Source: Halobellus inordinatus
GTDB lineage: Archaea > Halobacteriota > Halobacteria > Halobacteriales > Haloferacaceae
Direction of reading: 5' to 3'
NCBI RefSeq assembly: GCF_024464655.1
Contig: NZ_JANHAV010000004.1
Span: 62,001 to 126,000, forward strand
Length of the DNA stretch: 64,000 nt
Part shown: positions 1 through 64,000 of the stretch, one piece after another
Layout: each line of letters begins with the position of its first letter
Numbering within the stretch: position 1 is the first letter of the stretch
Notes under the pieces: generated by a model
What the model was told of the DNA's origin: nothing
Seen by the model: the letters and a program-made list of their open reading frames with translations, nothing else
The model's database searches: none
Translations under genes and position numbers: made by a program

Positions 1-156
1 ATCGTGCGTCAGTTTCGCTTTATAGTCTCCGTGCGCCTCGAAGTCGTCGGCGTCGATGCCCCAGGGGTCGAGGACGTCCTCGATCGGTTCCATCTCCGCT
101 GACTGTGCGATCTCGTAGTCTGTCGGGAAGCCTTCGCTGTCGTCTGACGACGTCAT
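1..156 (-). CDS. fhs: Formate--tetrahydrofolate ligase, N-terminal part (cut by window edge)
   Basis: The reverse strand from the ATG at 156 reads MTSSDDSEGFPTDYEIAQSA followed by EMEPIEDVLDPWGI and YKAKL. The EIAQSA-x-MxPI and Y-x-KAK pattern is the known start of formate--tetrahydrofolate ligase, which ligates formate to tetrahydrofolate using ATP (or runs in reverse to release formate). Only about 52 residues are inside the window, so the P-loop and catalytic part are unseen. It diverges from folCP, which fits a shared folate/one-carbon theme. Confidence 0.85.
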   Translation of the reverse strand, partial: MTSSDDSEGFPTDYEIAQSAEMEPIEDVLDPWGIDADDFEAHGDYKAKLTHD

Positions 157-524
157 ACCTCCGGATGACCCTCGGAGGCCACGTAAGGGTATCGGAGAAC
201 ATATATCCCATATATCATTTCGTGTTTCGTTTGCGCGCCACATCCACCCGAACCTATCCGAATTTTTCGGACTCCTTCGAAAAAATTCGACAACCTACGA
301 TTATTGTCGTGGATTGACGTGCCTACACGTGTAATGCTATTTTACAGGGTACACTACGGTTTATCACGTACGATCGTGACGTGAATGCAGTCCCTCATCA
401 GCGTATTCTGATCCGATATGATCGTATGCGTGATCTCCGACCCTATATTTATTCAATTTCTGACTGTTCTTGTTCCGGTCGCTCTGCGATAGGTTAATCA
501 GGTGACCGCCGCCGAATACGTGGT
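157..524. promoter_or_regulatory. Divergent intergenic region between fhs and folCP
   Basis: No gene is visible. It must carry both promoters. An A/T-rich stretch at about 197-212 lies 40-55 bases upstream of the fhs start. The sequence aggttaatca at 491-500 lies 25-34 bases before the folCP ATG, the usual distance for a haloarchaeal TATA element and a leaderless message. No repeat or operator is obvious. Confidence 0.45.
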
Positions 525-3002
525 ATGAAGTATCACGAGGCGGCCGACCATCTCACCTCGTTTCAGCGGCGCCGGCCCAAACTCGGGATCGAGACGACGG
601 CGCGGATGCTCTCGCACTTCGGCGATCCGCACCTCGACGTCGACTGCGTGCAGATCGCCGGTTCGAACGGGAAGGGCAGCACGGCGCGGATGCTCGAAAG
701 CGTCCTCCGTCGCGCGGGCGTGAGCGTCGGCCTATTCACCTCGCCGGGACTGAACGACTTTCGCGAGCAGGTACGCGTCGATGGCCGCAAGGTCCCCAAA
801 TCGAAGATCGCCGAGTACGCGGCGGAACTCGGTCCCTGCGTCGACCGTCTCCGCGAGGACGACGACGAGCCCACCCACTTCGAGGTTCTCACTGCGGTGG
901 CGCTCCGACACTTCAGCGAGATGGATGTCGACGTGGCGGTGTTAGAAGTCGGCATCGGCGGCCGGTACGACGCGACGAGCGCCGTCGACCCGGTGGCCAG
1001 TGCCGTCACGAGCGTGAGCTTAGAGCACACGGAACTACTGGGCGACACCATCGAAGAGATCGCACGCGACAAAGCACAGGTCGCGCCCCGGGATACGCCC
1101 CTCGTCACCGGTGCCGACGGCGCGGCCCTGAATGCGATCCGCGAGGTGACGGACGCCATCTCTGTCGGCCCCGCGGAGACGGACCCAGACGTCGTCGCGG
1201 CCGAAGTCGGGATGCATTCCGACGTCGAAAGCGAGATCTCGATCACGGGCTCGGACTGGTCGGTCGAGACGCAGAGTCCTCTGTTAGGCGCTCACCAGGC
1301 TACCAACGCGGGCGTCGCGGCCACGCTCGCGCGACAGATCGCCGACGTCGACGCCACTACGATCGCGGAGGGTCTCCGGTCGGTGCTGTGGCCGGGGCGA
1401 TTCGAGATTATGTCTACCGACCCGATGACCGTCCTCGACGGTTCGCACAACCCCGGTGCTGCCGAGACCATCGCCGACCTCGTCGAGCGCTACGACTACG
1501 ACGACCTCCATCTCGTCTTCGCTGCGATGTCCGACAAGGACTACGACGAGATGATTGCGTCGCTTCCCCCCGTCGCGACCGCGTACGCGACCCGGCCGGA
1601 CCTCGACCGCGCCGAAGATCCGGACGCCCTCGCTGACACACTCGCGGAGTACGCCGCGGAGGTGGACGTCGTCCCGTCGGTTCCCGAGGCCACGGAGCGA
1701 GCGATCGAGTCAGCCGACGAGGACGACTTCGTCCTCGTCACCGGGTCGCTGTACGCGGTCGCGGAGGCCCGCGACCGCTGGACCCGACGGCTCGTTCCCG
1801 TCTCTCGGACGCGGCAATCGCACGTCGAGAACGCCTTCGTCGGTGCCACCTTCGACGCCGATGTCTCGGGTGCGACGGCCGACGAACCACAGCCGGTAGA
1901 CGCCGCTGCAGACACTCTCGAAGGCATCGATCGACGGGTCTTCCGGACCTACCTTCGCAAAGAGCAGGCCGAACGCGTTGCCGACCACCTCTCGGACATC
2001 GGCGGGCAGTGCTACCGCTCGACGGCTGGCAGCCCGGACAAGTTGGTGGCGACGGTGCTCGCCGGGACGACCGCGCAGTTCCGGGACCTCGCACGGACGC
2101 TCTCGGCGGACGGCCTCGGACTCCGCCGCCTCGCGACGCAACTCGAAGACCGCCTCGATCCCGTCGACCCGCCTCGCGAGGCGGGTCTGGAGCCGCTCGC
2201 TACCGACGGAACGGCGGTGATGGGTATCCTCAACGTCACGCCCGACAGCTTCCACGACGGCGGCGAGTACGAGGCCCTCGATGCGGCCGTCGACCGGGCC
2301 GAAGCGATGATCGAAGACGGCGTCGATATCATCGACGTCGGGGGCGAGAGCACCCGCCCAGGTGCCGAGCCCGTGCCTGTCGACGAGGAGATCGACCGCG
2401 TCGTGCCGGTCATCGAGGAGATCGCCGACCTCGGCGTCCCGATTTCGATCGACACCCGGAAAGCGGCCGTGGCCGATGCGGCGCTCGACGCCGGCGCGGA
2501 CATCGTCAACGACGTCTCGCAGCTCGCCGACCCGGAGATGCCCTTCGTCGTCGCCGCACACGACGCCTCGCTCGTCTTGATGCACAGTCTCACTGTGCCG
2601 GTCGACCCGGACCGCACGACCACCTACGACGACGTCGTCGAAGACGTTCTCGACGAACTCTCCGAGCAGCTCATTCGGGCCAAGCGCGCTGGTATCGACG
2701 GCGACAAAATCGTCATCGACCCGGGGTGCGGCTTCGGGAAGTCGCCGGCCGAATCGTTCGAGCTGATCGACCGGACCGCCGAGTTCGAGGCCCTCGACTG
2801 TCCCGTTCTGATCGGGCACTCCCGCAAGTCGATGTTCGAGGCGGTCGATTACGCCGACGATGATCGTCTCGCGCCGACGCTCGGGGGGACGGCGATCGCC
2901 GCCGACCGCGGCGCAGCGGTTGTCCGCGTTCACGATGTCGCCGAGAACGTCGCGGTTGCGCGTGCGGCAGAAGGTCGTGTCGAGCCCGACTCCGATACCT
3001 AA
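525..3002 (+). CDS. folCP: Folylpolyglutamate synthase / dihydropteroate synthase fusion
   Basis: This 825-residue protein joins two folate enzymes. Residues about 1-430 are a Mur-ligase-type FolC domain with the ATP-binding AGSNGKGST motif near residue 44 and DGSHNPGAAE near 305; it adds glutamates to folate. After a linker of about 130 residues, residues about 560-815 are dihydropteroate synthase, starting at GILNVTPDSFHDGG, with DVGGESTRPGA, SIDTRKAAVADAAL and the end motif GHSRKS; it condenses the pterin and p-aminobenzoate. The fusion is known in haloarchaea. The ATG at 525 has a TATA-like element about 30 bases upstream. The adjacent fhs gene supports a folate-supply role. Confidence 0.93.
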   Translation: MKYHEAADHLTSFQRRRPKLGIETTARMLSHFGDPHLDVDCVQIAGSNGKGSTARMLESVLRRAGVSVGLFTSPGLNDFREQVRVDGRKVPKSKIAEYAAELGPCVDRLREDDDEPTHFEVLTAVALRHFSEMDVDVAVLEVGIGGRYDATSAVDPVASAVTSVSLEHTELLGDTIEEIARDKAQVAPRDTPLVTGADGAALNAIREVTDAISVGPAETDPDVVAAEVGMHSDVESEISITGSDWSVETQSPLLGAHQATNAGVAATLARQIADVDATTIAEGLRSVLWPGRFEIMSTDPMTVLDGSHNPGAAETIADLVERYDYDDLHLVFAAMSDKDYDEMIASLPPVATAYATRPDLDRAEDPDALADTLAEYAAEVDVVPSVPEATERAIESADEDDFVLVTGSLYAVAEARDRWTRRLVPVSRTRQSHVENAFVGATFDADVSGATADEPQPVDAAADTLEGIDRRVFRTYLRKEQAERVADHLSDIGGQCYRSTAGSPDKLVATVLAGTTAQFRDLARTLSADGLGLRRLATQLEDRLDPVDPPREAGLEPLATDGTAVMGILNVTPDSFHDGGEYEALDAAVDRAEAMIEDGVDIIDVGGESTRPGAEPVPVDEEIDRVVPVIEEIADLGVPISIDTRKAAVADAALDAGADIVNDVSQLADPEMPFVVAAHDASLVLMHSLTVPVDPDRTTTYDDVVEDVLDELSEQLIRAKRAGIDGDKIVIDPGCGFGKSPAESFELIDRTAEFEALDCPVLIGHSRKSMFEAVDYADDDRLAPTLGGTAIAADRGAAVVRVHDVAENVAVARAAEGRVEPDSDT

Positions 3003-3047
3003 CCTCTCCTCTCCTCTCCTCTCCTCTCCTCTCCTCTCCTCTCCTCT
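3003..3047. repeat. Pentanucleotide microsatellite, nine CCTCT units
   Basis: Nine perfect tandem copies of CCTCT start directly after the folCP stop codon and are followed by ccc. The run is non-coding in its present context. Pyrimidine-rich tracts can act in archaeal transcription termination, but that role is only inferred here. Confidence 0.9.
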
Positions 3048-3094
3048 CCCGTGTCCCAGCGACGGCGGAGACCGATACACTTTCACCACGCGCT

Positions 3095-3703
3095 ATGTTA
3101 TTCAATCGCGTGATTCTACAGGTCGCTGCCGCAGCCGTTGCCGGCCCCCTTTTCCAGTCGGTGGCACCGCTGCAGGCGTTCGATCCATCGGTCGTGTTCG
3201 ACGCACCAGCGCCGACTCGGGCTGTGGGCGCGTTTCTGGCCAGCGTCGTCTTCGGAGGTCTCGTGATCTATCGGTACGGCGACCGCCTGACGGCCGCCGT
3301 CGAGGCGTCGACGGAGAGCCCGATTTTATCGGTGCTCTACGGCTTCATCGCCTACGGACTGGTCTCCTTCCTCGTCGTTTACGCGTACAGTCAACTCGCG
3401 GGCTTCGGAGTCGGAGTCTCTCTCATCACCGTCGCCGGCGCCGTCGTGCTCGGCGGCGCGCTACTCTCGCTCGGCGGGCTCGGCTTCGTCATCGTCGGCT
3501 CGTGGCTCGCGAACGCCGCTGGCGTACAGGATCCGTGGATCGGACTGCTCGGCGTCGCGCTCGGTGCGTCGATCGCCGTTCTCGTCCTGCCGGTCGTCTT
3601 CGGTGCGCTCGTGTGGTTCGGCGTCGCCGCTGTCGGCATCGGCGGGCCGGTCAGGCGATGGATCCACGCCGACAAGGCGGAACGTCGCGCCGAAGAACAC
3701 TGA
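3095..3703 (+). CDS. Haloarchaeal membrane protein of unknown function
   Basis: A 202-residue protein with about five hydrophobic segments: residues about 5-25, 45-65, 75-100, 105-130 and 145-185. The short C-terminal tail (RRWIHADKAERRAEEH) is charged and probably cytoplasmic. No catalytic motif or known family signature is visible. It starts 92 bases after folCP and is followed 25 bases later by another small membrane-protein gene on the same strand, so the two may be co-transcribed. Confidence 0.75.
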   Translation: MLFNRVILQVAAAAVAGPLFQSVAPLQAFDPSVVFDAPAPTRAVGAFLASVVFGGLVIYRYGDRLTAAVEASTESPILSVLYGFIAYGLVSFLVVYAYSQLAGFGVGVSLITVAGAVVLGGALLSLGGLGFVIVGSWLANAAGVQDPWIGLLGVALGASIAVLVLPVVFGALVWFGVAAVGIGGPVRRWIHADKAERRAEEH

Positions 3704-3728
3704 TACGATTGCGGCACATAGTTCCTCT

Positions 3729-3980
3729 ATGAGCGTCTCACAGCTCATCACTGCGTCCGGTGACGTGCTCCTCCAGCTACCGTTCGAGTCGCTTCAGGGG
3801 GCCGTGAACCTCGCGGGGACGGTAATCCTCCTCGTAATGCTCGTGGCTCTCGGCGGCTTCATTTATCGGGGCCTCCAGGACGACGGAATCAGCTGGCCCG
3901 ACGAGACCGATTCGGAGACGGAGGGCGTCCAACGCCGCCCTCCCTCTGAGGAGGACGACGACGAGTGGAAGTACTACTGA
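3729..3980 (+). CDS. Small single-pass membrane protein
   Basis: The ATG at 3729 gives an 83-residue protein with one transmembrane helix (AGTVILLVMLVALGGFIY, residues about 27-45) and an acidic tail of alternating Asp/Glu ending in WKYY. A longer in-frame reading from 3564 would overlap the 3095-3703 gene in another frame and has arginine/serine-rich sequence typical of a shadow frame, so the short start is preferred. Function unknown. Confidence 0.65.
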   Translation: MSVSQLITASGDVLLQLPFESLQGAVNLAGTVILLVMLVALGGFIYRGLQDDGISWPDETDSETEGVQRRPPSEEDDDEWKYY

Positions 3981-4324
3981 CACCCACCCGAGCGATACTG
4001 CCAACTGGGCGCTCACGAATAGCGTCGCGTGCACCCGTCTTCACACACCCACTCGCACGCATTCGTGCGGTCGTGTGACCGGCTGTGTATTCAGTCGGAA
4101 ACGCTACGAGACGATTCACGGCGTTAGTCCGAAATGTCGACTCGGACTGATGGCTCTCGTTGTCGCGTGAGTGTCCCGAAGAATCGAGTCGACGACGGTC
4201 GCCGATCACCGTCGCGGTACGATCGCCGGCAGCGTTTGCGGCGACGATTGCCCGTGTCTTATCGAATGTCAAATCTCGATCGAACTCCCGGTTCGGCCAG
4301 GGCGGGATGCCGGTAGCCGAACAC
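3981..4324. other. Intergenic, nothing recognised
   Basis: This gap lies between a plus-strand and a minus-strand gene, so both transcripts end here. No convincing coding frame, RNA gene or repeat is visible. Confidence 0.5.
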
Positions 4325-6070
4325 TTAGTCGCTGCCCTCCGTGTCGGCGCCGCTTCTGATCTCTGTCACCGTTTCGTTGCCCGAAGTGACGACGTCGATC
4401 TCGGATTCGTCGCTGAGATCCTGGATGCGCTCTGCGAACTTCTCCGAGGAGAGGATCTCGTGTTCGTTACTGAGGCCCTGATAGACCGTGTAACACATCA
4501 AGACCAGGATGACCGCGAACGGGAAACCGGTCGCGATCGCAGCCGTCTGCAGCGCGTTGAGGCCGCCGCCGATGAGCAGCACGGCCGCGACTGCACCCTC
4601 GGTGACTGCCCAGAAGATGCGCTGGACCTTCGGGACGTCGTGTTTACCGCCCGACGTCAGGTGGTCGATGACCAGCGAACCCGAGTCAGAGGAGGTCACG
4701 AAGAACGTGATCACGAGCAGGGTCGCCAGAAGCCCCGAAATGGCTCCGAGCGGGAACTGCTCTAACATCGCGAACATCGCGACGGTCTGACCGAACTCGT
4801 TGTAGGTCGCGAGCACCTGCCCGTTACCGACGATCGTGTTCTGCAGCGCGCTGCCGCCGAACGCGGCGAGCCAGAGCGTCGAGAACAGCGATGGGAGGAA
4901 CAGCACGCCCATCACGAACTCGCGGACGGTCCGGCCCTTCGAGATACGCGCGATGAACATCCCGACGAAGGGTGACCACGCGATCCACCAGGCCCAGTAG
5001 AACACCGTCCACGCACCGACGGTACCGCCACCCTCGCCCATCGTTCCGGTGAAGAACGACAGCGAGAGGAGGCTGCCGAAGTACGCGCCGAGCCCTTCGA
5101 CCCAAGCACCGAAGATGTAGAGCGTCGGGCCCACGATGAGGAGGAACCCGAGCAGCGTCAACATCAGGTAGAGGTTGATCGTGCTCAGACGCTTGACGCC
5201 GCCTTCGAGACCGGCGGCGACAGAGAGCGTCGCAATGGCAGTGATCCCGGCGATCAGGAGCACCTGTGGAATAGTTCCGGTCGGGATGTTCACGAGCCCC
5301 AGCATATCGCCGAGGACGTAGGACAGACCGGTATTAACCTGCGCGACGCCGAGTCCGAGGGAGGTCGCGAGCCCGAACAGGGTCGCGAACACCGTCACGA
5401 GGTCGATGACGTGACCGGGCCACCCGTAGATCCGTTCCCCGAGCAGCGGCCAGAAGATCGACCGGAACGTCAGCGGTAGTCCGCGGTTGAACGAGAAGAA
5501 GGCGAGCCCGAGTCCGACCAGACCGTAGATCGCCCACGGGTGGAAGCCCCAGTGGAAGAACGTCTGTGTCATCGCGGCTACGCCCGCTGCGCCGGTTCCT
5601 GCCTCAGCGTTGTAGAACCCTGGTACGTTCGAGACGTAGTACAGCGGTTCGGAGACGCTGAAGAACATCAGGCCGATACCCATCCCGGCGCTGAACAGCA
5701 TCGCCATCCACGCGAAGTCGCTGAACTCCTTTTCTGCTTCGACGCCGCCGATCCGGATCGTTCCGAACTTGCCCAGCGCGAAGTACAGTATTGTGACGAT
5801 GAAGATGTTCACCGCCAGGAGGTAGAACCAGCCGAAGTTCCCCTCGAAGAAGCTACGCACTGCCGAGTACGCCTGTGCGGCCTGATCGCCGAGAAGCACC
5901 GTTACTGCGATGAACACCGCGATCAAAAGCAGTGCGACCGGGAACACGATCGGATGGATGTCGAATCCGAACCGCTGGATGTTCGTGTCGCCCGGCTTCC
6001 GGTCGGACTCGGGGTGGAACAGTTCCACCTGGAGTCCATCGCTCATTCCTCCGTCGTCGCTATCTGACAT
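4325..6070 (-). CDS. BCCT-family transporter (betaine/carnitine/choline type)
   Basis: A 581-residue protein with about twelve membrane helices, the normal size of the BCCT family. Family signatures seen are GMGIGLMFFSVSEPLYYV near residue 110 and the Trp-rich core helix YWAWWIAWSPFVGMFIARIS near 360, where the quaternary-ammonium group is usually bound. BCCT carriers import glycine betaine, choline or carnitine with Na+ or H+. Both tails are acidic. The nearby dimethylglycine/sarcosine enzymes and glycine cleavage genes suggest betaine or a related methylated amine as substrate; that is inference, because BCCT specificity cannot be read reliably from sequence. Confidence 0.9.
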   Translation of the reverse strand: MSDSDDGGMSDGLQVELFHPESDRKPGDTNIQRFGFDIHPIVFPVALLLIAVFIAVTVLLGDQAAQAYSAVRSFFEGNFGWFYLLAVNIFIVTILYFALGKFGTIRIGGVEAEKEFSDFAWMAMLFSAGMGIGLMFFSVSEPLYYVSNVPGFYNAEAGTGAAGVAAMTQTFFHWGFHPWAIYGLVGLGLAFFSFNRGLPLTFRSIFWPLLGERIYGWPGHVIDLVTVFATLFGLATSLGLGVAQVNTGLSYVLGDMLGLVNIPTGTIPQVLLIAGITAIATLSVAAGLEGGVKRLSTINLYLMLTLLGFLLIVGPTLYIFGAWVEGLGAYFGSLLSLSFFTGTMGEGGGTVGAWTVFYWAWWIAWSPFVGMFIARISKGRTVREFVMGVLFLPSLFSTLWLAAFGGSALQNTIVGNGQVLATYNEFGQTVAMFAMLEQFPLGAISGLLATLLVITFFVTSSDSGSLVIDHLTSGGKHDVPKVQRIFWAVTEGAVAAVLLIGGGLNALQTAAIATGFPFAVILVLMCYTVYQGLSNEHEILSSEKFAERIQDLSDESEIDVVTSGNETVTEIRSGADTEGSD

Positions 6071-6560
6071 ACGCTACCTCCGCTGCGCCGAATTTACGTG
6101 GTTCGTTTGGTATCATTGTGGTGCCACCGATTCGGGTATTGCGGCTCGTCTGTCTCCCCCAGGTCCGCTCTCCCGCTCAGCTCGGTTTCCGCCCTGTACT
6201 GCCGACGCCGGGAGTGTACCCACCGTCGCACGTCGTTGGTTGAGTCACTCCTGAGTGGAATGTTACACAACCTCACTCACTATCAATCGTTGAGATATAA
6301 TAAAGCTTGGGCAATATTCGCCAGTGAGTGACTAAAACCGGCGAATACACTCTGTAGACGTATTTTTGCAGCGTGGTCACTCACGGATTTATGCCCTCGT
6401 GTGGTTCCTGTGTCGGGGTACGTTGTTTCGATAAACCGTTGCGTGCGGTACGCACGGACGAAGGTACATATAACCATTCCTCTCTCTTGATTGCTGGTTG
6501 ACAAAGTGTGACAGACCAGTGTGCGTGAAATTAACGTACATACGACCCCTAATCCACATA
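6071..6560. other. Intergenic with AT-rich TATA-like segment
   Basis: No gene is visible in the first 430 bases. The segment agatataataaagc near 6292-6305 is TATA-like and nearly symmetric but lies more than 200 bases from either neighbouring start. A second element, gaaattaacg (6527-6536), sits 25-34 bases before the GTG at 6561. Confidence 0.4.
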
Positions 6561-6977
6561 GTGATAGAATCCTTACTTGTTGTGGTTCGATGGCTCCGAC
6601 GCCTGGGGGTCCGGATCGTTGCGCCGCTTCGCGCCGATCCGGAGAAGTCCGGCTTCCGCTTGTCGAGTCCGGAGACGAGTACGACGACGCTCGACGGCGA
6701 CGTGGGCTGGGGGTCGCGGCCGCCCGCGCTTTTGCGGTGTGATCGCTGTGGTAGCGACATCTACCAGCGCCACCCGCACGACGATATCGACTGTCCTCGA
6801 TGCGTCTCGGAGTACGATTACGACCAGTTCCCGGACCTCGAACTTCAGCACTTTCTCTGCTCGGTCTGTGGCTCGGAGATGGAACACGGCCATCGGCACC
6901 CGAACACGATCGAGGTCCCCGAGTGGGCGACGTGCCACGAATGTCGGTACCACTGGGAGTTCAGACACGACTACTGA
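6561..6977 (+). CDS. Zinc-ribbon protein, function unknown
   Basis: From the GTG at 6561 the product is 138 residues with four Cys pairs: CDRCGSDIY and CPRCVSEYD form one zinc ribbon, CSVCGSEM and CHECRYHW a second. A longer reading starts at a TTG at 6498, but the TATA-like element at 6527-6536 is placed for a leaderless message from 6561. The N-terminal 20 residues are hydrophobic. Haloarchaea have many such small zinc-ribbon proteins; no specific role can be assigned. Confidence 0.65.
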   Translation: MIESLLVVVRWLRRLGVRIVAPLRADPEKSGFRLSSPETSTTTLDGDVGWGSRPPALLRCDRCGSDIYQRHPHDDIDCPRCVSEYDYDQFPDLELQHFLCSVCGSEMEHGHRHPNTIEVPEWATCHECRYHWEFRHDY

Positions 6978-7074
6978 TCTTATCGGACGTGGATCCGTGA
7001 TAATATGCGGTACTCCGGGTGTTGCGGATAGTTATCTCCGACAGTATTGGGCCACTGTCTTGGCTGGACGACAG

Positions 7075-7082
7075 TATTATAC
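7075..7082 (+). promoter_or_regulatory. TATA box of small membrane-protein gene
   Basis: tattatac lies 25-32 bases before the ATG at 7107, implying a leaderless transcript. The same octamer at the same distance precedes the small gene at 10473. Confidence 0.6.
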
Positions 7083-7106
7083 GTGCTCACACCGCGCACA
7101 CGACGT

Positions 7107-7268
7107 ATGCCAAACTATCTTGCGACGGCCGCCGCACTCTTCGTGGTCGTCCTCTTCGCGGTCGCCGTCCTCGCGATGACTGTGGGCAACTACGCTGCTG
7201 CCGGCGTGCTGTTTTTCAGTGCCAGCATCGTCATCTACTTTCGAGAAAAACGGTTGGTCGGGGAGTAG
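7107..7268 (+). CDS. Small two-helix membrane protein
   Basis: A 53-residue protein with two hydrophobic helices (residues about 4-25 and 27-44) and a basic end, REKRLVGE. The start is supported by the TATA box at 7075-7082. It converges with the UspA gene on the minus strand. No family function known to me. Confidence 0.65.
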   Translation: MPNYLATAAALFVVVLFAVAVLAMTVGNYAAAGVLFFSASIVIYFREKRLVGE

Positions 7269-7322
7269 TCCCCGCGTTCGCCTGCTCGGTTCGTTTTCCG
7301 CTGTCGCGGTCGGCCTGCACGT

Positions 7323-7766
7323 CTACAGCTCTTCCATCGCCATCCGCTGGGTGATCACCGGCACCGTCGCGGTCCGCACCACTCTGTCGGTCGTGCCACC
7401 GAGGAGCGACCCGATCGTGCCGCGGTACGCCGAGCCCATCACGATCGCGCCCATCCCCTCGTCTTCGGCGTAGTCGACGATCTCCTCGCTCGGCGACCCG
7501 GTTCGCATCGCCGTCGTGCACTCGACGCCGTGCTCGGCGGCGATGTCCTCGATCTCGCCGAGAACCTCCTCGCCGTACTTCCGGTAATCTTCCCGCATCT
7601 GCTCTTCGTCGTCCCGCAGCGCCAGCGCTCGCGGTGCGCCGGGCAGGTCGATGACGTAGAGAGTAGTGACCTCCGCATCGAGTGCGGCCGCCAGTTCGAT
7701 CCCGTGAATTGCGCCTTTCTTCGCCTCGTCGCTCCCGTCGTACGGTATCAGTATGTGCTCGTACAT
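7323..7766 (-). CDS. UspA-type universal stress protein
   Basis: A 147-residue single UspA domain. It begins MYEHILIPYDGSDEAKKG, the usual first strand and helix, and ends with the nucleotide-binding motif MGSAYRGTIGSLLGGTTDRV and the final strand VPVI. The G-x2-G-x9-G(S/T) spacing predicts ATP binding. Haloarchaeal genomes carry many copies; no pathway link to the neighbours is evident. Confidence 0.9.
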   Translation of the reverse strand: MYEHILIPYDGSDEAKKGAIHGIELAAALDAEVTTLYVIDLPGAPRALALRDDEEQMREDYRKYGEEVLGEIEDIAAEHGVECTTAMRTGSPSEEIVDYAEDEGMGAIVMGSAYRGTIGSLLGGTTDRVVRTATVPVITQRMAMEEL

Positions 7767-7960
7767 TGCGCCGAACCACTCTGACCGACACGACCCGTTT
7801 ACAAATAACTTTCCGCGCTATCGACGGCCTCACGGGCTCGAAACGCCCACGATCTGCGGAACAATATACCTATGCGGACCGACGTGAAGGCGCTCTCTCT
7901 CGTTCGGTGATACAAACTGTTCGTGAGGTGTCGCGAGGAGTGCGGTGCAGACCGATTCTC

Positions 7961-8040
7961 ATAGGGATTATCGTAACTGTTCGGATATTCTCGCCGTACC
8001 GTCCGGCGAGAAATCTAGCAGGACTTACGATAATCCCTAT
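7961..8040. mobile_element. 80-bp palindromic MITE-like element, copy A
   Basis: Exactly 80 bases bounded by perfect 16-bp inverted ends (atagggattatcgtaa). A second nested hairpin (tctcgccg...cggcgaga) lies at the centre. A copy in opposite orientation at 34835-34914 matches it at 72 of 80 positions. It abuts the 3' end of the Fe-S oxidoreductase gene; its last base is the third base of that gene's stop codon. No transposase is encoded and no clear target duplication is seen. Confidence 0.8.
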
Positions 8041-10223
8041 CAGTCGGCCTGTCCGGCCGCCCCCGAGGCGGCGGTCGTCTCGACGCCCGGCCCGTTCTCG
8101 ATGGCTTCGACCAGTAGCTCTGCGACGTCGACGATCTCGATGTCGTCCTCGTAGCCGCCGGTCTTGCGCCCGTCCTCGTACATCGTCATACACATCGGAC
8201 ACGCGACGACGAACTTCTCGACGTCGCTGCCGGCGTCGGTGTCTTCGAGGGCTTCGCGCATCCGCTCTTCGCTCGGTTTGGACTCTTCGTCGATGTCCAT
8301 CCAGAGGCCGCCGCCACCGCCCCCACAACAGAAGGAGTTGCTGCGGTTGCGGGGCATCTCCGCGAGGGTCGCGCCCGTCGCTCGGATCAGTTCGCGCGGC
8401 GCCTCGTACTCGTCGTTGTAGCGGCCGAGGTGGCACGGATCGTGGTAGGTGACCGTGTAATCGAGTTCGTTGCCACGGAGACCGAGTTCGCCCGCTTCGA
8501 CCAACTCTTCGACGGCTTGCGTCCAGTGCAACACGTCGACGTCGCCGTCCGCGTTCCACTCACCGTCGAACTCGAAGCTCATTATGGGATCGTCGGCGAA
8601 GTTCTCGTACTCCACCTCCGGGTACTCGTTCTTGAACGTGTTGTAGGAGTGCGGGTCCGTACAGATGATCTTCTCGGGGTCGACTTCGTCGAACGTCTCG
8701 ACGTGGTGGCCCGCAAGATCGACGTAGAGGAACTCCTCGCCGAGTCGGCGGATGTCGTTGCCGTCGTACTTCTCGTCCTCGAAGAGGATCCCGTACTCGA
8801 CGTCGGCGTGTTCGAGGATCTTCGCGAGCGAGCGAGCGACTTTCTTGTTCCGTTCGTCGTAGCTCGGGTAGTCGCCGACGTACCAGAGGTACTCGACGTC
8901 CTCTTCGCGGGCGTCCGTGAGGTCGAACTCCAGGTCGTCGGCCCACGCGGCGCGCTCGTCCGGCGGATCGCCGAAGGTGTTGCCCATCCCCATGATGTTG
9001 TCGAAGGTGTCCTGGACGTTCGAGTCGACGTCGCCCTGGTCGGTGAGCTGTCGGTTCATCCGCGTGAACGACTTGAGGTGCTCGATGTCGACCGGGCAGG
9101 CGTCCATACAAGCCATACAGGACATACACGACTCCATCGTCTCGGAGGCGACGACGCTCTCGCCGCCGTCGGCGATGATGTCGACGGGCTCTGTCTCCCC
9201 GGCGTCGAGCTCCTCCCGATAGCTCTTGAGGTCCAGGATGACGTCCCGCGGATCGAGCGGGCGCCCGGACGCCTTGGCCGGACAGACGGACGAACAGCGG
9301 CCACACTTCGTACAGGCGTCTTGGTCGAGCAGTTCCTTCCAGGAGAAGTCGTTGATCTCCTCGGCTCCGGTGTCGGCGTCGAGATCGGCCGGGACACCGG
9401 GCAGACGCTTGCCGGCCTTCTCGTCGCGCGCGACGATGTTTGCGTACGACGAGAGCATATGGAACGGCTTGCCGTACGGAATGGCGGCGACGAACGCGAG
9501 CGCGAGCAGGGCGTGCGACCACCAGATCGCCGGGTAGATGGCCTGCGCCATCGACTCGCTAACGCCCGCGATCACCAGCACGTCCGCGACGAACCATCCG
9601 ACGAAGCTCACGGTCTCGAAGGCGGGAAAGCCCGTCCCGAGGATCCGCACGCCCTCTGCGACGTAGCCACCGACGCCGAGCAGGAACAGCGCCCAGATGA
9701 AGAAGTCGTCTTCCAGACTGGTGTGTTTCCCCCAGAGACGCGCCTTCCGAACGGCGTAGCGCCGGTACAGCGCGACGCCGACGCCGACGACGAACAGCAG
9801 CCCCATCGCGTCCATCACCAGCGAGTACGCGAGATAGAAGTCGCCGACGAAGAAGGACTGCTCGGTGCCGAGCATCCCCGTGACGTTCCGGTAGATGTCC
9901 ATATCGATGGCGAGGATCGTGGTCCCGATGAGCAGCGTGAGAAAGCCCCACATAATGAACGCGTGCATCAGGCCGCCCCTCGTGTCCCGGTCGAAGAGCT
10001 TCCGGTTCGAGAGGACGATCCGCGCGGCGGTAACTATGCGACTCGGCAGCGCGTCGAGTCTGTCGAACCAGTCCTCTTGCCCGGACGTGTAGCGCACGAA
10101 GTTCTGGTAGACACCGTACGCGAACACTATGATCGTCACCGCGGCGAGCAGGTAGAACACTATCTCGCCGAGGTGACTGATACCCCAGAGCGTGGGCCTG
10201 GTTACAGTTCCTTCGGCAACCAT
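8040..10223 (-). CDS. Membrane-bound HdrD/EtfD-like Fe-S oxidoreductase
   Basis: From ATG at 10223 the protein has 727 residues; a longer frame to 10385 adds a non-membrane leader without support. Residues 1-270 hold about six membrane helices resembling a NarI/HdrE-type quinone or haem b domain. Residues about 300-375 carry two [4Fe-4S] motifs, CTKCGRCSSVCP and CMSCMACMDACP. The C-terminal half has CCG-type cysteine domains, including CHLGRYN and FCCGGGGGG. Such proteins (EtfD) pass electrons from electron-transfer flavoprotein to membrane quinone. The adjacent dehydrogenase-etfB-etfA operon supports that role. It could also act with another donor. Confidence 0.85.
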   Translation of the reverse strand: MVAEGTVTRPTLWGISHLGEIVFYLLAAVTIIVFAYGVYQNFVRYTSGQEDWFDRLDALPSRIVTAARIVLSNRKLFDRDTRGGLMHAFIMWGFLTLLIGTTILAIDMDIYRNVTGMLGTEQSFFVGDFYLAYSLVMDAMGLLFVVGVGVALYRRYAVRKARLWGKHTSLEDDFFIWALFLLGVGGYVAEGVRILGTGFPAFETVSFVGWFVADVLVIAGVSESMAQAIYPAIWWSHALLALAFVAAIPYGKPFHMLSSYANIVARDEKAGKRLPGVPADLDADTGAEEINDFSWKELLDQDACTKCGRCSSVCPAKASGRPLDPRDVILDLKSYREELDAGETEPVDIIADGGESVVASETMESCMSCMACMDACPVDIEHLKSFTRMNRQLTDQGDVDSNVQDTFDNIMGMGNTFGDPPDERAAWADDLEFDLTDAREEDVEYLWYVGDYPSYDERNKKVARSLAKILEHADVEYGILFEDEKYDGNDIRRLGEEFLYVDLAGHHVETFDEVDPEKIICTDPHSYNTFKNEYPEVEYENFADDPIMSFEFDGEWNADGDVDVLHWTQAVEELVEAGELGLRGNELDYTVTYHDPCHLGRYNDEYEAPRELIRATGATLAEMPRNRSNSFCCGGGGGGLWMDIDEESKPSEERMREALEDTDAGSDVEKFVVACPMCMTMYEDGRKTGGYEDDIEIVDVAELLVEAIENGPGVETTAASGAAGQAD

Positions 10224-10439
10224 CACGGTTGTTGATTCTCGAATCCGCTCATAAAACTTGGTGCGCGGCAGTTTTTCGGCCCATCTCGGTCCATCAACGG
10301 CGCAGATCGTGGTAAATCGTATTAGACAGTTGATCTGTTGTGGTTGAGAAGTGGTATGAGAGAAACCGGTGACGACTCCGCGCAATCAGGATCGTTCGGA
10401 CGATCGCGCGACACTGCATCCGACGATGTGGGCACCAAG

Positions 10440-10447
10440 TATTATAC
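10440..10447 (+). promoter_or_regulatory. TATA box for gene at 10473
   Basis: tattatac lies 26-33 bases before the ATG at 10473, the spacing expected for a leaderless haloarchaeal message. Confidence 0.6.
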
Positions 10448-10472
10448 TCCCGTTCTCCCATCGGTGCATACG

Positions 10473-10607
10473 ATGAACGTGCCTGCTCGCTTCGATCACC
10501 CGGCGTGGACCGCCGGTGTCGCGACCGTCGTCAGCTATGGCCTCGGCCTGTTCGGCTTGTTCGTGTTGCTGTTCGTCCTTCCTTACCTGCTTTTCCTGCT
10601 CGTGTGA
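10473..10607 (+). CDS. 44-residue hydrophobic protein
   Basis: The protein starts MNVPARFDHPAWTAGVATVV and continues as one strongly hydrophobic helix or helical hairpin ending in LLFLLV. The ATG is supported by the TATA box at 10440-10447. Upstream in-frame codons back to 10338 look non-coding. It sits between divergent Fe-S oxidoreductase and dimethylglycine dehydrogenase genes. Function unknown; it might be a small subunit or an independent membrane peptide. Confidence 0.6.
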   Translation: MNVPARFDHPAWTAGVATVVSYGLGLFGLFVLLFVLPYLLFLLV

Positions 10608-10682
10608 GCGCGACGAACGGCGACCGGTCGCCGCGCTGAAACCGTCCCAACGCTCGTTCTATCTGCGCTCCTTCTGCGAGCA

Positions 10683-10692
10683 ATATAAAAGG
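10683..10692 (+). promoter_or_regulatory. TATA box upstream of dimethylglycine dehydrogenase operon
   Basis: atataaaagg is a near-ideal archaeal TATA/BRE match but lies about 140 bases before the ATG at 10832. This predicts an untranslated leader of about 110-115 bases, unusual for a haloarchaeon, or translation of the 34-codon frame described at 10731. Confidence 0.55.
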
Positions 10693-10730
10693 AGGTTCAA
10701 TAATCAAGATGTAGTTAATTATCGTTGGAT

Positions 10731-10835
10731 ATGGAAACGTGTAGGTGTATGGGGCAGTGTACCACTGGAGGGCGTACGCGCGAGACACGTTACCACAGTG
10801 GCCGAAGTAACCGACCCAGAAATCGAATACGATGA
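10731..10835 (+). CDS. Possible Cys-rich leader peptide (uORF)
   Basis: An ATG at 10731 opens a 34-codon frame, starting METCRCMGQCTTGG, whose TGA overlaps the ATG of the dimethylglycine dehydrogenase gene as ATGA. It lies within the predicted leader downstream of the TATA box at 10683. Composition is basic and Cys-rich, unlike the acidic haloarchaeal proteome, so it may be a chance frame. If translated it could couple or tune translation of the operon. Confidence 0.25.
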   Translation: METCRCMGQCTTGGRTRETRYHSGRSNRPRNRIR

Positions 10836-13366
10836 GCACGAACGACTTCCCATCGAACGCAGGTACAGTAATTATCGGAGCTGGCATCGTCGGCAGCTCT
10901 CTTGCAGGAGAACTCGCGGAACGCGGCCGCGACGACATCCTCTTGATCGACAAAGGACCGCTCTCGGATCCTGGCGGATCGACCGGCCACGCCTCGAACT
11001 TCATCTTCCCGGTCGAACACAGCAAGGATATGACGCAGTTGACCTCCGACAGCCGAGATATCTACCGAGAGTTCGACACCTTCACGAACTCCGGCGGGAT
11101 CGAGGTCGCCCGGACCGAAGAGCGAATGGCGGAACTCAAGCGCCGCGTCGTCTCCGCGAAATCTTTCGGCGAGGAAGCCGAACTTCTCACTCCCGAGGAG
11201 GTCGAAGAACTCGTCCCCTACGTCAACACGGACATCATCAAAGGCGGCTTCTACAGCAAGGGCGCAGGCACGTGTGACCCGCTCCGCGCCGGCGAACTCT
11301 ATCGCCAGCAAGCGAAGGACAAAGACGCACTCAGCACCGCCGCGAACACCGAAGTCACCGACCTCCACGTCGAAAACGGCGAGATCCAGGCCGTCGAGAC
11401 TGACAAAGGCACCGTGCAGGCCGACGAGGTCATCATCGCCGCGGGCCTCTGGAGCCCGAAGATTGCCGATATGGCCGGCGTCGACATCCCGCTGTCACCG
11501 GCCGTCCACCAGATGGTCTCCGTCGGGCCGATCGATCGCTTCGAGGACGGCGAGGGTGAGATCAACTACCCCGTCATCCGGGATATGGACACCCAGATGT
11601 ACGAGCGCCAGCACGGCAACGATATGGAGGTCGGTTCTTACGAGCACCGACCCATCCTCTGGGACGTCGACGACGTCCCCTCGATCGAGGAATCGCCGCT
11701 GTCGCCGACGCAGCCGCCGCTCACCGAGGACGCCTTCGAGGACTCGATGCAGCACGCGCTGGAAATCATCCCTGACGTCCTCGACGACCCCGACGCCGGG
11801 ATCCGTCACTCTATCGACGGTCTGCTGTCGGTCACGCCCGACGGCCACCCGCTTCTCGGCCCGATCCCCGAGGTCGACGGCCTCTGGTCCTGTGCCGCGA
11901 TCTGGATCAAGGAAGCGCCGGCAATCGCCCGCGAGGTTTCGAAGTGGATGACCAAAGGCCACCCCGACATCGACATCGTCGCCCACGACCACGTCGCCCG
12001 CTTCGACGAGTACGGCGAGACCGAGGAGTTCGTCAAGAGTCGCGGCTACGAGGGCTACCAGAAGATCTACGGCATCGTCCACCCGCGCGAGCAGTGGCAG
12101 TCGGTCCGGCCGCTCCGGACGAGTGCGTTCTACCACCGCCAGCAGGAACTCGACGCCGAGTTCTTCGAGGCCGGCGGCTGGGAACGGCCGCGGTGGTTCG
12201 AATCGAACGCCGACCTCGTCGAGAAGTACGAAGACGAGATCGAAGGCCTCCGAAGACCGAACGAGTGGGACAGTCGCTGGTGGTCCGAGATCATCCTCGG
12301 CGAGCACCTCCATCTGCGCGACAACGTGGGTATGATCGGTGACACCGGCTTCGGCATCTTCGACATCATCGGCAGCGACGCCGAGGAGAATATGGAGCGG
12401 ATCTGCGTCGCGCCGATGGATCTCGACGTCGACAGCTCTGTGTACACCGCAGTCCTCGCGCCGAACGGCGGCTTCGTCTCTGACCTGACGGTCGCTCGCC
12501 TCGGCGAGAACCACTACCGCGTCATCACCGGCGGCGCTCACGCCGGCCAGGACAAGACGTGGTTCAGTGACCACCTCGAAGGCGACAGCGAACTCATCGG
12601 CCGCTCCTCGGAACTCTGTACGCTGGGCGTGTGGGGTCCGGACGCCGAGGAACTGATGAACTCGATCGCCGAAGAAGAGATGACCGCAGACAGCTTCGAC
12701 TTCGCCGAGATGAAAGACGTCACCATCGGCGCGGTCGACGCCAAGGCGTTCCGCATCTCCTACGTCGGCGAGTTCGGGTGGGAGATCTACGCCCCGATGG
12801 ACCAGGGCCAGCGGCTCTGGGACACCATCTACGAGGCCGGCCAGGAGTACGACATCCGCCCCGTCGGGACGGGTGTCTACGGTGAGACCGGTCGGATGGA
12901 GAAGAGCTACCGCCTGATGGGCGCCGAACTCGAAATCGACTACACGCCGGCGGAAGCGGGTCTGACGCTCCACGGCGTCAAGGACGCCGACTTCATCGGC
13001 AAAGAGGCCTACGCCGAGGGCATCGAAGAGGAGAACAGCGCGACGCTGTGTACCCTCTCGGTCACGGATCACGCTCCCGACGGCGGCGAGCGGCGGTTTA
13101 TGACGGGCGGTGAGCCGGTCCTCGACCAAGACGGAAACGTCCTCATCGACGACGAGGGCCGCCGCTCGTACGTCACCTCGGCCGGTACTGGCCCCTCGGT
13201 CGGCAAGCACCTTCTGATGGCCTACCTGCCGCAGGAGTACGCCACTGAGGGCGAGGAACTGCAGGTCGAGTACTTCGGCCAGCAGTACCCGGTCGAAGTC
13301 GAGGTCGCCGGCAACGGCGGCGTCTTCGACCCGAACAACGATCGGCTATTCCGCAACGAATACTGA
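10832..13366 (+). CDS. FAD-dependent dimethylglycine/sarcosine dehydrogenase with fused GcvT domain
   Basis: An 844-residue enzyme. Residues about 10-390 are a DAO-type FAD domain with the GAGIVGSSLAGELAERG dinucleotide fold. GGSTGHASN near residue 55 has a His at the position that covalently binds FAD in the dimethylglycine oxidase family. The middle is an FAO_M-type linker; residues about 430-840 are GcvT aminomethyltransferase plus its C-terminal barrel (SYVGEFGWEIYAP). The family oxidatively demethylates dimethylglycine or sarcosine and hands the one-carbon unit to tetrahydrofolate. It is followed by etfB after 2 bases, so ETF is the likely electron acceptor. Exact substrate is not determinable. 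Confidence 0.88.
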   Translation: MSTNDFPSNAGTVIIGAGIVGSSLAGELAERGRDDILLIDKGPLSDPGGSTGHASNFIFPVEHSKDMTQLTSDSRDIYREFDTFTNSGGIEVARTEERMAELKRRVVSAKSFGEEAELLTPEEVEELVPYVNTDIIKGGFYSKGAGTCDPLRAGELYRQQAKDKDALSTAANTEVTDLHVENGEIQAVETDKGTVQADEVIIAAGLWSPKIADMAGVDIPLSPAVHQMVSVGPIDRFEDGEGEINYPVIRDMDTQMYERQHGNDMEVGSYEHRPILWDVDDVPSIEESPLSPTQPPLTEDAFEDSMQHALEIIPDVLDDPDAGIRHSIDGLLSVTPDGHPLLGPIPEVDGLWSCAAIWIKEAPAIAREVSKWMTKGHPDIDIVAHDHVARFDEYGETEEFVKSRGYEGYQKIYGIVHPREQWQSVRPLRTSAFYHRQQELDAEFFEAGGWERPRWFESNADLVEKYEDEIEGLRRPNEWDSRWWSEIILGEHLHLRDNVGMIGDTGFGIFDIIGSDAEENMERICVAPMDLDVDSSVYTAVLAPNGGFVSDLTVARLGENHYRVITGGAHAGQDKTWFSDHLEGDSELIGRSSELCTLGVWGPDAEELMNSIAEEEMTADSFDFAEMKDVTIGAVDAKAFRISYVGEFGWEIYAPMDQGQRLWDTIYEAGQEYDIRPVGTGVYGETGRMEKSYRLMGAELEIDYTPAEAGLTLHGVKDADFIGKEAYAEGIEEENSATLCTLSVTDHAPDGGERRFMTGGEPVLDQDGNVLIDDEGRRSYVTSAGTGPSVGKHLLMAYLPQEYATEGEELQVEYFGQQYPVEVEVAGNGGVFDPNNDRLFRNEY

Positions 13367-13368
13367 TT

Positions 13369-14115
13369 ATGGAAGTACTCACCGCAATCAAGCGCGTTCC
13401 GGAAACGGGCGCGAAGATCGTACTGACGGAGGACAAACTGGACATCGACACCAGTTCGCTGGGCTTCACCTTCAGCCCGCACGAGGAGTGTGCGGTCGAG
13501 GAGGGCGTCCAGTTGGTCGAAGAGCACGGCGGCAACGTGACCGTGCTCACGCTCGGTGAGGAAGACGCGACCGAGCAACTCCGCTCGGCTATCGCGATGG
13601 GCGCCGACGACGGCATCCTGCTGGAAAGCGACGAGGATCGCGGTCCCGCCGGGACGGCGAAGGCGATCGCCGATGCGGCTAGCGACGCCGACTTCGACCT
13701 CCTGCTGTTCGGTAACGAGTCCGCCGACACGGCGAACCACCAGGTCGGCGTCCGCGTCGCCGAGCAACTGGGTCTGCCCTGCGTCACCGGTATCAAAGAC
13801 CTCGACGTCACGGACGGCACGGTGACTGCGCGACGCGAGATCCCCGGCGGCTCCGAGGTCTACGAGGTCGACCTCCCCGCCGTCGTCACGGTCAAGGAAG
13901 GCCTGAACGAACCGCGCTACCCGTCGATGCGCGCGAAGATGCAGGCCCGGAAGGCGTCCGTCGAACACGATGAACCCGCAGCGTACGACGAGGGCCTCGA
14001 ACTCCTCGAACTCGAAGTGCCCGAGTCCGACGACAGTCCCGCCGAGGTCCTCGGCGAGAGCCCCGACGCGGCCGACGACGCCGTCGACGTGCTCGAAGAC
14101 CTGGAGGTGCTCTGA
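13369..14115 (+). CDS. etfB: Electron transfer flavoprotein beta subunit
   Basis: A 248-residue protein with the EtfB start MEVLTAIKRVPETGAKI, the nucleotide-binding region TVLTLGEEDATEQLRSAIAMGAD and the conserved VTVKEGLNEPRYPSMRAKMQA segment near residue 170. The C-terminal 60 residues are acidic and extended. It lies 2 bases after the dehydrogenase and 2 bases before etfA, a tight operon. EtfAB would take electrons from the dehydrogenase and pass them to the membrane Fe-S protein encoded divergently at 8040-10223. Confidence 0.93.
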   Translation: MEVLTAIKRVPETGAKIVLTEDKLDIDTSSLGFTFSPHEECAVEEGVQLVEEHGGNVTVLTLGEEDATEQLRSAIAMGADDGILLESDEDRGPAGTAKAIADAASDADFDLLLFGNESADTANHQVGVRVAEQLGLPCVTGIKDLDVTDGTVTARREIPGGSEVYEVDLPAVVTVKEGLNEPRYPSMRAKMQARKASVEHDEPAAYDEGLELLELEVPESDDSPAEVLGESPDAADDAVDVLEDLEVL

Positions 14116-14117
14116 CG

Positions 14118-15089
14118 ATGGTACTCGCACTCGTCGAACACGACAACGGCGAAGTCGACGACACCTCTCTGGAGACGCTGACGCTCGCCCGCGACGTCGC
14201 AGAACAGGCCGGCGAATCGCTCGAAGCCATCGCGTTCGGTCCCGAAGCCGACGGCATCGCCGAGACGGTCGGCGCGTACGGCGTCGCGGTGCTCAACACC
14301 GTCGACCACGCGGATCTCGACGACTATGCGCCGGAGGCATACGGCCGTGCAGTCGTCCAGTGCGCCGAGGAGACGGGCACCGAAGCGATCATCGCGCCTG
14401 GGACGGATCGCGGCGCGGAGACGCTCTCGCACGCCGCCTCGAAACTCGACGTGACGATGGCTGCCGAAGTCACGGACGTCGAGGTCGGCGACGACTACGA
14501 GCTCACCCGGCAGCGCTGGGGGGGCACGCTCATCGAGCACGCCCGACTCTCCGCCGATACGAACCTGCTCACGGTCGCACCCAACGAGATCTCCGCCAGC
14601 GAGAGCGGCGGCGACGCGGCGGACGTGAGCGCGTTCACGCCGGAACTCGACGACGGCGACCTCCGCGTCCAACTCACGCGCGTCGAAGAATCGGACATCG
14701 AGGGAGTCCCGCTCGCGGAGGCCCGCGTGGTCGTCGGCGGCGGTCGCGGAACCGACGGTGACTTCTCCGAACTGGAAGACCTGGTCGAGAAGATTCCCAA
14801 CGCCGCGCTCGGATCTTCCCGCGCGGCCGTCAACGAGGGCTGGCGTCCCCACGACGACCAGATCGGCCAGACGGGGAACAAGATCGCGCCCGAGATCTAC
14901 ATCGCGGCCGGCATCAGTGGCGCCGTCCAGCATATGGTCGGCTGTAAGGGCGCCGAGAACATCCTCGCGATCAACACCGACCCGGAGGCGGCCATCGTCC
15001 AGAAGGCCGACTGGGCCGTCGTCGCCGACCTCCACGAGGTCGCCCCGGCGATGAGCGAGGAACTGGAGAGCCGCGGGCACGCCGACTGA
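14118..15089 (+). CDS. etfA: Electron transfer flavoprotein alpha subunit
   Basis: A 323-residue protein. The C-terminal half has the EtfA FAD-binding signature: GSSRAAVNEGW near residue 233, QIGQTGNKIAPEIYIAAGISG and NTDPEAAIVQKADWAVVADL. The N-terminal half is the usual domain I. It is the last gene of the dehydrogenase-etfB-etfA operon and forms the FAD-bearing heterodimer with EtfB. Confidence 0.94.
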   Translation: MVLALVEHDNGEVDDTSLETLTLARDVAEQAGESLEAIAFGPEADGIAETVGAYGVAVLNTVDHADLDDYAPEAYGRAVVQCAEETGTEAIIAPGTDRGAETLSHAASKLDVTMAAEVTDVEVGDDYELTRQRWGGTLIEHARLSADTNLLTVAPNEISASESGGDAADVSAFTPELDDGDLRVQLTRVEESDIEGVPLAEARVVVGGGRGTDGDFSELEDLVEKIPNAALGSSRAAVNEGWRPHDDQIGQTGNKIAPEIYIAAGISGAVQHMVGCKGAENILAINTDPEAAIVQKADWAVVADLHEVAPAMSEELESRGHAD

Positions 15090-15220
15090 CGCCGCGCTCT
15101 CTTCCCGTTCGCTCGGGCTCCGGCTCCTGAGATATAATTTCTTTGGCCGACTCGACGGTTAGATACAGCATATACGGACAACCCAACAATAATTTGGCCA
15201 TAAACTGTTTGTATGCCAAT

Positions 15221-15230
15221 TATTTATTTA
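15221..15230 (+). promoter_or_regulatory. TATA box of the halorhodopsin pseudogene
   Basis: tatttattta lies 27-36 bases before the ATG at 15257. The promoter looks intact although the gene carries two stop codons. Confidence 0.6.
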
Positions 15231-15256
15231 CGCTCTCCCCTCCTGATGGACTTCGT

Positions 15257-16090
15257 ATGTCACCGACAGCCATCGACAGCCTACGGATCGGAGTGCTTCA
15301 AGCGACACAGGCGGACGCGTTCTCATAGATCCAACGTGACGTCCTGTTGAGTTCGTCGCTGTGGTTGAACGTCGCGCTGGCCGGACTCTCCATCCTGTTG
15401 TTCGTGTATATAGGACGGAACGTCTCGGACGGTCGGGCGCGGCTCATCTGGGGGGCGACCCTGATGATCCCGCTCGTGTCGCTGTCGAGTTACCTCGGGC
15501 TCCTCTCTGGGCTCACCGCCGGCTTCATCGAGATGCCAGCCGGGCACGCGCTGGCCGGCGAGGAGGTAATGAGTCAGTGAGGCCGCTACCTCACGTGGGC
15601 GCTCTCGACGCCGATGATCCTCCTCGCGCTCGGACTGCTCGCCGACGTCGACAGGGGGAGCCTGTTCACGGTCATCGCCGCCGACATTGCGATGTGCGTG
15701 ACGGGGTTGGCCGCGGCGCTCGTCACCTCCTCGTACCTGTTCCGGTGGCTGTTCTACCTCGTCAGTTGCGCGTTCTTCGTAGTGGTCCTCTACGCGCTGT
15801 TAGTCGAGTGGCCCGCCGACGCCGCAGCGGCGGGGACAGACGATATTTTCGGCACGCTCCGGGTGCTGACAGTCGTGCTGTGGCTCGGCTACCCGATCAT
15901 CTGGGCCGTCGGCGTCGAAGGGTTCGCGCTCGTCCAGTCGGTCGGCCTGACCTCCTGGGGCTACTCGGCGCTCGACATCCTCGCGAAGTACGTCTTCGCG
16001 TTCCTGCTCCTGCGCTGGGTCGCCGCGAACGAGGGGACGGTGGGTGCCTCCGCAGGCGCAACGAGCGGCGCGGCGCTCGGTGACGACTGA
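15257..16090 (+). pseudogene. hop: Halorhodopsin gene with two in-frame stop codons
   Basis: One continuous reading frame from ATG 15257 to TGA 16090 encodes a full-length halorhodopsin, a light-driven chloride pump. It is broken only by TAG at 15326-15328 and TGA at 15578-15580. The second replaces the conserved Trp in the helix B-C stretch MSQ-W-GRYLTW. The chloride-pump signature T-x3-S-x6-A (LTWALSTPMILLA) replaces the Asp residues of a proton pump. The retinal lysine (LDILAKYVFAF) and all seven helices are preserved. No frameshift is seen, so inactivation looks recent. Two start options do not rescue it, because the TGA cuts the protein after helix B. Confidence 0.9.
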
Positions 16091-16185
16091 TAGCGAATAC
16101 CCGACGTCCACATCATTTCTCGCCATCCCGTTCGGCAAGAGTCGATGAACAGGTACGATAACCGTAAGAGACCCGCCTCGGTCCC

Positions 16186-17454
16186 TTATGCGGTCGCGCG
16201 GGTCACGTCATCGACGCTGTACTCCTCGGCTTCGATCGCGTCGACGATCGATGCGGCGTGCTCCGCACCGCTCGTTTCCACGGTGAACACGAGGTACGCC
16301 TCGCCGACTTCAAGATCCTCGACGGAACGGTCGTGACGCACGTCGTGGATGTTCGCGCCCTGGTCGGCGATGATCCCGGAGAGATCCTCCATCTTTCCGG
16401 GGCGGTCGTCGATCCTGACCCGGAGACGGATGCGCTGCTTCCGCTGGGTCAGCGCGTGGACGAGAACGGTCTGGAGTTGCGTCATATCGAGATTGCCACC
16501 GCAGAGCAGCGGCATCACCGTCTCGTCGGTGACGTCGAGGTCGTCGCTCAGCAGCGCGGCGACGGAGGCCGCGCCCGCGCCCTCGACGACCTGCTTCGCC
16601 CGCTCCATCAGGAACAAGATCGCCTGGGCGATCTCGGTGTCGGTGACGGTCACGACCTCGTCGACGTTCTCCTGGATGATCCGCAGCGTCGTCTCGGAGA
16701 TGCCGCCGGTCGCGATGCCGTCGGCGATGGTGTCGACCTCCTCTAGCGTGACCGGGATGCCCTTGTCGAGGCTCTCGTGGACTGTCTCTGCGCCGGTCGC
16801 CTGCACGCCGACGACCCGCGTCTCCGGCGAGAGATGCTTCATCGCAGTCGAGACGCCGCTGATCAGTCCGCCGCCGCCGATCGGAACGATGACCGTGTCG
16901 ACGTCCGGGCAGTCGTGGTACATCTCAGTTCCGAGCGTGCCCTGTCCGGCGATGATGTCGGTGTCGTCGTAGGCGTGGACGAACTCCGCGTCGCTGTCCT
17001 CGACGGCGGCTTGGGCGTGCGCCATCGTCTCTTGGAAGTCTTTGCCCACTAACTCGACGGTCGCGCCGTAGCTCCGCGTCGCGTCGACCTTCGCCTGCGG
17101 CGCGTCGACCGGCATATAGATCGTCGAATCCGCGCCGCACTTCGTCGCCGCGAGCGCGACGCCCTGGGCGTGGTTGCCGGCGCTGGCGGCGATGAACTCT
17201 GTGACGCCGTTTGCGACGTCCTGGCTGATCTTGTTGTACGCGCCGCGGGTCTTGAACGATCCCGTCCACTGGAGGTGCTCCATCTTCAGGTGCACCTCCG
17301 CGTCGACGAGGTTGCCGAGCGACGTGCTCACCTCGACTGGCGTCTGTTTGACGACGGTGTCGTCGTCGAGGCGCTCGCGTGCACGTTCAATGTCCACATA
17401 TTGCACGGGCAGTTCGTCGGGTTCGGACTCGGAGTTCGTCTCTGTCTCAGTCAT
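16186..17454 (-). CDS. ilvA: Threonine ammonia-lyase with C-terminal ACT domain
   Basis: The ATG at 17454 gives 422 residues. A longer frame to 18207 is a shadow of the next gene. It is a fold-type II PLP enzyme: WTGSFKTRGAYNK near residue 53 holds the PLP lysine, SAGNHAQG binds substrate carboxylate, GGGGLISG binds the PLP phosphate and CGGN lies near 310. Residues about 330-420 are an ACT regulatory domain (RLRVRIDDRPGKMEDLSGII). It deaminates threonine (and serine) to 2-oxobutyrate (pyruvate). It lies 80 bases downstream of the dimethylglycine-oxidase-like gene on the same strand and may be co-transcribed. Confidence 0.92.
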   Translation of the reverse strand: MTETETNSESEPDELPVQYVDIERARERLDDDTVVKQTPVEVSTSLGNLVDAEVHLKMEHLQWTGSFKTRGAYNKISQDVANGVTEFIAASAGNHAQGVALAATKCGADSTIYMPVDAPQAKVDATRSYGATVELVGKDFQETMAHAQAAVEDSDAEFVHAYDDTDIIAGQGTLGTEMYHDCPDVDTVIVPIGGGGLISGVSTAMKHLSPETRVVGVQATGAETVHESLDKGIPVTLEEVDTIADGIATGGISETTLRIIQENVDEVVTVTDTEIAQAILFLMERAKQVVEGAGAASVAALLSDDLDVTDETVMPLLCGGNLDMTQLQTVLVHALTQRKQRIRLRVRIDDRPGKMEDLSGIIADQGANIHDVRHDRSVEDLEVGEAYLVFTVETSGAEHAASIVDAIEAEEYSVDDVTRATA

Positions 17455-17534
17455 CGTCTGTTTTGGATCGGTGGTTCGCTCCCGCGCGGCCATCCTGGCC
17501 GCTTCGGGAGGTGTGTCCGCTCGTTTTTCGCTTC

Positions 17535-20084
17535 TTATCTGATGATCTTGTCGCGGCCGGCGTCGAACAGCGGTTCGTCCCGGACGGTCGCGTCGTACAC
17601 CTCGCCTTCGCACTCCACTTGGACGGCGGTGCCGGCGTCGGTGTACTCCGTCGGGAGGTACGTGTACGCGATCGACTCGCCGATGGTGTAGCCGAAGTCG
17701 GCCGCCTGCACGTAGCCGACGGCTTCGCCGTCGACGAGGACCGGCCGACCGCTCAGCAGGATGTCCGTCGAGTCGTCGAGCGTGATCGGCGTGATCTCGT
17801 TGTCGATGCCCTCGGCCCTCGCGGCTTCGAGCGCTTCCTTCCCGACGAAGTCGGTGTCGAGGTCGACGGCGAACGAGAGGCCGGCCTCGTAGGGGTTCGC
17901 GTCGGTGTCTATGTCGGTTCCCCAGAGTCGATAGCCCTTCTCCAAGCGCATCGATTCGAGCGCGCCGCCGCCCATCGGCCGCACGTCGAGGTCCTGGCCG
18001 GCCTCCCAGAGGGTCTGCCAGAGGCGCTGGCCGTACTCGGTGGGCGCCCACAGCTCCCAGCCGAGTTCGCCCACGTAGGAGATGCGCAGCGCGATCACGG
18101 GCACCTCGCCGACGTAGATCTGCTTCGCGCTGAAGTACGGGAAGCCGCTGTTGGAGACGTCGGCGTCGGTGACGCGCTGGAGCAGCAGTCGAGACTGCGG
18201 CCCCCACAGCCCGATCGTGCTTTTCGCACCCTCCTCGATGTTCACCGAGACTGTCTCTGGGGCGCGTTCCTTCAGCCAGCCGCCGTGGATGCCCGGAGAG
18301 TTGCCGCCGCCGGTGGTGACCATATACCGATCGTCGCCGAGGCCGACGACCGTCACGTCCGCGAGGATGCCGCCGCCCTCGTTCAACAGCAGCGAGTACC
18401 GCACGTCGCCGACGTCGACGTCGACGTCGTTGCTACACATCCGCTGGAGGAAGTCGCCCGCGTCCGCCCCCTCGACGACGATGCTGCTGAAGGAAGTCAT
18501 ATCGAACATCGACACCGCGTCGCGGGTGTGGAGGTGCTCGGCCCCTTCGATCTTCGAGCGGTTGATGCCCTGCCAGCCGTCCTGGTCGGGGAGTTGCTCT
18601 TCGTACTCCTCGAGGAGGTCGGCGTTGTGCTCGTACCACTGCGCGGACTCCCAGCCGCCGGACTGGTAGAACTCCGCGCCCAGTTCCTTCTGCTGGTGGT
18701 AGAACGGACTCGTCCGCAGCGGGCGGTGCTCCTCGGGCTGCCAGCGCGGCTCGACGATGCTGTAGACCTGCTCGTAGCGCTTTGCGCCCTTGTCGACGAA
18801 GTAGTCTTTCTCGCCGGCGTGCGGCTCGAAGCGCCGGACGTGGACGCCGCCGGTGTCGACTGGCCCGGAGGGGAGGCGGGGAACGCCGTTCTCCATCCAC
18901 TCGGCGACGATCCGCCCGTAGCCGCCGGAGTGCGTCCACCAGATCGCGAGCGCGCTCCAGAGGCCGTCGACGCTCGCCGTCGGCCCGACCGCGGGCATTC
19001 CGTCGGGCGTGAACACGAATATGCCGTTCTCGGTCATCTCGTACTCCTTATCTGCCGTCGCCGGCAGCAGTTCGTCGAAGGCCTGCTTCGGAGACTTCTC
19101 GCGGTCGGGATGCGTCGGCTTCTCCCAGTGATCCATCGTGAAGCCGCGGACCGAGGACTGCTGGTCCTCCGTGTTCTTCCCCATCGCGTCGGGGTCGACC
19201 GAGAGCGCCTCGTGGTTGTACGACCCCATCCCGATCGACTTCCCGTGCGTCCGGAAGTACAGCGAGTTGTCCTGGTCGCGACCCACGGGTCGGTGCGGGG
19301 CCTCGCTCATATACTCCTGAATGTCGCGGTTCCCGGGCACGTCGAGCCCCTCGGTGTTCTTGCCGACGCCCGAGTCGACGCCGCCGAGTTCTTCCATCTC
19401 CTCGGTGACGACGTACTGGTGTTCGACCGGCGCGATCGGGATGTCGAGGCCGGCCATCTGGGCCGTCTGATAGCCCCAGTTGTTCGTCGCCATCACGCAG
19501 CGCTCGCATTCGATCGTGCCGCGATCGGTCTCGACCGCACTGATCTCGCCGCCCGCGACGTCGAGATCCGTCACTTCGGTGTTGCCGTAGAAGTCCGCGT
19601 CGGAGTGCTCCATATACCACTGTAGCGCAGATATCCCGTCGACGCGGCCGTCAGTCGGAGAGTAGTAGCCGCCGAGAATCTCGTCTTCGTTTACGAGCGG
19701 GAAGTGTTCTGTGACCTCCTCGGGCGTGAGCAGTTCCGGCTCGGGGAGACCGTAGGAGGTCGCCCACTCGACGCGGCGCTGCAGGAAGTCCATCCGCTCT
19801 TCGCTGCGGGCGAGTTCGATGCCGCCGACTTCGTTGTAGACGCCGGCGTCAGAGAGGAGCCGGCTCGTGTAGTACGCCGCTTTCGTCTGGATCTTCGAGG
19901 GCGACGTCTGGAACATAATCCCCGGCGCGTGCACCGACGAGCCGCCGGTGACGGGCAGCGGTCCCTGATCGACGACGACGACGTCTTCGGCACCCAACTC
20001 GCTCAAATGATAGGCGACACTGCAGCCGACCGCCCCAGCCCCGATCACGACGGTCTCTGCGTTCGATGGAAACTCTGTGCTCAT
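17535..20084 (-). CDS. Dimethylglycine oxidase/sarcosine dehydrogenase-like enzyme (second paralogue)
   Basis: An 849-residue FAD-GcvT fusion. GAGAVGCSVAYHLSELGAEDV near residue 13 is the FAD fold. GGSSVHAPGIMFQTSPSK near residue 50 closely resembles the covalent-FAD histidine motif of bacterial dimethylglycine oxidase. The C-terminal half is the GcvT folate-binding region (RISYVGELGWELWAPTEYG). It should oxidise an N-methyl group of dimethylglycine or sarcosine and form methylene-tetrahydrofolate. It is a diverged paralogue of the 10832-13366 gene. No etf genes adjoin it, so it may use oxygen or the same ETF. A TATA box lies 29-38 bases upstream. Confidence 0.88.
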   Translation of the reverse strand: MSTEFPSNAETVVIGAGAVGCSVAYHLSELGAEDVVVVDQGPLPVTGGSSVHAPGIMFQTSPSKIQTKAAYYTSRLLSDAGVYNEVGGIELARSEERMDFLQRRVEWATSYGLPEPELLTPEEVTEHFPLVNEDEILGGYYSPTDGRVDGISALQWYMEHSDADFYGNTEVTDLDVAGGEISAVETDRGTIECERCVMATNNWGYQTAQMAGLDIPIAPVEHQYVVTEEMEELGGVDSGVGKNTEGLDVPGNRDIQEYMSEAPHRPVGRDQDNSLYFRTHGKSIGMGSYNHEALSVDPDAMGKNTEDQQSSVRGFTMDHWEKPTHPDREKSPKQAFDELLPATADKEYEMTENGIFVFTPDGMPAVGPTASVDGLWSALAIWWTHSGGYGRIVAEWMENGVPRLPSGPVDTGGVHVRRFEPHAGEKDYFVDKGAKRYEQVYSIVEPRWQPEEHRPLRTSPFYHQQKELGAEFYQSGGWESAQWYEHNADLLEEYEEQLPDQDGWQGINRSKIEGAEHLHTRDAVSMFDMTSFSSIVVEGADAGDFLQRMCSNDVDVDVGDVRYSLLLNEGGGILADVTVVGLGDDRYMVTTGGGNSPGIHGGWLKERAPETVSVNIEEGAKSTIGLWGPQSRLLLQRVTDADVSNSGFPYFSAKQIYVGEVPVIALRISYVGELGWELWAPTEYGQRLWQTLWEAGQDLDVRPMGGGALESMRLEKGYRLWGTDIDTDANPYEAGLSFAVDLDTDFVGKEALEAARAEGIDNEITPITLDDSTDILLSGRPVLVDGEAVGYVQAADFGYTIGESIAYTYLPTEYTDAGTAVQVECEGEVYDATVRDEPLFDAGRDKIIR

Positions 20085-20112
20085 AGTTCTCGTCCGAGGG
20101 TGACTCTGTCAC

Positions 20113-20122
20113 GATTATAAAG
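20113..20122 (-). promoter_or_regulatory. TATA box of the 17535-20084 gene
   Basis: On the minus strand ctttataatc lies 29-38 bases before the ATG at 20084, consistent with a leaderless or very short-leader message. Confidence 0.55.
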
Positions 20123-20381
20123 ACAACGGTGGCTCAGATTCCGAACTTGGCGAAAGACGACGGAGAACGGCTCAAAACACCGATCTCGGGGGCTTGGATT
20201 CGATACTCGACCAGAAACTAGCGCGTGGGCGCGAACCACAGCGTGACAGTCCACCGATAGAACGGGTCTGCCCGGTCCGCGCCGGTGTGTGCACTGCTCA
20301 GATCCGATGTCGTTTGACGCCCCCATCATCACTTATCAAACGGCCAATAGTAATATAAGGTGTATTTGATTAGGGTCCGGT

Positions 20382-20888
20382 ATGACGCTCACTTCGCCGC
20401 CGGGCGTTCTCCTCGATTACACTCGGGACAAGGTCGTCCTCCTGACGCCGAGGGGGACTACACGTACGTGAACGCGGCGGCGAAGCACATTCTCGGATTC
20501 GATCCGACTGAACTCGTCGGGACGAACGCGTTCGAGTACGTGCATTCGGAGGACATCACGCACGTCCGGACCGCGTTCGAACAGACCATCACGGCCGACT
20601 CCTTCACCGAAACCGCCGTCCGCTACCGTCACCGTACGGACGACGGTGCGTACGTCTGGCTGGCGAGTCGGATGTCGAACGTCACCGATCAGGCTATCGA
20701 CGGCTACGTCGTGAGCTCGCGGGATATCTCCGATCGCGTCGCGGCCGAGCGCGAGCGGTGGGAAGTCACGGAACGGTTCCACGAACTCGCCTCGGCGACC
20801 GACGACGTTCTCTGGATGTTCGACCAGGGGTGGACGGAAGTACTGTTCGTCAACCCTGCGTTTGAGGCCGTCTACAGAGAAAGCAAGG
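20382..20888 (+). pseudogene. PAS-domain regulator (Bat-like), frameshifted and cut by IS200/IS605
   Basis: The ATG at 20382 starts MTLTSPPGVLLDYTRDKVVLL, then loses frame. A one-base deletion near 20440 explains it, since the next frame continues DAEGDYTYVNAAAKHILGFDP, a PAS domain (family: bacterio-opsin-activator-like regulators). A second PAS begins (SATDDVLWMFDQGW) and is cut after FEAVYRES near 20888 by the IS end. The expected output domain is not found beyond the IS, so it was deleted. A TATA box (taatataagg, about 20350) remains. Confidence 0.75.
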
Positions 20889-20928
20889 CAAGTGCCTCGG
20901 GGCTTGACCCCGAGGGTGAAGCCGACAC

Positions 20929-21327
20929 TTAGACGTGTTCTGTTCGTTCGATGTACCTTTCAATCGTCTCAGTTGAGACGGTTCCCGCAGTTCCGATGTA
21001 GTACGACCCTTCCCAGAACCCACCGCCCCACAGATACTCCTCCAAGAACGACTCGTGCTGTTCCCACATCTTCCGGGCCGTGACGCTCTTGACCGTCCGA
21101 ACAATCTCGCTCGGTGCGTGCTTCGGGTGAGCAGAGAGGAACAGATGCACGTGGTCTGGTGAGATGTGTAACGACAGTATCTCGTAGCCGTACTCGTCGC
21201 ACACGTCCCGGAAACTCGCGTCCAACGAGTCTTCGATTGGTTCGAGAATCGCGTGGCGGTACTTCGGACACCACACGAAGTGGTAGTTGACGTTGTATAC
21301 CGTGTGGTTCGACCGCTTCTCACCCAT
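20929..21327 (-). CDS. tnpA: IS200/IS605 transposase TnpA (Y1 HUH type)
   Basis: The ATG at 21327 gives 132 residues; a TTG 9 bases earlier is less likely. The HUH metal-binding motif HVHLF lies near residue 60 and the catalytic tyrosine in GSYYIGTAG near 110. The length matches the Y1 transposases, which cut and rejoin single-stranded DNA at hairpin ends. It diverges from the ORF at 21424 and looks intact. Confidence 0.93.
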   Translation of the reverse strand: MGEKRSNHTVYNVNYHFVWCPKYRHAILEPIEDSLDASFRDVCDEYGYEILSLHISPDHVHLFLSAHPKHAPSEIVRTVKSVTARKMWEQHESFLEEYLWGGGFWEGSYYIGTAGTVSTETIERYIERTEHV

Positions 21328-21423
21328 ACATACCAATACAACGACTAATTAGAAGTATTCTTTGAGGAGACTCATAGACGACCAGCAGTATACTTTTAAG
21401 CGTGGAAGAATAAGGGGGTTGAC

Positions 21424-21567
21424 GTGACGAAGCAACTCAAGGTATCCGATGCCGTGTACGACAACCTTGACGAACTCAAGGACGAGGAGGGGCACACGAG
21501 TTTCGACAGCGTACTCCGCACGCTCCTCCTCCACTACCATCACGTCCAACCCAACGACCAAGAATGA
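21424..21567 (+). CDS. Small antitoxin-like (ribbon-helix-helix type) protein upstream of tnpB
   Basis: A GTG at 21424 opens a 47-residue frame, VTKQLKVSDAVYDNLDELKD through DSVLRTLLLHY, with the strand-helix-helix look of small VapB/RHH DNA-binding proteins. Its TGA overlaps the tnpB ATG (ATGA at 21564-21567), so the two are translationally coupled. A TATA-like atacttttaa lies about 30 bases upstream. A role in regulating TnpB or the element promoter is inference. Confidence 0.6.
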   Translation: MTKQLKVSDAVYDNLDELKDEEGHTSFDSVLRTLLLHYHHVQPNDQE

Positions 21568-22841
21568 CCACCGAACAGGCTCTCGTCAAGACGGTGGATT
21601 TCCAACTCGACATCCAGAGTGACAACGAGAGCCTGCTGTACGACGCCACCCTCGAAGCACGCTCGGTATACAACGAAACCATCCGCCTTGCCAAGCAAGG
21701 CGTGGACTGGGACGCCATTCCCGACCGCGTGGCCGACGACGCTGACCTCGTGAAGAACACGACACAGCGCGTCGTTGCCAAAGCACTCGGTGCGATGGAG
21801 AACTACTACGAGTACAACGACTTCAACCAACCGAGTCACACCAAAAACGGAACGTACCCGCTTCGTGCGAACTACGAGGAGGGGTACAACCTGTCGCCCA
21901 CCGACGACGGTGACGTAGCGTTCCGCATCAGCGCGAAACCCTACAACCACGTCAAGGGCGTCCTCAAAGGAAGTGACGCCCACCTTGACCTCCTCAAGAC
22001 CGCGCTCAAGAGCGACGAGTGGAAGACCACAACGTCCGAGACGCTGTGGTGTGACGGTGAGCCGGAACTCCACGTCAACATCCGCAATACCGAGCAGACT
22101 GTTCGAGACAAGCAGGACTCGCGGACGGTCGTCGGTGTGGACGTGAACGAGGACAACGTGGCTCTCTCCGCACTCTCTGAGGGTGGCGTCGAGGACACGT
22201 TGGTTATCGACTTTCCCGAAATCAAATTCGAGCGCCACCGCTATTTCACGATGCGGAAGCGTGTGCAGAACGCGGGGAAAGAGAGCATCCACGACACGTT
22301 GGAAGGACGTGAGGAACGGTTCGTCCGTGACAGACTTCACAAGGTGAGTCGTCACATCGTGGAGTGGAGCCGTCAGTTCGAGAAGCCGTGCATCGTCTTT
22401 GAAGACCTCAAAGAGATGCGCGACAGCATCGACTACGGTACGCGGATGAATCGACGCTTGCACCACCTCCCGTTCCGCGCCCTCCAATACTACACGTCGT
22501 ACAAGGCGTCGTTCGAGAGCATTCCGACTGGATGGATTGACCCGTACAAGACGAGTCAACGGTGTCCGATGTGCGGGCACGCCGAGCGAGCGAACCGGAA
22601 CAAGAAGCGGTTCAAATGCCGGTCGTGTTCCCATCAAGACCACAGCGACCGAGGTGCAAGCGTCAACATCGCCGTGAAAGGCATCAAGAAGCATCAGGAC
22701 TGGAATGTGCCTGCTCTCAACAGTCTTCCCGTTGTTCGGAAGGTGCGACGGCGGGCATCGGGGGCCGTGGACGCCCCGACCGTGACCCACCCGACCGTTC
22801 GAGGCTATCAGGCCGATGGTCGGATGGGAGTGTCCGACTAA
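21564..22841 (+). CDS. tnpB: TnpB RNA-guided nuclease, copy 1
   Basis: A 425-residue TnpB of the IS200/IS605 group. The split RuvC site is present: Asp in VVGVDVNEDNVAL near residue 190, Glu in IVFEDLKEMR near 275, and Asp in DHSDRGASVNIAVKG near 360. A zinc ribbon CPMCG...CRSC lies between the last two. The family cuts DNA guided by an RNA made from the element's right end. The gene is intact and overlaps the small ORF before it by 4 bases. Sequence differs strongly from copies 2 and 3. Confidence 0.92.
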   Translation: MTTEQALVKTVDFQLDIQSDNESLLYDATLEARSVYNETIRLAKQGVDWDAIPDRVADDADLVKNTTQRVVAKALGAMENYYEYNDFNQPSHTKNGTYPLRANYEEGYNLSPTDDGDVAFRISAKPYNHVKGVLKGSDAHLDLLKTALKSDEWKTTTSETLWCDGEPELHVNIRNTEQTVRDKQDSRTVVGVDVNEDNVALSALSEGGVEDTLVIDFPEIKFERHRYFTMRKRVQNAGKESIHDTLEGREERFVRDRLHKVSRHIVEWSRQFEKPCIVFEDLKEMRDSIDYGTRMNRRLHHLPFRALQYYTSYKASFESIPTGWIDPYKTSQRCPMCGHAERANRNKKRFKCRSCSHQDHSDRGASVNIAVKGIKKHQDWNVPALNSLPVVRKVRRRASGAVDAPTVTHPTVRGYQADGRMGVSD

Positions 22842-22904
22842 ACCACGGGAAGCCTCGGGGCTTGACCCCGAGGCGGTTCACAGATGCCATAGCGAACACT
22901 CTCG

Positions 22905-22995
22905 CGCCGATTCATCCGCGTCCCGTAGTCGATACTGTCGTGCATCCCTTGAGGTTTTCAAAGACTATGCACGGCTTCGCGAATTGTTGGCCTTG
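22905..22995 (-). pseudogene. Decayed TnpB fragment
   Basis: On the minus strand this stretch reads QQFAKPCIVFENLK and then, after a one-base deletion, matches the DNA for the DSIDYGTRMNRR part of TnpB copy 1 (ATGAATCGGCG). It is a remnant of about 90 bases of another tnpB in opposite orientation, lying directly beyond the intact element. Confidence 0.65.
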
Positions 22996-23100
22996 AAGAA
23001 TTTGAGCACTGAATAGACGGTCCCACGAGTTTCGACGCCGCATCATCGGTCCGCTCAACGCGAGTACGGCTGCTCCCACACGCCAGCCAGACCCAGACCA

Positions 23101-23331
23101 TTACCAGCGTGGCGGAATCCGGAGTTCCTCACCAACCTCGTATAGGTAGCCCTTCAGGAGCAGCTGCTCGATAATGTCACTCGCGTCGGCACGCTCGAAG
23201 CCCTGCTCTAGGAGGTGCGTGATCGCTGTCTCATATGCGAGAGATTCGGTATCTGCGGCATCGACATACGCCTCAAGATTGTCAAGGACCTCTTGTTCAA
23301 CTGGCGCAATCGGTCGCCGTGAGTTCCGCAT
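23101..23331 (-). CDS. Small hypothetical protein, possible winged-helix fold
   Basis: A 76-residue acidic protein starting MRNSRRPIAPVEQEVLDNLEAYVDAA. The mid-section (AITHLLEQGFERADASDIIEQLLLKGYLYEVGEELRI) has a helix-turn-helix-strand pattern like a small winged helix, but no DNA-binding motif is certain. It stands alone between IS debris and an inverted-repeat element. Confidence 0.5.
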   Translation of the reverse strand: MRNSRRPIAPVEQEVLDNLEAYVDAADTESLAYETAITHLLEQGFERADASDIIEQLLLKGYLYEVGEELRIPPRW

Positions 23332-23379
23332 TACCGGGAACTACGAATTGCTCATAGTAGGCTGTTCGGGTCGATGTTG

Positions 23380-23460
23380 ATACTGTCGGACAGAACGATG
23401 TGAAAATTATCAGCACCCCGTGGGTGCCAACATGATTCACGAACTTCTGTCCGACAGTAT
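23380..23460. mobile_element. 81-bp inverted-repeat element (MITE-like)
   Basis: Perfect 16-bp inverted ends (atactgtcggacagaa) enclose 49 bases that themselves contain a hairpin, gcaccc-cgt-gggtgc. The layout copies the 80-bp element at 7961 but the sequence is unrelated. Only one copy is seen here. It could instead be a hairpin regulatory site. Confidence 0.5.
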
Positions 23461-23735
23461 GACTCCACTTGCAGGTAACAAAGAACTACAGTATTTGATG
23501 TGAGAATAAATAGGTGAAATTAGAGTCTCATAGAAGACTTGTCGCGTTGTTAATTTCACGGACCTACAGCTGAATCAGCCATAAGAATCTGGTTGCGAAC
23601 TAAGCGATCAACAGCGATCCAAATAGCGGATCTGTTCAAACCGCTTGACGCGCACCGTGTGAGACCAGCGATAACGCAGATTCCGGTCGCATCTAGTGTA
23701 TACTTATAAAAATCTACATCACGCAGAGATAGCCG
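23461..23735. other. Intergenic, no gene recognised
   Basis: Moderately A/T-rich sequence after the inverted-repeat element. The segment agtgtatacttataaaaatc (about 23696-23715) has a TATA-like core 25-40 bases before the ATG at 23736 and is the likely promoter of the ZIP transporter. Confidence 0.45.
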
Positions 23736-24590
23736 ATGGCATTTGAGATCACGGAGATGTTTGTCCGAGTTATCGGGATGTCCCCAGTGATACAGGCACT
23801 CGCTGGGGGCGTTATCATCGCTCTAATGAATCTCTTCGGTGCATCTCTCGTGCTCGTCTGGCGAAATCCATCCGAGCGGGCCCTCAACGGTATGCTTGGA
23901 TTCGCAGCAGGCGTAATGCTCGCAGCGGCCTTTACCAGCCTCATAATCCCCGGTATCGAGGAGTATTCCGGGGGAAATCCGGTCCCGACACTCATCGGCG
24001 TGGGGATTGGCGCATTGTTTCTCGACCGGGCGGACGCACTGGTTCCCCACGCGCACTACCTTCTGACTGGCAACCGTCGAGCGGACGCAGCGGGACCGAG
24101 TGAGATGCTTCCGGTCACCGACGAGCGGTTGGAAGGAGTAATCCTGTTCATTTTAGCCATCACGCTACACAATATGCCCGAAGGGTTAGCTGTTGGAGTC
24201 GGGTTCGGCGCAGCCGGGAGAGATCCAGCACAGCTCGGGAGCGCACTGTCGTTGATGCTTGCGATCGGTCTCCAAAACATCCCCGAGGGGTTGGCTGTGT
24301 CTGTGGCGGCGGTAAACGCCGGCCTCAACCGTCGGTTGTATGCTGTAATCGCCGGCATCCGGTCCGGAGCCGTCGAGATCCCATTAGCAGTGCTGGGGGC
24401 TGTCGCCGTGGCGACAATCGAGCCGCTGCTGCCATACGCTATGGGATTCGCCGCAGGTGCAATGTTGTTTGTAATTTCCGACGAAATCATCCCCGAAACA
24501 CACAGAAGTGGTTACGAACGCGTGGCCACGCTCGGGCTTATGGCAGGCGCCATCATTATGCTGTACTTAGATATCTCATTAGCTGGATAG
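23736..24590 (+). CDS. ZIP/GufA-type divalent metal transporter
   Basis: A 284-residue protein with about eight membrane helices. The metal-site motifs of the ZIP family are seen as HNMPEGLAVGVGFG near residue 147 and QNIPEGLAVSVAAV near 185, with DEIIPETH near 250. It would move Zn2+ or other divalent metals into the cytoplasm. The ATG at 23736 is supported by a TATA-like element just upstream. Neighbours are unrelated. Confidence 0.9.
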   Translation: MAFEITEMFVRVIGMSPVIQALAGGVIIALMNLFGASLVLVWRNPSERALNGMLGFAAGVMLAAAFTSLIIPGIEEYSGGNPVPTLIGVGIGALFLDRADALVPHAHYLLTGNRRADAAGPSEMLPVTDERLEGVILFILAITLHNMPEGLAVGVGFGAAGRDPAQLGSALSLMLAIGLQNIPEGLAVSVAAVNAGLNRRLYAVIAGIRSGAVEIPLAVLGAVAVATIEPLLPYAMGFAAGAMLFVISDEIIPETHRSGYERVATLGLMAGAIIMLYLDISLAG

Positions 24591-24604
24591 CCCTGTCGGT
24601 GATC

Positions 24605-24812
24605 GATAGGTGATTGACATCCTCCCCGCCTGAAGGGCGAGGTTTTAGCTTGAAACTTCCATAACGACGCTCTCTACGACGTTCGTGAACGAACCAAGAA
24701 TCCCGAGCACGCATCAGTTGACGAGGTAGCCGAACTCATCCTCGAATGCGCACAGCATCCCCGGACGGAGCACCGGGACGCGCATCTCGACGAGATGATT
24801 GTTTCACCTTAG
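24605..24812 (+). pseudogene. IS605-type end hairpin plus orphan C-terminal coding fragment
   Basis: The hairpin cctccccgcc-tgaa-gggcgagg (about 24620-24643) is like the ends of haloarchaeal tnpB elements. It is followed by a frame reading DALYDVRERTKNPEHASVDE and then VAELILECAQHPRTEHRDAHLD to a TAG at 24810. The frame has no start and looks like the tail of a lost gene. Confidence 0.4.
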
Positions 24813-25345
24813 GCGAGGTCGCTTACCTCTGTCTCGCCAAGATACCCGTTCTCACGCAACCACCCCCAAGCGCGATCTTTGTGGTCGTCGGCAATCCGTT
24901 CAATCTCCGTCGTGCTGTTTCCGCCGCGGATCTCCGATTTGAGAGCGGCGAACAGTGACTCACAAATCGTTTCCATTTCGTTTTTCGCCCGTCGATACTC
25001 GTCTTCTTCCTCTTTGTCGCCAACTGAATATCCCATCACTCCTGCATCTTGGAAATACTCGAGAATCTGTCGAGCAGTCTGTTCGTAGTGGTCTGCGACG
25101 CGTGCCCAGTCCGCTGTCCGATTCAGACAGCGCTCACGATAGTTCTCGTCGGTGGCGACTTTGCGTGCGAAGTTCCGGACGTAGTTCTCGTTGTCCTCGT
25201 CGAAGTAGAACCACCGGTTAACAAACCAATCGTCGTCTTTCCCTACCGAGACTATCGTCGTCGCCCCGACTGGGCCACCCGAATCGAATTCAATCAGAAT
25301 ATGGATGTCCTCGATTCGATAGTCATCGATTGTCGCACGAGCCAT
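24809..25345 (-). CDS. Hypothetical protein, 178 residues
   Basis: An acidic soluble protein, starting MARATIDDYRIEDIHILIEFDSG. The first half looks like beta strands (IHILIEFDSGGPVGATTIVSVG), the second half is helical and charged, ending GYLGETEVSDLA. There is no recognisable catalytic motif. Its 3' end overlaps the tail of the plus-strand fragment above by 4 bases. A stand-alone accessory gene. Confidence 0.65.
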   Translation of the reverse strand: MARATIDDYRIEDIHILIEFDSGGPVGATTIVSVGKDDDWFVNRWFYFDEDNENYVRNFARKVATDENYRERCLNRTADWARVADHYEQTARQILEYFQDAGVMGYSVGDKEEEDEYRRAKNEMETICESLFAALKSEIRGGNSTTEIERIADDHKDRAWGWLRENGYLGETEVSDLA

Positions 25346-25946
25346 ATCAGAAAGTCAACTGGGAGTTTGATAACCGTTCCTGAGTGTGTCATAGAGTATA
25401 CCGCATAGCTTGAATTTCCCACGGCAGGGATTGTCACCGCGCTCAAAATTGGAGCTCGCGACGACAGACCCGACGTCTACCACAAGCGGTCGGCTATCCC
25501 ACCCCCTCCCCCGGGGACGTCCGCAATTCTCTGCAAAAATGGATTAGAGCCGAAGCGGGGTAGCTAACAGAGTATTTAAATAGATATTGTTATAGAAATC
25601 ATCGTCGATTTAAACGGCTCTATGCACTACTTAATACTATTAATAGAAAAACTTATTATATAGCTTGCTAGGCAATCGCTGGTAGTGATGCTAGAGCGGC
25701 GAGATATCCGGAAATCAATCCAGTGGCCGGACTACCCCCTCACCCTGGTTCCACGAATAATTGCGGACGACTCCGGGGGCCCGGATGAGGTTTCCGTTCT
25801 CCGCTAAAAAGATAGAACAGAATATGTGACCTATATGTTGACAATTCCGGACAAGGTGGGGGGTGGTTCGGACAAAGAAGACATTGCGGACACGGGGGTT
25901 TTATCTCACGATCCCACATCCGAATCGCTCGTGAGAGTCTGCCTGC
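25346..25946. other. A/T-rich intergenic region with one doubtful 39-codon frame
   Basis: Positions about 25560-25690 are clearly richer in A/T than the surroundings (runs such as aatagaaaaacttattatatagc). A frame at 25688-25807 (MLERRDIRKSIQWPDYPLTL) follows a TATA-like segment but lacks other support. The composition suggests foreign or decayed DNA. Confidence 0.4.
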
Positions 25947-26342
25947 TTAGTTAGCATCGTCAGGCATCCTGTATTGGCCGAAATCATCGACGGTGCCGAG
26001 TGGGGGGGCACCACACATAATCCACGTCTGCTCCTCCGTGTCGGTGTCGTTCCGAACACTGCGGATGGCATCGGGCCCGATACGAACGACACCGCCTGGC
26101 GAAACCTCGTGACGGTTGCCATCGATTTCCACAACCCCACCGTCGAGAGCAAGATACACTTCCTCTTGCTGTTCGTGGGTGTGTGGCGCCGTGGTCTCAC
26201 CGGGCGCAAGGGTCACTGTATTAAGACGCATCTCGCTACAGCCAAGCGGTTCGGTGAGTTTCCGGTGACAGTTTCCCGACTCAGGAAACTGCTCCTGTTC
26301 AATCTCTTCCAATTCTGCCGTGTTGAATAGATGCTGAGTCAC
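25947..26342 (-). CDS. Cupin-domain protein
   Basis: A 131-residue single cupin barrel. Motif 1 is present as PHTHEQQEEVYLALDGGVVEIDG near residue 55 and motif 2 as GGVVRIGPDAIRSVRN near 80. His residues in PHTH and the Glu after it could hold a metal ion. Many such proteins are sugar isomerases, dioxygenases or sensors; specificity is not visible. Confidence 0.8.
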   Translation of the reverse strand: MTQHLFNTAELEEIEQEQFPESGNCHRKLTEPLGCSEMRLNTVTLAPGETTAPHTHEQQEEVYLALDGGVVEIDGNRHEVSPGGVVRIGPDAIRSVRNDTDTEEQTWIMCGAPPLGTVDDFGQYRMPDDAN

Positions 26343-26487
26343 GGTTAGAGTGGCTCACAGAGCGGTTCTATGTTGGAGATGGCGAACATCAGGACGATTT
26401 CACGGAACTGTCGATACCAGCCGAGCGCTCGCACGGCATAAGTGGTCAGCGCTATGTTTGTGCTTTCAGAGCGCGTAAGGGAACGTA

Positions 26488-27056
26488 ATGACGACAGGTC
26501 GTCGGATAGAAGTGGTGAGGAAACTGTCGGGAGAGCAACTTGATACGGCTATTAATGATGCCCAGAAGGCGGACGAGACAGAGTGGTCTGCATAAGTTCT
26601 GAACTAGTCGGGAGAGACGACGAGAGCCACGACGATCTCAACGGGGTCACCCGATTTCTCTGTGTCGTGGGCAGCGTCCATCAGCGGGTTCAACAGTTCC
26701 GCTGATCACTCGACGGTGATCGCTTCTTCTCTCGATTTACCGAGTACGTCACGGCTGAACACGCGAAACATTTCATTTTGGCATTATGCGAAGAATTCGA
26801 AGATGACTTGATCGTCGTGCTGGACGGAGCGCCGTATTTTCAGGCGTCGGCCGTCACGGACCTGGCGGCCCGTGACGACCTCGCCTTCGTGACGTTACCC
26901 TCGTATTCACCGGAGTTGAATCCGGTCGAAGAATGCTGGAGACAGCTGCAAACGGCTCTTAGCAACCGTTTCTTTGACTCGCTCAGCGAGCTAACAACAG
27001 CGATTGACACCGCTCTCGACAAACTCTCTGTCCCCAAAGTGAGCAATTACTTCTAA
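26488..27056 (+). pseudogene. IS630-type transposase remnant
   Basis: A short frame from ATG 26488 to TAA 26595 reads RIEVVRKLSGEQLDTAINDA, like the N-terminus of haloarchaeal IS630-family transposases. After a gap with lost frame, 26704-27056 encodes the catalytic C-terminus: DLIVVLDGAPYF and YSPELNPVEECWRQLQTAL, with the second and third residues of the DDE triad. The middle, including the HTH and first Asp, is mostly missing, so the element is dead. Confidence 0.8.
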
Positions 27057-27193
27057 TGCCTACTATAGGAGAGACGAAATTACACCCCGAAAATATGACT
27101 GAATTAGCCAGCACCGAGGTCATCGTTCTGGTCGTTGGTTACTTGGTGGAGATTGGTTATAACCACGAGTTCTGAAGGACACGAAAGCAGATC

Positions 27194-27663
27194 ACACACC
27201 TCTATCGATGTGTTTTGAGTCAGTTCACTGCTATCCAAGAAGGCCAGCCCATCGAGAGCACAGACACCCCTCTATCGATGTGTTCCATAGGATAGCGTGA
27301 GGCGTCTGATTGGAAGAACACCGATGACGATGTGGTCGAATGGAAGTAAACCCCGGTTCACCCGCTCAGTTTACCGTTTAGTGGAATTTCCCGATTACCG
27401 AGCAAGCGATAGGTAAAAACTCGATAGGAGAAGACTAAGCCAACACATCGAACACATCGATAGAGGTGTGTGTGAGTGTGTTCTAGAAAACTAGAAGAGA
27501 ACAAATAGAAATTAGCTCTTTCTATGAGATACGATTCAGGGATCTAATCAGGTTCAGGCGCGAAATCAGGGAAAGAGATCGCCATTCTGATGATTGACCA
27601 CAGAGCTTCTCTCGAGTAACCCCCCTCCCTACCGAAACGACGAACACATCGATAGAGGGGTGT
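27194..27663. repeat. Origin 1: four upstream ORB-like repeats
   Basis: Copies of ACACCCCTCTATCGATGTGT lie at 27194-27213 and 27264-27283 (forward) and at 27452-27471 and 27644-27663 (reverse). The forward and reverse pairs face each other. The stretch at about 27478-27550 between the two reverse copies is A/T-rich and may be the unwinding site. Pairing with the downstream Orc1/Cdc6 gene makes this a probable replication origin. Confidence 0.75.
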
Positions 27664-27817
27664 GTCTCTGGATCGACCGAATTACATAACACTTCGTCGG
27701 GCGTCTGGGGATTCGATCGGCAGCTCACGGTGGAATTTTAGAATTTGAGCAGATGGACAATCTGACGCGTATGATCACACTTCGATAAGGGTGAGAATCT
27801 TTTTGTAACTTGGCTGT

Positions 27818-29296
27818 ATGGCCTCCCATATGGGAACTGACGACTCCGAGCATTCTCGGGATGATTCGAGAATACCGGAGGATGAGACTACCACGAACAC
27901 CGATATCGGTTCTGAACTTACTGAACCGGAACTCTCGACGGATCAACTGGATTCCACGCTCCCCGAGGATACCTCGGCTTCCACGTCGTCTTCTGAGGAG
28001 TCGACGCAGTCGATTGAGGATATGCTGCTGGAATTCGACGACCAGGAGGGGCTCATTCGTGACCGATCGCTTCTGGATCCGAACTACGTCGTTGAAGAGG
28101 ACCGTATCGTCGGTCGGGACGACCAACTGCAGGAAGTAACCAAAATGCTTCGTGTCGCCCTCGGTGATAACCGACCGCCGAATCTCTTCCTGTACGGTCC
28201 CTCGGGAACGGGCAAATCACTCATTACGAAGGCCGTCTGTAACAACATCAGCCGCATCTGTGACTCGCGCGACATCCGGTTCGGGACCATCGAAGTCAAC
28301 TGCCAGGATCTCGATACCCTCGGAGTTGCAGTGTATGAACTCGTCCAGCAGGCTGCAGACGAGGCCCAGGTCGATATCCAGGTCCCGAAACACGGCGTCG
28401 CAACCAAAGAAAAGTGGGATGAACTCTACCGAATCGTCAACGAGAATTTCGATTCGGTGGTGTTCGTACTCGACGAACTAGATATGCTCGTGGGACGCCG
28501 AGACAAACAAGAACCGGCGTTTTCGCGACTCCTGTATCAACTCTCCCGCGCGGGCGCGAACAACGAATTGAGTGCCCACGTCTCCGTCGTTGCTATCTCG
28601 AACGACACGAAAATGATGGATGCCGTTGGCAGCCGCGCCGTCAGTTCGTTTACGCCAGAGGACGTCCATTTCGACGACTACGATGCGAATCAGCTGCAGT
28701 CGATTCTTCGTCGGCGAGAGGACGCATTCTACGAAGACGTCGTAGATGCTGACGTAATTCCGCTCGCAGCAGCCTTTGCCGCTCAGACACACGGTGATGC
28801 ACGGAAAGCAATCGATTTGATCCGCGTTGCTGGCGAACTCGCCGAACGAGAGGGTGACGCACGCGTTCGTGAAGAGCACGTACGATCCGCACAGGCAAAA
28901 GTGGAAAAGAACCGCGTTCTCGAAGTCGTTCGCGGCATCAGCACTCAAAAGAAGTTATGCCTCTATGCGACAGCAGCTGTCGCCGCACAATCTGATAATA
29001 GTTCAGCTCGGAGTACGACTGGGTATCGAGTTTATCAGTTTCTCACGGAGGCAATCGATGCCGATCAGTATCACCAAGAAACCTATGTGAACAAAATGAA
29101 AGAACTGACCACGTATTCTCTCGTGGACTTCGAGCGGCGAAGCCACGGCCCTAGTTCCGGGATGTTTCTGGAGTTTCAGTTCGCTGAGCAACCAGACACG
29201 ATTCTGGAAACGCTTCGCGAGGACTCTCGACTTGAGATGGTCTCTGAAGACGAGGTCAACTCTGTCGTCAACGCACAGATTAGAAACCAGACGTAG
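27818..29296 (+). CDS. Orc1/Cdc6 replication initiator, copy 1
   Basis: A 492-residue AAA+ protein. The first 85 residues are acidic and low in complexity. Walker A is GPSGTGKSLITK near residue 127, Walker B VVFVLDELDML near 214, and a sensor-1 type SNDTK lies near 266. The C-terminal 120 residues form the winged-helix domain that binds origin boxes. It is flanked by four repeats of one type on each side, which fits an initiator with its own origin. It is only distantly similar to copy 2 and longer at the N-terminus. Confidence 0.92.
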   Translation: MASHMGTDDSEHSRDDSRIPEDETTTNTDIGSELTEPELSTDQLDSTLPEDTSASTSSSEESTQSIEDMLLEFDDQEGLIRDRSLLDPNYVVEEDRIVGRDDQLQEVTKMLRVALGDNRPPNLFLYGPSGTGKSLITKAVCNNISRICDSRDIRFGTIEVNCQDLDTLGVAVYELVQQAADEAQVDIQVPKHGVATKEKWDELYRIVNENFDSVVFVLDELDMLVGRRDKQEPAFSRLLYQLSRAGANNELSAHVSVVAISNDTKMMDAVGSRAVSSFTPEDVHFDDYDANQLQSILRRREDAFYEDVVDADVIPLAAAFAAQTHGDARKAIDLIRVAGELAEREGDARVREEHVRSAQAKVEKNRVLEVVRGISTQKKLCLYATAAVAAQSDNSSARSTTGYRVYQFLTEAIDADQYHQETYVNKMKELTTYSLVDFERRSHGPSSGMFLEFQFAEQPDTILETLREDSRLEMVSEDEVNSVVNAQIRNQT

Positions 29297-29334
29297 CCGA
29301 ACAGAGCAATTGTACGGAAGACATCCCACACCGG

Positions 29335-29626
29335 ACACCCCTCTATCGATGTGTACAGCCTGTCTGGTAGCAAATCCCAATTGATAGTCGGTTTATTTCA
29401 CTCAGCGAATGTGTCTTGTCCGAGCTATGTTCCTGACACCCCTCTATCGATATGTATGCCGTGCTTAGACCGTCTGAAATGCAGTATTTTGAGGGGCGAC
29501 TTGGTGATGGTAGGGCTTCTCAATCTCGTGTTGTAACAGTATCAGCAGATGCTTCCGTTTCGAGTACACCCCTCTATCGATGTGTTCGAGAGAATATTGT
29601 CCGCATACACCCCTCTATCGAAGTGT
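29335..29626 (+). repeat. Origin 1: four downstream ORB-like repeats
   Basis: Forward copies lie at 29335-29354, 29436-29455 (one change), 29566-29585 and 29607-29626 (one change). All match ACACCCCTCTATCGATGTGT and are in the same direction as the initiator gene. No gene is visible between 29297 and 29650. Confidence 0.75.
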
Positions 29627-29848
29627 ACATCTTAGATCTGGAGCTCCTATTGTCGAGAGGAACTCCGTCGAACTCTATCAGGACCTCGTCCGCCAGCAGT
29701 CCACATCGATTTCTCCGAGCTGCTGACCGGCAAGACACTCAAGGTGCTGTACTACCTCGACCGGCCGCGAACCGTCTCTGAGATCGCCAACCCGAGCGAC
29801 AACTACCGCAACACGGTTAACCGCGTCCTCAAGCGATTTCGTGACCGT

Positions 29849-31308
29849 AAATCGCCTCGGAGTCAAGCCCCGAGGCTTTCGCGTGGACTCCCATTCTATG
29901 CCTCGGTAGAGGCAGGGGGTACGTACTCCCCACTCACGTTCAACATCCCGCGATTCAAGCGCACATCTACGGGTGCGCCTCCGTCGTTTGCGTTTTGCCG
30001 ACGACGGAGATACTGCAAGCCGATATTCTTGGACGCGTTGTAGTCCGCGTGGTTCTCATACCCACACTTCTGACACTCGAACGACTCCCCGTTACGGTTA
30101 TCGTCGTGGGTAAACCCACACGTCGAGCAACGCTTCGACGTGTTGCGCGGGTCAACCTGTACGACTTCAACACCGTGTTCTTTGGCTTTGTATTCGACGT
30201 ACTTGGAGAGGCGTCGAAAGGCCCAGACGTGTTGCCACGTCGCCTCGGGGATGTTCTCCCGAATATGGGTCAAGTCCTCGAACACGATATGAGAACAGTC
30301 GTGTTCGACGGCCTCCTCGATGAGTTCGTTTGCCACCGAGTGTAGGAATATCTCGAACCGCCCGTACTCTTTCTGCCCAACACTCTCGATGTTCTCGTGG
30401 GCGTAGCGAGAGCCACACTGTTGAAGCGACCCGCGACGCTTTTCGTACTCTCGTCGCCAGTGGTTGAACTCGTCTGCCGACCAGAATCGTCCCGTCGAAG
30501 CGACGGCGAGGTTGTTGACGCCTAAATCCACACCAAGGACTGTTCTGTGCTTGGACTCGGATTCAGACGCTTCCTCGTCGGGTTCGACTTTCCGCATTGA
30601 GGCGTGGAGATACCAGTCACCGTCACGGTACTGCAAGTGCGCCATCCGAAACTCGAAGTCCTCGTCAGAGACGTACTTCGTCGGCGGTGTCTCCGAGTCG
30701 TCGGGGAGGATGTAATCGCACTCAACGCGCCCGTCTACAGTCGAGAGGGAAACGTGGTCACGGTGGAACGTCGCACTCCGCTTGTCGTAGACTGCGCTAT
30801 CGGCAGAAAAGTACGGTTGCGACGTGTTCTCGCCACGTTTAAGACGCGAGACCCCGCTTTTGACGGCTTCAACAGCCCTGCGAATCCCTTTCTGGACGAG
30901 GTTGGCGGTGAGGTCGGTTTCGTCGCGGAGTCGGTCGTAGAGAGCGCGTTCGGCTTTCGCTTTCGAGGTGACGTGGTATCCGTCGTCGTCACCAGAAACG
31001 CGAGATGTTTCTGGTTGGCAGCCAGATTCCTCTGGAATCTGGCGACGCCCGTGCCAGCACCACTCGCTTGCGGTGTTGGCGCAGTGTTTGAACTGCTCGA
31101 CAGTCTCTCGAAGAGAGGCGTCGGCTCCTTTGGGAGTGTCGAGTTTGATGACGGCGGTACGACGGTATTCCACTGTGCTTTCACATATACGGCAGGTGTT
31201 ACTTATACGTTGGGGGAGTCGGCCTGCCGTCGTCGCGTGGTTTGTGTCATCGGTTGTCGGCTTCCTCCCCGACCTCAAGGGTCGGGGCATCCGCCTTGTA
31301 CCGCCTGT
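29849..31308 (-). mobile_element. IS605-type element with tnpB only (copy 2)
   Basis: About 1460 bases inserted in the HTH gene between gaccgt and gaactc. The right end (at 29849) has the hairpin cctcgg-agtcaag-ccccgagg; the left end (near 31265-31290) has cctccccgacc-tcaa-gggtcgggg. There is no tnpA, so it would need one in trans. Boundaries follow from restoring the host gene. Confidence 0.7.
29896..31173 (-). CDS. tnpB: TnpB RNA-guided nuclease, copy 2
   Basis: The GTG at 31173 (VEYRRTAVIKLDTPKGAD) is the usual TnpB start; the frame upstream belongs to the host gene. It is 425 residues long. RuvC residues are in VLGVDLGVNNLAVAS near residue 205, HIVFEDLTHIRENI near 295 and NHADYNASKNIGLQY near 385. 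The zinc ribbon is CSTCGF...CQKCGY. All catalytic residues are present. It is closer to copy 3 than to copy 1. Confidence 0.92.
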   Translation of the reverse strand: MEYRRTAVIKLDTPKGADASLRETVEQFKHCANTASEWCWHGRRQIPEESGCQPETSRVSGDDDGYHVTSKAKAERALYDRLRDETDLTANLVQKGIRRAVEAVKSGVSRLKRGENTSQPYFSADSAVYDKRSATFHRDHVSLSTVDGRVECDYILPDDSETPPTKYVSDEDFEFRMAHLQYRDGDWYLHASMRKVEPDEEASESESKHRTVLGVDLGVNNLAVASTGRFWSADEFNHWRREYEKRRGSLQQCGSRYAHENIESVGQKEYGRFEIFLHSVANELIEEAVEHDCSHIVFEDLTHIRENIPEATWQHVWAFRRLSKYVEYKAKEHGVEVVQVDPRNTSKRCSTCGFTHDDNRNGESFECQKCGYENHADYNASKNIGLQYLRRRQNANDGGAPVDVRLNRGMLNVSGEYVPPASTEA

Positions 31309-31793
31309 GAACTCGTCGGGACGGACGACGGCCACTACGAGTTCAACGCCGATTTCGACCGCCTCCACGAGTTCGCCCGGGAACTCACATACCATCTGCA
31401 TCGCCAACGCTTCGAAGCCGTTGCCCCGAAGGGTACGATTCTCTGGGAGGACTACGACGAATTCCTCGCCCAGACCGAGACGGAGATCGACGCGGAGGCG
31501 TTCCACGAAACCGGCCTCGCTCGGTTCGCGGTCTTCGACCTCCAGTTCCTGCTTACCGGCCACCGCTACTACGTCTACTCCGAGGACCTCGACTGTCTCG
31601 CCGGCGGAGCTCTGCTGTCACACGCCGCTGATCGACGACGGCAGCCGCCACCAGTCGTACTGTCTCCTCCTGCTCAGTCACGTTGACGTCGACCGGCTCC
31701 CGGACTGGGACGAGTTCCAGGAGCTGGCGGCTGATTACGAGGTGCGACCGTCCTGAGACCGAACATCGTCACCAGCCGTGCCGTCTGCCAGCG

Positions 31794-32106
31794 TCAGTTC
31801 GGATGGTAGAGAGTCGTTACTGTATCGAGTCGAGAGACATCCTCGACAGCGTCAAAATCGTCGTCAAACGCATACAGGTGGCCGAGCCCCTCGGTTTGCA
31901 GATACGCGACAATGCAGGCATCGACGAAGGAGAGCGGTTCGTGTTGGCGAAAGAGGGCCTTCCCTGTCGCGAGGGCGTCGGTGGTGAGTGAGTCGATGTG
32001 GAAGCGGGCGTTTTCTTCGATTCGATCGAGGAGATCCACGGCTGCGTCGTGGCCAGCGTGGGTACAGAGGTCGTGCGCAGCAGTCGAGATCGATAATTCG
32101 ATTGGC
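31794..32106 (-). pseudogene. PIN-domain (VapC-like) toxin remnant
   Basis: From a GTG at 32039 the frame reads MDLLDRIEENARFHIDSLTT and HEPLSFVDACIVAYLQTEGL to a stop at 31794. Coding sense extends in frame upstream to about 32106 (PIELSISTAAHDLCTHAGHD) but no start codon is found. FVDACI and FDDDFDAV are the central and last acidic motifs of PIN ribonucleases. The first Asp region is missing, so it is probably inactive. Confidence 0.65.
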
Positions 32107-32143
32107 TGAAAACGGCCACCACACGCCGGAAACGCAGTTGGGC

Positions 32144-33175
32144 CTACTGTCGGGTAGTCGTCGAATCCACCTGCTCGATTGTCGACTCAACGAACGATTG
32201 TAGCGCTCTTTGGACGCGGTCGGCATCCGGACCGACACCCGCGAGGTGATCGGCATCGACGCGGACGAACTCGACGTCTGGCAGCGCTTCGACCACAAAC
32301 TCGGCGTGAGAAATCGGGACGGCCGCGTCGAACTCCCCGTGAAAAACCAAGACCGGACATTCAATTGTCTTGTAGTCGACAACGGGGAGCTCGCGACACC
32401 AGCGTTCGTCGTTAAGCGTCCCGTCGATGCGGGCACTGGCGGGGAAGATGGTCGGGACGAAATCGAGGTCTCTCCTGTGTTGTGCAGGGTATGTCAGGAT
32501 GTATTCGACGTAGGTTTCGAGGTCTTTGCCCTCCAGCGTCGAGAACTCGGCGTGCATATTCTCGATGAATCGATCGGGCATAAACCGGTGGAGGAAGGCG
32601 AGCAGACCGGAGCGAATGTCAAGTACCGGCGTCGAGGTGAGCAACGGGTCAAGGATCGGGTTTCCCGTGTCGTACATTCGGTCGTCGATCTCCGTTGTGA
32701 TTGCCGATCCCAAGACCAGCCCCGCGACCCGCTCGGGATAATCAGCGGCGAGTTGGAGGGCGACCGGGCCCCCACAGGAGATCCCGACGACGATCGGGCG
32801 TTCCACGTCGATGGCGTCAAGGAGCGCCACGAGGAGGGCGGCCTGGTCCTCAAAGGACCGGTGGTCGTCAAGCGGCGTCCGGAGAAAGCCTGGCCGGGAG
32901 GGTGCGATGACTTCAGCATTGTCTCCAAATACCCCGTCCAAGAGGAGTCCCTGGTCGTAGCCGCCCGGTGCTCCGTGAAGTACCAGAACGGGGTACCCCG
33001 AACCCCGCCGGGCGACCTCGACGACACCCCGATCTGTTTCGACGAGTTCACTCCCGGCCGATAGCTCCGCGAGTCGGCCCCGTTTCCAGCGCCAGAACGC
33101 ACCGCCCGCCGCGCAGAGGAGCAAGCCCGCACCGATTTTAATCGACCGTCTCAAGTTTCGGCGCATACGTGTCAA
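32144..33175 (-). CDS. Membrane-anchored alpha/beta hydrolase
   Basis: A 343-residue protein. A basic start and one hydrophobic segment (IKIGAGLLLCAAGGAFW, residues 12-28) suggest an N-terminal membrane anchor. The hydrolase domain has HGAPGGYDQG (oxyanion loop) near residue 65 and the nucleophile elbow VVGISCGGP near 128 with Ser as nucleophile. VFHGEFDAAVP near 285 gives the acid, and DADHLAG near 315 the His. Substrate unknown; family members include esterases and haloperoxidase-like enzymes. Confidence 0.85.
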   Translation of the reverse strand: MTRMRRNLRRSIKIGAGLLLCAAGGAFWRWKRGRLAELSAGSELVETDRGVVEVARRGSGYPVLVLHGAPGGYDQGLLLDGVFGDNAEVIAPSRPGFLRTPLDDHRSFEDQAALLVALLDAIDVERPIVVGISCGGPVALQLAADYPERVAGLVLGSAITTEIDDRMYDTGNPILDPLLTSTPVLDIRSGLLAFLHRFMPDRFIENMHAEFSTLEGKDLETYVEYILTYPAQHRRDLDFVPTIFPASARIDGTLNDERWCRELPVVDYKTIECPVLVFHGEFDAAVPISHAEFVVEALPDVEFVRVDADHLAGVGPDADRVQRALQSFVESTIEQVDSTTTRQ

Positions 33176-33733
33176 TACGATTGCACAGGTATTGGTTCTG
33201 AGAGTTTCAACAAAGCCAGGAATCGATATGTGACGGGCGTCCGTACACAGAATGATGCCGGCGCAGGACAGCAGTGATCACGCGATCTCGTGCTGTCTTG
33301 CGCCTTTCTCTGGTCATCGACCTACGAAAGCGGCATCTGTTTGTAGTTGCTTCAGAAGCGCGCTCCTCCCCTCCCTACTCACTCGCTTTGCTCGTTCCTT
33401 GAGGAAGAGGACCCGCGTACCTACAGTGGACGTGCCGGTCGAGTTCCTCTTGCCACGTCCGGTAGCCCGCCACCCGGATTGCCTCGGGGGACTATCGCCC
33501 AATGAGGACGAGGCAATCGGAGCCGTCGAGAAGGCACGCGACGTCGGCTATGACAAACTGCCCGTCAACGCGATGTTCGCAGGTACACCAACGAGATCAG
33601 ATCAACCGACGATCAGTTCGCGCGGGAGGGTCAGTCACCTTCGAGTCGGTTGCAGTCGACGCTATCGAGACGTCGCCGCGACCGCAAATTGCCGAGCAGT
33701 CCTGCCAATGAGCGCCGACGTGGCGAGCACGCT
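33176..33733. other. Intergenic with IS605-type end relic
   Basis: No convincing gene. Positions about 33358-33412 (gcgctcctcccctccctact and onward to ttgaggaagaggac) nearly repeat 39193-39248, the left end of tnpB element 3, so this is a relic of a related element. A frame through 33480-33600 (NEDEAIGAVEKARDVGYDKL) looks protein-like but has no start. Confidence 0.45.
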
Positions 33734-34027
33734 TCAGAAATCCTGATCCAGTGGGTGGCCCGCCCCAAGGTGTTCCTGTATGACTTTATCATCTGGATTG
33801 AGGACGACGTATATCGTCTCCTCTTCAGAATGCACAGCTTCACCGATATCATACTGAAGACACAACTCGTCCGCTAACTCACTACGGGTTCCCGGATATT
33901 CGACAACAATCCGTTTTGTATCTTCGTCAGCGGCCTCTAATCTGGCGTGGGACTGTTCTACGTCCTCGAGAAAAGCGCTAAAGTCTTTCGTAGGCGCAGT
34001 CGGGATGGCGATGGGACGATCTGTCAT
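33734..34027 (-). CDS. Small hypothetical protein
   Basis: The ATG at 34027 (MTDRPIAIPTAPTKDFSAFL) gives 97 residues; the longer frame to 34069 has an unlikely Trp-rich leader. The protein is acidic and mixed alpha/beta, ending EHLGAGHPLDQDF. No motif recognised. It lies 38 bases after the HEAT-repeat gene on the same strand and may share its transcript. Confidence 0.55.
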   Translation of the reverse strand: MTDRPIAIPTAPTKDFSAFLEDVEQSHARLEAADEDTKRIVVEYPGTRSELADELCLQYDIGEAVHSEEETIYVVLNPDDKVIQEHLGAGHPLDQDF

Positions 34028-34065
34028 CGAGAGGTAACACCAGGTTCTATGCAAAGCCCACCAGT

Positions 34066-34824
34066 TCACGACAGCTCCTGACCGCAGTTACGACAGAAGT
34101 TCGGTAGGGGCTCGGTAGTGATCTCTCGCCCGCACTCTGGGCAGAACGTCGATGTGGTCGCCCCTTGTGATCCGGGTTCCACTGCGCTTGTCGATGCTCG
34201 GGCTTCCGCCATCGCCTCAACGGCGAATTGAAGCGACTCTTCGATCTCGTCGTCGCCAATGTGGCGTTCAAGTTCAGCTGCGTCCTGCTCGTCAATTAGT
34301 CGTGGGGCTGTCTGCGCGATCCGTCCAAGCGTTCGTGCCATCTGGGCACGGGCATCGGGAAACTCTTCGGAACCAATTCCGTGCACGAGCGTTCGGACAA
34401 CTCCGGTGTTGGCGAGGACTTCAGGGGATTCAGTGCCGATAGCACCGAGTACCTCGGCCGCGTTCGCGCGGATCCACTCGTTACGATCGTTGAGGGCCTG
34501 CACAACGTTGGTGATCGCAGTCGTCTCAGCAATCCGAGCAGGCGAATGCTGTGCAAGAGTGCCAATGGTATCCAGTGTAAACGTTCGGACGTTCACGTCA
34601 CTGTTCTGCAACGATAAAAGGACAGACCCGATGGTATCGGTGACGAGCTCGGGCTGCTCGGTGGCAACGATCGATAAGGTCTGCGCGGCGGCGGTCTGCG
34701 TGTCTCCAGAAGTCTGCCTGGCCAGCGTAGCGAGTACCTCAACGTCCTCTTTGTCGGCATTCGCGGGCGATCTCTCGACTGTATCAAGCGTCTGTCGCTG
34801 CCGAGCAGTGAGCGTGTCGGGCAT
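34066..34824 (-). CDS. HEAT-repeat protein with C-terminal zinc ribbon
   Basis: A 252-residue protein. Residues about 20-200 are helical repeats of about 38 residues (LLSLQNSDVNVRTFTLDTIG, VVQALNDRNEWIRANAAEVL, LVHGIGSEEFPDARAQMART), typical of HEAT/Armadillo scaffolds. The end carries a zinc ribbon, CPECGREI...CRNCGQELS. Probably a protein- or nucleic-acid-binding scaffold; partner unknown. Confidence 0.75.
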   Translation of the reverse strand: MPDTLTARQRQTLDTVERSPANADKEDVEVLATLARQTSGDTQTAAAQTLSIVATEQPELVTDTIGSVLLSLQNSDVNVRTFTLDTIGTLAQHSPARIAETTAITNVVQALNDRNEWIRANAAEVLGAIGTESPEVLANTGVVRTLVHGIGSEEFPDARAQMARTLGRIAQTAPRLIDEQDAAELERHIGDDEIEESLQFAVEAMAEARASTSAVEPGSQGATTSTFCPECGREITTEPLPNFCRNCGQELS

Positions 34825-34834
34825 TCAGCTACTG

Positions 34835-34914
34835 ATAGGGGTTATCGTAAGTCGTCATAGATTTCTCGCCGGACAGTACGGCGAGAATCTCCGAACAGTG
34901 ACGATAAGCCCTAT
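34835..34914. mobile_element. 80-bp palindromic MITE-like element, copy B
   Basis: The reverse complement matches copy A (7961-8040) at 72 of 80 positions, and both are exactly 80 bases. The ends ataggg(g)ttatcg and cgataa(g)ccctat are inverted. The inner hairpin tctcgccgg...cggcgaga is retained. It lies 10 bases upstream of the HEAT-repeat gene start, where it may affect that gene's promoter. Confidence 0.8.
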
Positions 34915-35011
34915 GAGTTGGTACAGCGACACTTTAAGCAAATGGAGCAGTCAGATTCTCGGGCCGCATAGCGCGCCGAGATCCAAACACAGGAATGTGA
35001 ACTACCCCTGA

Positions 35012-35806
35012 CTACTCACTTGTTTCCCACTCTGGACGTGGCGTCGGCGACGGGAGTTCATCGACCGCAGTTCGAAGTTCGTCTTCTGTCGTCCACGTGA
35101 AGCACCGATCGTGGAGTTCGAATTTGCGGAATTTGTTGAGATGAACCCAACTGTACGTTGCTGGTTCTGCTCCATCATCCACCCGGTCCTCGATCACACT
35201 CCGAATCTTCTGTTCGTCGATGTCGAGACCGCTATCTTGTGCGCGATCAACGAGCGATTCGATCTTCGATTGGACCTCATCTTCCGACAAATCGTCTGCG
35301 AACGCAATCTCGAGGGCGGCCTGAATGACGTGCTGTTTCGATTTAAGATTCGTATCAGTTACCCACAGATAATCACGCGGGAACACGTACGACTTGCGGA
35401 AATACGGTGGGTCATCAATTTCGCCCAATTCAGGAGCTTCACCACCGCTTTCCTTCTCGAAGACACCGACAATATAGTCTGTATAGGTCGCGAGCAACAA
35501 AAACATCACATCGAACGTATTGAGCCGGTCTGTCGGGAGCTCGAGGAGATCACCCATAATGAATGGATAGGCACCGAGCTGCTTCGTGAGTTCGTTCTGG
35601 ACGGCGCGAAGCCGGCGGATATAGGGGTCGCGATAGCTCCCCAGGATGAAATACGACGTTCGCTGACTCCAGAGATACGGCAATTCACGCTGGGTGAACC
35701 GCCAGATCTCTCGTTTCTCTGCTGGCTCAAGTGCGATGCCCCCGATGGCCTCGTGAACGACAGTCATAATATCCGCAGCATCCGGCGGAGGGCTTGGATC
35801 GGTCAT
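35012..35806 (-). CDS. Hypothetical protein with possible nucleotide-binding N-terminal fold
   Basis: The ATG at 35806 (MTDPSPPPDAADIMTVVHEA) gives 264 residues. Residues about 45-150 show a strand-helix pattern starting SYFILGSYRDPYIRRLRAVQ and later GVFEKESGGEAPELG. This loosely recalls TIR-like or deoxyribosyltransferase-like proteins, which also have an ILGSYR-type first strand. That similarity is by eye only. The C-terminal 100 residues are charged and helical. It diverges from a winged-helix regulator with a gap of 115 bases, so they may be functionally paired. Confidence 0.55.
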   Translation of the reverse strand: MTDPSPPPDAADIMTVVHEAIGGIALEPAEKREIWRFTQRELPYLWSQRTSYFILGSYRDPYIRRLRAVQNELTKQLGAYPFIMGDLLELPTDRLNTFDVMFLLLATYTDYIVGVFEKESGGEAPELGEIDDPPYFRKSYVFPRDYLWVTDTNLKSKQHVIQAALEIAFADDLSEDEVQSKIESLVDRAQDSGLDIDEQKIRSVIEDRVDDGAEPATYSWVHLNKFRKFELHDRCFTWTTEDELRTAVDELPSPTPRPEWETSE

Positions 35807-35921
35807 TAACTCTCGGTTCAAACCACTGCAGCTTATCTCTTCTGAACCACTTTGGCTTTTTCTGGCTTTACCAACTTGGACAATCCTAACTGTTATAGCA
35901 CCGTCCGGCATACCCCTACGT

Positions 35922-36410
35922 ATGAGCGAAACCGACACCGGCGCGGCCGATGCGGGGCCGTTTGCGGAACAGCAGCGGCTGTTCGAGCTGCTGTCCCAAG
36001 ATACGCGCCATCTCATCATTCAGGAGCTGCTGGGCCATCCCGCTCATCTGATGTCGCTCGCTGAACTCGAGTATATGACTGGGAAGAGTCAGGCGGCTAT
36101 CAAAGATCAGCTAGAGACGCTGATCGACGCCGGACTCCTCGCACGCTACACGTACGAACCGAGCGAAAAGAAACGTGATCTCCCCGCCCAGTTCTACGGG
36201 CTCACGGAACGAGGTGTCGAGGTACTCCACGACTACAAGTATCTCCGTGGCCTCCCGGTTGCTCGCGCGCTCTACGAAAACACGCGCAAGACCGAAAAAA
36301 TCGAGCGCCACGAATCGGCCCCCCGACCGGAGCTTCCTGATGCTGTTGCGGAGGCCCTCGAGTTCGACGAACCCGATCTCGACGCCGTTGATGTCGGCAC
36401 AGACCGATAG
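35922..36410 (+). CDS. Winged-helix (ArsR-like) transcription regulator
   Basis: A 162-residue protein. Residues about 20-100 form a winged helix: LFELLSQDTRHLIIQELLGH, then AELEYMTGKSQAAIKDQLET as the recognition region, and YGLTERGVEVLHDYKYLRGL as the wing and following helix. No metal-binding Cys cluster is present. It diverges from the 35012-35806 gene, and autoregulation of the shared 115-base gap is likely by analogy. Confidence 0.8.
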   Translation: MSETDTGAADAGPFAEQQRLFELLSQDTRHLIIQELLGHPAHLMSLAELEYMTGKSQAAIKDQLETLIDAGLLARYTYEPSEKKRDLPAQFYGLTERGVEVLHDYKYLRGLPVARALYENTRKTEKIERHESAPRPELPDAVAEALEFDEPDLDAVDVGTDR

Positions 36411-36572
36411 TTCGTCGTCGAACAGCACCGTTCTCAACACCGGAGAGTCAAATTCTCCCTGTACTGTTGGTACGCGTGCTTTCTCTGGAAAAGTCAACGC
36501 TGCCATTCCACCGAATCGTTTTCACGACACGCTTTAGCGAAGATATATTTCCGAGTAATTGGAAGATGTAAT

Positions 36573-37775
36573 ATGAGTTCTTCTATGATCTGCTTTCGGT
36601 GTGGAGAGCACTACGACGACGAGACACGCGTGCGATGTGTATGCGGTGAACCGCTCTGGTTCGACACTCCTAGTACGGACTTTACCTGGTCAGACAGTCC
36701 AGAGATGGGGGGTATGTGGCGCTATGAGGCGTTACTCCCGGTCGAGAAGCCCAACGGAATCGCGCGCGCTGCGGGCGGGACCCCGCTACTCAGAAGCGAG
36801 GCACTTGATGACGCTGCGGGGTGTCGAGTGTACGTCAAAGATGAGGGCGAAAACCAGACTGGCGCGTACAAGGACCGAGGGAGTGCGGTGGCGGTTCCAC
36901 ACGCCATCGAGAAAGGGGCCGATGTCATCGGTACCATTTCGTACGGAAATATGGCGATAAGCACTGCCGCTCACGCAGCCAGTCTGGGCCGAGAGTGTGT
37001 CGTATTAGTCCCCGACGAGATCTCGTCGGTCCGGTTAGAGCTTATTGCACAATATGAGCCGACGATTGTGCAGGTCAGCGGCGACTACGGAGCCCTGTAT
37101 TCAGATGCGTTATCACTGCCGGAATCACTCCCGATATCGATTCTCGTCAGCGATGCGCCAGCTCGCATTAGCGGGTACAAAACAGCAGTGTTCGAGATAT
37201 ACGAGTCACTCGCTCCGGAGACGCCTGATGCGATCGTGCTGCCGGTGAGTTCGGGAGGGTTTGCGTCAGGGATCTGGCGTGGACTTCGAAACCTCGAGTC
37301 GATCGGCTTACTTAGCGAGCTACCGCGGCTGTATCTCGTCCAGACCGCCGCTGCCGATCCGCTGACACAAGCCTTCGAAACTGGTGCGACCGAACCAACG
37401 GCCCTCTCACCCGACGAAACTGGCGAGACAATTGCCCACTCGATCGGAAATCCGGATCCACCAAGCGGCACTCGTGCGCTCGCGGCTGTCCGCGAAACGA
37501 ACGGGGCGGTGGTGTCGGTCTCCGATGAGGAGATTCAGACAGCCCAACGACGGTTCGCTGTTGCTGGCGGCTTCTCTGTCGAGCCGGCGGCAGCAACGCC
37601 GTTGGCGGGCGTCACACGTCTTTCCGAGCGCGGTGAAATTACGTCCGATGAATCGGTCGTGTTAGTGCCGACTGGGACGGGATTCAAAGAACTTGGGACT
37701 GGCAACGCGTCGGTCCAAACTGAGATCACAAGTAGAGCGGACCTGCCGGAGTTACTCGATTCTATACTTGAGTAG
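36573..37775 (+). CDS. Threonine-synthase-like PLP enzyme
   Basis: A 400-residue fold-type II PLP protein. An N-terminal zinc-ribbon-like segment (CFRCGEHY...CVCGEPLW) is typical of archaeal threonine synthases. The PLP lysine is in ENQTGAYKDRGSAV near residue 100, ISYGNMAIST binds the substrate and VLPVSSGGFASG holds the PLP phosphate. Threonine synthase converts O-phosphohomoserine to threonine. The TGAYKDRG box in place of the common SFKDRG suggests a divergent paralogue, so a different amino-acid substrate is possible. Confidence 0.78.
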   Translation: MSSSMICFRCGEHYDDETRVRCVCGEPLWFDTPSTDFTWSDSPEMGGMWRYEALLPVEKPNGIARAAGGTPLLRSEALDDAAGCRVYVKDEGENQTGAYKDRGSAVAVPHAIEKGADVIGTISYGNMAISTAAHAASLGRECVVLVPDEISSVRLELIAQYEPTIVQVSGDYGALYSDALSLPESLPISILVSDAPARISGYKTAVFEIYESLAPETPDAIVLPVSSGGFASGIWRGLRNLESIGLLSELPRLYLVQTAAADPLTQAFETGATEPTALSPDETGETIAHSIGNPDPPSGTRALAAVRETNGAVVSVSDEEIQTAQRRFAVAGGFSVEPAAATPLAGVTRLSERGEITSDESVVLVPTGTGFKELGTGNASVQTEITSRADLPELLDSILE

Positions 37776-37839
37776 AATCAAGCTGAACGCTTCAACATTT
37801 GGAGCACTAACAGTTGTTGGACTGTTTGTCGTTGGGGAA

Positions 37840-39260
37840 TGTTGATGGCATCTTCGACACTCGTCATGTCAACTACCCCGCCCTACTCGCGCTGACGCGC
37901 TCGTTGAGGACGGGGCTTGTCCGTGAACTCGGCCTCGAACCCTTCCGGGTAGGCGGTAAATCCGCGCTTCGGTGTCACTGTTCCAGACTTGAGGGCAAGT
38001 TGACTGTTGCCCGTCCGCCGAGACGACTGTTGGCCTCGACGGACATACCGCAGTCCGATGTTCTTCGCCGCGTTGTAATCCGCGTTCGCTTCCAACCCAC
38101 ACTTCACGCACCGGAAGTCGTTTCGAGTCGGGCGGTTCTCATCCGCCGTGAACCCACACTCGGCGCACCGCTGAGACGTGTACGCCGACCCCACTTGCGT
38201 CACCGAGATACCCTCTGCCTCGGCTTTGTACGCTACTTGCTCGTAGAGCGTTCTGAACGCCCACTTGTGCCCCCACGACGCACCCGTTCGGTCGCGGATG
38301 TCCGTCAAGTCCTCGAACGCAATTATGTCACATTCATAGCGGAGTGCTTCATCTACGATCGCATTGGACGCTTGGTGTAGCACATCCCGGACGTAGCGAA
38401 GTTCACGGCCACTCGACCGTTCGAGTGTCCGGTGGGCGCTTCGCGTCCCGGTCTGTTGGAGTCCGGCACGTACCTTCTCAAACTCACGGAGGTCGTGGGT
38501 TAGCTTCCGCCCGCTGAAGAAGTACGCCGTACTGGTGACGGCGAGGTTTTCGATCCCGAGATCAACCCCGAGGACCGTTCCGTCCTCGGCGGTGTTCCGC
38601 TCGGCGTCGGTCTTGGGTCGACGAAAGCCGATATGCAAGAAGTACTCGCCGTCACGGGCGGTGAGCGTGCTTTCCGTGACACTCCACTCGTCGGAGTCAA
38701 GGTACTTGTGTTGGTAGCCGTCGTCGGCATCGGGCAGCGCAAGGTCACACCGGACGCGACTCTCCGTGGTGGAGAGCGACACCGTGTCGTCGTCGAACAA
38801 CGTCATAGTCCGCGTATCGTATTTCACGGTCGGTGCGGTGAAGGTGGGCTTGCTGACCGTCTTGCCTTCCGAGCGGCGTTCGAGACAACCGGTGATGGCT
38901 TGGGCGGCTTGGTGGGTGGCGAGAATCGTGTGCTGACTCCCGAGGCCGGTGTGTTCGCGTACGTCGTCGTAGGCGAGGGGCTGGACGTCGCTTTTGGCGT
39001 TGCAGACGTTCCACGCCATATCGGTGGCGAGTTGGCAGCCACGCTTCCACTCGGAGATGGTTTCTTCGAGGAGGGCGCGTTGCTCGTCCGTAACTTCGAG
39101 ACGAGTGATTGCCGTCCGACGCACGTAGTCGTCTGCCACAATTTCAATGTAGCAAGATGACTACTTATAATTAGGTGGTTGTGATTTATACGAACGCGCT
39201 CCTCCCCTCCCTACTCGCTCCCTCGGGTCGCTCCTTGAGGAAGGGGACTCCGCGCTACCG
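37840..39260 (-). mobile_element. IS605-type element with tnpB only (copy 3)
   Basis: The tnpB gene lies between end hairpins: at about 37874-37917 (ccccgcc...ggacgggg, overlapping the 3' end of tnpB) and at about 39196-39248 (ctcccctccctactcgctcc...ttgaggaagggga). No tnpA is present. Outer boundaries are approximate. Confidence 0.6.
37883..39139 (-). CDS. tnpB: TnpB RNA-guided nuclease, copy 3
   Basis: A 418-residue TnpB. RuvC residues are in VLGVDLGIENLAVTSTAYFF near residue 190, IIAFEDLTDIRDRTG near 280 and NADYNAAKNIGLRYVRRG near 370. The zinc ribbon is CAECGFTADENRP...CVKCGLE. Full length and apparently active. The last codons (RPQRARQRE) are encoded within the end hairpin, where the guide RNA scaffold would also be made. 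Confidence 0.92.
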   Translation of the reverse strand: MADDYVRRTAITRLEVTDEQRALLEETISEWKRGCQLATDMAWNVCNAKSDVQPLAYDDVREHTGLGSQHTILATHQAAQAITGCLERRSEGKTVSKPTFTAPTVKYDTRTMTLFDDDTVSLSTTESRVRCDLALPDADDGYQHKYLDSDEWSVTESTLTARDGEYFLHIGFRRPKTDAERNTAEDGTVLGVDLGIENLAVTSTAYFFSGRKLTHDLREFEKVRAGLQQTGTRSAHRTLERSSGRELRYVRDVLHQASNAIVDEALRYECDIIAFEDLTDIRDRTGASWGHKWAFRTLYEQVAYKAEAEGISVTQVGSAYTSQRCAECGFTADENRPTRNDFRCVKCGLEANADYNAAKNIGLRYVRRGQQSSRRTGNSQLALKSGTVTPKRGFTAYPEGFEAEFTDKPRPQRARQRE

Positions 39261-39797
39261 CTTCAGTTGAACAACCGCTCAGTAAACGACCAGATTTGGA
39301 TTATGCTCCAGACTGTCATATACAGCGCCCGTATTATACCAATCGTGAAGGGTGACTGTGAGTCGACGCCGCGTGAGCTACTTGCCGATTTACGGTGGTG
39401 TCGATACGGTGAATCTCGCGGATACGACCCTCAGCTTCCAGTCCTGGAATGCAACTGGTGGTGGACCTTCATCGCGAATGTGTCAGGGGAATGTGAACGA
39501 GTTTCGATCCAAATACGCCAGAAATCTGTCGACTCAGTGTTCGTCACTCCGCAGCCTCACAGACTCTTCCGGACCTCCACTTAAATATGTTATAAGGTTA
39601 AGATACAACTCAATGCGGGTACGGGTCGTCAACTGTGTCGCATGGTAGCGAGAACCCGCGCTGACGACCGAGACAGAGCGACCGAACTAGAACTCTACCT
39701 CCCCGCCAGGGCCACCTCGCCGGTCGAAGCCGGTCGATTCGAGCGTCTCTGGGGACAGCTGTTCAACAACGGCGTAGGACCACAGACATAGATAATA
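39261..39797. other. Intergenic, no gene recognised
   Basis: Short frames here lack motifs or haloarchaeal codon bias. An A/T-rich segment near 39583-39606 may hold a promoter. The rest looks like decayed flank of the tnpB element. Confidence 0.4.
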
Positions 39798-41165
39798 ATG
39801 CCTGGAAATCAACACCATCCGAACTACCCCAGCGTCGACCAATCGGACCGCACCATTCCCAGAAATCTGCGTCAATCAGGCGACGCAGACATCAATCTCG
39901 TGATTTCGAACCGAGTCCGGAAGTCGCCATTCTGGCATCTTTCCGTCAAGGAAGGCTGTCACGAGGCGACGGTGTACAACCATATGTATCACCCTCGGGC
40001 GTTCATCGACCCCGAAGACGGAGGGTCGGAAGCCGAGTACGAACTGCTGGTCAACGACGTAGCGCTGTGGGACGTCGCAGTCGAACGCCAGATTCGTGTT
40101 AAAGGGCCCGACGCAGAGGCATTCGTCAACTACGTCATCACGCGGGATGCGACTGACATCGAGCCGATGCGTGGCAAGTACGCCATCTGTTGCAACGATG
40201 ACGGTGGCATCCTCAACGATTTCGTCCTGTTGCGTCCCGACGACGACGAGTTCTGGTTTTCCATCGCCGATTCGGACCTACTGCAGTGGTTGCAAGGGGT
40301 CACAATTGGGAACGACTTCGAGGTCGACGTCGACGAGATCGACGTCTCGCCGATGCAGATTCAGGGCCCGAAATCGCCCGACGTGATCGGGTCTCTCATC
40401 GATGACGCGGTCGAAGACGTACCGTACTACGGACTGTTGGAAGCGACTATCAACGACGTCCCGGTGTTGGTGAGCCAAACGGGCTTCTCCGGAGAGGCAG
40501 GGTTCGAGATATACGTCCGTGAAGCAACAACGAACGCCGAAGCAGTGTGGAACCCGGTACTCGAAACGGTCAAAGACCACGGTGGTGCCGCGGCGCCAGT
40601 AAACGGTCGTCGACGGATCGCTGCCGGAATCCTGTCGTTAGGGCAGGATATGGACCACGAGACGTCGCCTTTCCAGGTCAACCTCGGCTATCAGGTTCCC
40701 GACGATAAGGACGCGGACTACGTCGGCAAAGCCGAACTGGAACGTCAAAAGGAAGCCATCGAAAACGGCGAGTTCCCGTTCACGCACAAACTGGTTGGTC
40801 TGAAAATGGCAGGCGACCCGATTCTGGAATGGGCCTCGGACTACTGGCTCATCTCGGATCCAGAGACGAGCGACGAATGTGGCTACCTGACGTCGGCGGG
40901 GTGGAATCCGGATCTCGAGGCCAACCTCGGCCTCGGATTCGTGCCAGCAGAGAAACTACAGGCCGCGACCGACGTACCGCTCGACGACTCGATATACGAC
41001 GAGGACCTCGACCTGGAGTTCGAGGTACACCTCCCGGACGAGTACGCAGCGGAGCCCGGCGAACCAGTCTATGCGACGCTGGTGAAGGTGCCGTTCAAAG
41101 AGTCGGTCAACCCCAGTGCTCGCGAACAGGCCAAGATTCACGCCCGGGACGACGTGGACGAGTGA
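39798..41165 (+). CDS. DmdA-like tetrahydrofolate-dependent demethylase (GcvT family)
   Basis: A 455-residue GcvT-fold protein. The stretch VRKSPFWHLSVKEGCHEATV then YNHMYHPRAF, and LWDVAVERQIRVKGPDAEAF, FSIADSDLLQWLQG and DVSPMQIQGPKSPDVIG, resemble dimethylsulfoniopropionate demethylase DmdA more than glycine cleavage T-protein. Such enzymes move a methyl group from a sulfonium, methoxy or amine compound to tetrahydrofolate. The C-terminal 100 residues form the barrel seen in the family. It stands alone, next to no glycine cleavage gene. DMSP, methoxy-aromatic or methylamine substrates are all possible. Confidence 0.75.
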   Translation: MPGNQHHPNYPSVDQSDRTIPRNLRQSGDADINLVISNRVRKSPFWHLSVKEGCHEATVYNHMYHPRAFIDPEDGGSEAEYELLVNDVALWDVAVERQIRVKGPDAEAFVNYVITRDATDIEPMRGKYAICCNDDGGILNDFVLLRPDDDEFWFSIADSDLLQWLQGVTIGNDFEVDVDEIDVSPMQIQGPKSPDVIGSLIDDAVEDVPYYGLLEATINDVPVLVSQTGFSGEAGFEIYVREATTNAEAVWNPVLETVKDHGGAAAPVNGRRRIAAGILSLGQDMDHETSPFQVNLGYQVPDDKDADYVGKAELERQKEAIENGEFPFTHKLVGLKMAGDPILEWASDYWLISDPETSDECGYLTSAGWNPDLEANLGLGFVPAEKLQAATDVPLDDSIYDEDLDLEFEVHLPDEYAAEPGEPVYATLVKVPFKESVNPSAREQAKIHARDDVDE

Positions 41166-41246
41166 GGTCGTCTGCGCTGAATGACATCCCTCCAAGAATG
41201 TTATTTTATTGTGAGGAATTAAGTTCGACCGCAGTGAAGTTCCGGT

Positions 41247-41876
41247 ATGGTTCTCGCCCTCCACCACACTAAGCTTGAGCCTGTCAGCCGATTCTTCGGC
41301 GCGCTATCGGTCTTCACCGCTAGTGTCGCTGCGGGATGGCTCTGGAGTCCAAATCCGTTCAGGGATGTATTCTTCAGCGGGATCGTGCTGCTTGCCGTCC
41401 TTTTCAGTCTCCTTGGAATGTTCGGAGTATGGACGAATCATACTCCGATCGCTTGGATGGCCTCACTCTTGTTACTCGGGTTCACGGTTTTCGGAATGTG
41501 GTCGGCCGGACTGCTGTTCGTTCCTGCGGCGATATTTTTGGTTATCGCGACGATCGCTTCCCATCGAACCGGACCTCGGAGAACAGTCCAGCACGCGATA
41601 CGTGCCAACCCACCGACTGTCGCAGAACTCGTTTTGAAGGCAGTAGCCGGTGCCAGCGCCGGATTCGCCGGCGTGTGGATTACTTATTTCGGTGCCGTCA
41701 GACAGGAATTGTTTGGGGCGTGTGCGGCCGAAACGTTGTCGTGTGCGCTCACGGAGATGCATTGGGGGGCGGTCGGTCTGACGCTGTTTGGATTGGCAAC
41801 TATCGCTGTCGGCGGGTGGGCCCTCTGGAAGCAGATCTACATCGCTCGTGTGCTACGTCTCACTCGTTCAGGGTAG
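41247..41876 (+). CDS. Haloarchaeal membrane protein, unknown function
   Basis: A 209-residue protein with about five hydrophobic segments: residues about 10-27, 40-57, 62-95, 128-150 and 170-195. It ends in a basic tail, KQIYIARVLRLTRSG. No family motif recognised. A TATA-like ttattttattg lies about 36-46 bases before the ATG. It ends just before origin 2. Confidence 0.65.
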   Translation: MVLALHHTKLEPVSRFFGALSVFTASVAAGWLWSPNPFRDVFFSGIVLLAVLFSLLGMFGVWTNHTPIAWMASLLLLGFTVFGMWSAGLLFVPAAIFLVIATIASHRTGPRRTVQHAIRANPPTVAELVLKAVAGASAGFAGVWITYFGAVRQELFGACAAETLSCALTEMHWGAVGLTLFGLATIAVGGWALWKQIYIARVLRLTRSG

Positions 41877-42012
41877 CAGAGTACGGATCCAACTCGCGAC
41901 ACACCACAACTCACACCCGTCGCTTTTCTACGGTTCCTTTGCTAACGCTAGAGAGGTATTTTTAGCATCGAAACGGCAGAGGTGTCGGAGCCAACCCACA
42001 ATGATCCCTCAG

Positions 42013-42632
42013 ACACCACCTTGCAAGTGTTCTGCAGTTGTGGAGGATCGGGGTACTCGGGACTCAAACCGTGTTGGTTCGCTCGATTCCAAAAGAACAC
42101 TTGCAGAGAGGTGTTCCACAGCTCCTAGAGGCAGTACCAATCCCAACTCTCTGAACTCCGCTGAGGCTATCACAATCAGTTACAGGCCTCGAAAAGCCGA
42201 TTGATCAAATATTTCGAGATCGTTCACACGGGATCCCTAGTACCTACACACACACACCACCCTGCAAGTGTTCTGAGCGTCGGCAATGAGATACCAGATC
42301 ATATAGACAGAGACCAGTAGCATATAAATAAAATGGTTATCAGTTGTCTATATTCATATCGCACTGGTATAGACGCTTCTACGTTTTCTTTCTCTAGCTA
42401 TCATTCCATTATTTACTTTTTCAAAAAGATTTATATTATATTATAACGTGATATTCTAGTCAGTTGTAGCAGCAGTAGGCAGTAACTCTAGCTAGCGGAA
42501 AGGCCACTCCACGTTGAGAATGACGAGGAACTGCCCCCTCACACGCGAACTCTAAGAACACTTGCAGGGTGGTGTGTGTAGGTCCGAAAAACCGAGAGAC
42601 GCAAAACACTTGAAACACTTGCAGCCTGGTGC
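42013..42632. repeat. Origin 2: five upstream ORB-like repeats and A/T-rich stretch
   Basis: Matches to GAACACTTGCAGGGTGGTGT lie at 42013-42032 (reverse), 42095-42114, 42254-42273 (reverse), 42556-42575 and 42613-42632 (weaker). A strongly A/T-rich zone at about 42300-42460 (for example ttatattatattataac) between the third and fourth copies is a good candidate for duplex unwinding. Together with the initiator gene 39 bases further on this forms a probable origin. Confidence 0.78.
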
Positions 42633-42670
42633 TGGGTTTTATAACGACAGACGCTAAAACTGGGAGTAAG

Positions 42671-43999
42671 ATGGTACAGACAGACGAGAATCCGTTCGAT
42701 GGGCGGGACGAGATTTTCGCGGCCAAGCAACCGCTCAAGAAAGACAGCTTCGACCCCGAGACGATCTTCCACCGAGATGAAGAAATCGACCTCTATGTGA
42801 ACGCCCTCCAGGACGTCGTGGTCGGCCACGAACCGAACAACGTCTTCGTGTATGGGCCAACGGGAGTCGGCAAGACAGCGGTGACCAAGTGGGTCCGGGA
42901 TATGTTACTCGAGAAAGCAGACGAGCAGAACGTCGACCTTGACATCCTCGGCCCTGTCAACTGCCGGAACTACAAATCGTCCTACCGGCTCGTCAGCCGA
43001 CTCGTAAACGAGTTCCGGACTCCCGACAATCAACTCCCGAAGAGTGGATATAGCACGGACACTGTCTTCGAGTTCCTGTACGAAGAAATCGAAGACGTAG
43101 GCGGGAACGTCCTCATCATCCTCGACGAGATCGACAACATACCGCCGGACGCCCGCAACGACTTCCTCTACGACCTCCCACGTGCAGAGGCGAGTGAGAA
43201 CGCCGCGATCGACGAGGCGTGTATCGGCCTCATCGGTATCTCGAACGACCTGAAGTTCGTCGACTCGCTGGAGCCCAAGGTCAAAAGCACGCTCGGTGAG
43301 CGGGAGATCAAGTTCGGACCGTACGATGCCAACGAACTCCGTGACATTCTCGGGTATTATGCCGACCTCTCTTTCCGCGATGGCGTCTTGAGCGACGACG
43401 TGATCCCACTCGCTGCGGCATTCACCGCCCAAGAGCGGGGTGACGTTCGCCAGGGGCTCAAGATCCTCGAAAAAGCCGGCGAATACGCGCGGATGGACGG
43501 AAAATCGTCGGTCACTGAGGACCACACTCGCCGGGCTACCGAAACGATCGAGACGGACGAGATTCTCGACTCGTTCGACAACGACCTCACTCGACAGCAG
43601 GCACTCGCATACATTGCGACGACGCTCGCGATCATCGAACCCGAACACGAGGCTCGCACGAAGCGGATTTACACGCTGTACTCGTCGATTGCCGAGGCTG
43701 TGGGTAGCGACCCGCGCTCCGAGCGGAAACTCTACGAATACCTCGATCAGCTTTCGATGCAGGGATTCGTCAGGTCTGAAGATCACAATCAGGGACGCCG
43801 TGGCGGTCGGCGATTCATCTACGAGGTAACCGACGACCCTGTCGACATCATCAACGCTGTCGTAAAATCCGACTATCAGGAAGCGCTTCCGAACAACGTG
43901 TGGAATATCTTGGAACACTACAAAGAAGACGAGGCAACATCTTTCGAGGCCCCTAATCCCGACGACGAGACCCAACAGCAGATCTGGCACTTCACCTAA
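42671..43999 (+). CDS. Orc1/Cdc6 replication initiator, copy 2
   Basis: The ATG at 42671 (MVQTDENPFDGRDEIFAAKQ) gives 442 residues; the longer frame from 42629 runs into the last repeat. Walker A is GPTGVGKTAVTKW near residue 62, Walker B VLIILDEIDNIP near 150, sensor 1 is in GISNDLKF near 190, and the C-terminal 130 residues form a winged helix. The repeats around it differ from those around copy 1, which indicates different DNA specificity. Confidence 0.92.
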   Translation: MVQTDENPFDGRDEIFAAKQPLKKDSFDPETIFHRDEEIDLYVNALQDVVVGHEPNNVFVYGPTGVGKTAVTKWVRDMLLEKADEQNVDLDILGPVNCRNYKSSYRLVSRLVNEFRTPDNQLPKSGYSTDTVFEFLYEEIEDVGGNVLIILDEIDNIPPDARNDFLYDLPRAEASENAAIDEACIGLIGISNDLKFVDSLEPKVKSTLGEREIKFGPYDANELRDILGYYADLSFRDGVLSDDVIPLAAAFTAQERGDVRQGLKILEKAGEYARMDGKSSVTEDHTRRATETIETDEILDSFDNDLTRQQALAYIATTLAIIEPEHEARTKRIYTLYSSIAEAVGSDPRSERKLYEYLDQLSMQGFVRSEDHNQGRRGGRRFIYEVTDDPVDIINAVVKSDYQEALPNNVWNILEHYKEDEATSFEAPNPDDETQQQIWHFT

Positions 44000-44114
44000 T
44001 TCAACGCAGAGGCCCCCAACACAAGGAGCGCGAAGCTCTCTGTCCATTTTCGTCCAGTCTCGTACTGCCTCTTCCAGGATCCCGTTACCTCCCCTGGCCC
44101 TCATCAATCACACC

Positions 44115-44461
44115 GAACACTTGCAGGGTGATGTGTCTGCGCCTCGTCGACAGACCGTTTAGAACACTTGCAGAGTGGTGTGTCTGTGCCTCGTCGACGA
44201 ATCGTCTGGAACACTTGGAGGGTGGTGTGTCTGTGTTTCGTCGATGGGCCGTTAGAACACTTGCAGGGTGGTGTGTCTGCACCTCGTCGACAGACCGTTT
44301 AGAACACTTGGAGGGTGGTGTGTCTGCGCCTCGTCGACAGACCGTTTAGAACACTTGGAGGGTGGTGTGTCTGCGCCTCGTCGACAGACCGTTTGGAACA
44401 CTTGCAGAGTGGTGTGTCTGTGTTTCGTCGATGGGCCGTTAGAACACTTGCAGGGTGGTGT
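44115..44461 (+). repeat. Eight direct ORB-like repeats with 46-47-bp period
   Basis: Copies start at 44115, 44162, 44209, 44255, 44302, 44349, 44396 and 44442. Each 20-bp box matches GAACACTTGCAGGGTGGTGT with up to two changes. The 26-27 bases between boxes are also partly conserved (gtctgcgcctcgtcgacaga), so the unit is about 47 bp. All are in one direction, downstream of Orc1/Cdc6 copy 2. Such an iteron array may bind the initiator for copy control or origin activity. Confidence 0.88.
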
Positions 44462-44556
44462 GTCTGTGGACGGGCCTCGTGATGCGAGCACCCTGTCGAC
44501 GTTCCCAAACCAACTGCTGTCCGAACCCGATGACGAGGCGAGGCGATCGGGAGCAG

Positions 44557-45738
44557 TCAGTGGTCGAACTGGACGGCAGCCTGGTTCAGTCGCGCTGCGG
44601 CGCGCGTGGCGGCAGCCCTGAGCCGCTCGCGGGCTTCGCCCCCGTTCTCGCGCAGCGCCATCGGGGGCAGGGACCCAGTCTGTTCGCGCTCCCCACGCGT
44701 GCGAGGTAACTGGAGCCGCCCGATCAGCGGCAGGTCGATGCCAGGTGCGGTGACTGTCTCGCTCTCGTCCCCGTCGGGTGCGAGGGTCCCGACAGCGGGG
44801 TCAAGAGGTATGCGGCCGAGGACTGGCACCCCGTACTCTTCGGCGAGGAAGTCACCGCCACCGGTCCCGAAGATGTCGTGGACCTCGTCGCAATCGGGGC
44901 ATTCGAAGCCGGCCATATTCTCGATAACTCCGAGCACGGGGACGTCGTAGCGGGCGAATCCGACGAGGCCGCGACCGGCGTCGTCGACTGCAACCTCCTG
45001 GGGCGTCGTTACGATGATCGCACCCGCCACGGGCAAGTGCTGGACGAGCGACAGTTGCACGTCGCCGGTTCCCGGTGGCATATCGACGATGAGGTAGTCC
45101 AGTTCGCCCCAGTGGACGTCGCCGAACAGTTGCTTGATGAACTCGTCGACCAGCGGTCCCCGCCAGATGACCGGATCGTCCTCGTCGGCGAGGAATCCCA
45201 TACTCATCACGCGGACGCCGTGGGCCTCTCGCGGGACCATCTCGTCAGCTGTCGTCGTGTCGGGCGTCCGCTCACTGAGGCCGAACAATGCTGGCGCGTT
45301 CGGGCCGTAGACGTCGGCGTCGATCAGGCCGACGGAGGCGCCGGCGTCAGCCAGCGCGATTGCGACGTTCGCCGCGACAGTGCTCTTGCCGACGCCGCCC
45401 TTGCCGGAGGCGACGGCGACGACGTTCTTCACGTCCGGCACCATTTCGATGTGCTCGCCGGGGTCAACGGGTTCCCCCCGGAACCCGACCTCGACGGAGT
45501 CGACGTCTTCGACCCCGGCCGCTGCGTCGGCGATGCCGCTAGCGAGGTGCTCTCGGAGTCGTTCGCTCGGTACTGGGTGTGAGATCTCAACTGAGGCTAC
45601 GCCGTCTCGTACGACGATGTCACCGACGCCATCGATATCGACGAGGTCGGCGTGGAGCTCGGATTCGCCGACGCCCTCCGACGCAATGGCGTCGCGGACG
45701 GCTGCTGCACGGTCGGTCGGAGAGTCATCGGACGTCAT
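44557..45738 (-). CDS. apbC: Mrp/ApbC-type P-loop Fe-S carrier protein
   Basis: A 393-residue protein. Residues about 10-85 are a DUF59/MIP18-like domain. The P-loop ATPase starts at VASGKGGVGKSTVAANVAIA near residue 110, followed by DADVYGPNAPALFG and YLIVDMPPGTGD. The Fe-S-binding CPDC motif sits near residue 285 (FECPDCDEVHDIFG). The family transfers Fe-S clusters to apo-proteins. It is the last gene of a minus-strand set with the molybdopterin and ferredoxin-NrfD genes (63-base gap), so it may serve their many clusters. Confidence 0.92.
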   Translation of the reverse strand: MTSDDSPTDRAAAVRDAIASEGVGESELHADLVDIDGVGDIVVRDGVASVEISHPVPSERLREHLASGIADAAAGVEDVDSVEVGFRGEPVDPGEHIEMVPDVKNVVAVASGKGGVGKSTVAANVAIALADAGASVGLIDADVYGPNAPALFGLSERTPDTTTADEMVPREAHGVRVMSMGFLADEDDPVIWRGPLVDEFIKQLFGDVHWGELDYLIVDMPPGTGDVQLSLVQHLPVAGAIIVTTPQEVAVDDAGRGLVGFARYDVPVLGVIENMAGFECPDCDEVHDIFGTGGGDFLAEEYGVPVLGRIPLDPAVGTLAPDGDESETVTAPGIDLPLIGRLQLPRTRGEREQTGSLPPMALRENGGEARERLRAAATRAAARLNQAAVQFDH

Positions 45739-45801
45739 CGTTCGCGCCCCTCCGATCCCGCCGAATTTCGAGTTAGCGCCGAAATACGGCCCGGATCCGG
45801 C

Positions 45802-48800
45802 TCACTCATCGCGCTTCGGGCCGAAATTCTCGGCGTCCCAGCGGTTCTCACGGCCGACTGGGCCGTCCATCGACCAGGCGTCGTCCTCGCCAGGCTCGGT
45901 CGGGGGCGCGATGGGTCGCTTGAGCCACTTCGGGCGGCGCATCCCATCGGGGCCCGGTGCCGGGCTGGTCTTTTCGACCCACTCGCGGTAGATTTCCATA
46001 GACCGCTCGGTGTCGACGTAGACGTCGCCGTAGTAGTCGTCCTCGGTCGCGGGCCGGACGCGGACCTTCTGATGCCAGCAGTGCATCCCCGAGATGGGGT
46101 CGGGATGTGGAGCGTGCGTGAGGTTCTGTGGGACGCCCCCGTCGGTCCACCAGACCCGCGCGGAGTCTGGGTCATCACTGTCGAACGGCCCGATGCCCGA
46201 TTGCTGGCGCATCCCCCACGTGCTGTCGCCGTCCTGTAGGTCGACGGTGACTTTCCCATACGGATCGCCGCCCTCGTCGTAGTCGCCGTCGGCGTCACCG
46301 TCGCCGTCGCGGTCGATCTTCCACTGCCCCATATGGTGGCTCATCGCGGCGATACCGGGCTTGATGGACTCGGTCACCCACACCTCGTTCACGTAGTAGC
46401 CGATGTCGGTCTCCACTCGAACGAGATCGCCCGTTTCGACACCCAAGCGCTCTGCGTCCTTGCTGTGGAGCCACACGGGGTTGTTGTGGGAGATCTCCTC
46501 CAGCCACTTCGAGTTCGACGACCGGGAGTGTATCTGGGTCGGTAGCCGGAACGTCGGCACCAGCACCATCTCGCCGGCCTCGTAGTCGATGTTCTCGGGA
46601 TGGACGTGGCTTTTGAGATAGTGGGGGATGGTGTACTCGTCGTCGTCCCAGCCCCAGTCGGCGAGGGTCTTCGAGTAGAACTGCTGTTTGCCTGTCGGTG
46701 AGGGGAACCCGCGCTTGGGTTCGCCGTCGACGAGGACGCCCTCGACCGTCGTTTCGACGTCTTCGAGATCGCCCAGCGCGACCCGGTCGTGCTCGTAGAC
46801 GCGGGATTCGAAGGCGTCGCCGTCGTAGTCGAGTGCCTTTGTATCCGCGGCGCCGACATCGGCGTCAGCGGACAGCACCCGGTGGATGGTGTCGTACTCG
46901 TCGACAAACACGGCTTCGTGCTCCAACAGGGCCGGATCGACCGGCTCCTCGTGGAGCTCGTACTCGTTCTGGCTGGCCTCGAACGCGCCGTGGTGTTTCA
47001 TATACTCAAGCGGCTCCATCCCCTTCTCTTCGGCCACCTCGACGAGATTGTCCTCGTGCTCGAAAATATAGCGGTAGTACTCATCGACGGTCATCTGTGG
47101 GGCGTCGGCGGTATCCACGCCCGTCTCGCGCTCGTCAGAAGCGTCGTGGTTGACCGATCCCTCGCGCTCGTCAGTCGCGCCGTCGTTGACCGTCCCCTCA
47201 CGCTCGTCAGCCGCGCCGCCGCCGGCCGATTCCTCGCCCTCATCATCGCGGTACGGCGACTCGAAGTATTCGCGAATGCCGAGATCGCCGTCTTCGTCGA
47301 CTCGCCAGGAGAGGTCCATCCAGAACTCGTCTTCCTCCCAGACCTCGCCGGGGTTGGCCTCGTAGGTGCGGTCTACGTCCTCGCCCTCGCGCTCTGCGTA
47401 CTCCCGCTGGACCGGCTGGCGGTACGTGACCCACGTCGCGGCGTGAGTCTCCTGGCTCTGGATGTCGTGGCGCTCGGGGCTGTGGCCCATCGGCAACACG
47501 TAGTCGGCGAAATACGCCGTCTCGTTCCACGTCGGCGTGAGCGCGACGTGCATCCCGACCTTATCCTCGTCGGACAGTGCCTCTATCCAGGAGAAGCCGT
47601 CCGGATAGGTGTAGACGGGGTTGAACACGCGGGTGAAGTACACCGACAGCTCTCCGCGCCCCTCCTTGAGGAAGTACGGGAGTAACTGGCTCATCTCGTA
47701 GTGAGCGAACGGCCACTCCGGCGGGAGTTGCATCTCGTCCCAGGTCTGCTGGCGGGGCGGTTCGTTGGGCATCTCGGGCTCGAACTTGTGCCAGGCGTTG
47801 GGGGCGGTGCCACCTTTCGTACCGACGCTGCCGGTGAGCACCGAGAGGAAGTGCAGCGTTCGTGAGACCTGCCAGCCGCCCTCGTTACCCGACGCCGCGG
47901 ACCGCCAGATGTGACTGGCGAACCGAGAGCCAGCGGTCCCGATCTTCCGGCCCACCTTCGCGATCATATCGGCATCGACGCCGCTTTCGGCCTCGGCGTA
48001 GGCGGGCGTGAAGTCTGCGTACGTCTCTTGGAGTACGTCGAGATACGTCTCGAACGTCCGCTCTCGGTGGGGATGTGCCTCGTCGAGGAACTGCTGCCAG
48101 TTGACCCATCTCCGGAGGAACTGTTCGTCGTAGAGCCCCTCCTCGAGAATGACGTTGGCCATCGCCAGCAGGACGGCCGCCTCGCTCCCTGGCTGTGTGG
48201 GGAGCCAGAAGTCCGACATTGCGGCCGTGTTCGAGAGTCGTGGGTCGAGGACGGCTAGCTGGCCACCCTCCATCACGCCCTCGATGATGCGTTGGGCGTG
48301 AGGATTGAAGTAGTGGCCTGACTCCAGGTGGGCCGACAGCAAGAGGATGAACTCGGCGTTCGCAAAGTCCGCGCTGGGGCGGTCGTACTTTTGCCAGAAG
48401 GCGTAGCCCGCTCGGGCGCCCGCTGAACAGATATTCGTGTGGGAGTTGTGGCCGTCCAGCCCCCACGCGTTGATCACGCGGTCCATGAACCCTTCGTGGC
48501 CGGGACGCCCGACGTGGTAGGTGATCTCGTTCTCGCGGCCGTCCTCGATGGTCTGGCGCATCTCGCTGGCGATGTCCTCGAGCGCCTCGTCCCAGGAGAC
48601 ACGGGTCCACTGTCCGCTGCCTCGGGGCCCGTCACGCTTGAGTGGATACAGGATTCGTTGTGGGTCCTTGACCTGGTTGATGGTGGCCGGCCCCTTCGCA
48701 CAGTTCCGGCCCCGGCTCCCGGGATGCTCGGGGTTGCCCTCGATCTTGCGTATCTCGCCCGTCTCCTTGTCGATGTACGTGAGCAACCCACATCCCGCCT

Positions 48801-49047
48801 CGCAGTTGAAGCAGGCGGTGGGGACGACGGAGTACTCCTTCGGGAGGCCTTCGGACTCGTACTCGACCCAGTCGTGCCACTGTTCGGGGTCGGGATACGA
48901 GCCAAGTTGGCCTTCGGGCGCGATGCGGTCCACGCCGTCGACGCCCCGGCGCTGTCGCTGTTTCTTCGTCTCTTCGGTTCGGTTCGAAATCACGCCGAGC
49001 CGCTCGGCGAACTTCTCGATACGGCTCGGATCGAATTCGTGTCCCAT
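45802..49047 (-). CDS. Molybdopterin oxidoreductase, DMSO-reductase family, cytoplasmic type
   Basis: A 1081-residue catalytic subunit. CFNCEAGCG near residue 80 and NCAKG near 117 bind a [4Fe-4S] cluster. HTNICSAGARAGYAFW near 205 supplies a probable Cys ligand to Mo, and FRLPTQIHSRSSNSKWLEE begins the pterin-binding C-terminal domain. There is no Tat signal at the N-terminus, so it faces the cytoplasm. An acidic linker near residues 605-650 has three tandem repeats of the DEREG(T/S)VN type. The upstream gene supplies Fe-S and NrfD membrane parts. Substrate is unclear: a SoeA-like sulfite, a polysulfide, or a formate enzyme all fit the architecture. Confidence 0.85.
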   Translation of the reverse strand: MGHEFDPSRIEKFAERLGVISNRTEETKKQRQRRGVDGVDRIAPEGQLGSYPDPEQWHDWVEYESEGLPKEYSVVPTACFNCEAGCGLLTYIDKETGEIRKIEGNPEHPGSRGRNCAKGPATINQVKDPQRILYPLKRDGPRGSGQWTRVSWDEALEDIASEMRQTIEDGRENEITYHVGRPGHEGFMDRVINAWGLDGHNSHTNICSAGARAGYAFWQKYDRPSADFANAEFILLLSAHLESGHYFNPHAQRIIEGVMEGGQLAVLDPRLSNTAAMSDFWLPTQPGSEAAVLLAMANVILEEGLYDEQFLRRWVNWQQFLDEAHPHRERTFETYLDVLQETYADFTPAYAEAESGVDADMIAKVGRKIGTAGSRFASHIWRSAASGNEGGWQVSRTLHFLSVLTGSVGTKGGTAPNAWHKFEPEMPNEPPRQQTWDEMQLPPEWPFAHYEMSQLLPYFLKEGRGELSVYFTRVFNPVYTYPDGFSWIEALSDEDKVGMHVALTPTWNETAYFADYVLPMGHSPERHDIQSQETHAATWVTYRQPVQREYAEREGEDVDRTYEANPGEVWEEDEFWMDLSWRVDEDGDLGIREYFESPYRDDEGEESAGGGAADEREGTVNDGATDEREGSVNHDASDERETGVDTADAPQMTVDEYYRYIFEHEDNLVEVAEEKGMEPLEYMKHHGAFEASQNEYELHEEPVDPALLEHEAVFVDEYDTIHRVLSADADVGAADTKALDYDGDAFESRVYEHDRVALGDLEDVETTVEGVLVDGEPKRGFPSPTGKQQFYSKTLADWGWDDDEYTIPHYLKSHVHPENIDYEAGEMVLVPTFRLPTQIHSRSSNSKWLEEISHNNPVWLHSKDAERLGVETGDLVRVETDIGYYVNEVWVTESIKPGIAAMSHHMGQWKIDRDGDGDADGDYDEGGDPYGKVTVDLQDGDSTWGMRQQSGIGPFDSDDPDSARVWWTDGGVPQNLTHAPHPDPISGMHCWHQKVRVRPATEDDYYGDVYVDTERSMEIYREWVEKTSPAPGPDGMRRPKWLKRPIAPPTEPGEDDAWSMDGPVGRENRWDAENFGPKRDE

Positions 49048-49049
49048 AA

Positions 49050-50837
49050 TCAGGCGAGTGAAATGGTCTGCGGGGCAGTTATCCAGCAGTACTCGAAGGC
49101 GAACAGGCCGGCCAGCGCGAGTGCGCCGGCGGCCGCCGCGAGGGCAGGTGACCCGACGGCAAGCGCCGCCAGCGGCAGGACGATGCCGACGACGACACCG
49201 CCGGCCCAGAACGCCGTCCGGAACCGGCCACGGGTGATCCGGGCGGCAGCTTCCTCGGCGTCCTCGGTCTGGTGCGGCGTGAATATCTCGGAGGCGACGA
49301 GGACAGCGTGCAGGACCAACCCGGCGCCGAGTGCCAGCGCGGACGGCCCGACCATCTCACCGAAGCCGGGCACGCCCACGACACCAAGGATGGCCAGCGT
49401 CCCGCCGCCGGCGACGATCGACTGGGCGAACATATGTAGCGGCATCGCGGGGCTCTGCCAGAGGTCTCGCCCCTTCGACTGGCTGAACAGGAACGCCGTG
49501 TAGACGGCGGTCGCTGCGCCGAGGACAGCGCCGACTCCCAGCGAGACGGGATGGACGACGGCGTCGACGCCAAGGAAGCCCCCCACGACGGCAAGCCCGA
49601 GGTACGCGCCGGCCACCGTGATGATGTAGGCTCCTTTCACGAGCCAGGAGTTCCAGTTCGGCCGCAGCAGCACCCAGTGGAACCGGGTTGGCTGTTCGAG
49701 GTCCAGGATGAGCAGGACGCCCGTCGCAGCCAGGAATAGGCTGCTGACCAAGGCGCTCGCGGCGAAGGTAATCGGGTCGGGGTCGACCACACCAAACAGC
49801 ATAAACAGCGCCGACAGTAGGAGCGTTCCAGCGGAGATTCCCTTCGTCCACGTGTACGAATACACCTCCCAGCCCCACGACTGATAGTGGCTCTCGCCGA
49901 CGTCGTAGACGCGCTTGGCCTCTTCGTTCAGGAGCTCGTAGGCCCGCTCGGTGCGGCCCTTCGAGTCGTCGTCGTCGTTTGACGTCGCCGCGGCCGCCGT
50001 CCCGTAGCCGCCGTCGGACAGCGGGTCCGCGCTTGCGGCCGATTCCGACTCCTCGCCCTGGCCGCAGGCACAGGAATCACAGCCGCAGTCGGGATTCCCG
50101 CCATCGGCGCGGGCCTCCGACTCGTCGCCGCTGCCGAGGGCGACATCGGACTCGGCCAACGACTCGGCGGCCTTCTGGAGGTCGAAGTCCGGAACTTCTG
50201 CGCCCTCCGTCTCCACTTGGTGTGGGGCGTCGCTCCACATATAGTGTTCCTCGCGCGCGGTCGTGCCTGGCGTGGTGCTGCCTTCGTCGCCGTCGACGTA
50301 GAACAGCTTCGGCTCCGTTCCCTTCTCGGGTTTGCGAGCCTGGATCTCCTCCCGAGAGATGGTGCGGCTGATCTCGGTGTCGGCGTTCTCCAGATCGCCG
50401 GCGAGGATGGCGTCTTCGGGACAGACAGTCACGCACGCCGGCTCTCGGCCCGAGTCCACCCGGTGCGAGCAGTAGTTGCACTTTGCGGCAGTCTCGGTGT
50501 TCGGGTCGATGTAGAGCGCGTCGTAAGGACAGCCCTGCATACAGGCTTTGCAGCCGATGCAACGCTCTGGGTCGAAATCCACGATGCCGTCTTCGCGCTC
50601 CCAGAGGGCCGTGACCGGGCAGACGTCCGTACAGGGGGAGTCGTCGCAGTGGTTACACCGCATCACAGAGAAGTTCCGGTTCGTGTTGGGGAACTCCCCT
50701 TTCTCGATGTACTTTACCCACGTCTTGTTCACGCCGATGGGGTCGTCGTGTTCGCCCTTGCAGGCGACTGTGCAGGCGTGACAGCCGATGCACTTCCGGT
50801 TATCGATTACGAATCCGTAGTTTGTGATAGGGGCCAC
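49050..50837 (-). CDS. Fused four-cluster ferredoxin and NrfD-type membrane subunit
   Basis: The GTG at 50837 (VAPITNYGFVIDNRKCIGCH) gives 595 residues; the frame further upstream is unlike protein. Residues 1-150 hold four [4Fe-4S] motifs (CIGCHACTVAC, CNHCDDSPCTDVCP, CIGCKACMQGCP, CNYC...CVTVCP), as in NrfC/PsrB/SoeB. An acidic linker follows with a Cys-rich patch CGCDSCACG near 265. Residues about 310-595 have eight or so membrane helices of the NrfD/PsrC quinone-interacting type. It ends 2 bases before the Mo subunit starts. It would link that enzyme to the quinone pool. Confidence 0.85.
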   Translation of the reverse strand: MAPITNYGFVIDNRKCIGCHACTVACKGEHDDPIGVNKTWVKYIEKGEFPNTNRNFSVMRCNHCDDSPCTDVCPVTALWEREDGIVDFDPERCIGCKACMQGCPYDALYIDPNTETAAKCNYCSHRVDSGREPACVTVCPEDAILAGDLENADTEISRTISREEIQARKPEKGTEPKLFYVDGDEGSTTPGTTAREEHYMWSDAPHQVETEGAEVPDFDLQKAAESLAESDVALGSGDESEARADGGNPDCGCDSCACGQGEESESAASADPLSDGGYGTAAAATSNDDDDSKGRTERAYELLNEEAKRVYDVGESHYQSWGWEVYSYTWTKGISAGTLLLSALFMLFGVVDPDPITFAASALVSSLFLAATGVLLILDLEQPTRFHWVLLRPNWNSWLVKGAYIITVAGAYLGLAVVGGFLGVDAVVHPVSLGVGAVLGAATAVYTAFLFSQSKGRDLWQSPAMPLHMFAQSIVAGGGTLAILGVVGVPGFGEMVGPSALALGAGLVLHAVLVASEIFTPHQTEDAEEAAARITRGRFRTAFWAGGVVVGIVLPLAALAVGSPALAAAAGALALAGLFAFEYCWITAPQTISLA

Positions 50838-50980
50838 CTCCGTTATTATATGATAACAATTAACGTGTAGAATGCTAACACTTATTCCTTTCGCGGGCTC
50901 GCAGGGGAAGTCACTCAATTGAATACCGAGCTTCATCGCACGCTTGAGTGTCCGCTGTCGCTCTACAAACCACGATAAAT

Positions 50981-51199
50981 CTATAGTTGCGTTTGCAAGT
51001 CTTCGCTCACTCGACCGCACGACGAGTGATATGCGTAAGAGCTGAATACAGCACTGAAACGAGTAAGAGACCCAGTGAACGAATAGAGGTGTTTCACTCG
51101 GAGCGGGGAGTCTGCACCACACCTCACTGCATATTCAATTGTTTCAGTGATCACTCAGCGTGCGATCGGATGTGCAATCAGTTGCAAGCGCTACTATAG
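50981..51199. mobile_element. 219-bp CTATAG-ended MITE-like element
   Basis: The ends ctatagttgcgtttgcaagt and (reverse) ctatagtagcgcttgcaact are inverted copies. Both end regions match the two ends of the 85-bp element at 61919-62003. There is no coding capacity. It lies upstream of the ferredoxin-NrfD gene and directly next to the distal origin-type repeats. Confidence 0.65.
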
Positions 51200-51273
51200 T
51201 CCACGACCCCGCCGAAGCGGCTTATTTTTTCTATAGCGCCTCCAGAAATTGTAGCTCGGGAACGGACAGGGCA

Positions 51274-51433
51274 GAACACTTGCAGGGTGGTGTCGTTGAG
51301 ATCTGGTCCCATACCGCGTGAGATACCACGGTATGGTGGTTCCCACTGTCGAGAGCCACCCTCGCAGAACACTTGCAGAGTGGTGTTCTTGACATTCGTG
51401 GGCAAGTCGTATGGAACACTTGCAGGGTGGTGT
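51274..51433 (+). repeat. Three distal origin-2 type repeats
   Basis: Copies of GAACACTTGCAGGGTGGTGT lie at 51274-51293, 51367-51386 and 51414-51433. Starts are 93 and 47 bases apart, which is two and one units of the 46-47-bp period of the array at 44115. One unit between the first and second has decayed. They precede a small membrane-protein gene by about 50 bases. Confidence 0.85.
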
Positions 51434-51480
51434 TCTTGAGTTACCCATACTGTTATTTCATTGTCTACTGATAGTACAGT

Positions 51481-51834
51481 ATGGCCGTACCCTTCGTCGG
51501 TTCTATCGTCGCGTTTGTCATTGCCTTGCTCATCGGCGGGCTGGCAATTTACGTCAGCGCTCGGGTCGTAGTCGACGTCGACGACTACGGACACGCAGTC
51601 ATCACAGCGGTGCTCGGTGCGATCGGCTGGGCGCTCACTGCCTGGATCCCACTCATCGGTCCGCTCATCGCGTTGGTCGTGTGGGTCGGAGTCGTCAACT
51701 GGCGGTACCCGGGCGGTTGGGTCAAAGCCGCTCAGATCGGCGTCGTGGCTTGGCTTGCGGCTCTGATCATCCTCCTGCTCGTGAACTCGGTTCTCCGACT
51801 CGGCGTCGGGGCGTTCGGGATCCCCGGGGCATAG
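51481..51834 (+). CDS. Haloarchaeal membrane protein, 117 residues
   Basis: Four hydrophobic segments (residues about 5-28, 38-55, 58-72 and 86-105) separated by short loops; the loop VVDVDDYGH is acidic. The pattern is common among haloarchaeal membrane proteins of unknown function. It follows the distal repeat cluster; whether these repeats influence it is unknown. Confidence 0.65.
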   Translation: MAVPFVGSIVAFVIALLIGGLAIYVSARVVVDVDDYGHAVITAVLGAIGWALTAWIPLIGPLIALVVWVGVVNWRYPGGWVKAAQIGVVAWLAALIILLLVNSVLRLGVGAFGIPGA

Positions 51835-51968
51835 CGACGTTTTCTCAAGTTCGAGGCGAAAACCCTCGTCTTCCGTCACAGGAGGTGCTCGCTGGTTTCG
51901 ACCCGATGTGAAGACGAACATATTCGTGCGTATTTTTCCACCTCCACTCCGACACAGATACATCGACG

Positions 51969-52610
51969 ATGCCCCGAGCGACGCTCTGTCTGGAACTCCC
52001 CGAACAGGTGTGGGTCTCGACGCTCTCGAAGCAGTACCCCGATGCCGAGTTCACGGTGCTCGCTGCGATGCCCGCCGGGGAAACCGGAGTCGGACTCGTC
52101 GAGATTACCGCAGACGACATCGAACCGATAGTGACCACGATCGACGGGTACGACTCCGTCGTTTCGGTGACGATTCTCGAAGCGCAGGCCGATCGCGCAC
52201 TCGTGCAATTCGAGACGACGGAACCGCTCTTGATCCGCTCACTGAGCGAAGCGGGAGTGCCGCTGGAGCTTCCGATCACCATCGTCGACGGGGAGGTGAC
52301 GCTCGAACTGACGGCCTCCCGAGAGAAACTGTCGGAACTCGGCACGCTACTCGACCAGTTCGGTATTCCGTTCGAGTTACTGTCGATCACACGGTCGATT
52401 GACACCCAATCGCTCCTGACCGAGGCACAGTATGATCTCCTCGAGACAGCAATCGAGCGGGGCTATTACGACACGCCGCGGACCTGTACACTCACCGAAC
52501 TGGCCGACGCTGTGGGCCTCGCGAAGTCGACGACGAGCGAGAAGCTCCACCGTGCGGAAGAGAAGGTTGTCAAAGAGTTCCTCAGCAGTGGGGACCGAGG
52601 TCTGGAGTGA
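51969..52610 (+). CDS. HTH_10-type (bacterio-opsin-activator-like) regulator
   Basis: A 213-residue protein. Residues about 150-205 are the HTH_10 domain: SLLTEAQYDLLETAIERGYY, then PRTCTLTELADAVGLAKSTT and SEKLHRAEEKVVKEF. The N-terminal 145 residues are a haloarchaeal sensor-like domain without PAS or GAF motifs. It probably controls nearby or distant genes in response to an unknown signal. No binding site is visible. Confidence 0.85.
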   Translation: MPRATLCLELPEQVWVSTLSKQYPDAEFTVLAAMPAGETGVGLVEITADDIEPIVTTIDGYDSVVSVTILEAQADRALVQFETTEPLLIRSLSEAGVPLELPITIVDGEVTLELTASREKLSELGTLLDQFGIPFELLSITRSIDTQSLLTEAQYDLLETAIERGYYDTPRTCTLTELADAVGLAKSTTSEKLHRAEEKVVKEFLSSGDRGLE

Positions 52611-53015
52611 GGGTCAGGGCTGGTTTTTCGTTCTCTGTCTGTTGATTTTTCAGCTCCCTCGAGCTGTAGGCATCCACCTCCAGCACTGCGGTCCATTTGC
52701 AAACACACTCGTTGAACTCATACTGGTCAATGAATAAAACGAACAGAACGAACAAAATGAATAAAACGAACGAATTTTGATCAATGAGGTCAACGAAATT
52801 GATACCATCACCCCGGCTACGAGGACCTGTGTGCTGCAGCCATCGTCGAGACGCGATCGGTCGCGGTCAACAGTATGGGAGTTTCCGACCGCCCAATGGC
52901 TCAGTGACTTTCCGGTGAGACTCGACGCGCGTCCATACGAATCACCTCTGCGTGTCGTGGGACAGGAGCGCCGCCCTCGGAGAGCGCGCAAAGGAGACGG
53001 GCAGGGTAGAATCGA
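52611..53015. other. Intergenic with low-complexity A-rich repeats
   Basis: No gene recognised. At 52730-52778 the sequence is built from repeats of gaataaaacgaac and aacgaac, an A-rich low-complexity tract unlike the GC-rich surroundings. It lies between the ends of converging genes. Confidence 0.5.
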
Positions 53016-53762
53016 TCACCGAGACGCGATTTCGCGTTCGATCTGGGTCACGGTCTCCCGCAACTCCGGGGCGATCTGTTCTTCGGAGAGTCGGTACGGC
53101 GGTCCCGACACGTCGAGAGAGCCCAGCACGCTCCCGTCCGGGTTCGTGATGGCCATCCCGACGGCCATCAACCCCTCGAGCGCCTCCTGGTCGTTGAGCG
53201 AATAACCCCGTTCGCGAGTCCGCTCTAATTCCTCGTAGAGTTCGGCCCTGCTCTGTATCGTGTTCTCGGTCTCCTTGGGGAGTCCCCACCGATCGAGCAC
53301 CTCCTCGACGCGCTCGCGGGACCACTCTGCGAGCATCGACTTCCCGCTCGCGGAGTTGTGCATATGGAAGTACCGTCCCACCTGGAACCCCTCTTTCGTG
53401 GGGTCGTTGTTCTCGTCGAAAATGATGACTGACCGGCCGTGCTCGGTGATGGCGAACGCGACCTCCTCGTTGAGGCGATTGCTCAGTCTGTGCGCGTGCT
53501 GTCGCACGATCTCGTACTCGGGCTTTCTGTGCCGCGCCTGCTCGCCGAGGTGAAAGAGCTTGATTCCGAGGTGGAATTCGTTGCCCTCCTTCACGACGAG
53601 TTCGTGGTTGCGAAGCGTCGTCAGATGAGCGTGGACGGTGCTGTTGGCCAGTTCCAGTTCCGCAGCGATCTCGCTCATCTGGGCACCCTCCAGCCGACTG
53701 ATCACGTCAACGATGCGGAGCGAGGTGGCGGTCGTGGTTAGTTCGCGTCCATTTCTTGGCAC
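53016..53762 (-). CDS. IclR-family transcription regulator
   Basis: The GTG at 53762 (VPRNGRELTTTATSLRIVDV) gives 248 residues; a TATA box at 53784-53792 sits 22-30 bases before it, so the longer frame to 53822 is rejected. Residues about 10-65 are the winged helix (VDVISRLEGAQMSEIAAELE, ANSTVHAHLTTLRNHELV). The rest is the IclR ligand-binding domain (YFHMHNSASGKSMLAEW, GYSLNDQEALEGLMAVGMAI). It diverges from the glycine cleavage operon and is a good candidate to control it. Confidence 0.88.
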   Translation of the reverse strand: MPRNGRELTTTATSLRIVDVISRLEGAQMSEIAAELELANSTVHAHLTTLRNHELVVKEGNEFHLGIKLFHLGEQARHRKPEYEIVRQHAHRLSNRLNEEVAFAITEHGRSVIIFDENNDPTKEGFQVGRYFHMHNSASGKSMLAEWSRERVEEVLDRWGLPKETENTIQSRAELYEELERTRERGYSLNDQEALEGLMAVGMAITNPDGSVLGSLDVSGPPYRLSEEQIAPELRETVTQIEREIASR

Positions 53763-54232
53763 AGTCGACTGTTGTCGAGGCGGTTTATAAATATTCACGA
53801 AATCCGAATTTGACGGGCTCACTGGAGCGTGACAACCGAGGGAGAGAATTGTTGTCGGTATCTATAGCTTATTTTTAGCCACCAACCGTCGAATAAATCT
53901 CAAATTCAACACCCTCTCGCGGTAGTAGACTCGAAGTGTCCAATACTACTGTCCCGCAGAAGCGAAGGCCGTCCCGGAAGCACCACGAGATAGCCCAACG
54001 ATGGCTCGACTCTGGTCTATTCCTCCTCCGCTGAGACACTACCGTACGGCCGTTAACACGGGTTCGAGCCATCAAGTAGACAAATCTGTGACGAGTGATA
54101 TCGGGATTCGATCATCACGTCGACTCATCCCAGACATTCACGTGTCGCAAAATATATTGGGACAAAATACAACAAAAACGTGGTTATCTAAGTAAAAAAC
54201 GCATAAATACTTGCAGTTGTGTAGTGTACGTT
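53763..54232. promoter_or_regulatory. Divergent promoter region of IclR gene and gcv operon
   Basis: TATA boxes are seen for both directions: tttataaat at 53784-53792 (minus strand, for the IclR gene) and ataaatac at 54203-54210 (plus strand, 23-30 bases before gcvT). The 400 bases between hold no gene. No clear operator palindrome could be picked out by eye. Confidence 0.6.
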
Positions 54233-55327
54233 GTGTCATCCAACCAAACACCGCTGTACGACTCCCACTGTCAGGCTGGCGCTGACTTCACCGACTTCGG
54301 TGGGTGGGAGATGCCGGTCTCGTTCGACTCGATCCGGGAGGAGCATCGAGCCGTTCGAGACGGTGTCGGACTGTTCGACGTGAGCCATATGGGACAGCTA
54401 GTCGTCGACGGGCCCGAAGCGGAGACGCTGTTACACCGACTCGTCCCGAGTGACATTCGGAGCCTCGAACCGGGCGCGGCACAGTACTCGTGTTTCCTCC
54501 GGTCCGACGGCATCATACTCGACGACATCGTCGTGTACGATCACCCGAGCAAGAGTGAATACGTCGTCGTACCGAACGCCGGCCACGACGAGCCTCTGTA
54601 CGGTCGGCTGCGCGTGCACGCCGACCGCTGGGACCTCGACGTGACGGTCGAGAACCGGACCGCCGAGACAGGAATGATCGCGGTGCAGGGTCCCGAAGCG
54701 GTGGCTCGTGTCGAGGCGGAAGCGGACGACTCAGTCGAGGAGTTGCAGCCGTTCACCGTAACGGAGACCTCGATCGGTGACGTCGAGTGCCTCGTCGCCC
54801 GGACCGGATACACCGGTGAAGACGGTGTCGAGATCCTGTTCCCCGGTGACGATGCGACAGCGATCGACACTCTGTTCGACGATGTCCAGCGATGTGGGCT
54901 CGGCGCCAGAGACACCCTTCGTCTCGAGGCCGGACTGCTACTCTCCGGACAGGATTTCGACCCCGAAGACGAACCGCACACTCCCTACGAGGCCGGCATC
55001 GGATTCGTCGTCGACCTCGATAGCGGGGACTTCGTCGGTCGGTCGGCCGTAGAACAGGCCCGAGACGGGACCGACGAACAGATCGTCGGACTGCGCATCG
55101 AGGAGCGAGCGATCGCCCGCCACGGCCACGAGATCCGCTCCGACGGCGACTCCGTCGGACGGGTGACGAGCGGGACGATGAGTCCCTCGCTCAGGATACC
55201 GATCGCGCTTGGATACGTCGACTCCAGTCTCGCCTCGCCCGGCACCGAACTCACCGTATCGATCCGCGATCGGTCCGTCGAGGCGACGGTCGTAGAGACG
55301 CCCTTCCTCGAATCGTGTGGCGAATAA
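54233..55327 (+). CDS. gcvT: Glycine cleavage system T protein (aminomethyltransferase)
   Basis: The GTG at 54233 (VSSNQTPLYDSHCQAGADFT) gives 364 residues and is supported by a TATA box 23-30 bases upstream; an upstream frame start at 54095 is not. Typical GcvT motifs are FGGWEMPVSFDSIREEHRAV, GLFDVSHMGQLVV, VARTGYTGEDGVEI and DTLRLEAGLLLSGQDF. It takes the aminomethyl group from lipoyl-H protein and forms methylene-tetrahydrofolate and ammonia. It is the first gene of a five-gene operon. Confidence 0.95.
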   Translation: MSSNQTPLYDSHCQAGADFTDFGGWEMPVSFDSIREEHRAVRDGVGLFDVSHMGQLVVDGPEAETLLHRLVPSDIRSLEPGAAQYSCFLRSDGIILDDIVVYDHPSKSEYVVVPNAGHDEPLYGRLRVHADRWDLDVTVENRTAETGMIAVQGPEAVARVEAEADDSVEELQPFTVTETSIGDVECLVARTGYTGEDGVEILFPGDDATAIDTLFDDVQRCGLGARDTLRLEAGLLLSGQDFDPEDEPHTPYEAGIGFVVDLDSGDFVGRSAVEQARDGTDEQIVGLRIEERAIARHGHEIRSDGDSVGRVTSGTMSPSLRIPIALGYVDSSLASPGTELTVSIRDRSVEATVVETPFLESCGE

Positions 55328-55390
55328 TCCGCACCGAACGCTCGACACAGAGACGATGACGAACGACGCATTACAGGAACCCCAGCACCG

Positions 55391-55765
55391 ATGACGCACG
55401 AGACACCGGACGACTTACTGTACACCGACTCACACGAGTGGATCGACGACCGCGAGGACACCCTTCGAATCGGGATCACCGACTTCGCACAGGACGAACT
55501 CGGCGACGTCGTGTTCGTCGAACTCCCGTCCGAGGGTGACTCCCTGGAGAGTGGTGCAGCTTGTGCCGTCGTCGAAAGCATCAAAGCGGTTTCGGACATC
55601 TACACTCCGGTTTCGGGGACGGTGACCGCGACGAACGAGGCGATTCTCGATCAGCCGGAACTGCTCAACACCGACCCGTACGGCGACGGCTGGCTCTTCG
55701 AGATCGACGGACAGGTACCCGACGACGCACTCGACGCAGACGACTACTGCGAGCAGATCGAATAA
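55391..55765 (+). CDS. gcvH: Glycine cleavage system H protein (lipoyl carrier)
   Basis: A 124-residue protein with the H-protein core [31 protein letters not shown] and the lipoyl lysine in [12 protein letters not shown] near residue 64. It carries the aminomethyl intermediate between P, T and L proteins. It is 63 bases after gcvT and 5 bases before gcvPA. Confidence 0.95.
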
Positions 55766-55770
55766 CGACA

Positions 55771-57138
55771 ATGCAACGCATACAGCACGACGGAACGGAC
55801 CACCCACACGAACTGGACGAATCGAGCCCCTTCGCGCCCCAGACGCCACAGGAAGTGGATGCGATGCTCTCGGCGATCAGCGCCGACAGCGTCGAAGAGC
55901 TGTTCGACGTCCCGGAGGCAGTCGCGTTCCACGGGGACTTCGATATCGAAGCGAAATCCGAGTACGAGGTCGTGACCGAAATCGAAGAGCTCCTCGGGCA
56001 GAATGCCGACCGGACGGAGTTCCTCGGTCGCGGACACTACGACCACTACGTGCCATCGGTCGTCGACTACCTCTCGTTGCGCTCTGAGTTTCTGACCTCC
56101 TACACGCAGTACCAACCGGAGACGTCGCAGGGGTTCCTCCAGGCGCTCTTCGAGTTTCAGTCGATGATCGTCGAACTGACTGGGCTCGACGTCGCCAACT
56201 GTTCGATGTACGACGCCGCGACCGCACTCGGTGAGGCAGCGCTGCTTGCCGCACGCGTTCGAGAGACCAGCGGATCGCGCGTGCTCGTCCCCGAGACGAT
56301 CCGCTCGGAGCGACACAGCGTGTTGGAAAACTACGCTGACGGCGCGGAGCTGACGGTAGAGACGTACCCCCTTGCCGAGGGGAACACCGACGTCGGCGCG
56401 CTTTCGGAGTTGATCGACGAGGACGTCGTGATGGTGTACGCCGAATCTCCGACGGCCCGCGGGGCGATCGAGGAGCGACTGTCGGCGGTCGCAACCCTCG
56501 CAGACGACCACGAGGCGGCGTTCTGCCTGGGATCTGACCCTGTCGCGCTCGCGCTTCTGAAAGAGCCGGCCGCCGTGGGCGCTGACATCGTCATCGGCGA
56601 CGCGAGCGTCCTTGGCCTCTCGGCCAGCCACGGGATGGGACTCGGTCTGTTCGCCGTCAAAGACGGGTATCTGCGGCAGGTCCCTGGGCGACTCGTGGGA
56701 ACGAGTGAGACAGCCGAGGGTAGGCGTGCGTACACCCTGACCCTCCAGACCCGAGAACAACACATCCGGAAGGAGCGAGCTACGTCGAACATCTGTACGA
56801 ACCAGGCGTGGGTCGCGCTCCGAACGGCGATCCACATTGCCACGCTCGGAGCCTCGGGGCTGGCGGCGCTCGCCGAGGACTGCGTGGCGACGGCGTCTGA
56901 GGCCGCTGCTCGACTCGACGCCGTCGAGGGCGTCACGGCCCCGGTGGACGACCGGCACCACTTCCGCGAGTTCGTCGCGCGCACGGAGCGCCCCGCAAGC
57001 GAGGTTGCCTCAGAACTGGCGGACCGTGGGTTCCTCGTCCACGAAGTCGGGGAGTTCGAGGTCCAGATCTGCGTGACCGAAACCAACAGCGACGACGTGG
57101 ATGGCCTTGTCGCGGCCGTCCAGGAGGTACTCGAATGA
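55771..57138 (+). CDS. gcvPA: Glycine dehydrogenase (decarboxylating) subunit 1
   Basis: The ATG at 55771 gives 455 residues, the size of the N-terminal half of a split P protein. Motifs include [38 protein letters not shown] and [15 protein letters not shown]. It decarboxylates glycine together with subunit 2. It overlaps gcvPB by four bases (ATGA), showing translational coupling. Confidence 0.95.
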
Positions 57139-58580
57139 ACTACCAACAAGCCACGTGGACGCGCGAAACCGACACCGGCGAACCGGTCAACGAACCGCTC
57201 CTGTCCGAAAAGCGCACGCAGACGGTCACCTACGACGACGTCGACCTCCCGGACGAGTTGGTGCGCGACGAACTGACGCTCCCGGAACCGGCCGAACCTG
57301 AGGTCGCGAGGCACTACACGCGGCTCTCACAGATGAACTACTCCGTCGAACACGGCCCCTACCCGCTGGGGAGTTGTACGATGAAGTACAACCCGAAATT
57401 CATCGAGGACGTGGCCGCGCTGGAGGACGGTGCGATCCATCCCGACCGTCCCGACGAGTACGCCCAGGGGACCCTCGGGATCCTCCACGGACTCCAGGAG
57501 TATCTCGCGGAAATCGGCGGAATGGAGACCGCCACCCTCCAACCGCCCGCTGGAGCAGCAGGCGAGTTCACCGGTCTCCTCGTGGCCCGCGCCTACCACC
57601 AATCGAACGACGAAGACGACCAGCGCCGCGAAGTGATCGTGCCCGCGTCGGCCCACGGCACGAACTTCGCGAGCGCGGCGATGGCCGGCTACGACGTCGT
57701 GGAACTTCCGAGCGACGAGGACGGACGAGTCCCCGTTGACGCGCTCGAAGAGGCGGTTGGTGATTCGACGGCCGCACTGATGCTGACGAACCCGAACACG
57801 CTCGGGCTCTTCGAACGCGACATCGCCGATATCGCTGACATCGTCCACGACGCGGGCGGACTGCTCTACTACGACGGCGCGAATCTCAACGCGCTGCTCG
57901 GTCGAGCCCGCCCCGGCGATATGGGCTTCGACATTATGCACTACAACGTCCACAAGACGTTCGCGTCGCCGCACGGCGGCGGTGGCCCGGGAGCCGGTCC
58001 GATCGGCGTCGTCGACGAACTCACCGAGTTCCTCCCCGATCCACACGTCCGCGAGACCGAGGACGGGTCGTTCGAGCTCTACGAACCCGCCGAAAGCATC
58101 GGGAAGGTCCACGGCTTCTACGGCAACTGGCTGGTGCTTTTGAAGACCTACGCGTATATCTCTCGGCTCGGTGACGGCGGCCTGAAAGACACCTCGGCGA
58201 TGGCCGTCCTGAACGCGAATTATCTGGCCTCCCAGATCGATCTGGACATCACGTACGGGCCGTTCCACCACGAGTTCGTCGCCAGCGCCGGCGACGTCGA
58301 CGCTGCTGAGTTCGCCAAGGGAATGCTCGACGAGGGCGTCCACCCGCCGACAACGAAGTGGCCGGAGATCGTCGACGAGGCGCTGATGACCGAGCCCACC
58401 GAGGCGTTGAGTAAGGAGCAACTCGACGTGTTGGCAGCGGCGTTCACCGCGACGAATCGCAAGACGTCCGACGAACTCGCCGATGCACCGACGACGACTG
58501 CTGCGGCGCGCATCGACCAGACGAGTGCTGCACGGAATCCGCGGCTCTCGTGGCAGGACGTGGGGGAAAACGATGAGTGA
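57135..58580 (+). CDS. gcvPB: Glycine dehydrogenase (decarboxylating) subunit 2
   Basis: A 481-residue PLP subunit. [14 protein letters not shown]-like sequence is seen as [13 protein letters not shown] near residue 78, and the PLP lysine is in [18 protein letters not shown] near 270. GPFHHEFV and [20 protein letters not shown] are also typical. It overlaps gcvPA by four bases and lpdA by eight bases. Confidence 0.95.
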
Positions 58581-59982
58581 CGACTTCGATACGGAGGTCC
58601 TCGTCGTTGGCGGCGGTCCAGCCGGGTACGTCACCGCCATCCGAGCGGCGCAGTACGACCTCGACGTGACGCTCGTCGAGATGGACGCCCTGGGCGGGAC
58701 CTGTCTCAACCGCGGCTGTATCCCCTCGAAGGCGCTGATATCTGCGGCAAACGTCGTCCACGAGGCCCGAAATGGGTCGGCGATGGGGATCACGGCCGAG
58801 ATCGACGTCGACTTCCAGCAGATGGTCGAGTGGAAAGACGATGTCGTTCGAAATATGAACCGGAGCGTCGAGAAGCTCTGTAAAGCCAACCGTGTCTCGT
58901 TCGTGGAAGGACGCGCGACGTTCGCGGACGAACACACGGTTCACATTGAGCAGTCGGACGGTGGGTCGGACCGACTCACCTTCGAGCACGCCGTGTTAGC
59001 CACGGGAAGCCGCCCAATCGAACTGCCAGGGTTCGAGTTCGACCAATCCGGCGTGCTTAACGCCAAGGGTGCGCTCGAGCTCGATGAGCTTCCGGAGAGC
59101 CTCGTCGTCGTCGGCGCGGGCTACATCGGGATGGAACTCTCGATGCTGTTCGCGAAGCTCGGCGTCGACATCACGGTCTTAGAGGCGCTCGATACGATGA
59201 TGCCCGCGTTCTCGTCCGATCTGGTCGCCCCCGTTTCCTCGGCAGCGTCGGAACTCGGCATCGAAACGAACTACGGCGAACTCGCCTCGGAGTGTCGATC
59301 CACCGATCAGGGTGTCGTGGTGTGTACGGAATCTGTCGACGGCGACGCTCGTCACGAATACGAGGCCGAGGCGGTGCTCGTCGCGGTCGGTCGGAATCCA
59401 GTTACCGATACGGTGGATCTCGACCAGATCGGTCTCGACCCCGACGAGGACGGATTCATTCGGACGGACAAGTACGGACGCACGGACGTCGACCACGTGT
59501 TCGCCGTCGGCGACGTGGCGGGTGAACCGATGCTCGCGCACGCCGGTTCGACGGAGGGCGAGATCGCCGCCGCCGAGATTGCCGGCCGGGATCCCGCGTC
59601 GAAAGACCGGGCGACGCCCGCCGTCGCGTTCACGTCGCCAGAGATCGCAACCGTTGGAATGACCGAAGCGGAAGCCGAACAGACCGGGCACACGGTGTCA
59701 GTCGGGGAGTTTCCGATGCGTGCCAGCGGCCGCGCGCTCACGACCGGGCACGCAGAGGGGTTTGTCCGTCTCGTGAGCGGCGACGACGGCGTCGTCCTCG
59801 GCGGGCAAGTCGTCGGTCCGGAGGCCTCCGAGTTGATCGCCGAAATCACGCTCGCAGTCGAGGAGGGACTGACGACGAGCGAACTCGCCGAAGTGGTACA
59901 CTCTCACCCGACGCTGTCGGAGGCGACCTACGAAGCCGCCGCCAACGAACGGGGACTGGCTATTCACACGCTCAACCGTTGA
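58573..59982 (+). CDS. lpdA: Dihydrolipoyl dehydrogenase (glycine cleavage L protein)
   Basis: The ATG at 58573 gives 469 residues. FAD fold VVGGGPAGYVTAIRAAQYDL near residue 10, the redox disulfide GGTCLNRGCIPSKAL near 40, the NAD fold VVVGAGYIGMELSMLFAKLG near 175, and the C-terminal His-Glu pair in HSHPTLSEATYEA. It reoxidises the lipoyl arm of H protein with NAD+. Being inside the gcv operon suggests it serves this complex rather than a 2-oxoacid dehydrogenase. Confidence 0.95.
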   Translation: MSDDFDTEVLVVGGGPAGYVTAIRAAQYDLDVTLVEMDALGGTCLNRGCIPSKALISAANVVHEARNGSAMGITAEIDVDFQQMVEWKDDVVRNMNRSVEKLCKANRVSFVEGRATFADEHTVHIEQSDGGSDRLTFEHAVLATGSRPIELPGFEFDQSGVLNAKGALELDELPESLVVVGAGYIGMELSMLFAKLGVDITVLEALDTMMPAFSSDLVAPVSSAASELGIETNYGELASECRSTDQGVVVCTESVDGDARHEYEAEAVLVAVGRNPVTDTVDLDQIGLDPDEDGFIRTDKYGRTDVDHVFAVGDVAGEPMLAHAGSTEGEIAAAEIAGRDPASKDRATPAVAFTSPEIATVGMTEAEAEQTGHTVSVGEFPMRASGRALTTGHAEGFVRLVSGDDGVVLGGQVVGPEASELIAEITLAVEEGLTTSELAEVVHSHPTLSEATYEAAANERGLAIHTLNR

Positions 59983-60607
59983 TACGCTGGCAGCGTCTAC
60001 TAGCTCTCTCGTCCAGAAGGTCTGCAATAGGGCCGCTGACGCCGCCCAGAAGTTCGTCGGTTGTCGAATGCGCTTCGGGAGCGGTGTCGTCAGTGCTTGA
60101 TGGGCGAATGCTTGCTGCGGATTAATAGGTCAAGATGGTGTGACCTCGTAGTAAGTAACTGTGTTTTGCTGGGCAACAGAATAACAGAAGTACGTATGTT
60201 ATTGGGTGGGTGTCGGAGGATAACTGTGCGGGAGTGTCAGCTCACCGGTGTTGAAAACAACTGTCTCTTTAGTTGTGTTTGCAACGGTACACAGCTGATC
60301 GAACGGCCGCGTGCGTTCGGCGGAGTCGGGAATTGCGAACGCTATTGAAGCTCTGGAGTATGGTTGAGTTGCTCTCCCCGCATTCGATAGAGAGGCCCGA
60401 TCCTCGATTTTGTATAGCGATATGTAGTATATCAAAACGTGGTGGATAATCTCTGGTTAGCTGTGTTGTTTTGTTGTCGCACCCCGACAACACTACACCA
60501 CAAATACTAAGAAATTCGACTGTATCTCTCTACGTGCTCAAAACCGTGTCCTTAGAATCACACTCCCGGGAAGCGAGTCGGCTTCTCCCTGCAGGTACGA
60601 TCTAACG
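59983..60607. other. Intergenic, no gene recognised
   Basis: The composition drops to lower GC from about 60120 onward. Short frames have no motif. No tRNA or attachment-site duplication was found near the following recombinase gene. Confidence 0.45.
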
Positions 60608-61867
60608 ATGCCAAACTACGCACGCTTCGACGGCCTCGACGACTTCGCCCAGTTCTACCGTGAGGAAATCGCACCTACACTTCGCGCTGACGCAGATGTC
60701 GACATCGATCCCGAAGGTGAAACGCCCACGTACGCGTGGCTGAAGCGTAACTACTCCGGATTCGTCGAGCGACTACGCCGTGAGCACGACCTCTCACCCG
60801 GTGAGTTCTACGACGCCGTCGGCCTCCCACCGAACTCTGATGATGCCGACGACGAATGGGGTATCGACCACGTGCCAACGATCCGCGGGCTCGAAGACTA
60901 CCTCGAAGAACTCGAACGGGACCGCGGGCGCGCCCCGACGACCGTGGGACCGCGCCGCTCTCGGTTGCGGACGTACGTCACGACCTACTATGAGGTCAAC
61001 GAAACGGACGACTTGCTCTCGCCACTCCTCGATGAAACCACGAAACCCGACGAAATAGCGCGCGTGCGCGACACGTTCCGCGTGCTCGACGACGATCTGG
61101 GGACACTCGCCTCGAAGAAAAAGTACGTCTCCGCGGTGAAGAACTGGTACACGTTTCTCGAAGAGATGGGACGCAGCCTCTACAACCCGGCTGAGAACCT
61201 CCTGAACCGGTTTGGATGGGACGAAGACCCGATCTACGATCATCCTGCACTTTCTCGGAGCGACCTCTCTGCACTCCTCGAAGCTGGCAATGCTGACGAA
61301 CGGTTTCTCCTCCTCGCGCTTGCTGGCTGGGGGCTCCGTCCGATCGAGGCGTGTGAACTCCACGTCGATCAACTCGTTCTCGACCCGGAGGAAGGCGACG
61401 TCCCCTACATCGAATTCGAGGCTGGCCAACGGAAGAACGCCCGCCGGACCCGGAACACCGTCGAACTCCTCGTCGGCGTTGAGGCTGTTTCTGATCGGAT
61501 CGATACCCTCGCAGACAACGACGAGTGGACTGGCTATCTCCTCCCGGGTCAATCGATCACGCGGCCGATGTCGACACAGACAGCGCGGCGGTGGTTCCGC
61601 GATCTCGGCGAACGAGCTGACGTGGACATTGACGGTACTCATCCGCTCCCAAAGATGGGACGCCGAACCTGGTACCGCCTGTACCGCCAGCAACGCCCCA
61701 GTATCGAAGCGGGGACTGCGGCTGTCGCTGCTTCTCAAGGCAGTCGGGATGCGTCCGTTTCTGAACGAAACTATCTCGACGAACGCACCCGTCGACAGGC
61801 CCGTGCAGATGCAATGCGAGATCTCGTGCAAGACGAGTTTGCGGACATCTTCGACGAGTATCTGTAG
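60608..61867 (+). CDS. Tyrosine recombinase / integrase-like protein
   Basis: A 419-residue protein. An N-terminal SAM-like core-binding region is seen at about residues 95-205 (KKYVSAVKNWYTFLEEMGRS). The catalytic part has the first Arg in AGWGLRPIEACELHVDQL near residue 245, an HPLPKMGRRTWYRLY box near 345 and a tyrosine in ERNYLDE near 387. Haloarchaeal proteins of this type act in integration or plasmid resolution. The second box is unusual compared with HxxR, so activity is not certain. Confidence 0.75.
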   Translation: MPNYARFDGLDDFAQFYREEIAPTLRADADVDIDPEGETPTYAWLKRNYSGFVERLRREHDLSPGEFYDAVGLPPNSDDADDEWGIDHVPTIRGLEDYLEELERDRGRAPTTVGPRRSRLRTYVTTYYEVNETDDLLSPLLDETTKPDEIARVRDTFRVLDDDLGTLASKKKYVSAVKNWYTFLEEMGRSLYNPAENLLNRFGWDEDPIYDHPALSRSDLSALLEAGNADERFLLLALAGWGLRPIEACELHVDQLVLDPEEGDVPYIEFEAGQRKNARRTRNTVELLVGVEAVSDRIDTLADNDEWTGYLLPGQSITRPMSTQTARRWFRDLGERADVDIDGTHPLPKMGRRTWYRLYRQQRPSIEAGTAAVAASQGSRDASVSERNYLDERTRRQARADAMRDLVQDEFADIFDEYL

Positions 61868-61918
61868 CTTCGGCTGGTGCCGAGTGTAAGTGTGCACCTC
61901 AAATCAGCATCGAGTCTT

Positions 61919-62003
61919 CTATAGTAACGTTGCAACTGATTACACAGCCAACCGCACGACTGCGTGGGATTACGTGCGTGAAGACTTGCAAACGCTACTA
62001 TAG
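61919..62003. mobile_element. 85-bp CTATAG-ended MITE-like element
   Basis: Inverted ends ctatagtaacgttgcaact and (reverse) ctatagtagcgtttgcaagt. The left half matches the reverse complement of the right end of the 50981-51199 element (ttgcaactgatt-a/g-caca, then cgcacg). The right end matches that element's left end. It is a shorter member of the same family. Confidence 0.65.
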
Positions 62004-62295
62004 TGCTCGCGTCCCGTGTTGGCACGGCTCAATGAGGTCCATAGCCTGCATCTCAATACATTCCGTAGGCCGAGCGTAGCGATTGTCTCGTGAAGCCGAT
62101 CTGGACAGATCCAGGCTTCGCGTGAACCACTTACCGCTATATACAGTTTCACTGTCCCCTAGTGGGACTGCTCTTCTTGAGGCCTACGGCTTTCGCGGAT
62201 CTTTTGATTTTCGGCTCAGGTTCTGGGGGCCCTTCGCCGCCAACGAGGATCGAGCGTTCAACACCTCTTTCATCCCTTCGGCTATCTGTCGGGAA
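62004..62295. other. Intergenic, nothing recognised
   Basis: A gap between the MITE and the 3' end of the minus-strand surface-protein gene. No coding frame or repeat is convincing. Confidence 0.4.
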
Positions 62296-64000
62296 CTAGT
62301 CCCGCGGGCGTCTGTCGTGGAGCCATTTGATGAGAGCGGAACTACCAGCGACACCCCCGAGTGCCGTGCCGATACCAAAACCGGGGGCTTCACTGGATGT
62401 CGGATCACCGTTCTGGTCGCTTCCATCAGCGGACCCGCCTTCTGACTGAGCTTGTATTGTCACACTGTCTGTGTACCGATTGACGTCATCCTCATCGTCA
62501 CCACGATACCATATTGCGATCCCACCCACATCGAATTCGCCTGGCTCATTCGCCGCCAAGCGAATACTAATGCTCGATTGGCTTGCCGGGTCGATAGTTT
62601 CTACTGCATTGTACTGATTTGACCCTGAATCAGCACCTGCCACACTGGACACAGATATGCCACTCGGGGTATTGATCACTAACTGTACAGTTACTTCTTT
62701 GTTTGAAAGATAGTTCACGATGCTAAGTGTAATGATAGCATCCTCATCAAGTGTGATTTCTGTTTGCGTCCCCGTGAATTCAAAATTCACTTGCTGTTGA
62801 ACCACCGTAACTTGCTTTTCAGTACTGGCTTCGAGTCCGTCATCGTCGGTGACTCGCAATTTGACGTTTTTATCACCGGGCTCTCAAAGGAGTATTCGAC
62901 AACGTCCCCGTCAATATGATATCCTGAGTTGGGATCCTGGTCGATATCCCACTCATATTTTTCAATCATTCCATCCGGGTCAGATGACGCGGTTCCCTCA
63001 AAGGTCACTGAATCACCAACTTCTGGTTCATTTGGTGAATGTGAGATAATTGCCTCTGGGACCTGATTCGCTCGAACGACGTCTACGCTTTTTGAAATTG
63101 TTGCAGAAGCATCCTGATCATCGGTTACTGTTAATTCGACATCTTTCCTGCCTGGCGTCTCGAATACTTTTGATACAATTTCACCAGTACCGGGACCAAG
63201 ATTTGAATTCCCGAACGTCCAATCATACTCCACGATCGACCGGTCATCAGTCGATTCACTTGCATCGAATGTCACCTCGGTATCAACACGGGGATTTCTA
63301 GGTGAATAACTGAAATCGGGGTCAGGTCGTTTATTCGGCTGATCAGTCAAAGCGTATACTGTCCCATCCTCTGTCCCAAAGTACACTTTATTATACGCGA
63401 TTGCCGGCGATCCAACGATCTCGCTGTCCGTCTCAAACCGGTTTAATTCTTCACCCGTATGCAAATCTAACACATAAAAATTGCCGTCGCGCGCTCCGAA
63501 ATACACTTTATCCCGTACGACTGCCACTCCACCAACCGGCGCCCAGTCCTCTTCGACTTGGAACTCCCAGTTTATTCCCATATCCTTTGACAGGCAAAAG
63601 ACACCTTCACCAAGCGGACTGACTACATATTCATCAGTAACAGCAGGCGAACCGAAGTTGTCGTCGGGGGTGTTGAACTCCCACTTTTTGGTGCCCAGAT
63701 TTGCACCGAAGGCCATCAAATCAGCATCAGAATTTGGAAGGTAGATCGTATTTCCCTGGACTGTGGGTGTTCCAACGTCGAAACTGTTGACTTCAATGTC
63801 CCAGTTGGAGGTCCCATCATTCAGGTCAATACTGTGGAGCGAAATAGGGCCTGCATAGTCCGCGAAATATACGGACCCATCAGCAATTGCCATCCCCCCC
63901 ACCGAGACTCGGTCGTGTACCCATTGTTGCCGTTGATCATCGATTGAAATTGAATGAAGACTCCCGGTTCGCTGGGATCCGTCTTCTTTCACAGCAACAA
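62296..64000 (-). pseudogene. PQQ-repeat / PKD-domain surface protein, frameshifted and cut by window edge
   Basis: The frame from the window edge to about 62870 has beta-propeller PQQ-like repeats (KVYFGARDGNFYVLDLHTGE, KVYFGTEDGTVYAL). Two PKD domains follow (PDFSYSPRNPRVDTEVTFDA and AIISHSPNEPEVGDSVTFEG). Frame is lost at the ccggg run near 62876-62880. Adding one G restores SPGDKNVKLRVTDDDGLEAS and the rest to the stop at 62296. The end has an acidic stretch and a hydrophobic helix (GTALGGVAGSSALIKWL) followed by basic residues, a membrane anchor. Probably a secreted cell-surface protein. A sequencing error is an alternative to true decay. Confidence 0.7.

Follow-up and report, generated by a model that had tools for sequence, protein, structure and literature searches.

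Within 60 kb of one large plasmid of Halobellus inordinatus, we found three different Orc genes, each accompanied by its own box set. OrcB and OrcC, the two that lie in the window (the whole stretch of 64,000 nucleotides analyzed here), very probably represent two of the three complete Orc1/Cdc6–ORB origin modules carried by a Halobellus megaplasmid of mosaic makeup, where each initiator would bind its own boxes and be titrated by some of them, recombination would have brought the modules in, and probably one origin fires. The modules are present and conserved, their boxes are linked to the Orc family, and they are foreign to the backbone that carries them. This arrangement appears to reflect known haloarchaeal plasmid behavior, namely the shuffling of origin modules, and not a new system; published cases already exist of boxes specific to one initiator, of titrating arrays located downstream, and of acquired origins that are dormant. 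It offers a clean natural case of three initiator/box systems on one replicon.

Initiator genes and box arrays

OrcB (27818–29296, + strand, 492 aa; TIGR02928, 2.3e-129, 431 bits) belongs to a plasmid-type family of Orc1/Cdc6 initiators, and OrcC (42671–43999, + strand) is an Orc1/Cdc6 initiator of 442 aa from its likely ATG (TIGR02928, 6e-110, 368 bits). The reading frame of OrcC opens at GTG 42629, and matches to orthologues start near ATG 42671. Profile searches showed that both proteins are full-length with intact AAA+ and winged-helix domains (Cdc6_lid and Cdc6_C in each), and the solved chains nearest to OrcC were the archaeal Cdc6 homologues 2qby_A and 2v1u_A. The dN/dS ratio was 0.03–0.07 for OrcB (against four orthologues) and 0.012 for OrcC (against a 91%-identical relative, with dS near saturation). 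OrcA, the third Orc, lies with a third box family 14 kb to the left of the window (contig positions 46477–47736); neither was part of the earlier note. OrcB and OrcC share 28% identity, which, together with their differing box centers, rules out a tandem duplication of one origin that yielded recent paralogues.

Eight boxes of one family (b) surround OrcB at 27194–29626, four on each side, and thirteen of another (c) surround OrcC at 42013–44461, five before and eight after; both counts agree with the earlier note, and shuffled sequences are expected to contain none. With strand defined by the G-rich end being 3', the upstream b-boxes (27194–27663) start at 27194 (−), 27264 (−), 27452 (+), and 27644 (+), an order retained at most OrcB loci of other genera, and the four downstream b-boxes (29335–29626) all point in one direction (− strand; starts 29335, 29436, 29566, and 29607). 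The upstream c-boxes (42013–42632) start at 42013 (−), 42095 (+), 42254 (−), 42556 (+), and 42613 (+), and the inverted pair and the gene-proximal box are also present in OrcC relatives. Twelve of the c-boxes around OrcC had two or fewer mismatches, and the thirteenth, at 42613, is degenerate with four. The flanking intergenic DNA of both genes thus contains repeated ORBs, inverted orientation included. Compared with the nearest relative, 88/88 and 84/88 of the b-box bases were identical, against 60% and 46% outside the boxes (the second value of each pair being that of the downstream boxes). Strong purifying selection thus acts on genes and boxes. Each family is absent from the surroundings of the other's gene, again as the earlier note had it, and a scan of the 3.4-Mb genome with each box confined both to this contig, which rules out that they are general genome repeats.

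Each module also contains an AT-rich stretch. At OrcC, the inverted boxes at 42254 and 42556 enclose such a stretch at 42300–42465 (71% AT, within the top 0.1% of all 100-bp windows), which is probably the unwinding element. The most AT-rich stretch upstream of OrcB (27472–27643; best 100 bp 64% AT, in the top 0.5% of the window, whose mean is 40%) is a weak candidate for the same role, and lies between two same-direction boxes, outside the inverted pair. Once bound, Orc would unwind the AT-rich DNA adjoining the inverted boxes. No GC-skew extremum was found at OrcB or OrcC, and a peak near OrcA was too weak to count. An Orc1/Cdc6 gene, inverted ORBs, a G-rich ORB end, and an AT-rich stretch likewise make up the haloarchaeal origins described by Wu et al. 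2012 (PMC3528665), in which ORBs adjacent to orc/cdc6 genes are linkage-specific, family by family, and transposases lie near the extrachromosomal origins, as here. What differs here is the occurrence of these Orc/box families in Halobellus and of three modules within 60 kb, although the b and c families may already figure in the supplementary ORB list of that study.

The eight c-boxes behind OrcC form a tandem array (44115–44466, + strand) with a period of 46–47 bp and constitute a candidate initiator-titration region. In Haloarcula hispanica, the array oriC2D downstream of cdc6E at oriC2 titrates the initiator (PMC3936714); it comprises 11 ORBs in 722 bp right behind the initiator gene, compared with 8 in 347 bp directly downstream of the cognate gene here. 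By analogy with oriC2D, from which the OrcC array differs in being a regular tandem repeat, the boxes behind each gene, chiefly the eight-box 47-bp array of OrcC, probably restrain the initiator by titration.

Three more c-boxes, overlooked in the earlier note, are located at 51274–51433 (+ strand; starts 51274, 51367, and 51414, spaced by 93 and 47 bp). Between them and the array are genes for an Mrp/NUBPL ATPase, a molybdopterin oxidoreductase, and 4Fe-4S/NrfD proteins (44557–51122, − strand), a candidate inserted cassette that is thus flanked by two groups of same-direction c-boxes and has a GC content of 0.65 versus 0.53 just to its left; the Mrp and reductase genes are linked in a Natrinema plasmid as well. 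The distal boxes are probably the displaced end of the array behind OrcC: their spacer matched the array spacer at 15/27 positions (p = 0.001), and a relative carries the same kind of array interrupted by an insertion of ~1.7 kb. Somewhat unlikely, though worth weighing, is that they serve as a functional distal site where OrcC either controls the gene for a membrane protein at 51481 or is itself titrated. The boxes are exact with array-like spacing, the last one ends 48 bp ahead of the start codon of that gene, a single distal c-box lies 12 kb from OrcC in another genome (G062), and non-initiator Orc1 regulators are on record (PMC9738581). Conversely, orthologues of the gene (71–78% identity, four Halobellus genomes) occur in genomes without c-boxes, which disfavors a conserved promoter role.

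Plasmid backbone and recombination of the modules

Contig positions 44.6–82.1 kb, including OrcA, were colinear with a 398-kb plasmid of Halobellus limi at 94% identity, and this colinearity ends at 20.1 kb in the window. OrcA is the resident initiator of an H. limi-like megaplasmid backbone. Plasmid status rests on colinearity, since a search for circular contig ends found none. OrcB of H. limi is located on another plasmid, as in related Halobellus, and relatives of OrcC, a rare gene, were found only in other genera. The sequence comparisons thus support well that recombination brought the origin modules together. Because the 208-kb plasmid of H. limi has little beyond the OrcB gene in common with the window, transfer of a single module fits as well as fusion of two whole plasmids. 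IS-mediated fusion has been described for pHV4 (PMC7776575).

The region is rich in mobile elements. The OrcB module has a truncated IS630-type (DDE_3) transposase on its left (26778–27056, + strand; matching only profile positions 71–145 of 146) and a TnpB RNA-guided endonuclease gene on its right (29896–31563, − strand; profile and domain matches); a second TnpB gene (37883–39139, − strand; profile match) lies between the two modules, and another is found at 21564. These elements bear out the IS elements of the earlier note, and its broken genes are borne out in part, the check for breaks having covered some of the genes between the modules. OrcB and OrcC would have been imported into this IS/TnpB-rich region through recombination with other plasmids. 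The proposal of two independent origins joined by fusion or integration accordingly stood as far as separately specified, recombined modules foreign to the OrcA backbone are concerned, but not in calling their boxes unrelated. Nor is their close pairing exceptional, as had been suggested: such pairing is common, and two Natrinema plasmids without OrcC (pNVE414 of Natrinema versiforme and one of Natrinema zhouii) carry relatives of both OrcA and OrcB, each with its own box family, tail to tail about 0.45–0.6 kb apart, closer than here (see also Wu et al. 2012, PMC3528665).

In the wild type, most likely only a single origin of the three is active, with the other two dormant or kept as back-up. 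Haloferax mediterranei pHM500 similarly carries several complete Orc–ORB origins (two there, three here), of which one is dormant and cdc6M is the active initiator (PMC4595724). It is unlikely that either module, or both, persists only for a time after integration as a remnant at which no replication starts. The mosaic setting with IS elements fits this explanation, acquired origins are often dormant (PMC4595724), and b-type boxes occur without their initiator elsewhere: genome G088 (contig 4) carries a complete b-type set without OrcB, adjoining a different Orc, and G075 carries b-type boxes without an initiator. However, intact full-length genes with dN/dS far below 1 and boxes conserved far above their surroundings argue against remnants, and a dormant origin may stay competent (PMC4595724). 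The three modules make testable how a replicon picks among several competent origins after plasmid recombination.

Shared frame and family-specific centers of the boxes

Read in the same direction, the b-box is GAACACATCGATAGAGGGGTGT and the c-box is GAACACTTGCAGGGTGGTGTG; they have the GAACAC start and the GG.GTGT tail in common, and their middles differ. The earlier statement that they have no clear core in common was wrong and arose from writing the boxes on opposite strands. When both boxes are aligned so that their G-rich ends are 3', PWM similarity was 7.47 (null 3.4 ± 0.8; reached by 0/2000 column shuffles), compared with 4.4 in the former orientation, which speaks against the boxes being unrelated. 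The G-rich end (GGGGTGT in b, GTGGTGT in c) is that of halophile ORBs, and the frame is common to about 30 Orc loci. The box center is strictly conserved inside each family.

Among relatives, all 31 of the 31 OrcB loci had b-boxes and no c-boxes, and c-boxes were present at 8/8 OrcC loci. Of the 170 family genomes, 46 contained b-boxes and nine contained c-boxes. Across 30 Orcs, Orc identity was positively correlated with box similarity (rho = 0.51; 0/5000 permutations as high). ORB sequence is thus linked to Orc family, and each box family tracks its initiator family across genera. Each Orc probably binds only its own boxes, and recognition presumably consists of reading the shared frame (GAACAC start, G-rich tail) via the family-specific center. 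The resulting dictionary, which pairs about 30 initiators with their respective boxes, makes testable which few central ORB bases determine initiator identity when the two ends are constant.

The b/c similarity was the joint highest among 267 pairs with Orcs <36% identical; strict binding exclusivity falls short of proof, as the boxes resemble each other to a degree unusual for initiators this different. It is nevertheless improbable that OrcB and OrcC recognize each other's boxes and form one coupled origin region instead of two independent ones: the common frame and two isolated Halorubrum lacusprofundi boxes (one exact b-box next to an OrcC-type origin and one exact c-box next to another Orc on pHLAC01) favor this, whereas the separation of the two families at all other loci, the strict centers, and the low identity of the initiators count against it. 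We found no OrcC remnant near the orphan c-boxes of genomes G067 and G058. In genome G159, c-like boxes occur at an OrcA-type origin. A bold and very doubtful reading is that boxes are swapped or shared between origins of different plasmids, which would let one initiator regulate or capture the origin of another.

Initiator genes and box families on the contig

The host contig, C18, is 301 kb long, with the window at 62001–126000, within a 3.4-Mb haloarchaeal genome, and three of the eight clear Orc genes of that genome lie inside 60 kb here. Two of them, OrcB (27818–29296) and OrcC (42671–43999), encode complete Orc1/Cdc6 proteins. In the box scan, OrcB was surrounded by eight copies of one 20-bp box (b-boxes) and OrcC by 13 copies of another (c-boxes), both far beyond chance, and the counts claimed in an earlier note on this DNA were sound. 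The genome-wide scan proposed there located b-box sites at OrcB only and c-box sites only at OrcC and one extra site (51274–51433), so neither family occurred at the other gene, as had been stated. That inventory had overlooked the extra c-boxes and the third initiator gene, OrcA (contig 46477–47736, 14 kb left of the window), which has a third box family (GAACAGCGGACATAGTGG). Another Orc, on contig C17 of the same genome (approximately 2100–3800 of the fetched stretch), has boxes TCACTTGAAAnAGTGGTGTGTCTG, with a long GTGGTGTGTCTG tail common with the c-box array.

Across several genera, b-boxes were found at 31 OrcB loci (4 to 11 each) together with no c-boxes, and c-boxes at all eight OrcC loci, one of which also had a single b-box. 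Among plasmid initiators OrcB is common, with 146 plasmid records matching at E 1e-100 and 30 of these at 80–90% identity; OrcC is rare (3 plasmid records; 6 of 170 family genomes, including its own). Comparison with four orthologues gave OrcB a dN/dS of 0.03–0.07; OrcC and its nearest relative gave 0.012, a rough figure with synonymous sites near saturation. Compared with the nearest relative, 88 of 88 and 84 of 88 box bases were identical, as against 60% and 46% of the DNA between boxes. The low dN/dS and the retention of box bases above their surroundings indicate that both modules are maintained, not decaying.

Likeness of the boxes and frequency of close pairs

The b and c families are not unrelated. 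The earlier note had seen no clear shared core, but it set the two families on opposite strands. When both are written with the G-rich end 3′, b (GAACACATCGATAGAGGGGTGT) and c (GAACACTTGCAGGGTGGTGTG) have a common GAACAC start and a GG.GTGT-like tail and differ in the centre; their position-weight matrices scored 7.47, against 3.4 ± 0.8 in column shuffles (0 of 2000 reached this value) and 4.4 in the orientation used previously. This similarity ties for the top score among 267 box pairs whose Orcs are <36% identical. In a survey of approximately 30 Orc genes, which served as a box dictionary, nearly every gene yielded a related box. OrcB relatives at 67% identity had GAACAAATCGATAGGGGTG, relatives at about 51–53% had TTACACATCGATGACGGGGGG and ATTTCATnTCGCACACGGGG, and an Orc 40% identical to OrcC had TAACACTCGCAAAGTGG. 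Box similarity rose with Orc identity (rho = 0.51, reached in 0 of 5000 permutations; 0.40 without close pairs).

The close pairing itself, previously described as worth study given such different boxes, is not very unusual. On Natrinema versiforme pNVE414, relatives of OrcB and OrcA lie tail to tail, 0.6 kb apart, with a third Orc 6 kb further on, each with its own box family, and in N. zhouii such relatives are 0.45 kb apart. Among the matches listed, at least five other genomes from an even draw of 45 (G164, G056, G159, G009, and G006) had Orc pairs within <20 kb, as did 10 of 15 genomes taken through an additional search, which were chosen for stray boxes and are not a random sample.

Probable joining of the modules and their proposed working

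Contig positions 44.6–82.1 kb are colinear with a 398-kb plasmid of Halobellus limi, OrcA included (94% protein identity); this colinearity ends at window 20.1 kb, where GC falls from about 0.66 to 0.55. In H. limi, OrcB is carried by a separate 208-kb plasmid; the nearest OrcB, at 92%, comes from another Halobellus, where it lies on a 184-kb contig, and OrcC relatives occur in genera other than Halobellus. OrcB has TnpB genes and a truncated transposase around it, which bears out the mobile elements noted earlier around the modules. Most likely, therefore, the OrcB and OrcC modules joined the OrcA replicon through recombination, either as whole plasmids or as modules. The integration of pHV4 into the H. 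volcanii chromosome via IS elements (PMC7776575) is a direct precedent. Separately specified origins joined by recombination, as the earlier note proposed, are well supported but fit the descriptions by Wu et al. 2012–2014; the locus is a moderately useful test case.

Several other features were observed in this region. The H. limi-like plasmid has OrcA as its resident initiator. GC falls sharply, from 0.66 to about 0.54, in window 20100–27000 beside a TnpB gene at 21564, and a tyrosine-type integrase gene (60608–61867) lies close to where the match with the H. limi plasmid again becomes sparse. A divergent pair at 35012–36410 encodes an ArsR-annotated regulator and a 335-aa protein that matches no Pfam family; many haloarchaeal plasmids carry DNA like it (about 87%), with several copies per record.

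Each Orc would most likely bind its own inverted boxes and then open AT-rich DNA. At OrcC, the inverted boxes enclose a stretch of 71% AT; the AT-rich part at OrcB is less clear. The array 3′ of OrcC (44115–44466; eight c-boxes spaced 46–47 bp) resembles H. hispanica oriC2D, which has been shown to reduce the activity of its origin, probably by sequestering initiator protein (PMC3936714). Some of the three modules on this one replicon would likely be dormant, by analogy with pHM500 of H. mediterranei, where, of two origins, one stays silent as long as the second is present (PMC4595724).

Distal and stray boxes

The three exact or near-exact c-boxes at 51274–51433 lie 7 kb from OrcC, directly before a small membrane-protein gene, and may be a functional distal site. 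We somewhat favor the reading that they belong to a split array, because they retain the array direction and its 46.5-bp register (spacings of 93 and 47 bp), and because their 27-bp spacer agrees with one of the array spacers at 15 of 27 positions (shuffling gives p = 0.001, and 0.5% of 27-mers drawn at random from the window score no lower). In addition, Mrp-type ATPase and molybdopterin-oxidoreductase genes separate them from the array, and the corresponding array of Natrinema gelatinilyticum is interrupted by an insertion of approximately 1.7 kb relative to Natribaculum breve.

Elsewhere, stray boxes at non-cognate Orcs and initiator-less clusters appear to be mainly relics of module turnover. 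Single exact boxes were observed in H. lacusprofundi: a b-box beside an OrcC-type origin (G120 contig C1, position 1929 of the stretch) and a c-box beside another Orc on pHLAC01 (position 3670 of the stretch). Five b-boxes in tandem, mostly at 43-bp spacing, form an orphan array at 6470–6782 of the stretch 1468000–1481000 in G075 C1, with no Orc nearby. In G088, of the same genus (contig 4, stretch 115000–127500), four boxes that make up a full b-type set (6098–6544 of the stretch) occur without OrcB, about 1.5 kb ahead of another Orc that shares 44% identity with OrcB and has boxes of its own, an apparent initiator replacement within the genus.

Follow-up and report, generated by a model that had tools for sequence, protein, structure and literature searches.

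Clustered sites outside a minimal origin can bind initiator and are known thereby to restrain initiation. Examples are datA/DnaA-box titration in bacteria and iteron control in plasmids, with iterons typically of about 20 bp. In archaea, the closest described arrangement is the oriC2-cdc6E-oriC2D locus of Haloarcula hispanica. According to Wu et al. in NAR (PMC3936714), the 722-bp intergenic region downstream of cdc6E contains 11 ORB elements and is named oriC2D. This region was without ARS activity in H. hispanica, lowered the plasmid level and restrained oriC2 activity, the more strongly the more boxes it contained, and it could be deleted only when oriC2 was absent. The plasmid level was intermediate for a construct carrying two downstream boxes, and the authors proposed titration of Cdc6E as the mechanism of oriC2D. 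The same paper reports three downstream boxes for Halorubrum lacusprofundi. A classification of haloarchaeal origins from 2012 placed Orc/Cdc6 proteins in one family when they were at least 80% identical (PMC3528665).

These published landmarks were recovered in the genomes we compared. Genome G160 is H. hispanica, as its 405,816-bp contig is 100% identical to pHH400 (NC_015944.1) over the 2 kb compared, and the gap between its orthologue of the initiator studied here (L107:9059-10387) and the next gene, which ends at 8336, measures exactly 722 bp and contains exactly 11 boxes. In genome G188, identified as H. lacusprofundi through pHLAC01, we found three downstream boxes, in agreement with PMC3936714.

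Boxes around an orc1/cdc6 gene of Halobellus inordinatus

We analysed a stretch of 64,000 nucleotides from Halobellus inordinatus, referred to here as the window. It contains the following features:

42013..42114, minus strand at 42013 and plus strand at 42095: two outer upstream boxes
42254..42273, minus strand: perfect inverted box to the left of the AT-rich tract, assigned to the origin proper
42310..42470, no strand: AT-rich tract between the inverted boxes (70% AT), predicted duplex-unwinding element
42556..42575, plus strand: perfect direct box to the right of the AT-rich tract, assigned to the origin proper
42605..42632, plus strand: half-box plus box composite AACACTTGAAACACTTGCAGCCTGGT, candidate autoregulatory site of orc1/cdc6
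42671..43999, plus strand: orc1/cdc6 initiator gene, 442 aa, orthologue of H. hispanica Cdc6E (74% identity), assigned by Pfam and paralogue comparison
44115..44461, plus strand: eight direct initiator boxes GAACACTTGCAGGGTGGTGT with a 46-47-bp period, an oriC2D-like downstream cluster and probable titration site
51274..51433, plus strand: three distal direct boxes at 51274, 51367 and 51414, with spacings of 93 and 47

A search with the degenerate core of the box, allowing up to three mismatches, found 16 boxes in the window, compared with 0.42 expected from dinucleotide shuffles and a shuffle maximum of 2. Five lie upstream of orc1/cdc6, eight form the array and three lie 7 kb further downstream. 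The remainder of the 3.4-Mb assembly contained a single near match, and within the assembly the initiator box is nearly confined to the orc1/cdc6 locus. The eight array starts and seven spacings (47, 47, 46, 47, 47, 47 and 46) given in the initial annotation of this DNA were all exact on recheck; the boxes at 42013 (minus), 42095 (plus), 42254 (minus), 42556 (plus), 42613 (plus), 51274, 51367 and 51414 were missing from its list.

The initiator carries AAA, Cdc6_lid and C-terminal winged-helix (Cdc6_C) domains. Upstream of its gene, the boxes at 42254 (minus) and 42556 (plus) are separated by 282 bp of 61% AT, and the best 60 bp of the AT-rich tract between them reach 82% AT in a window of 40% AT, in which only 0.05% of all 60-mers reach even 78%. 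The usual archaeal origin has an inverted pair of boxes with an AT-rich tract in between, so we place the origin proper upstream of orc1/cdc6. With a putative unwinding element, inverted boxes on either side of it and the initiator gene alongside, the region 42254-42575 is, by its predicted architecture, a canonical archaeal origin. Over the whole 301-kb contig, GC skew showed no clear inflection at the orc1/cdc6 locus; the contig carries one tRNA-Leu and may come from a megaplasmid or from a chromosome.

Between the origin and the gene, the composite is followed directly by a promoter (TATA) element, TTTTATAA, at 42637-42644. The composite pattern, AACACTTGAAACACTTGCAGGGTGGT, matches at 21-26 of its 26 positions in 13 of 13 loci, and its distance from the orc1/cdc6 start is nearly fixed across them, which suggests that the initiator may also control its own promoter. 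The sections of PMC3936714 considered here contain no description of autoregulation through such a site. The promoter-adjacent composite in all 13 loci and the distal box group are new details.

The array boxes begin beyond the orc1/cdc6 stop codon, covering 116 to 462 bp from it, ahead of a convergent Mrp-like gene. Tandem Repeats Finder reported a period of 47 at 44115-44466 with 86% matches and, more strongly, a four-unit period of 187 bp with 93% matches. The units, spacers included, are 77-98% identical to one another, which bears out the view that the partly conserved spacers reflect duplication of whole units; units 1, 4, 5 and 6 are of one type (A-like), 3 and 7 of another (B-like), and unit 2 is intermediate. 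Open reading frames across the array (44128-44349, 44252-44491 and 44268-44621) were rejected as genes, being repeat-derived frames, and an Rfam search for a known RNA element gave no match.

Orthology and conservation of the module

The window initiator is 74% identical to Cdc6E over 442 aa, compared with 40% for the next-best paralogue in the genome. Its own group is sister to the Haloarcula proteins; it is 86-91% identical to this group, whose compared members share 84-91% among themselves. Both its 74% identity to Cdc6E and its 73% identity to the H. lacusprofundi protein are under the 80% that PMC3528665 requires within a family. By that rule we regard the group as a sister family sharing the same box: GAACACTTGCAGGGTGGTGT occurs mismatch-free in both the H. 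inordinatus and the H. hispanica loci. Three features of the oriC2-cdc6E-oriC2D module are present, namely an orthologous initiator, the same box and a cluster directly downstream of the gene, and as in H. hispanica the boxes are inverted around the upstream AT-rich tract and direct in the downstream cluster. The two loci differ in cluster size (11 boxes in 722 bp in H. hispanica, eight in 347 bp in H. inordinatus) and in regularity, with a strict 46-47-bp tandem and near-identical spacers in H. inordinatus but irregular spacing of 22-98 bp in H. hispanica. H. inordinatus also has two extra upstream boxes and three more boxes 7 kb downstream, unlike H. hispanica. The oriC2 homologue of H. lacusprofundi, on a 525,943-bp replicon, has the same box and architecture as H. 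inordinatus; its three downstream boxes, however, are spaced at 28 bp, and its initiator is the 73% identical protein noted above.

Relatives of the initiator at 74-91% identity were found at eleven loci in named genomes, all with the same box and the same order of inverted box, AT-rich DNA, direct boxes, gene and then 2-12 direct boxes. The initial annotation held a cluster of this size to be out of the ordinary for archaea, a view that neither these counts nor the description of the arrangement in 2012-2013 support. The inverted upstream box is present in 11 of 12 other loci; the record of the twelfth (L108) begins inside the origin, and the inverted box lies at the record's other end (L109). 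Counterparts of the 42556 box in relatives precede the start codon, at -102 to -136. Downstream boxes have a single orientation in all loci, unlike the inverted origin pair. The closest relative, with a 91% identical initiator, has only two of them, and a large array is therefore not required. Alignment with the window covered the gene and roughly the 115 bp preceding it; the flanks gave nothing further except one 264-bp match in L128, which is unrelated. The unit of origin, gene and downstream cluster thus behaves as a cassette in different surroundings. Behind the gene, the number and spacing of the boxes evolve freely (2-12 boxes), while box, origin core and composite stay fixed.

Co-occurrence points to the same pairing of box and initiator. 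Among 195 genomes of the order, with orthologues defined at E<=1e-130, the box (up to one mismatch) was found in 15 of 15 genomes with an orthologue and in 3 of 180 others (Fisher p 8e-20, uncorrected for shared ancestry). One of these three, G084, retains a truncated orthologue: three boxes lie beside a C-terminal remnant of the initiator of about 106 aa, 48% identical (L112:8849-10718), a decaying copy of the module. On pHLAC01 of H. lacusprofundi (L110:5493-7189), a different orc gene (34% identical) is followed, at a distance of about 0.5 kb, by a single perfect box (7170), a hint of possible cross-talk between initiators.

The array as a probable titration site

Our analysis of H. inordinatus provides sequence, architecture, conservation, co-occurrence and orthology, and from these we infer binding, titration and an effect on the origin in this strain. 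The array most likely belongs to an origin/orc1-cdc6 module like oriC2-cdc6E of H. hispanica and serves there as the cluster, downstream of the gene, that titrates the initiator. The product of the gene at 42671-43999 would bind the 20-bp boxes of its own locus. Helicase loading would begin at the origin formed by the inverted boxes on either side of the AT-rich tract (42254-42575), and the eight downstream boxes, at which replication would not start, would compete for the same initiator. In H. inordinatus, this competition would lower free initiator at the origin and so restrain firing, and passage of the fork, by doubling the sink, would help prevent re-firing. On this reading, the kind of initiator-titration site tested genetically in H. 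hispanica would also accompany a sister group of initiators, and the eight clean tandem units would offer a handy ladder for relating box number to origin strength in an archaeon.

The initial annotation had recognized a large group of boxes of the initiator type behind their own orc1/cdc6 gene, a description that stands for the boxes, to which the initiator would bind. Its comparison with plasmid iterons is fair as an analogy for titration; the locus is nevertheless no Rep/iteron system. Plasmid iteron arrays resemble the H. inordinatus array in being tandem direct repeats, yet the period here is 46-47 bp against the roughly 20 bp typical of iterons, and the linked initiator is an AAA+ Orc1/Cdc6 rather than a plasmid Rep, whereas datA uses DnaA and iteron plasmids a Rep.

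The annotation had also called the array origin boxes, and a related reading makes it a positive part of the origin, in which initiator would gather and then be delivered, by handover or looping, to the AT-rich tract upstream, in the manner of the iterons of some plasmids. We find this improbable. The array boxes are indeed the same as the origin boxes, and some haloarchaeal origins have been predicted downstream of the orc gene (PMC3528665), but the array is 44% AT with no adjoining AT-rich tract, all its boxes point in one direction, and the origin proper lies on the other side of the gene. Moreover, PMC3936714 describes the equivalent H. hispanica region, oriC2D, as lacking ARS activity and as lowering the activity of oriC2.

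An expanded minisatellite without function, started by chance in a region with one or two boxes, is a very unlikely reading of the array. Recent duplications would account for its regularity, and two downstream boxes suffice in the closest relative; downstream clusters nevertheless recur in all loci compared, within flanks that cannot be aligned, and the H. hispanica equivalent was undeletable while oriC2 was present, according to PMC3936714. Within the array, box columns vary less than spacer columns (3 of 20 against 12 of 27; Fisher p 0.056), a weak sign of possible selection on the boxes. The array is in all likelihood functional.

Regularity of the array and the distal boxes

The exact 46-47-bp spacing most likely arose incidentally, when one unit was recently duplicated in tandem, since whole units, spacers included, were duplicated. 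Downstream spacings in ten other loci (n=45) are irregular, at 22-376 bp, and show no helical phasing (Rayleigh p about 0.35 at 10.5 bp), and no other of 392 genomes contained the exact two-box pattern at about 46-47-bp spacing when searched as a gapped pattern with mismatches disallowed. Because of these two results, the earlier argument that the spacing matters by placing successive boxes on opposite faces of the DNA lacks comparative support. The idea that the strict spacing itself has a function, by setting the geometry of a higher-order nucleoprotein complex or of handcuffing on alternating faces of the DNA, can draw on seven array spacings within 1 bp, on distal boxes that are also 47 apart (51367 and 51414, with 51274 93 away) and on single 44-47-bp spacings in several relatives, but duplication of units up to 98% identical yields the regularity, and together with the irregular, unphased spacings of the relatives and an exact tandem confined to one genome in the search this makes it highly improbable. 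What sets this strain of H. inordinatus apart is only the regular, tandem arrangement of its cluster.

The three distal boxes have the same orientation as the array, and the spacer after 51367 is identical to array spacers at 15 of 27 positions (p 0.004 before correction for several tests). The genes in between encode an Mrp-like protein, a large molybdopterin reductase and an Fe-S/membrane subunit, and the large reductase is rare, occurring in 2 of 60 genomes of relatives (E<=1e-200). The distal boxes may have been split off from an older array; insertion of the accessory block into a longer array, separating them from the rest, would be a simple, if unproven, account. We put forward tentatively, as less likely than titration itself, that the array is a fast-evolving gain control, in which duplication of units alters the number of sinks (two in the nearest relative, eight here) and array length would set origin strength or replicon copy number in related strains, with part of the older array carried 7 kb away by insertion of the molybdopterin-reductase block.

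A 117-aa membrane-protein gene at 51481 adjoins the distal boxes and is present in 40 of 60 relatives. Besides the H. inordinatus genome, at least three well-matching boxes occur in only three of those 60 relatives; regulation by distal boxes is therefore no general rule, and we rejected them as a fixed regulator of this gene. In Haloparvum, a distal pair of boxes 45 bp apart (L074:17791 and 17836) lies about 11 kb from the module.

The window also contains a second, different ori-orc module at 27194-29637, whose orc1/cdc6 gene (approximately 28025-29266) encodes a protein 28% identical to the 42671-43999 initiator. Its upstream boxes, ACACCCCTCTATCGATGTGT, lie at 27194 (plus), 27264 (plus), 27452 (minus) and 27644 (minus), and four direct copies follow downstream at 29335, 29436, 29566 and 29607, the downstream-cluster layout again, with an unrelated box. 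Elsewhere in the window, a perfect CCTCT repeat of 9.4 copies occupies 3003-3049.
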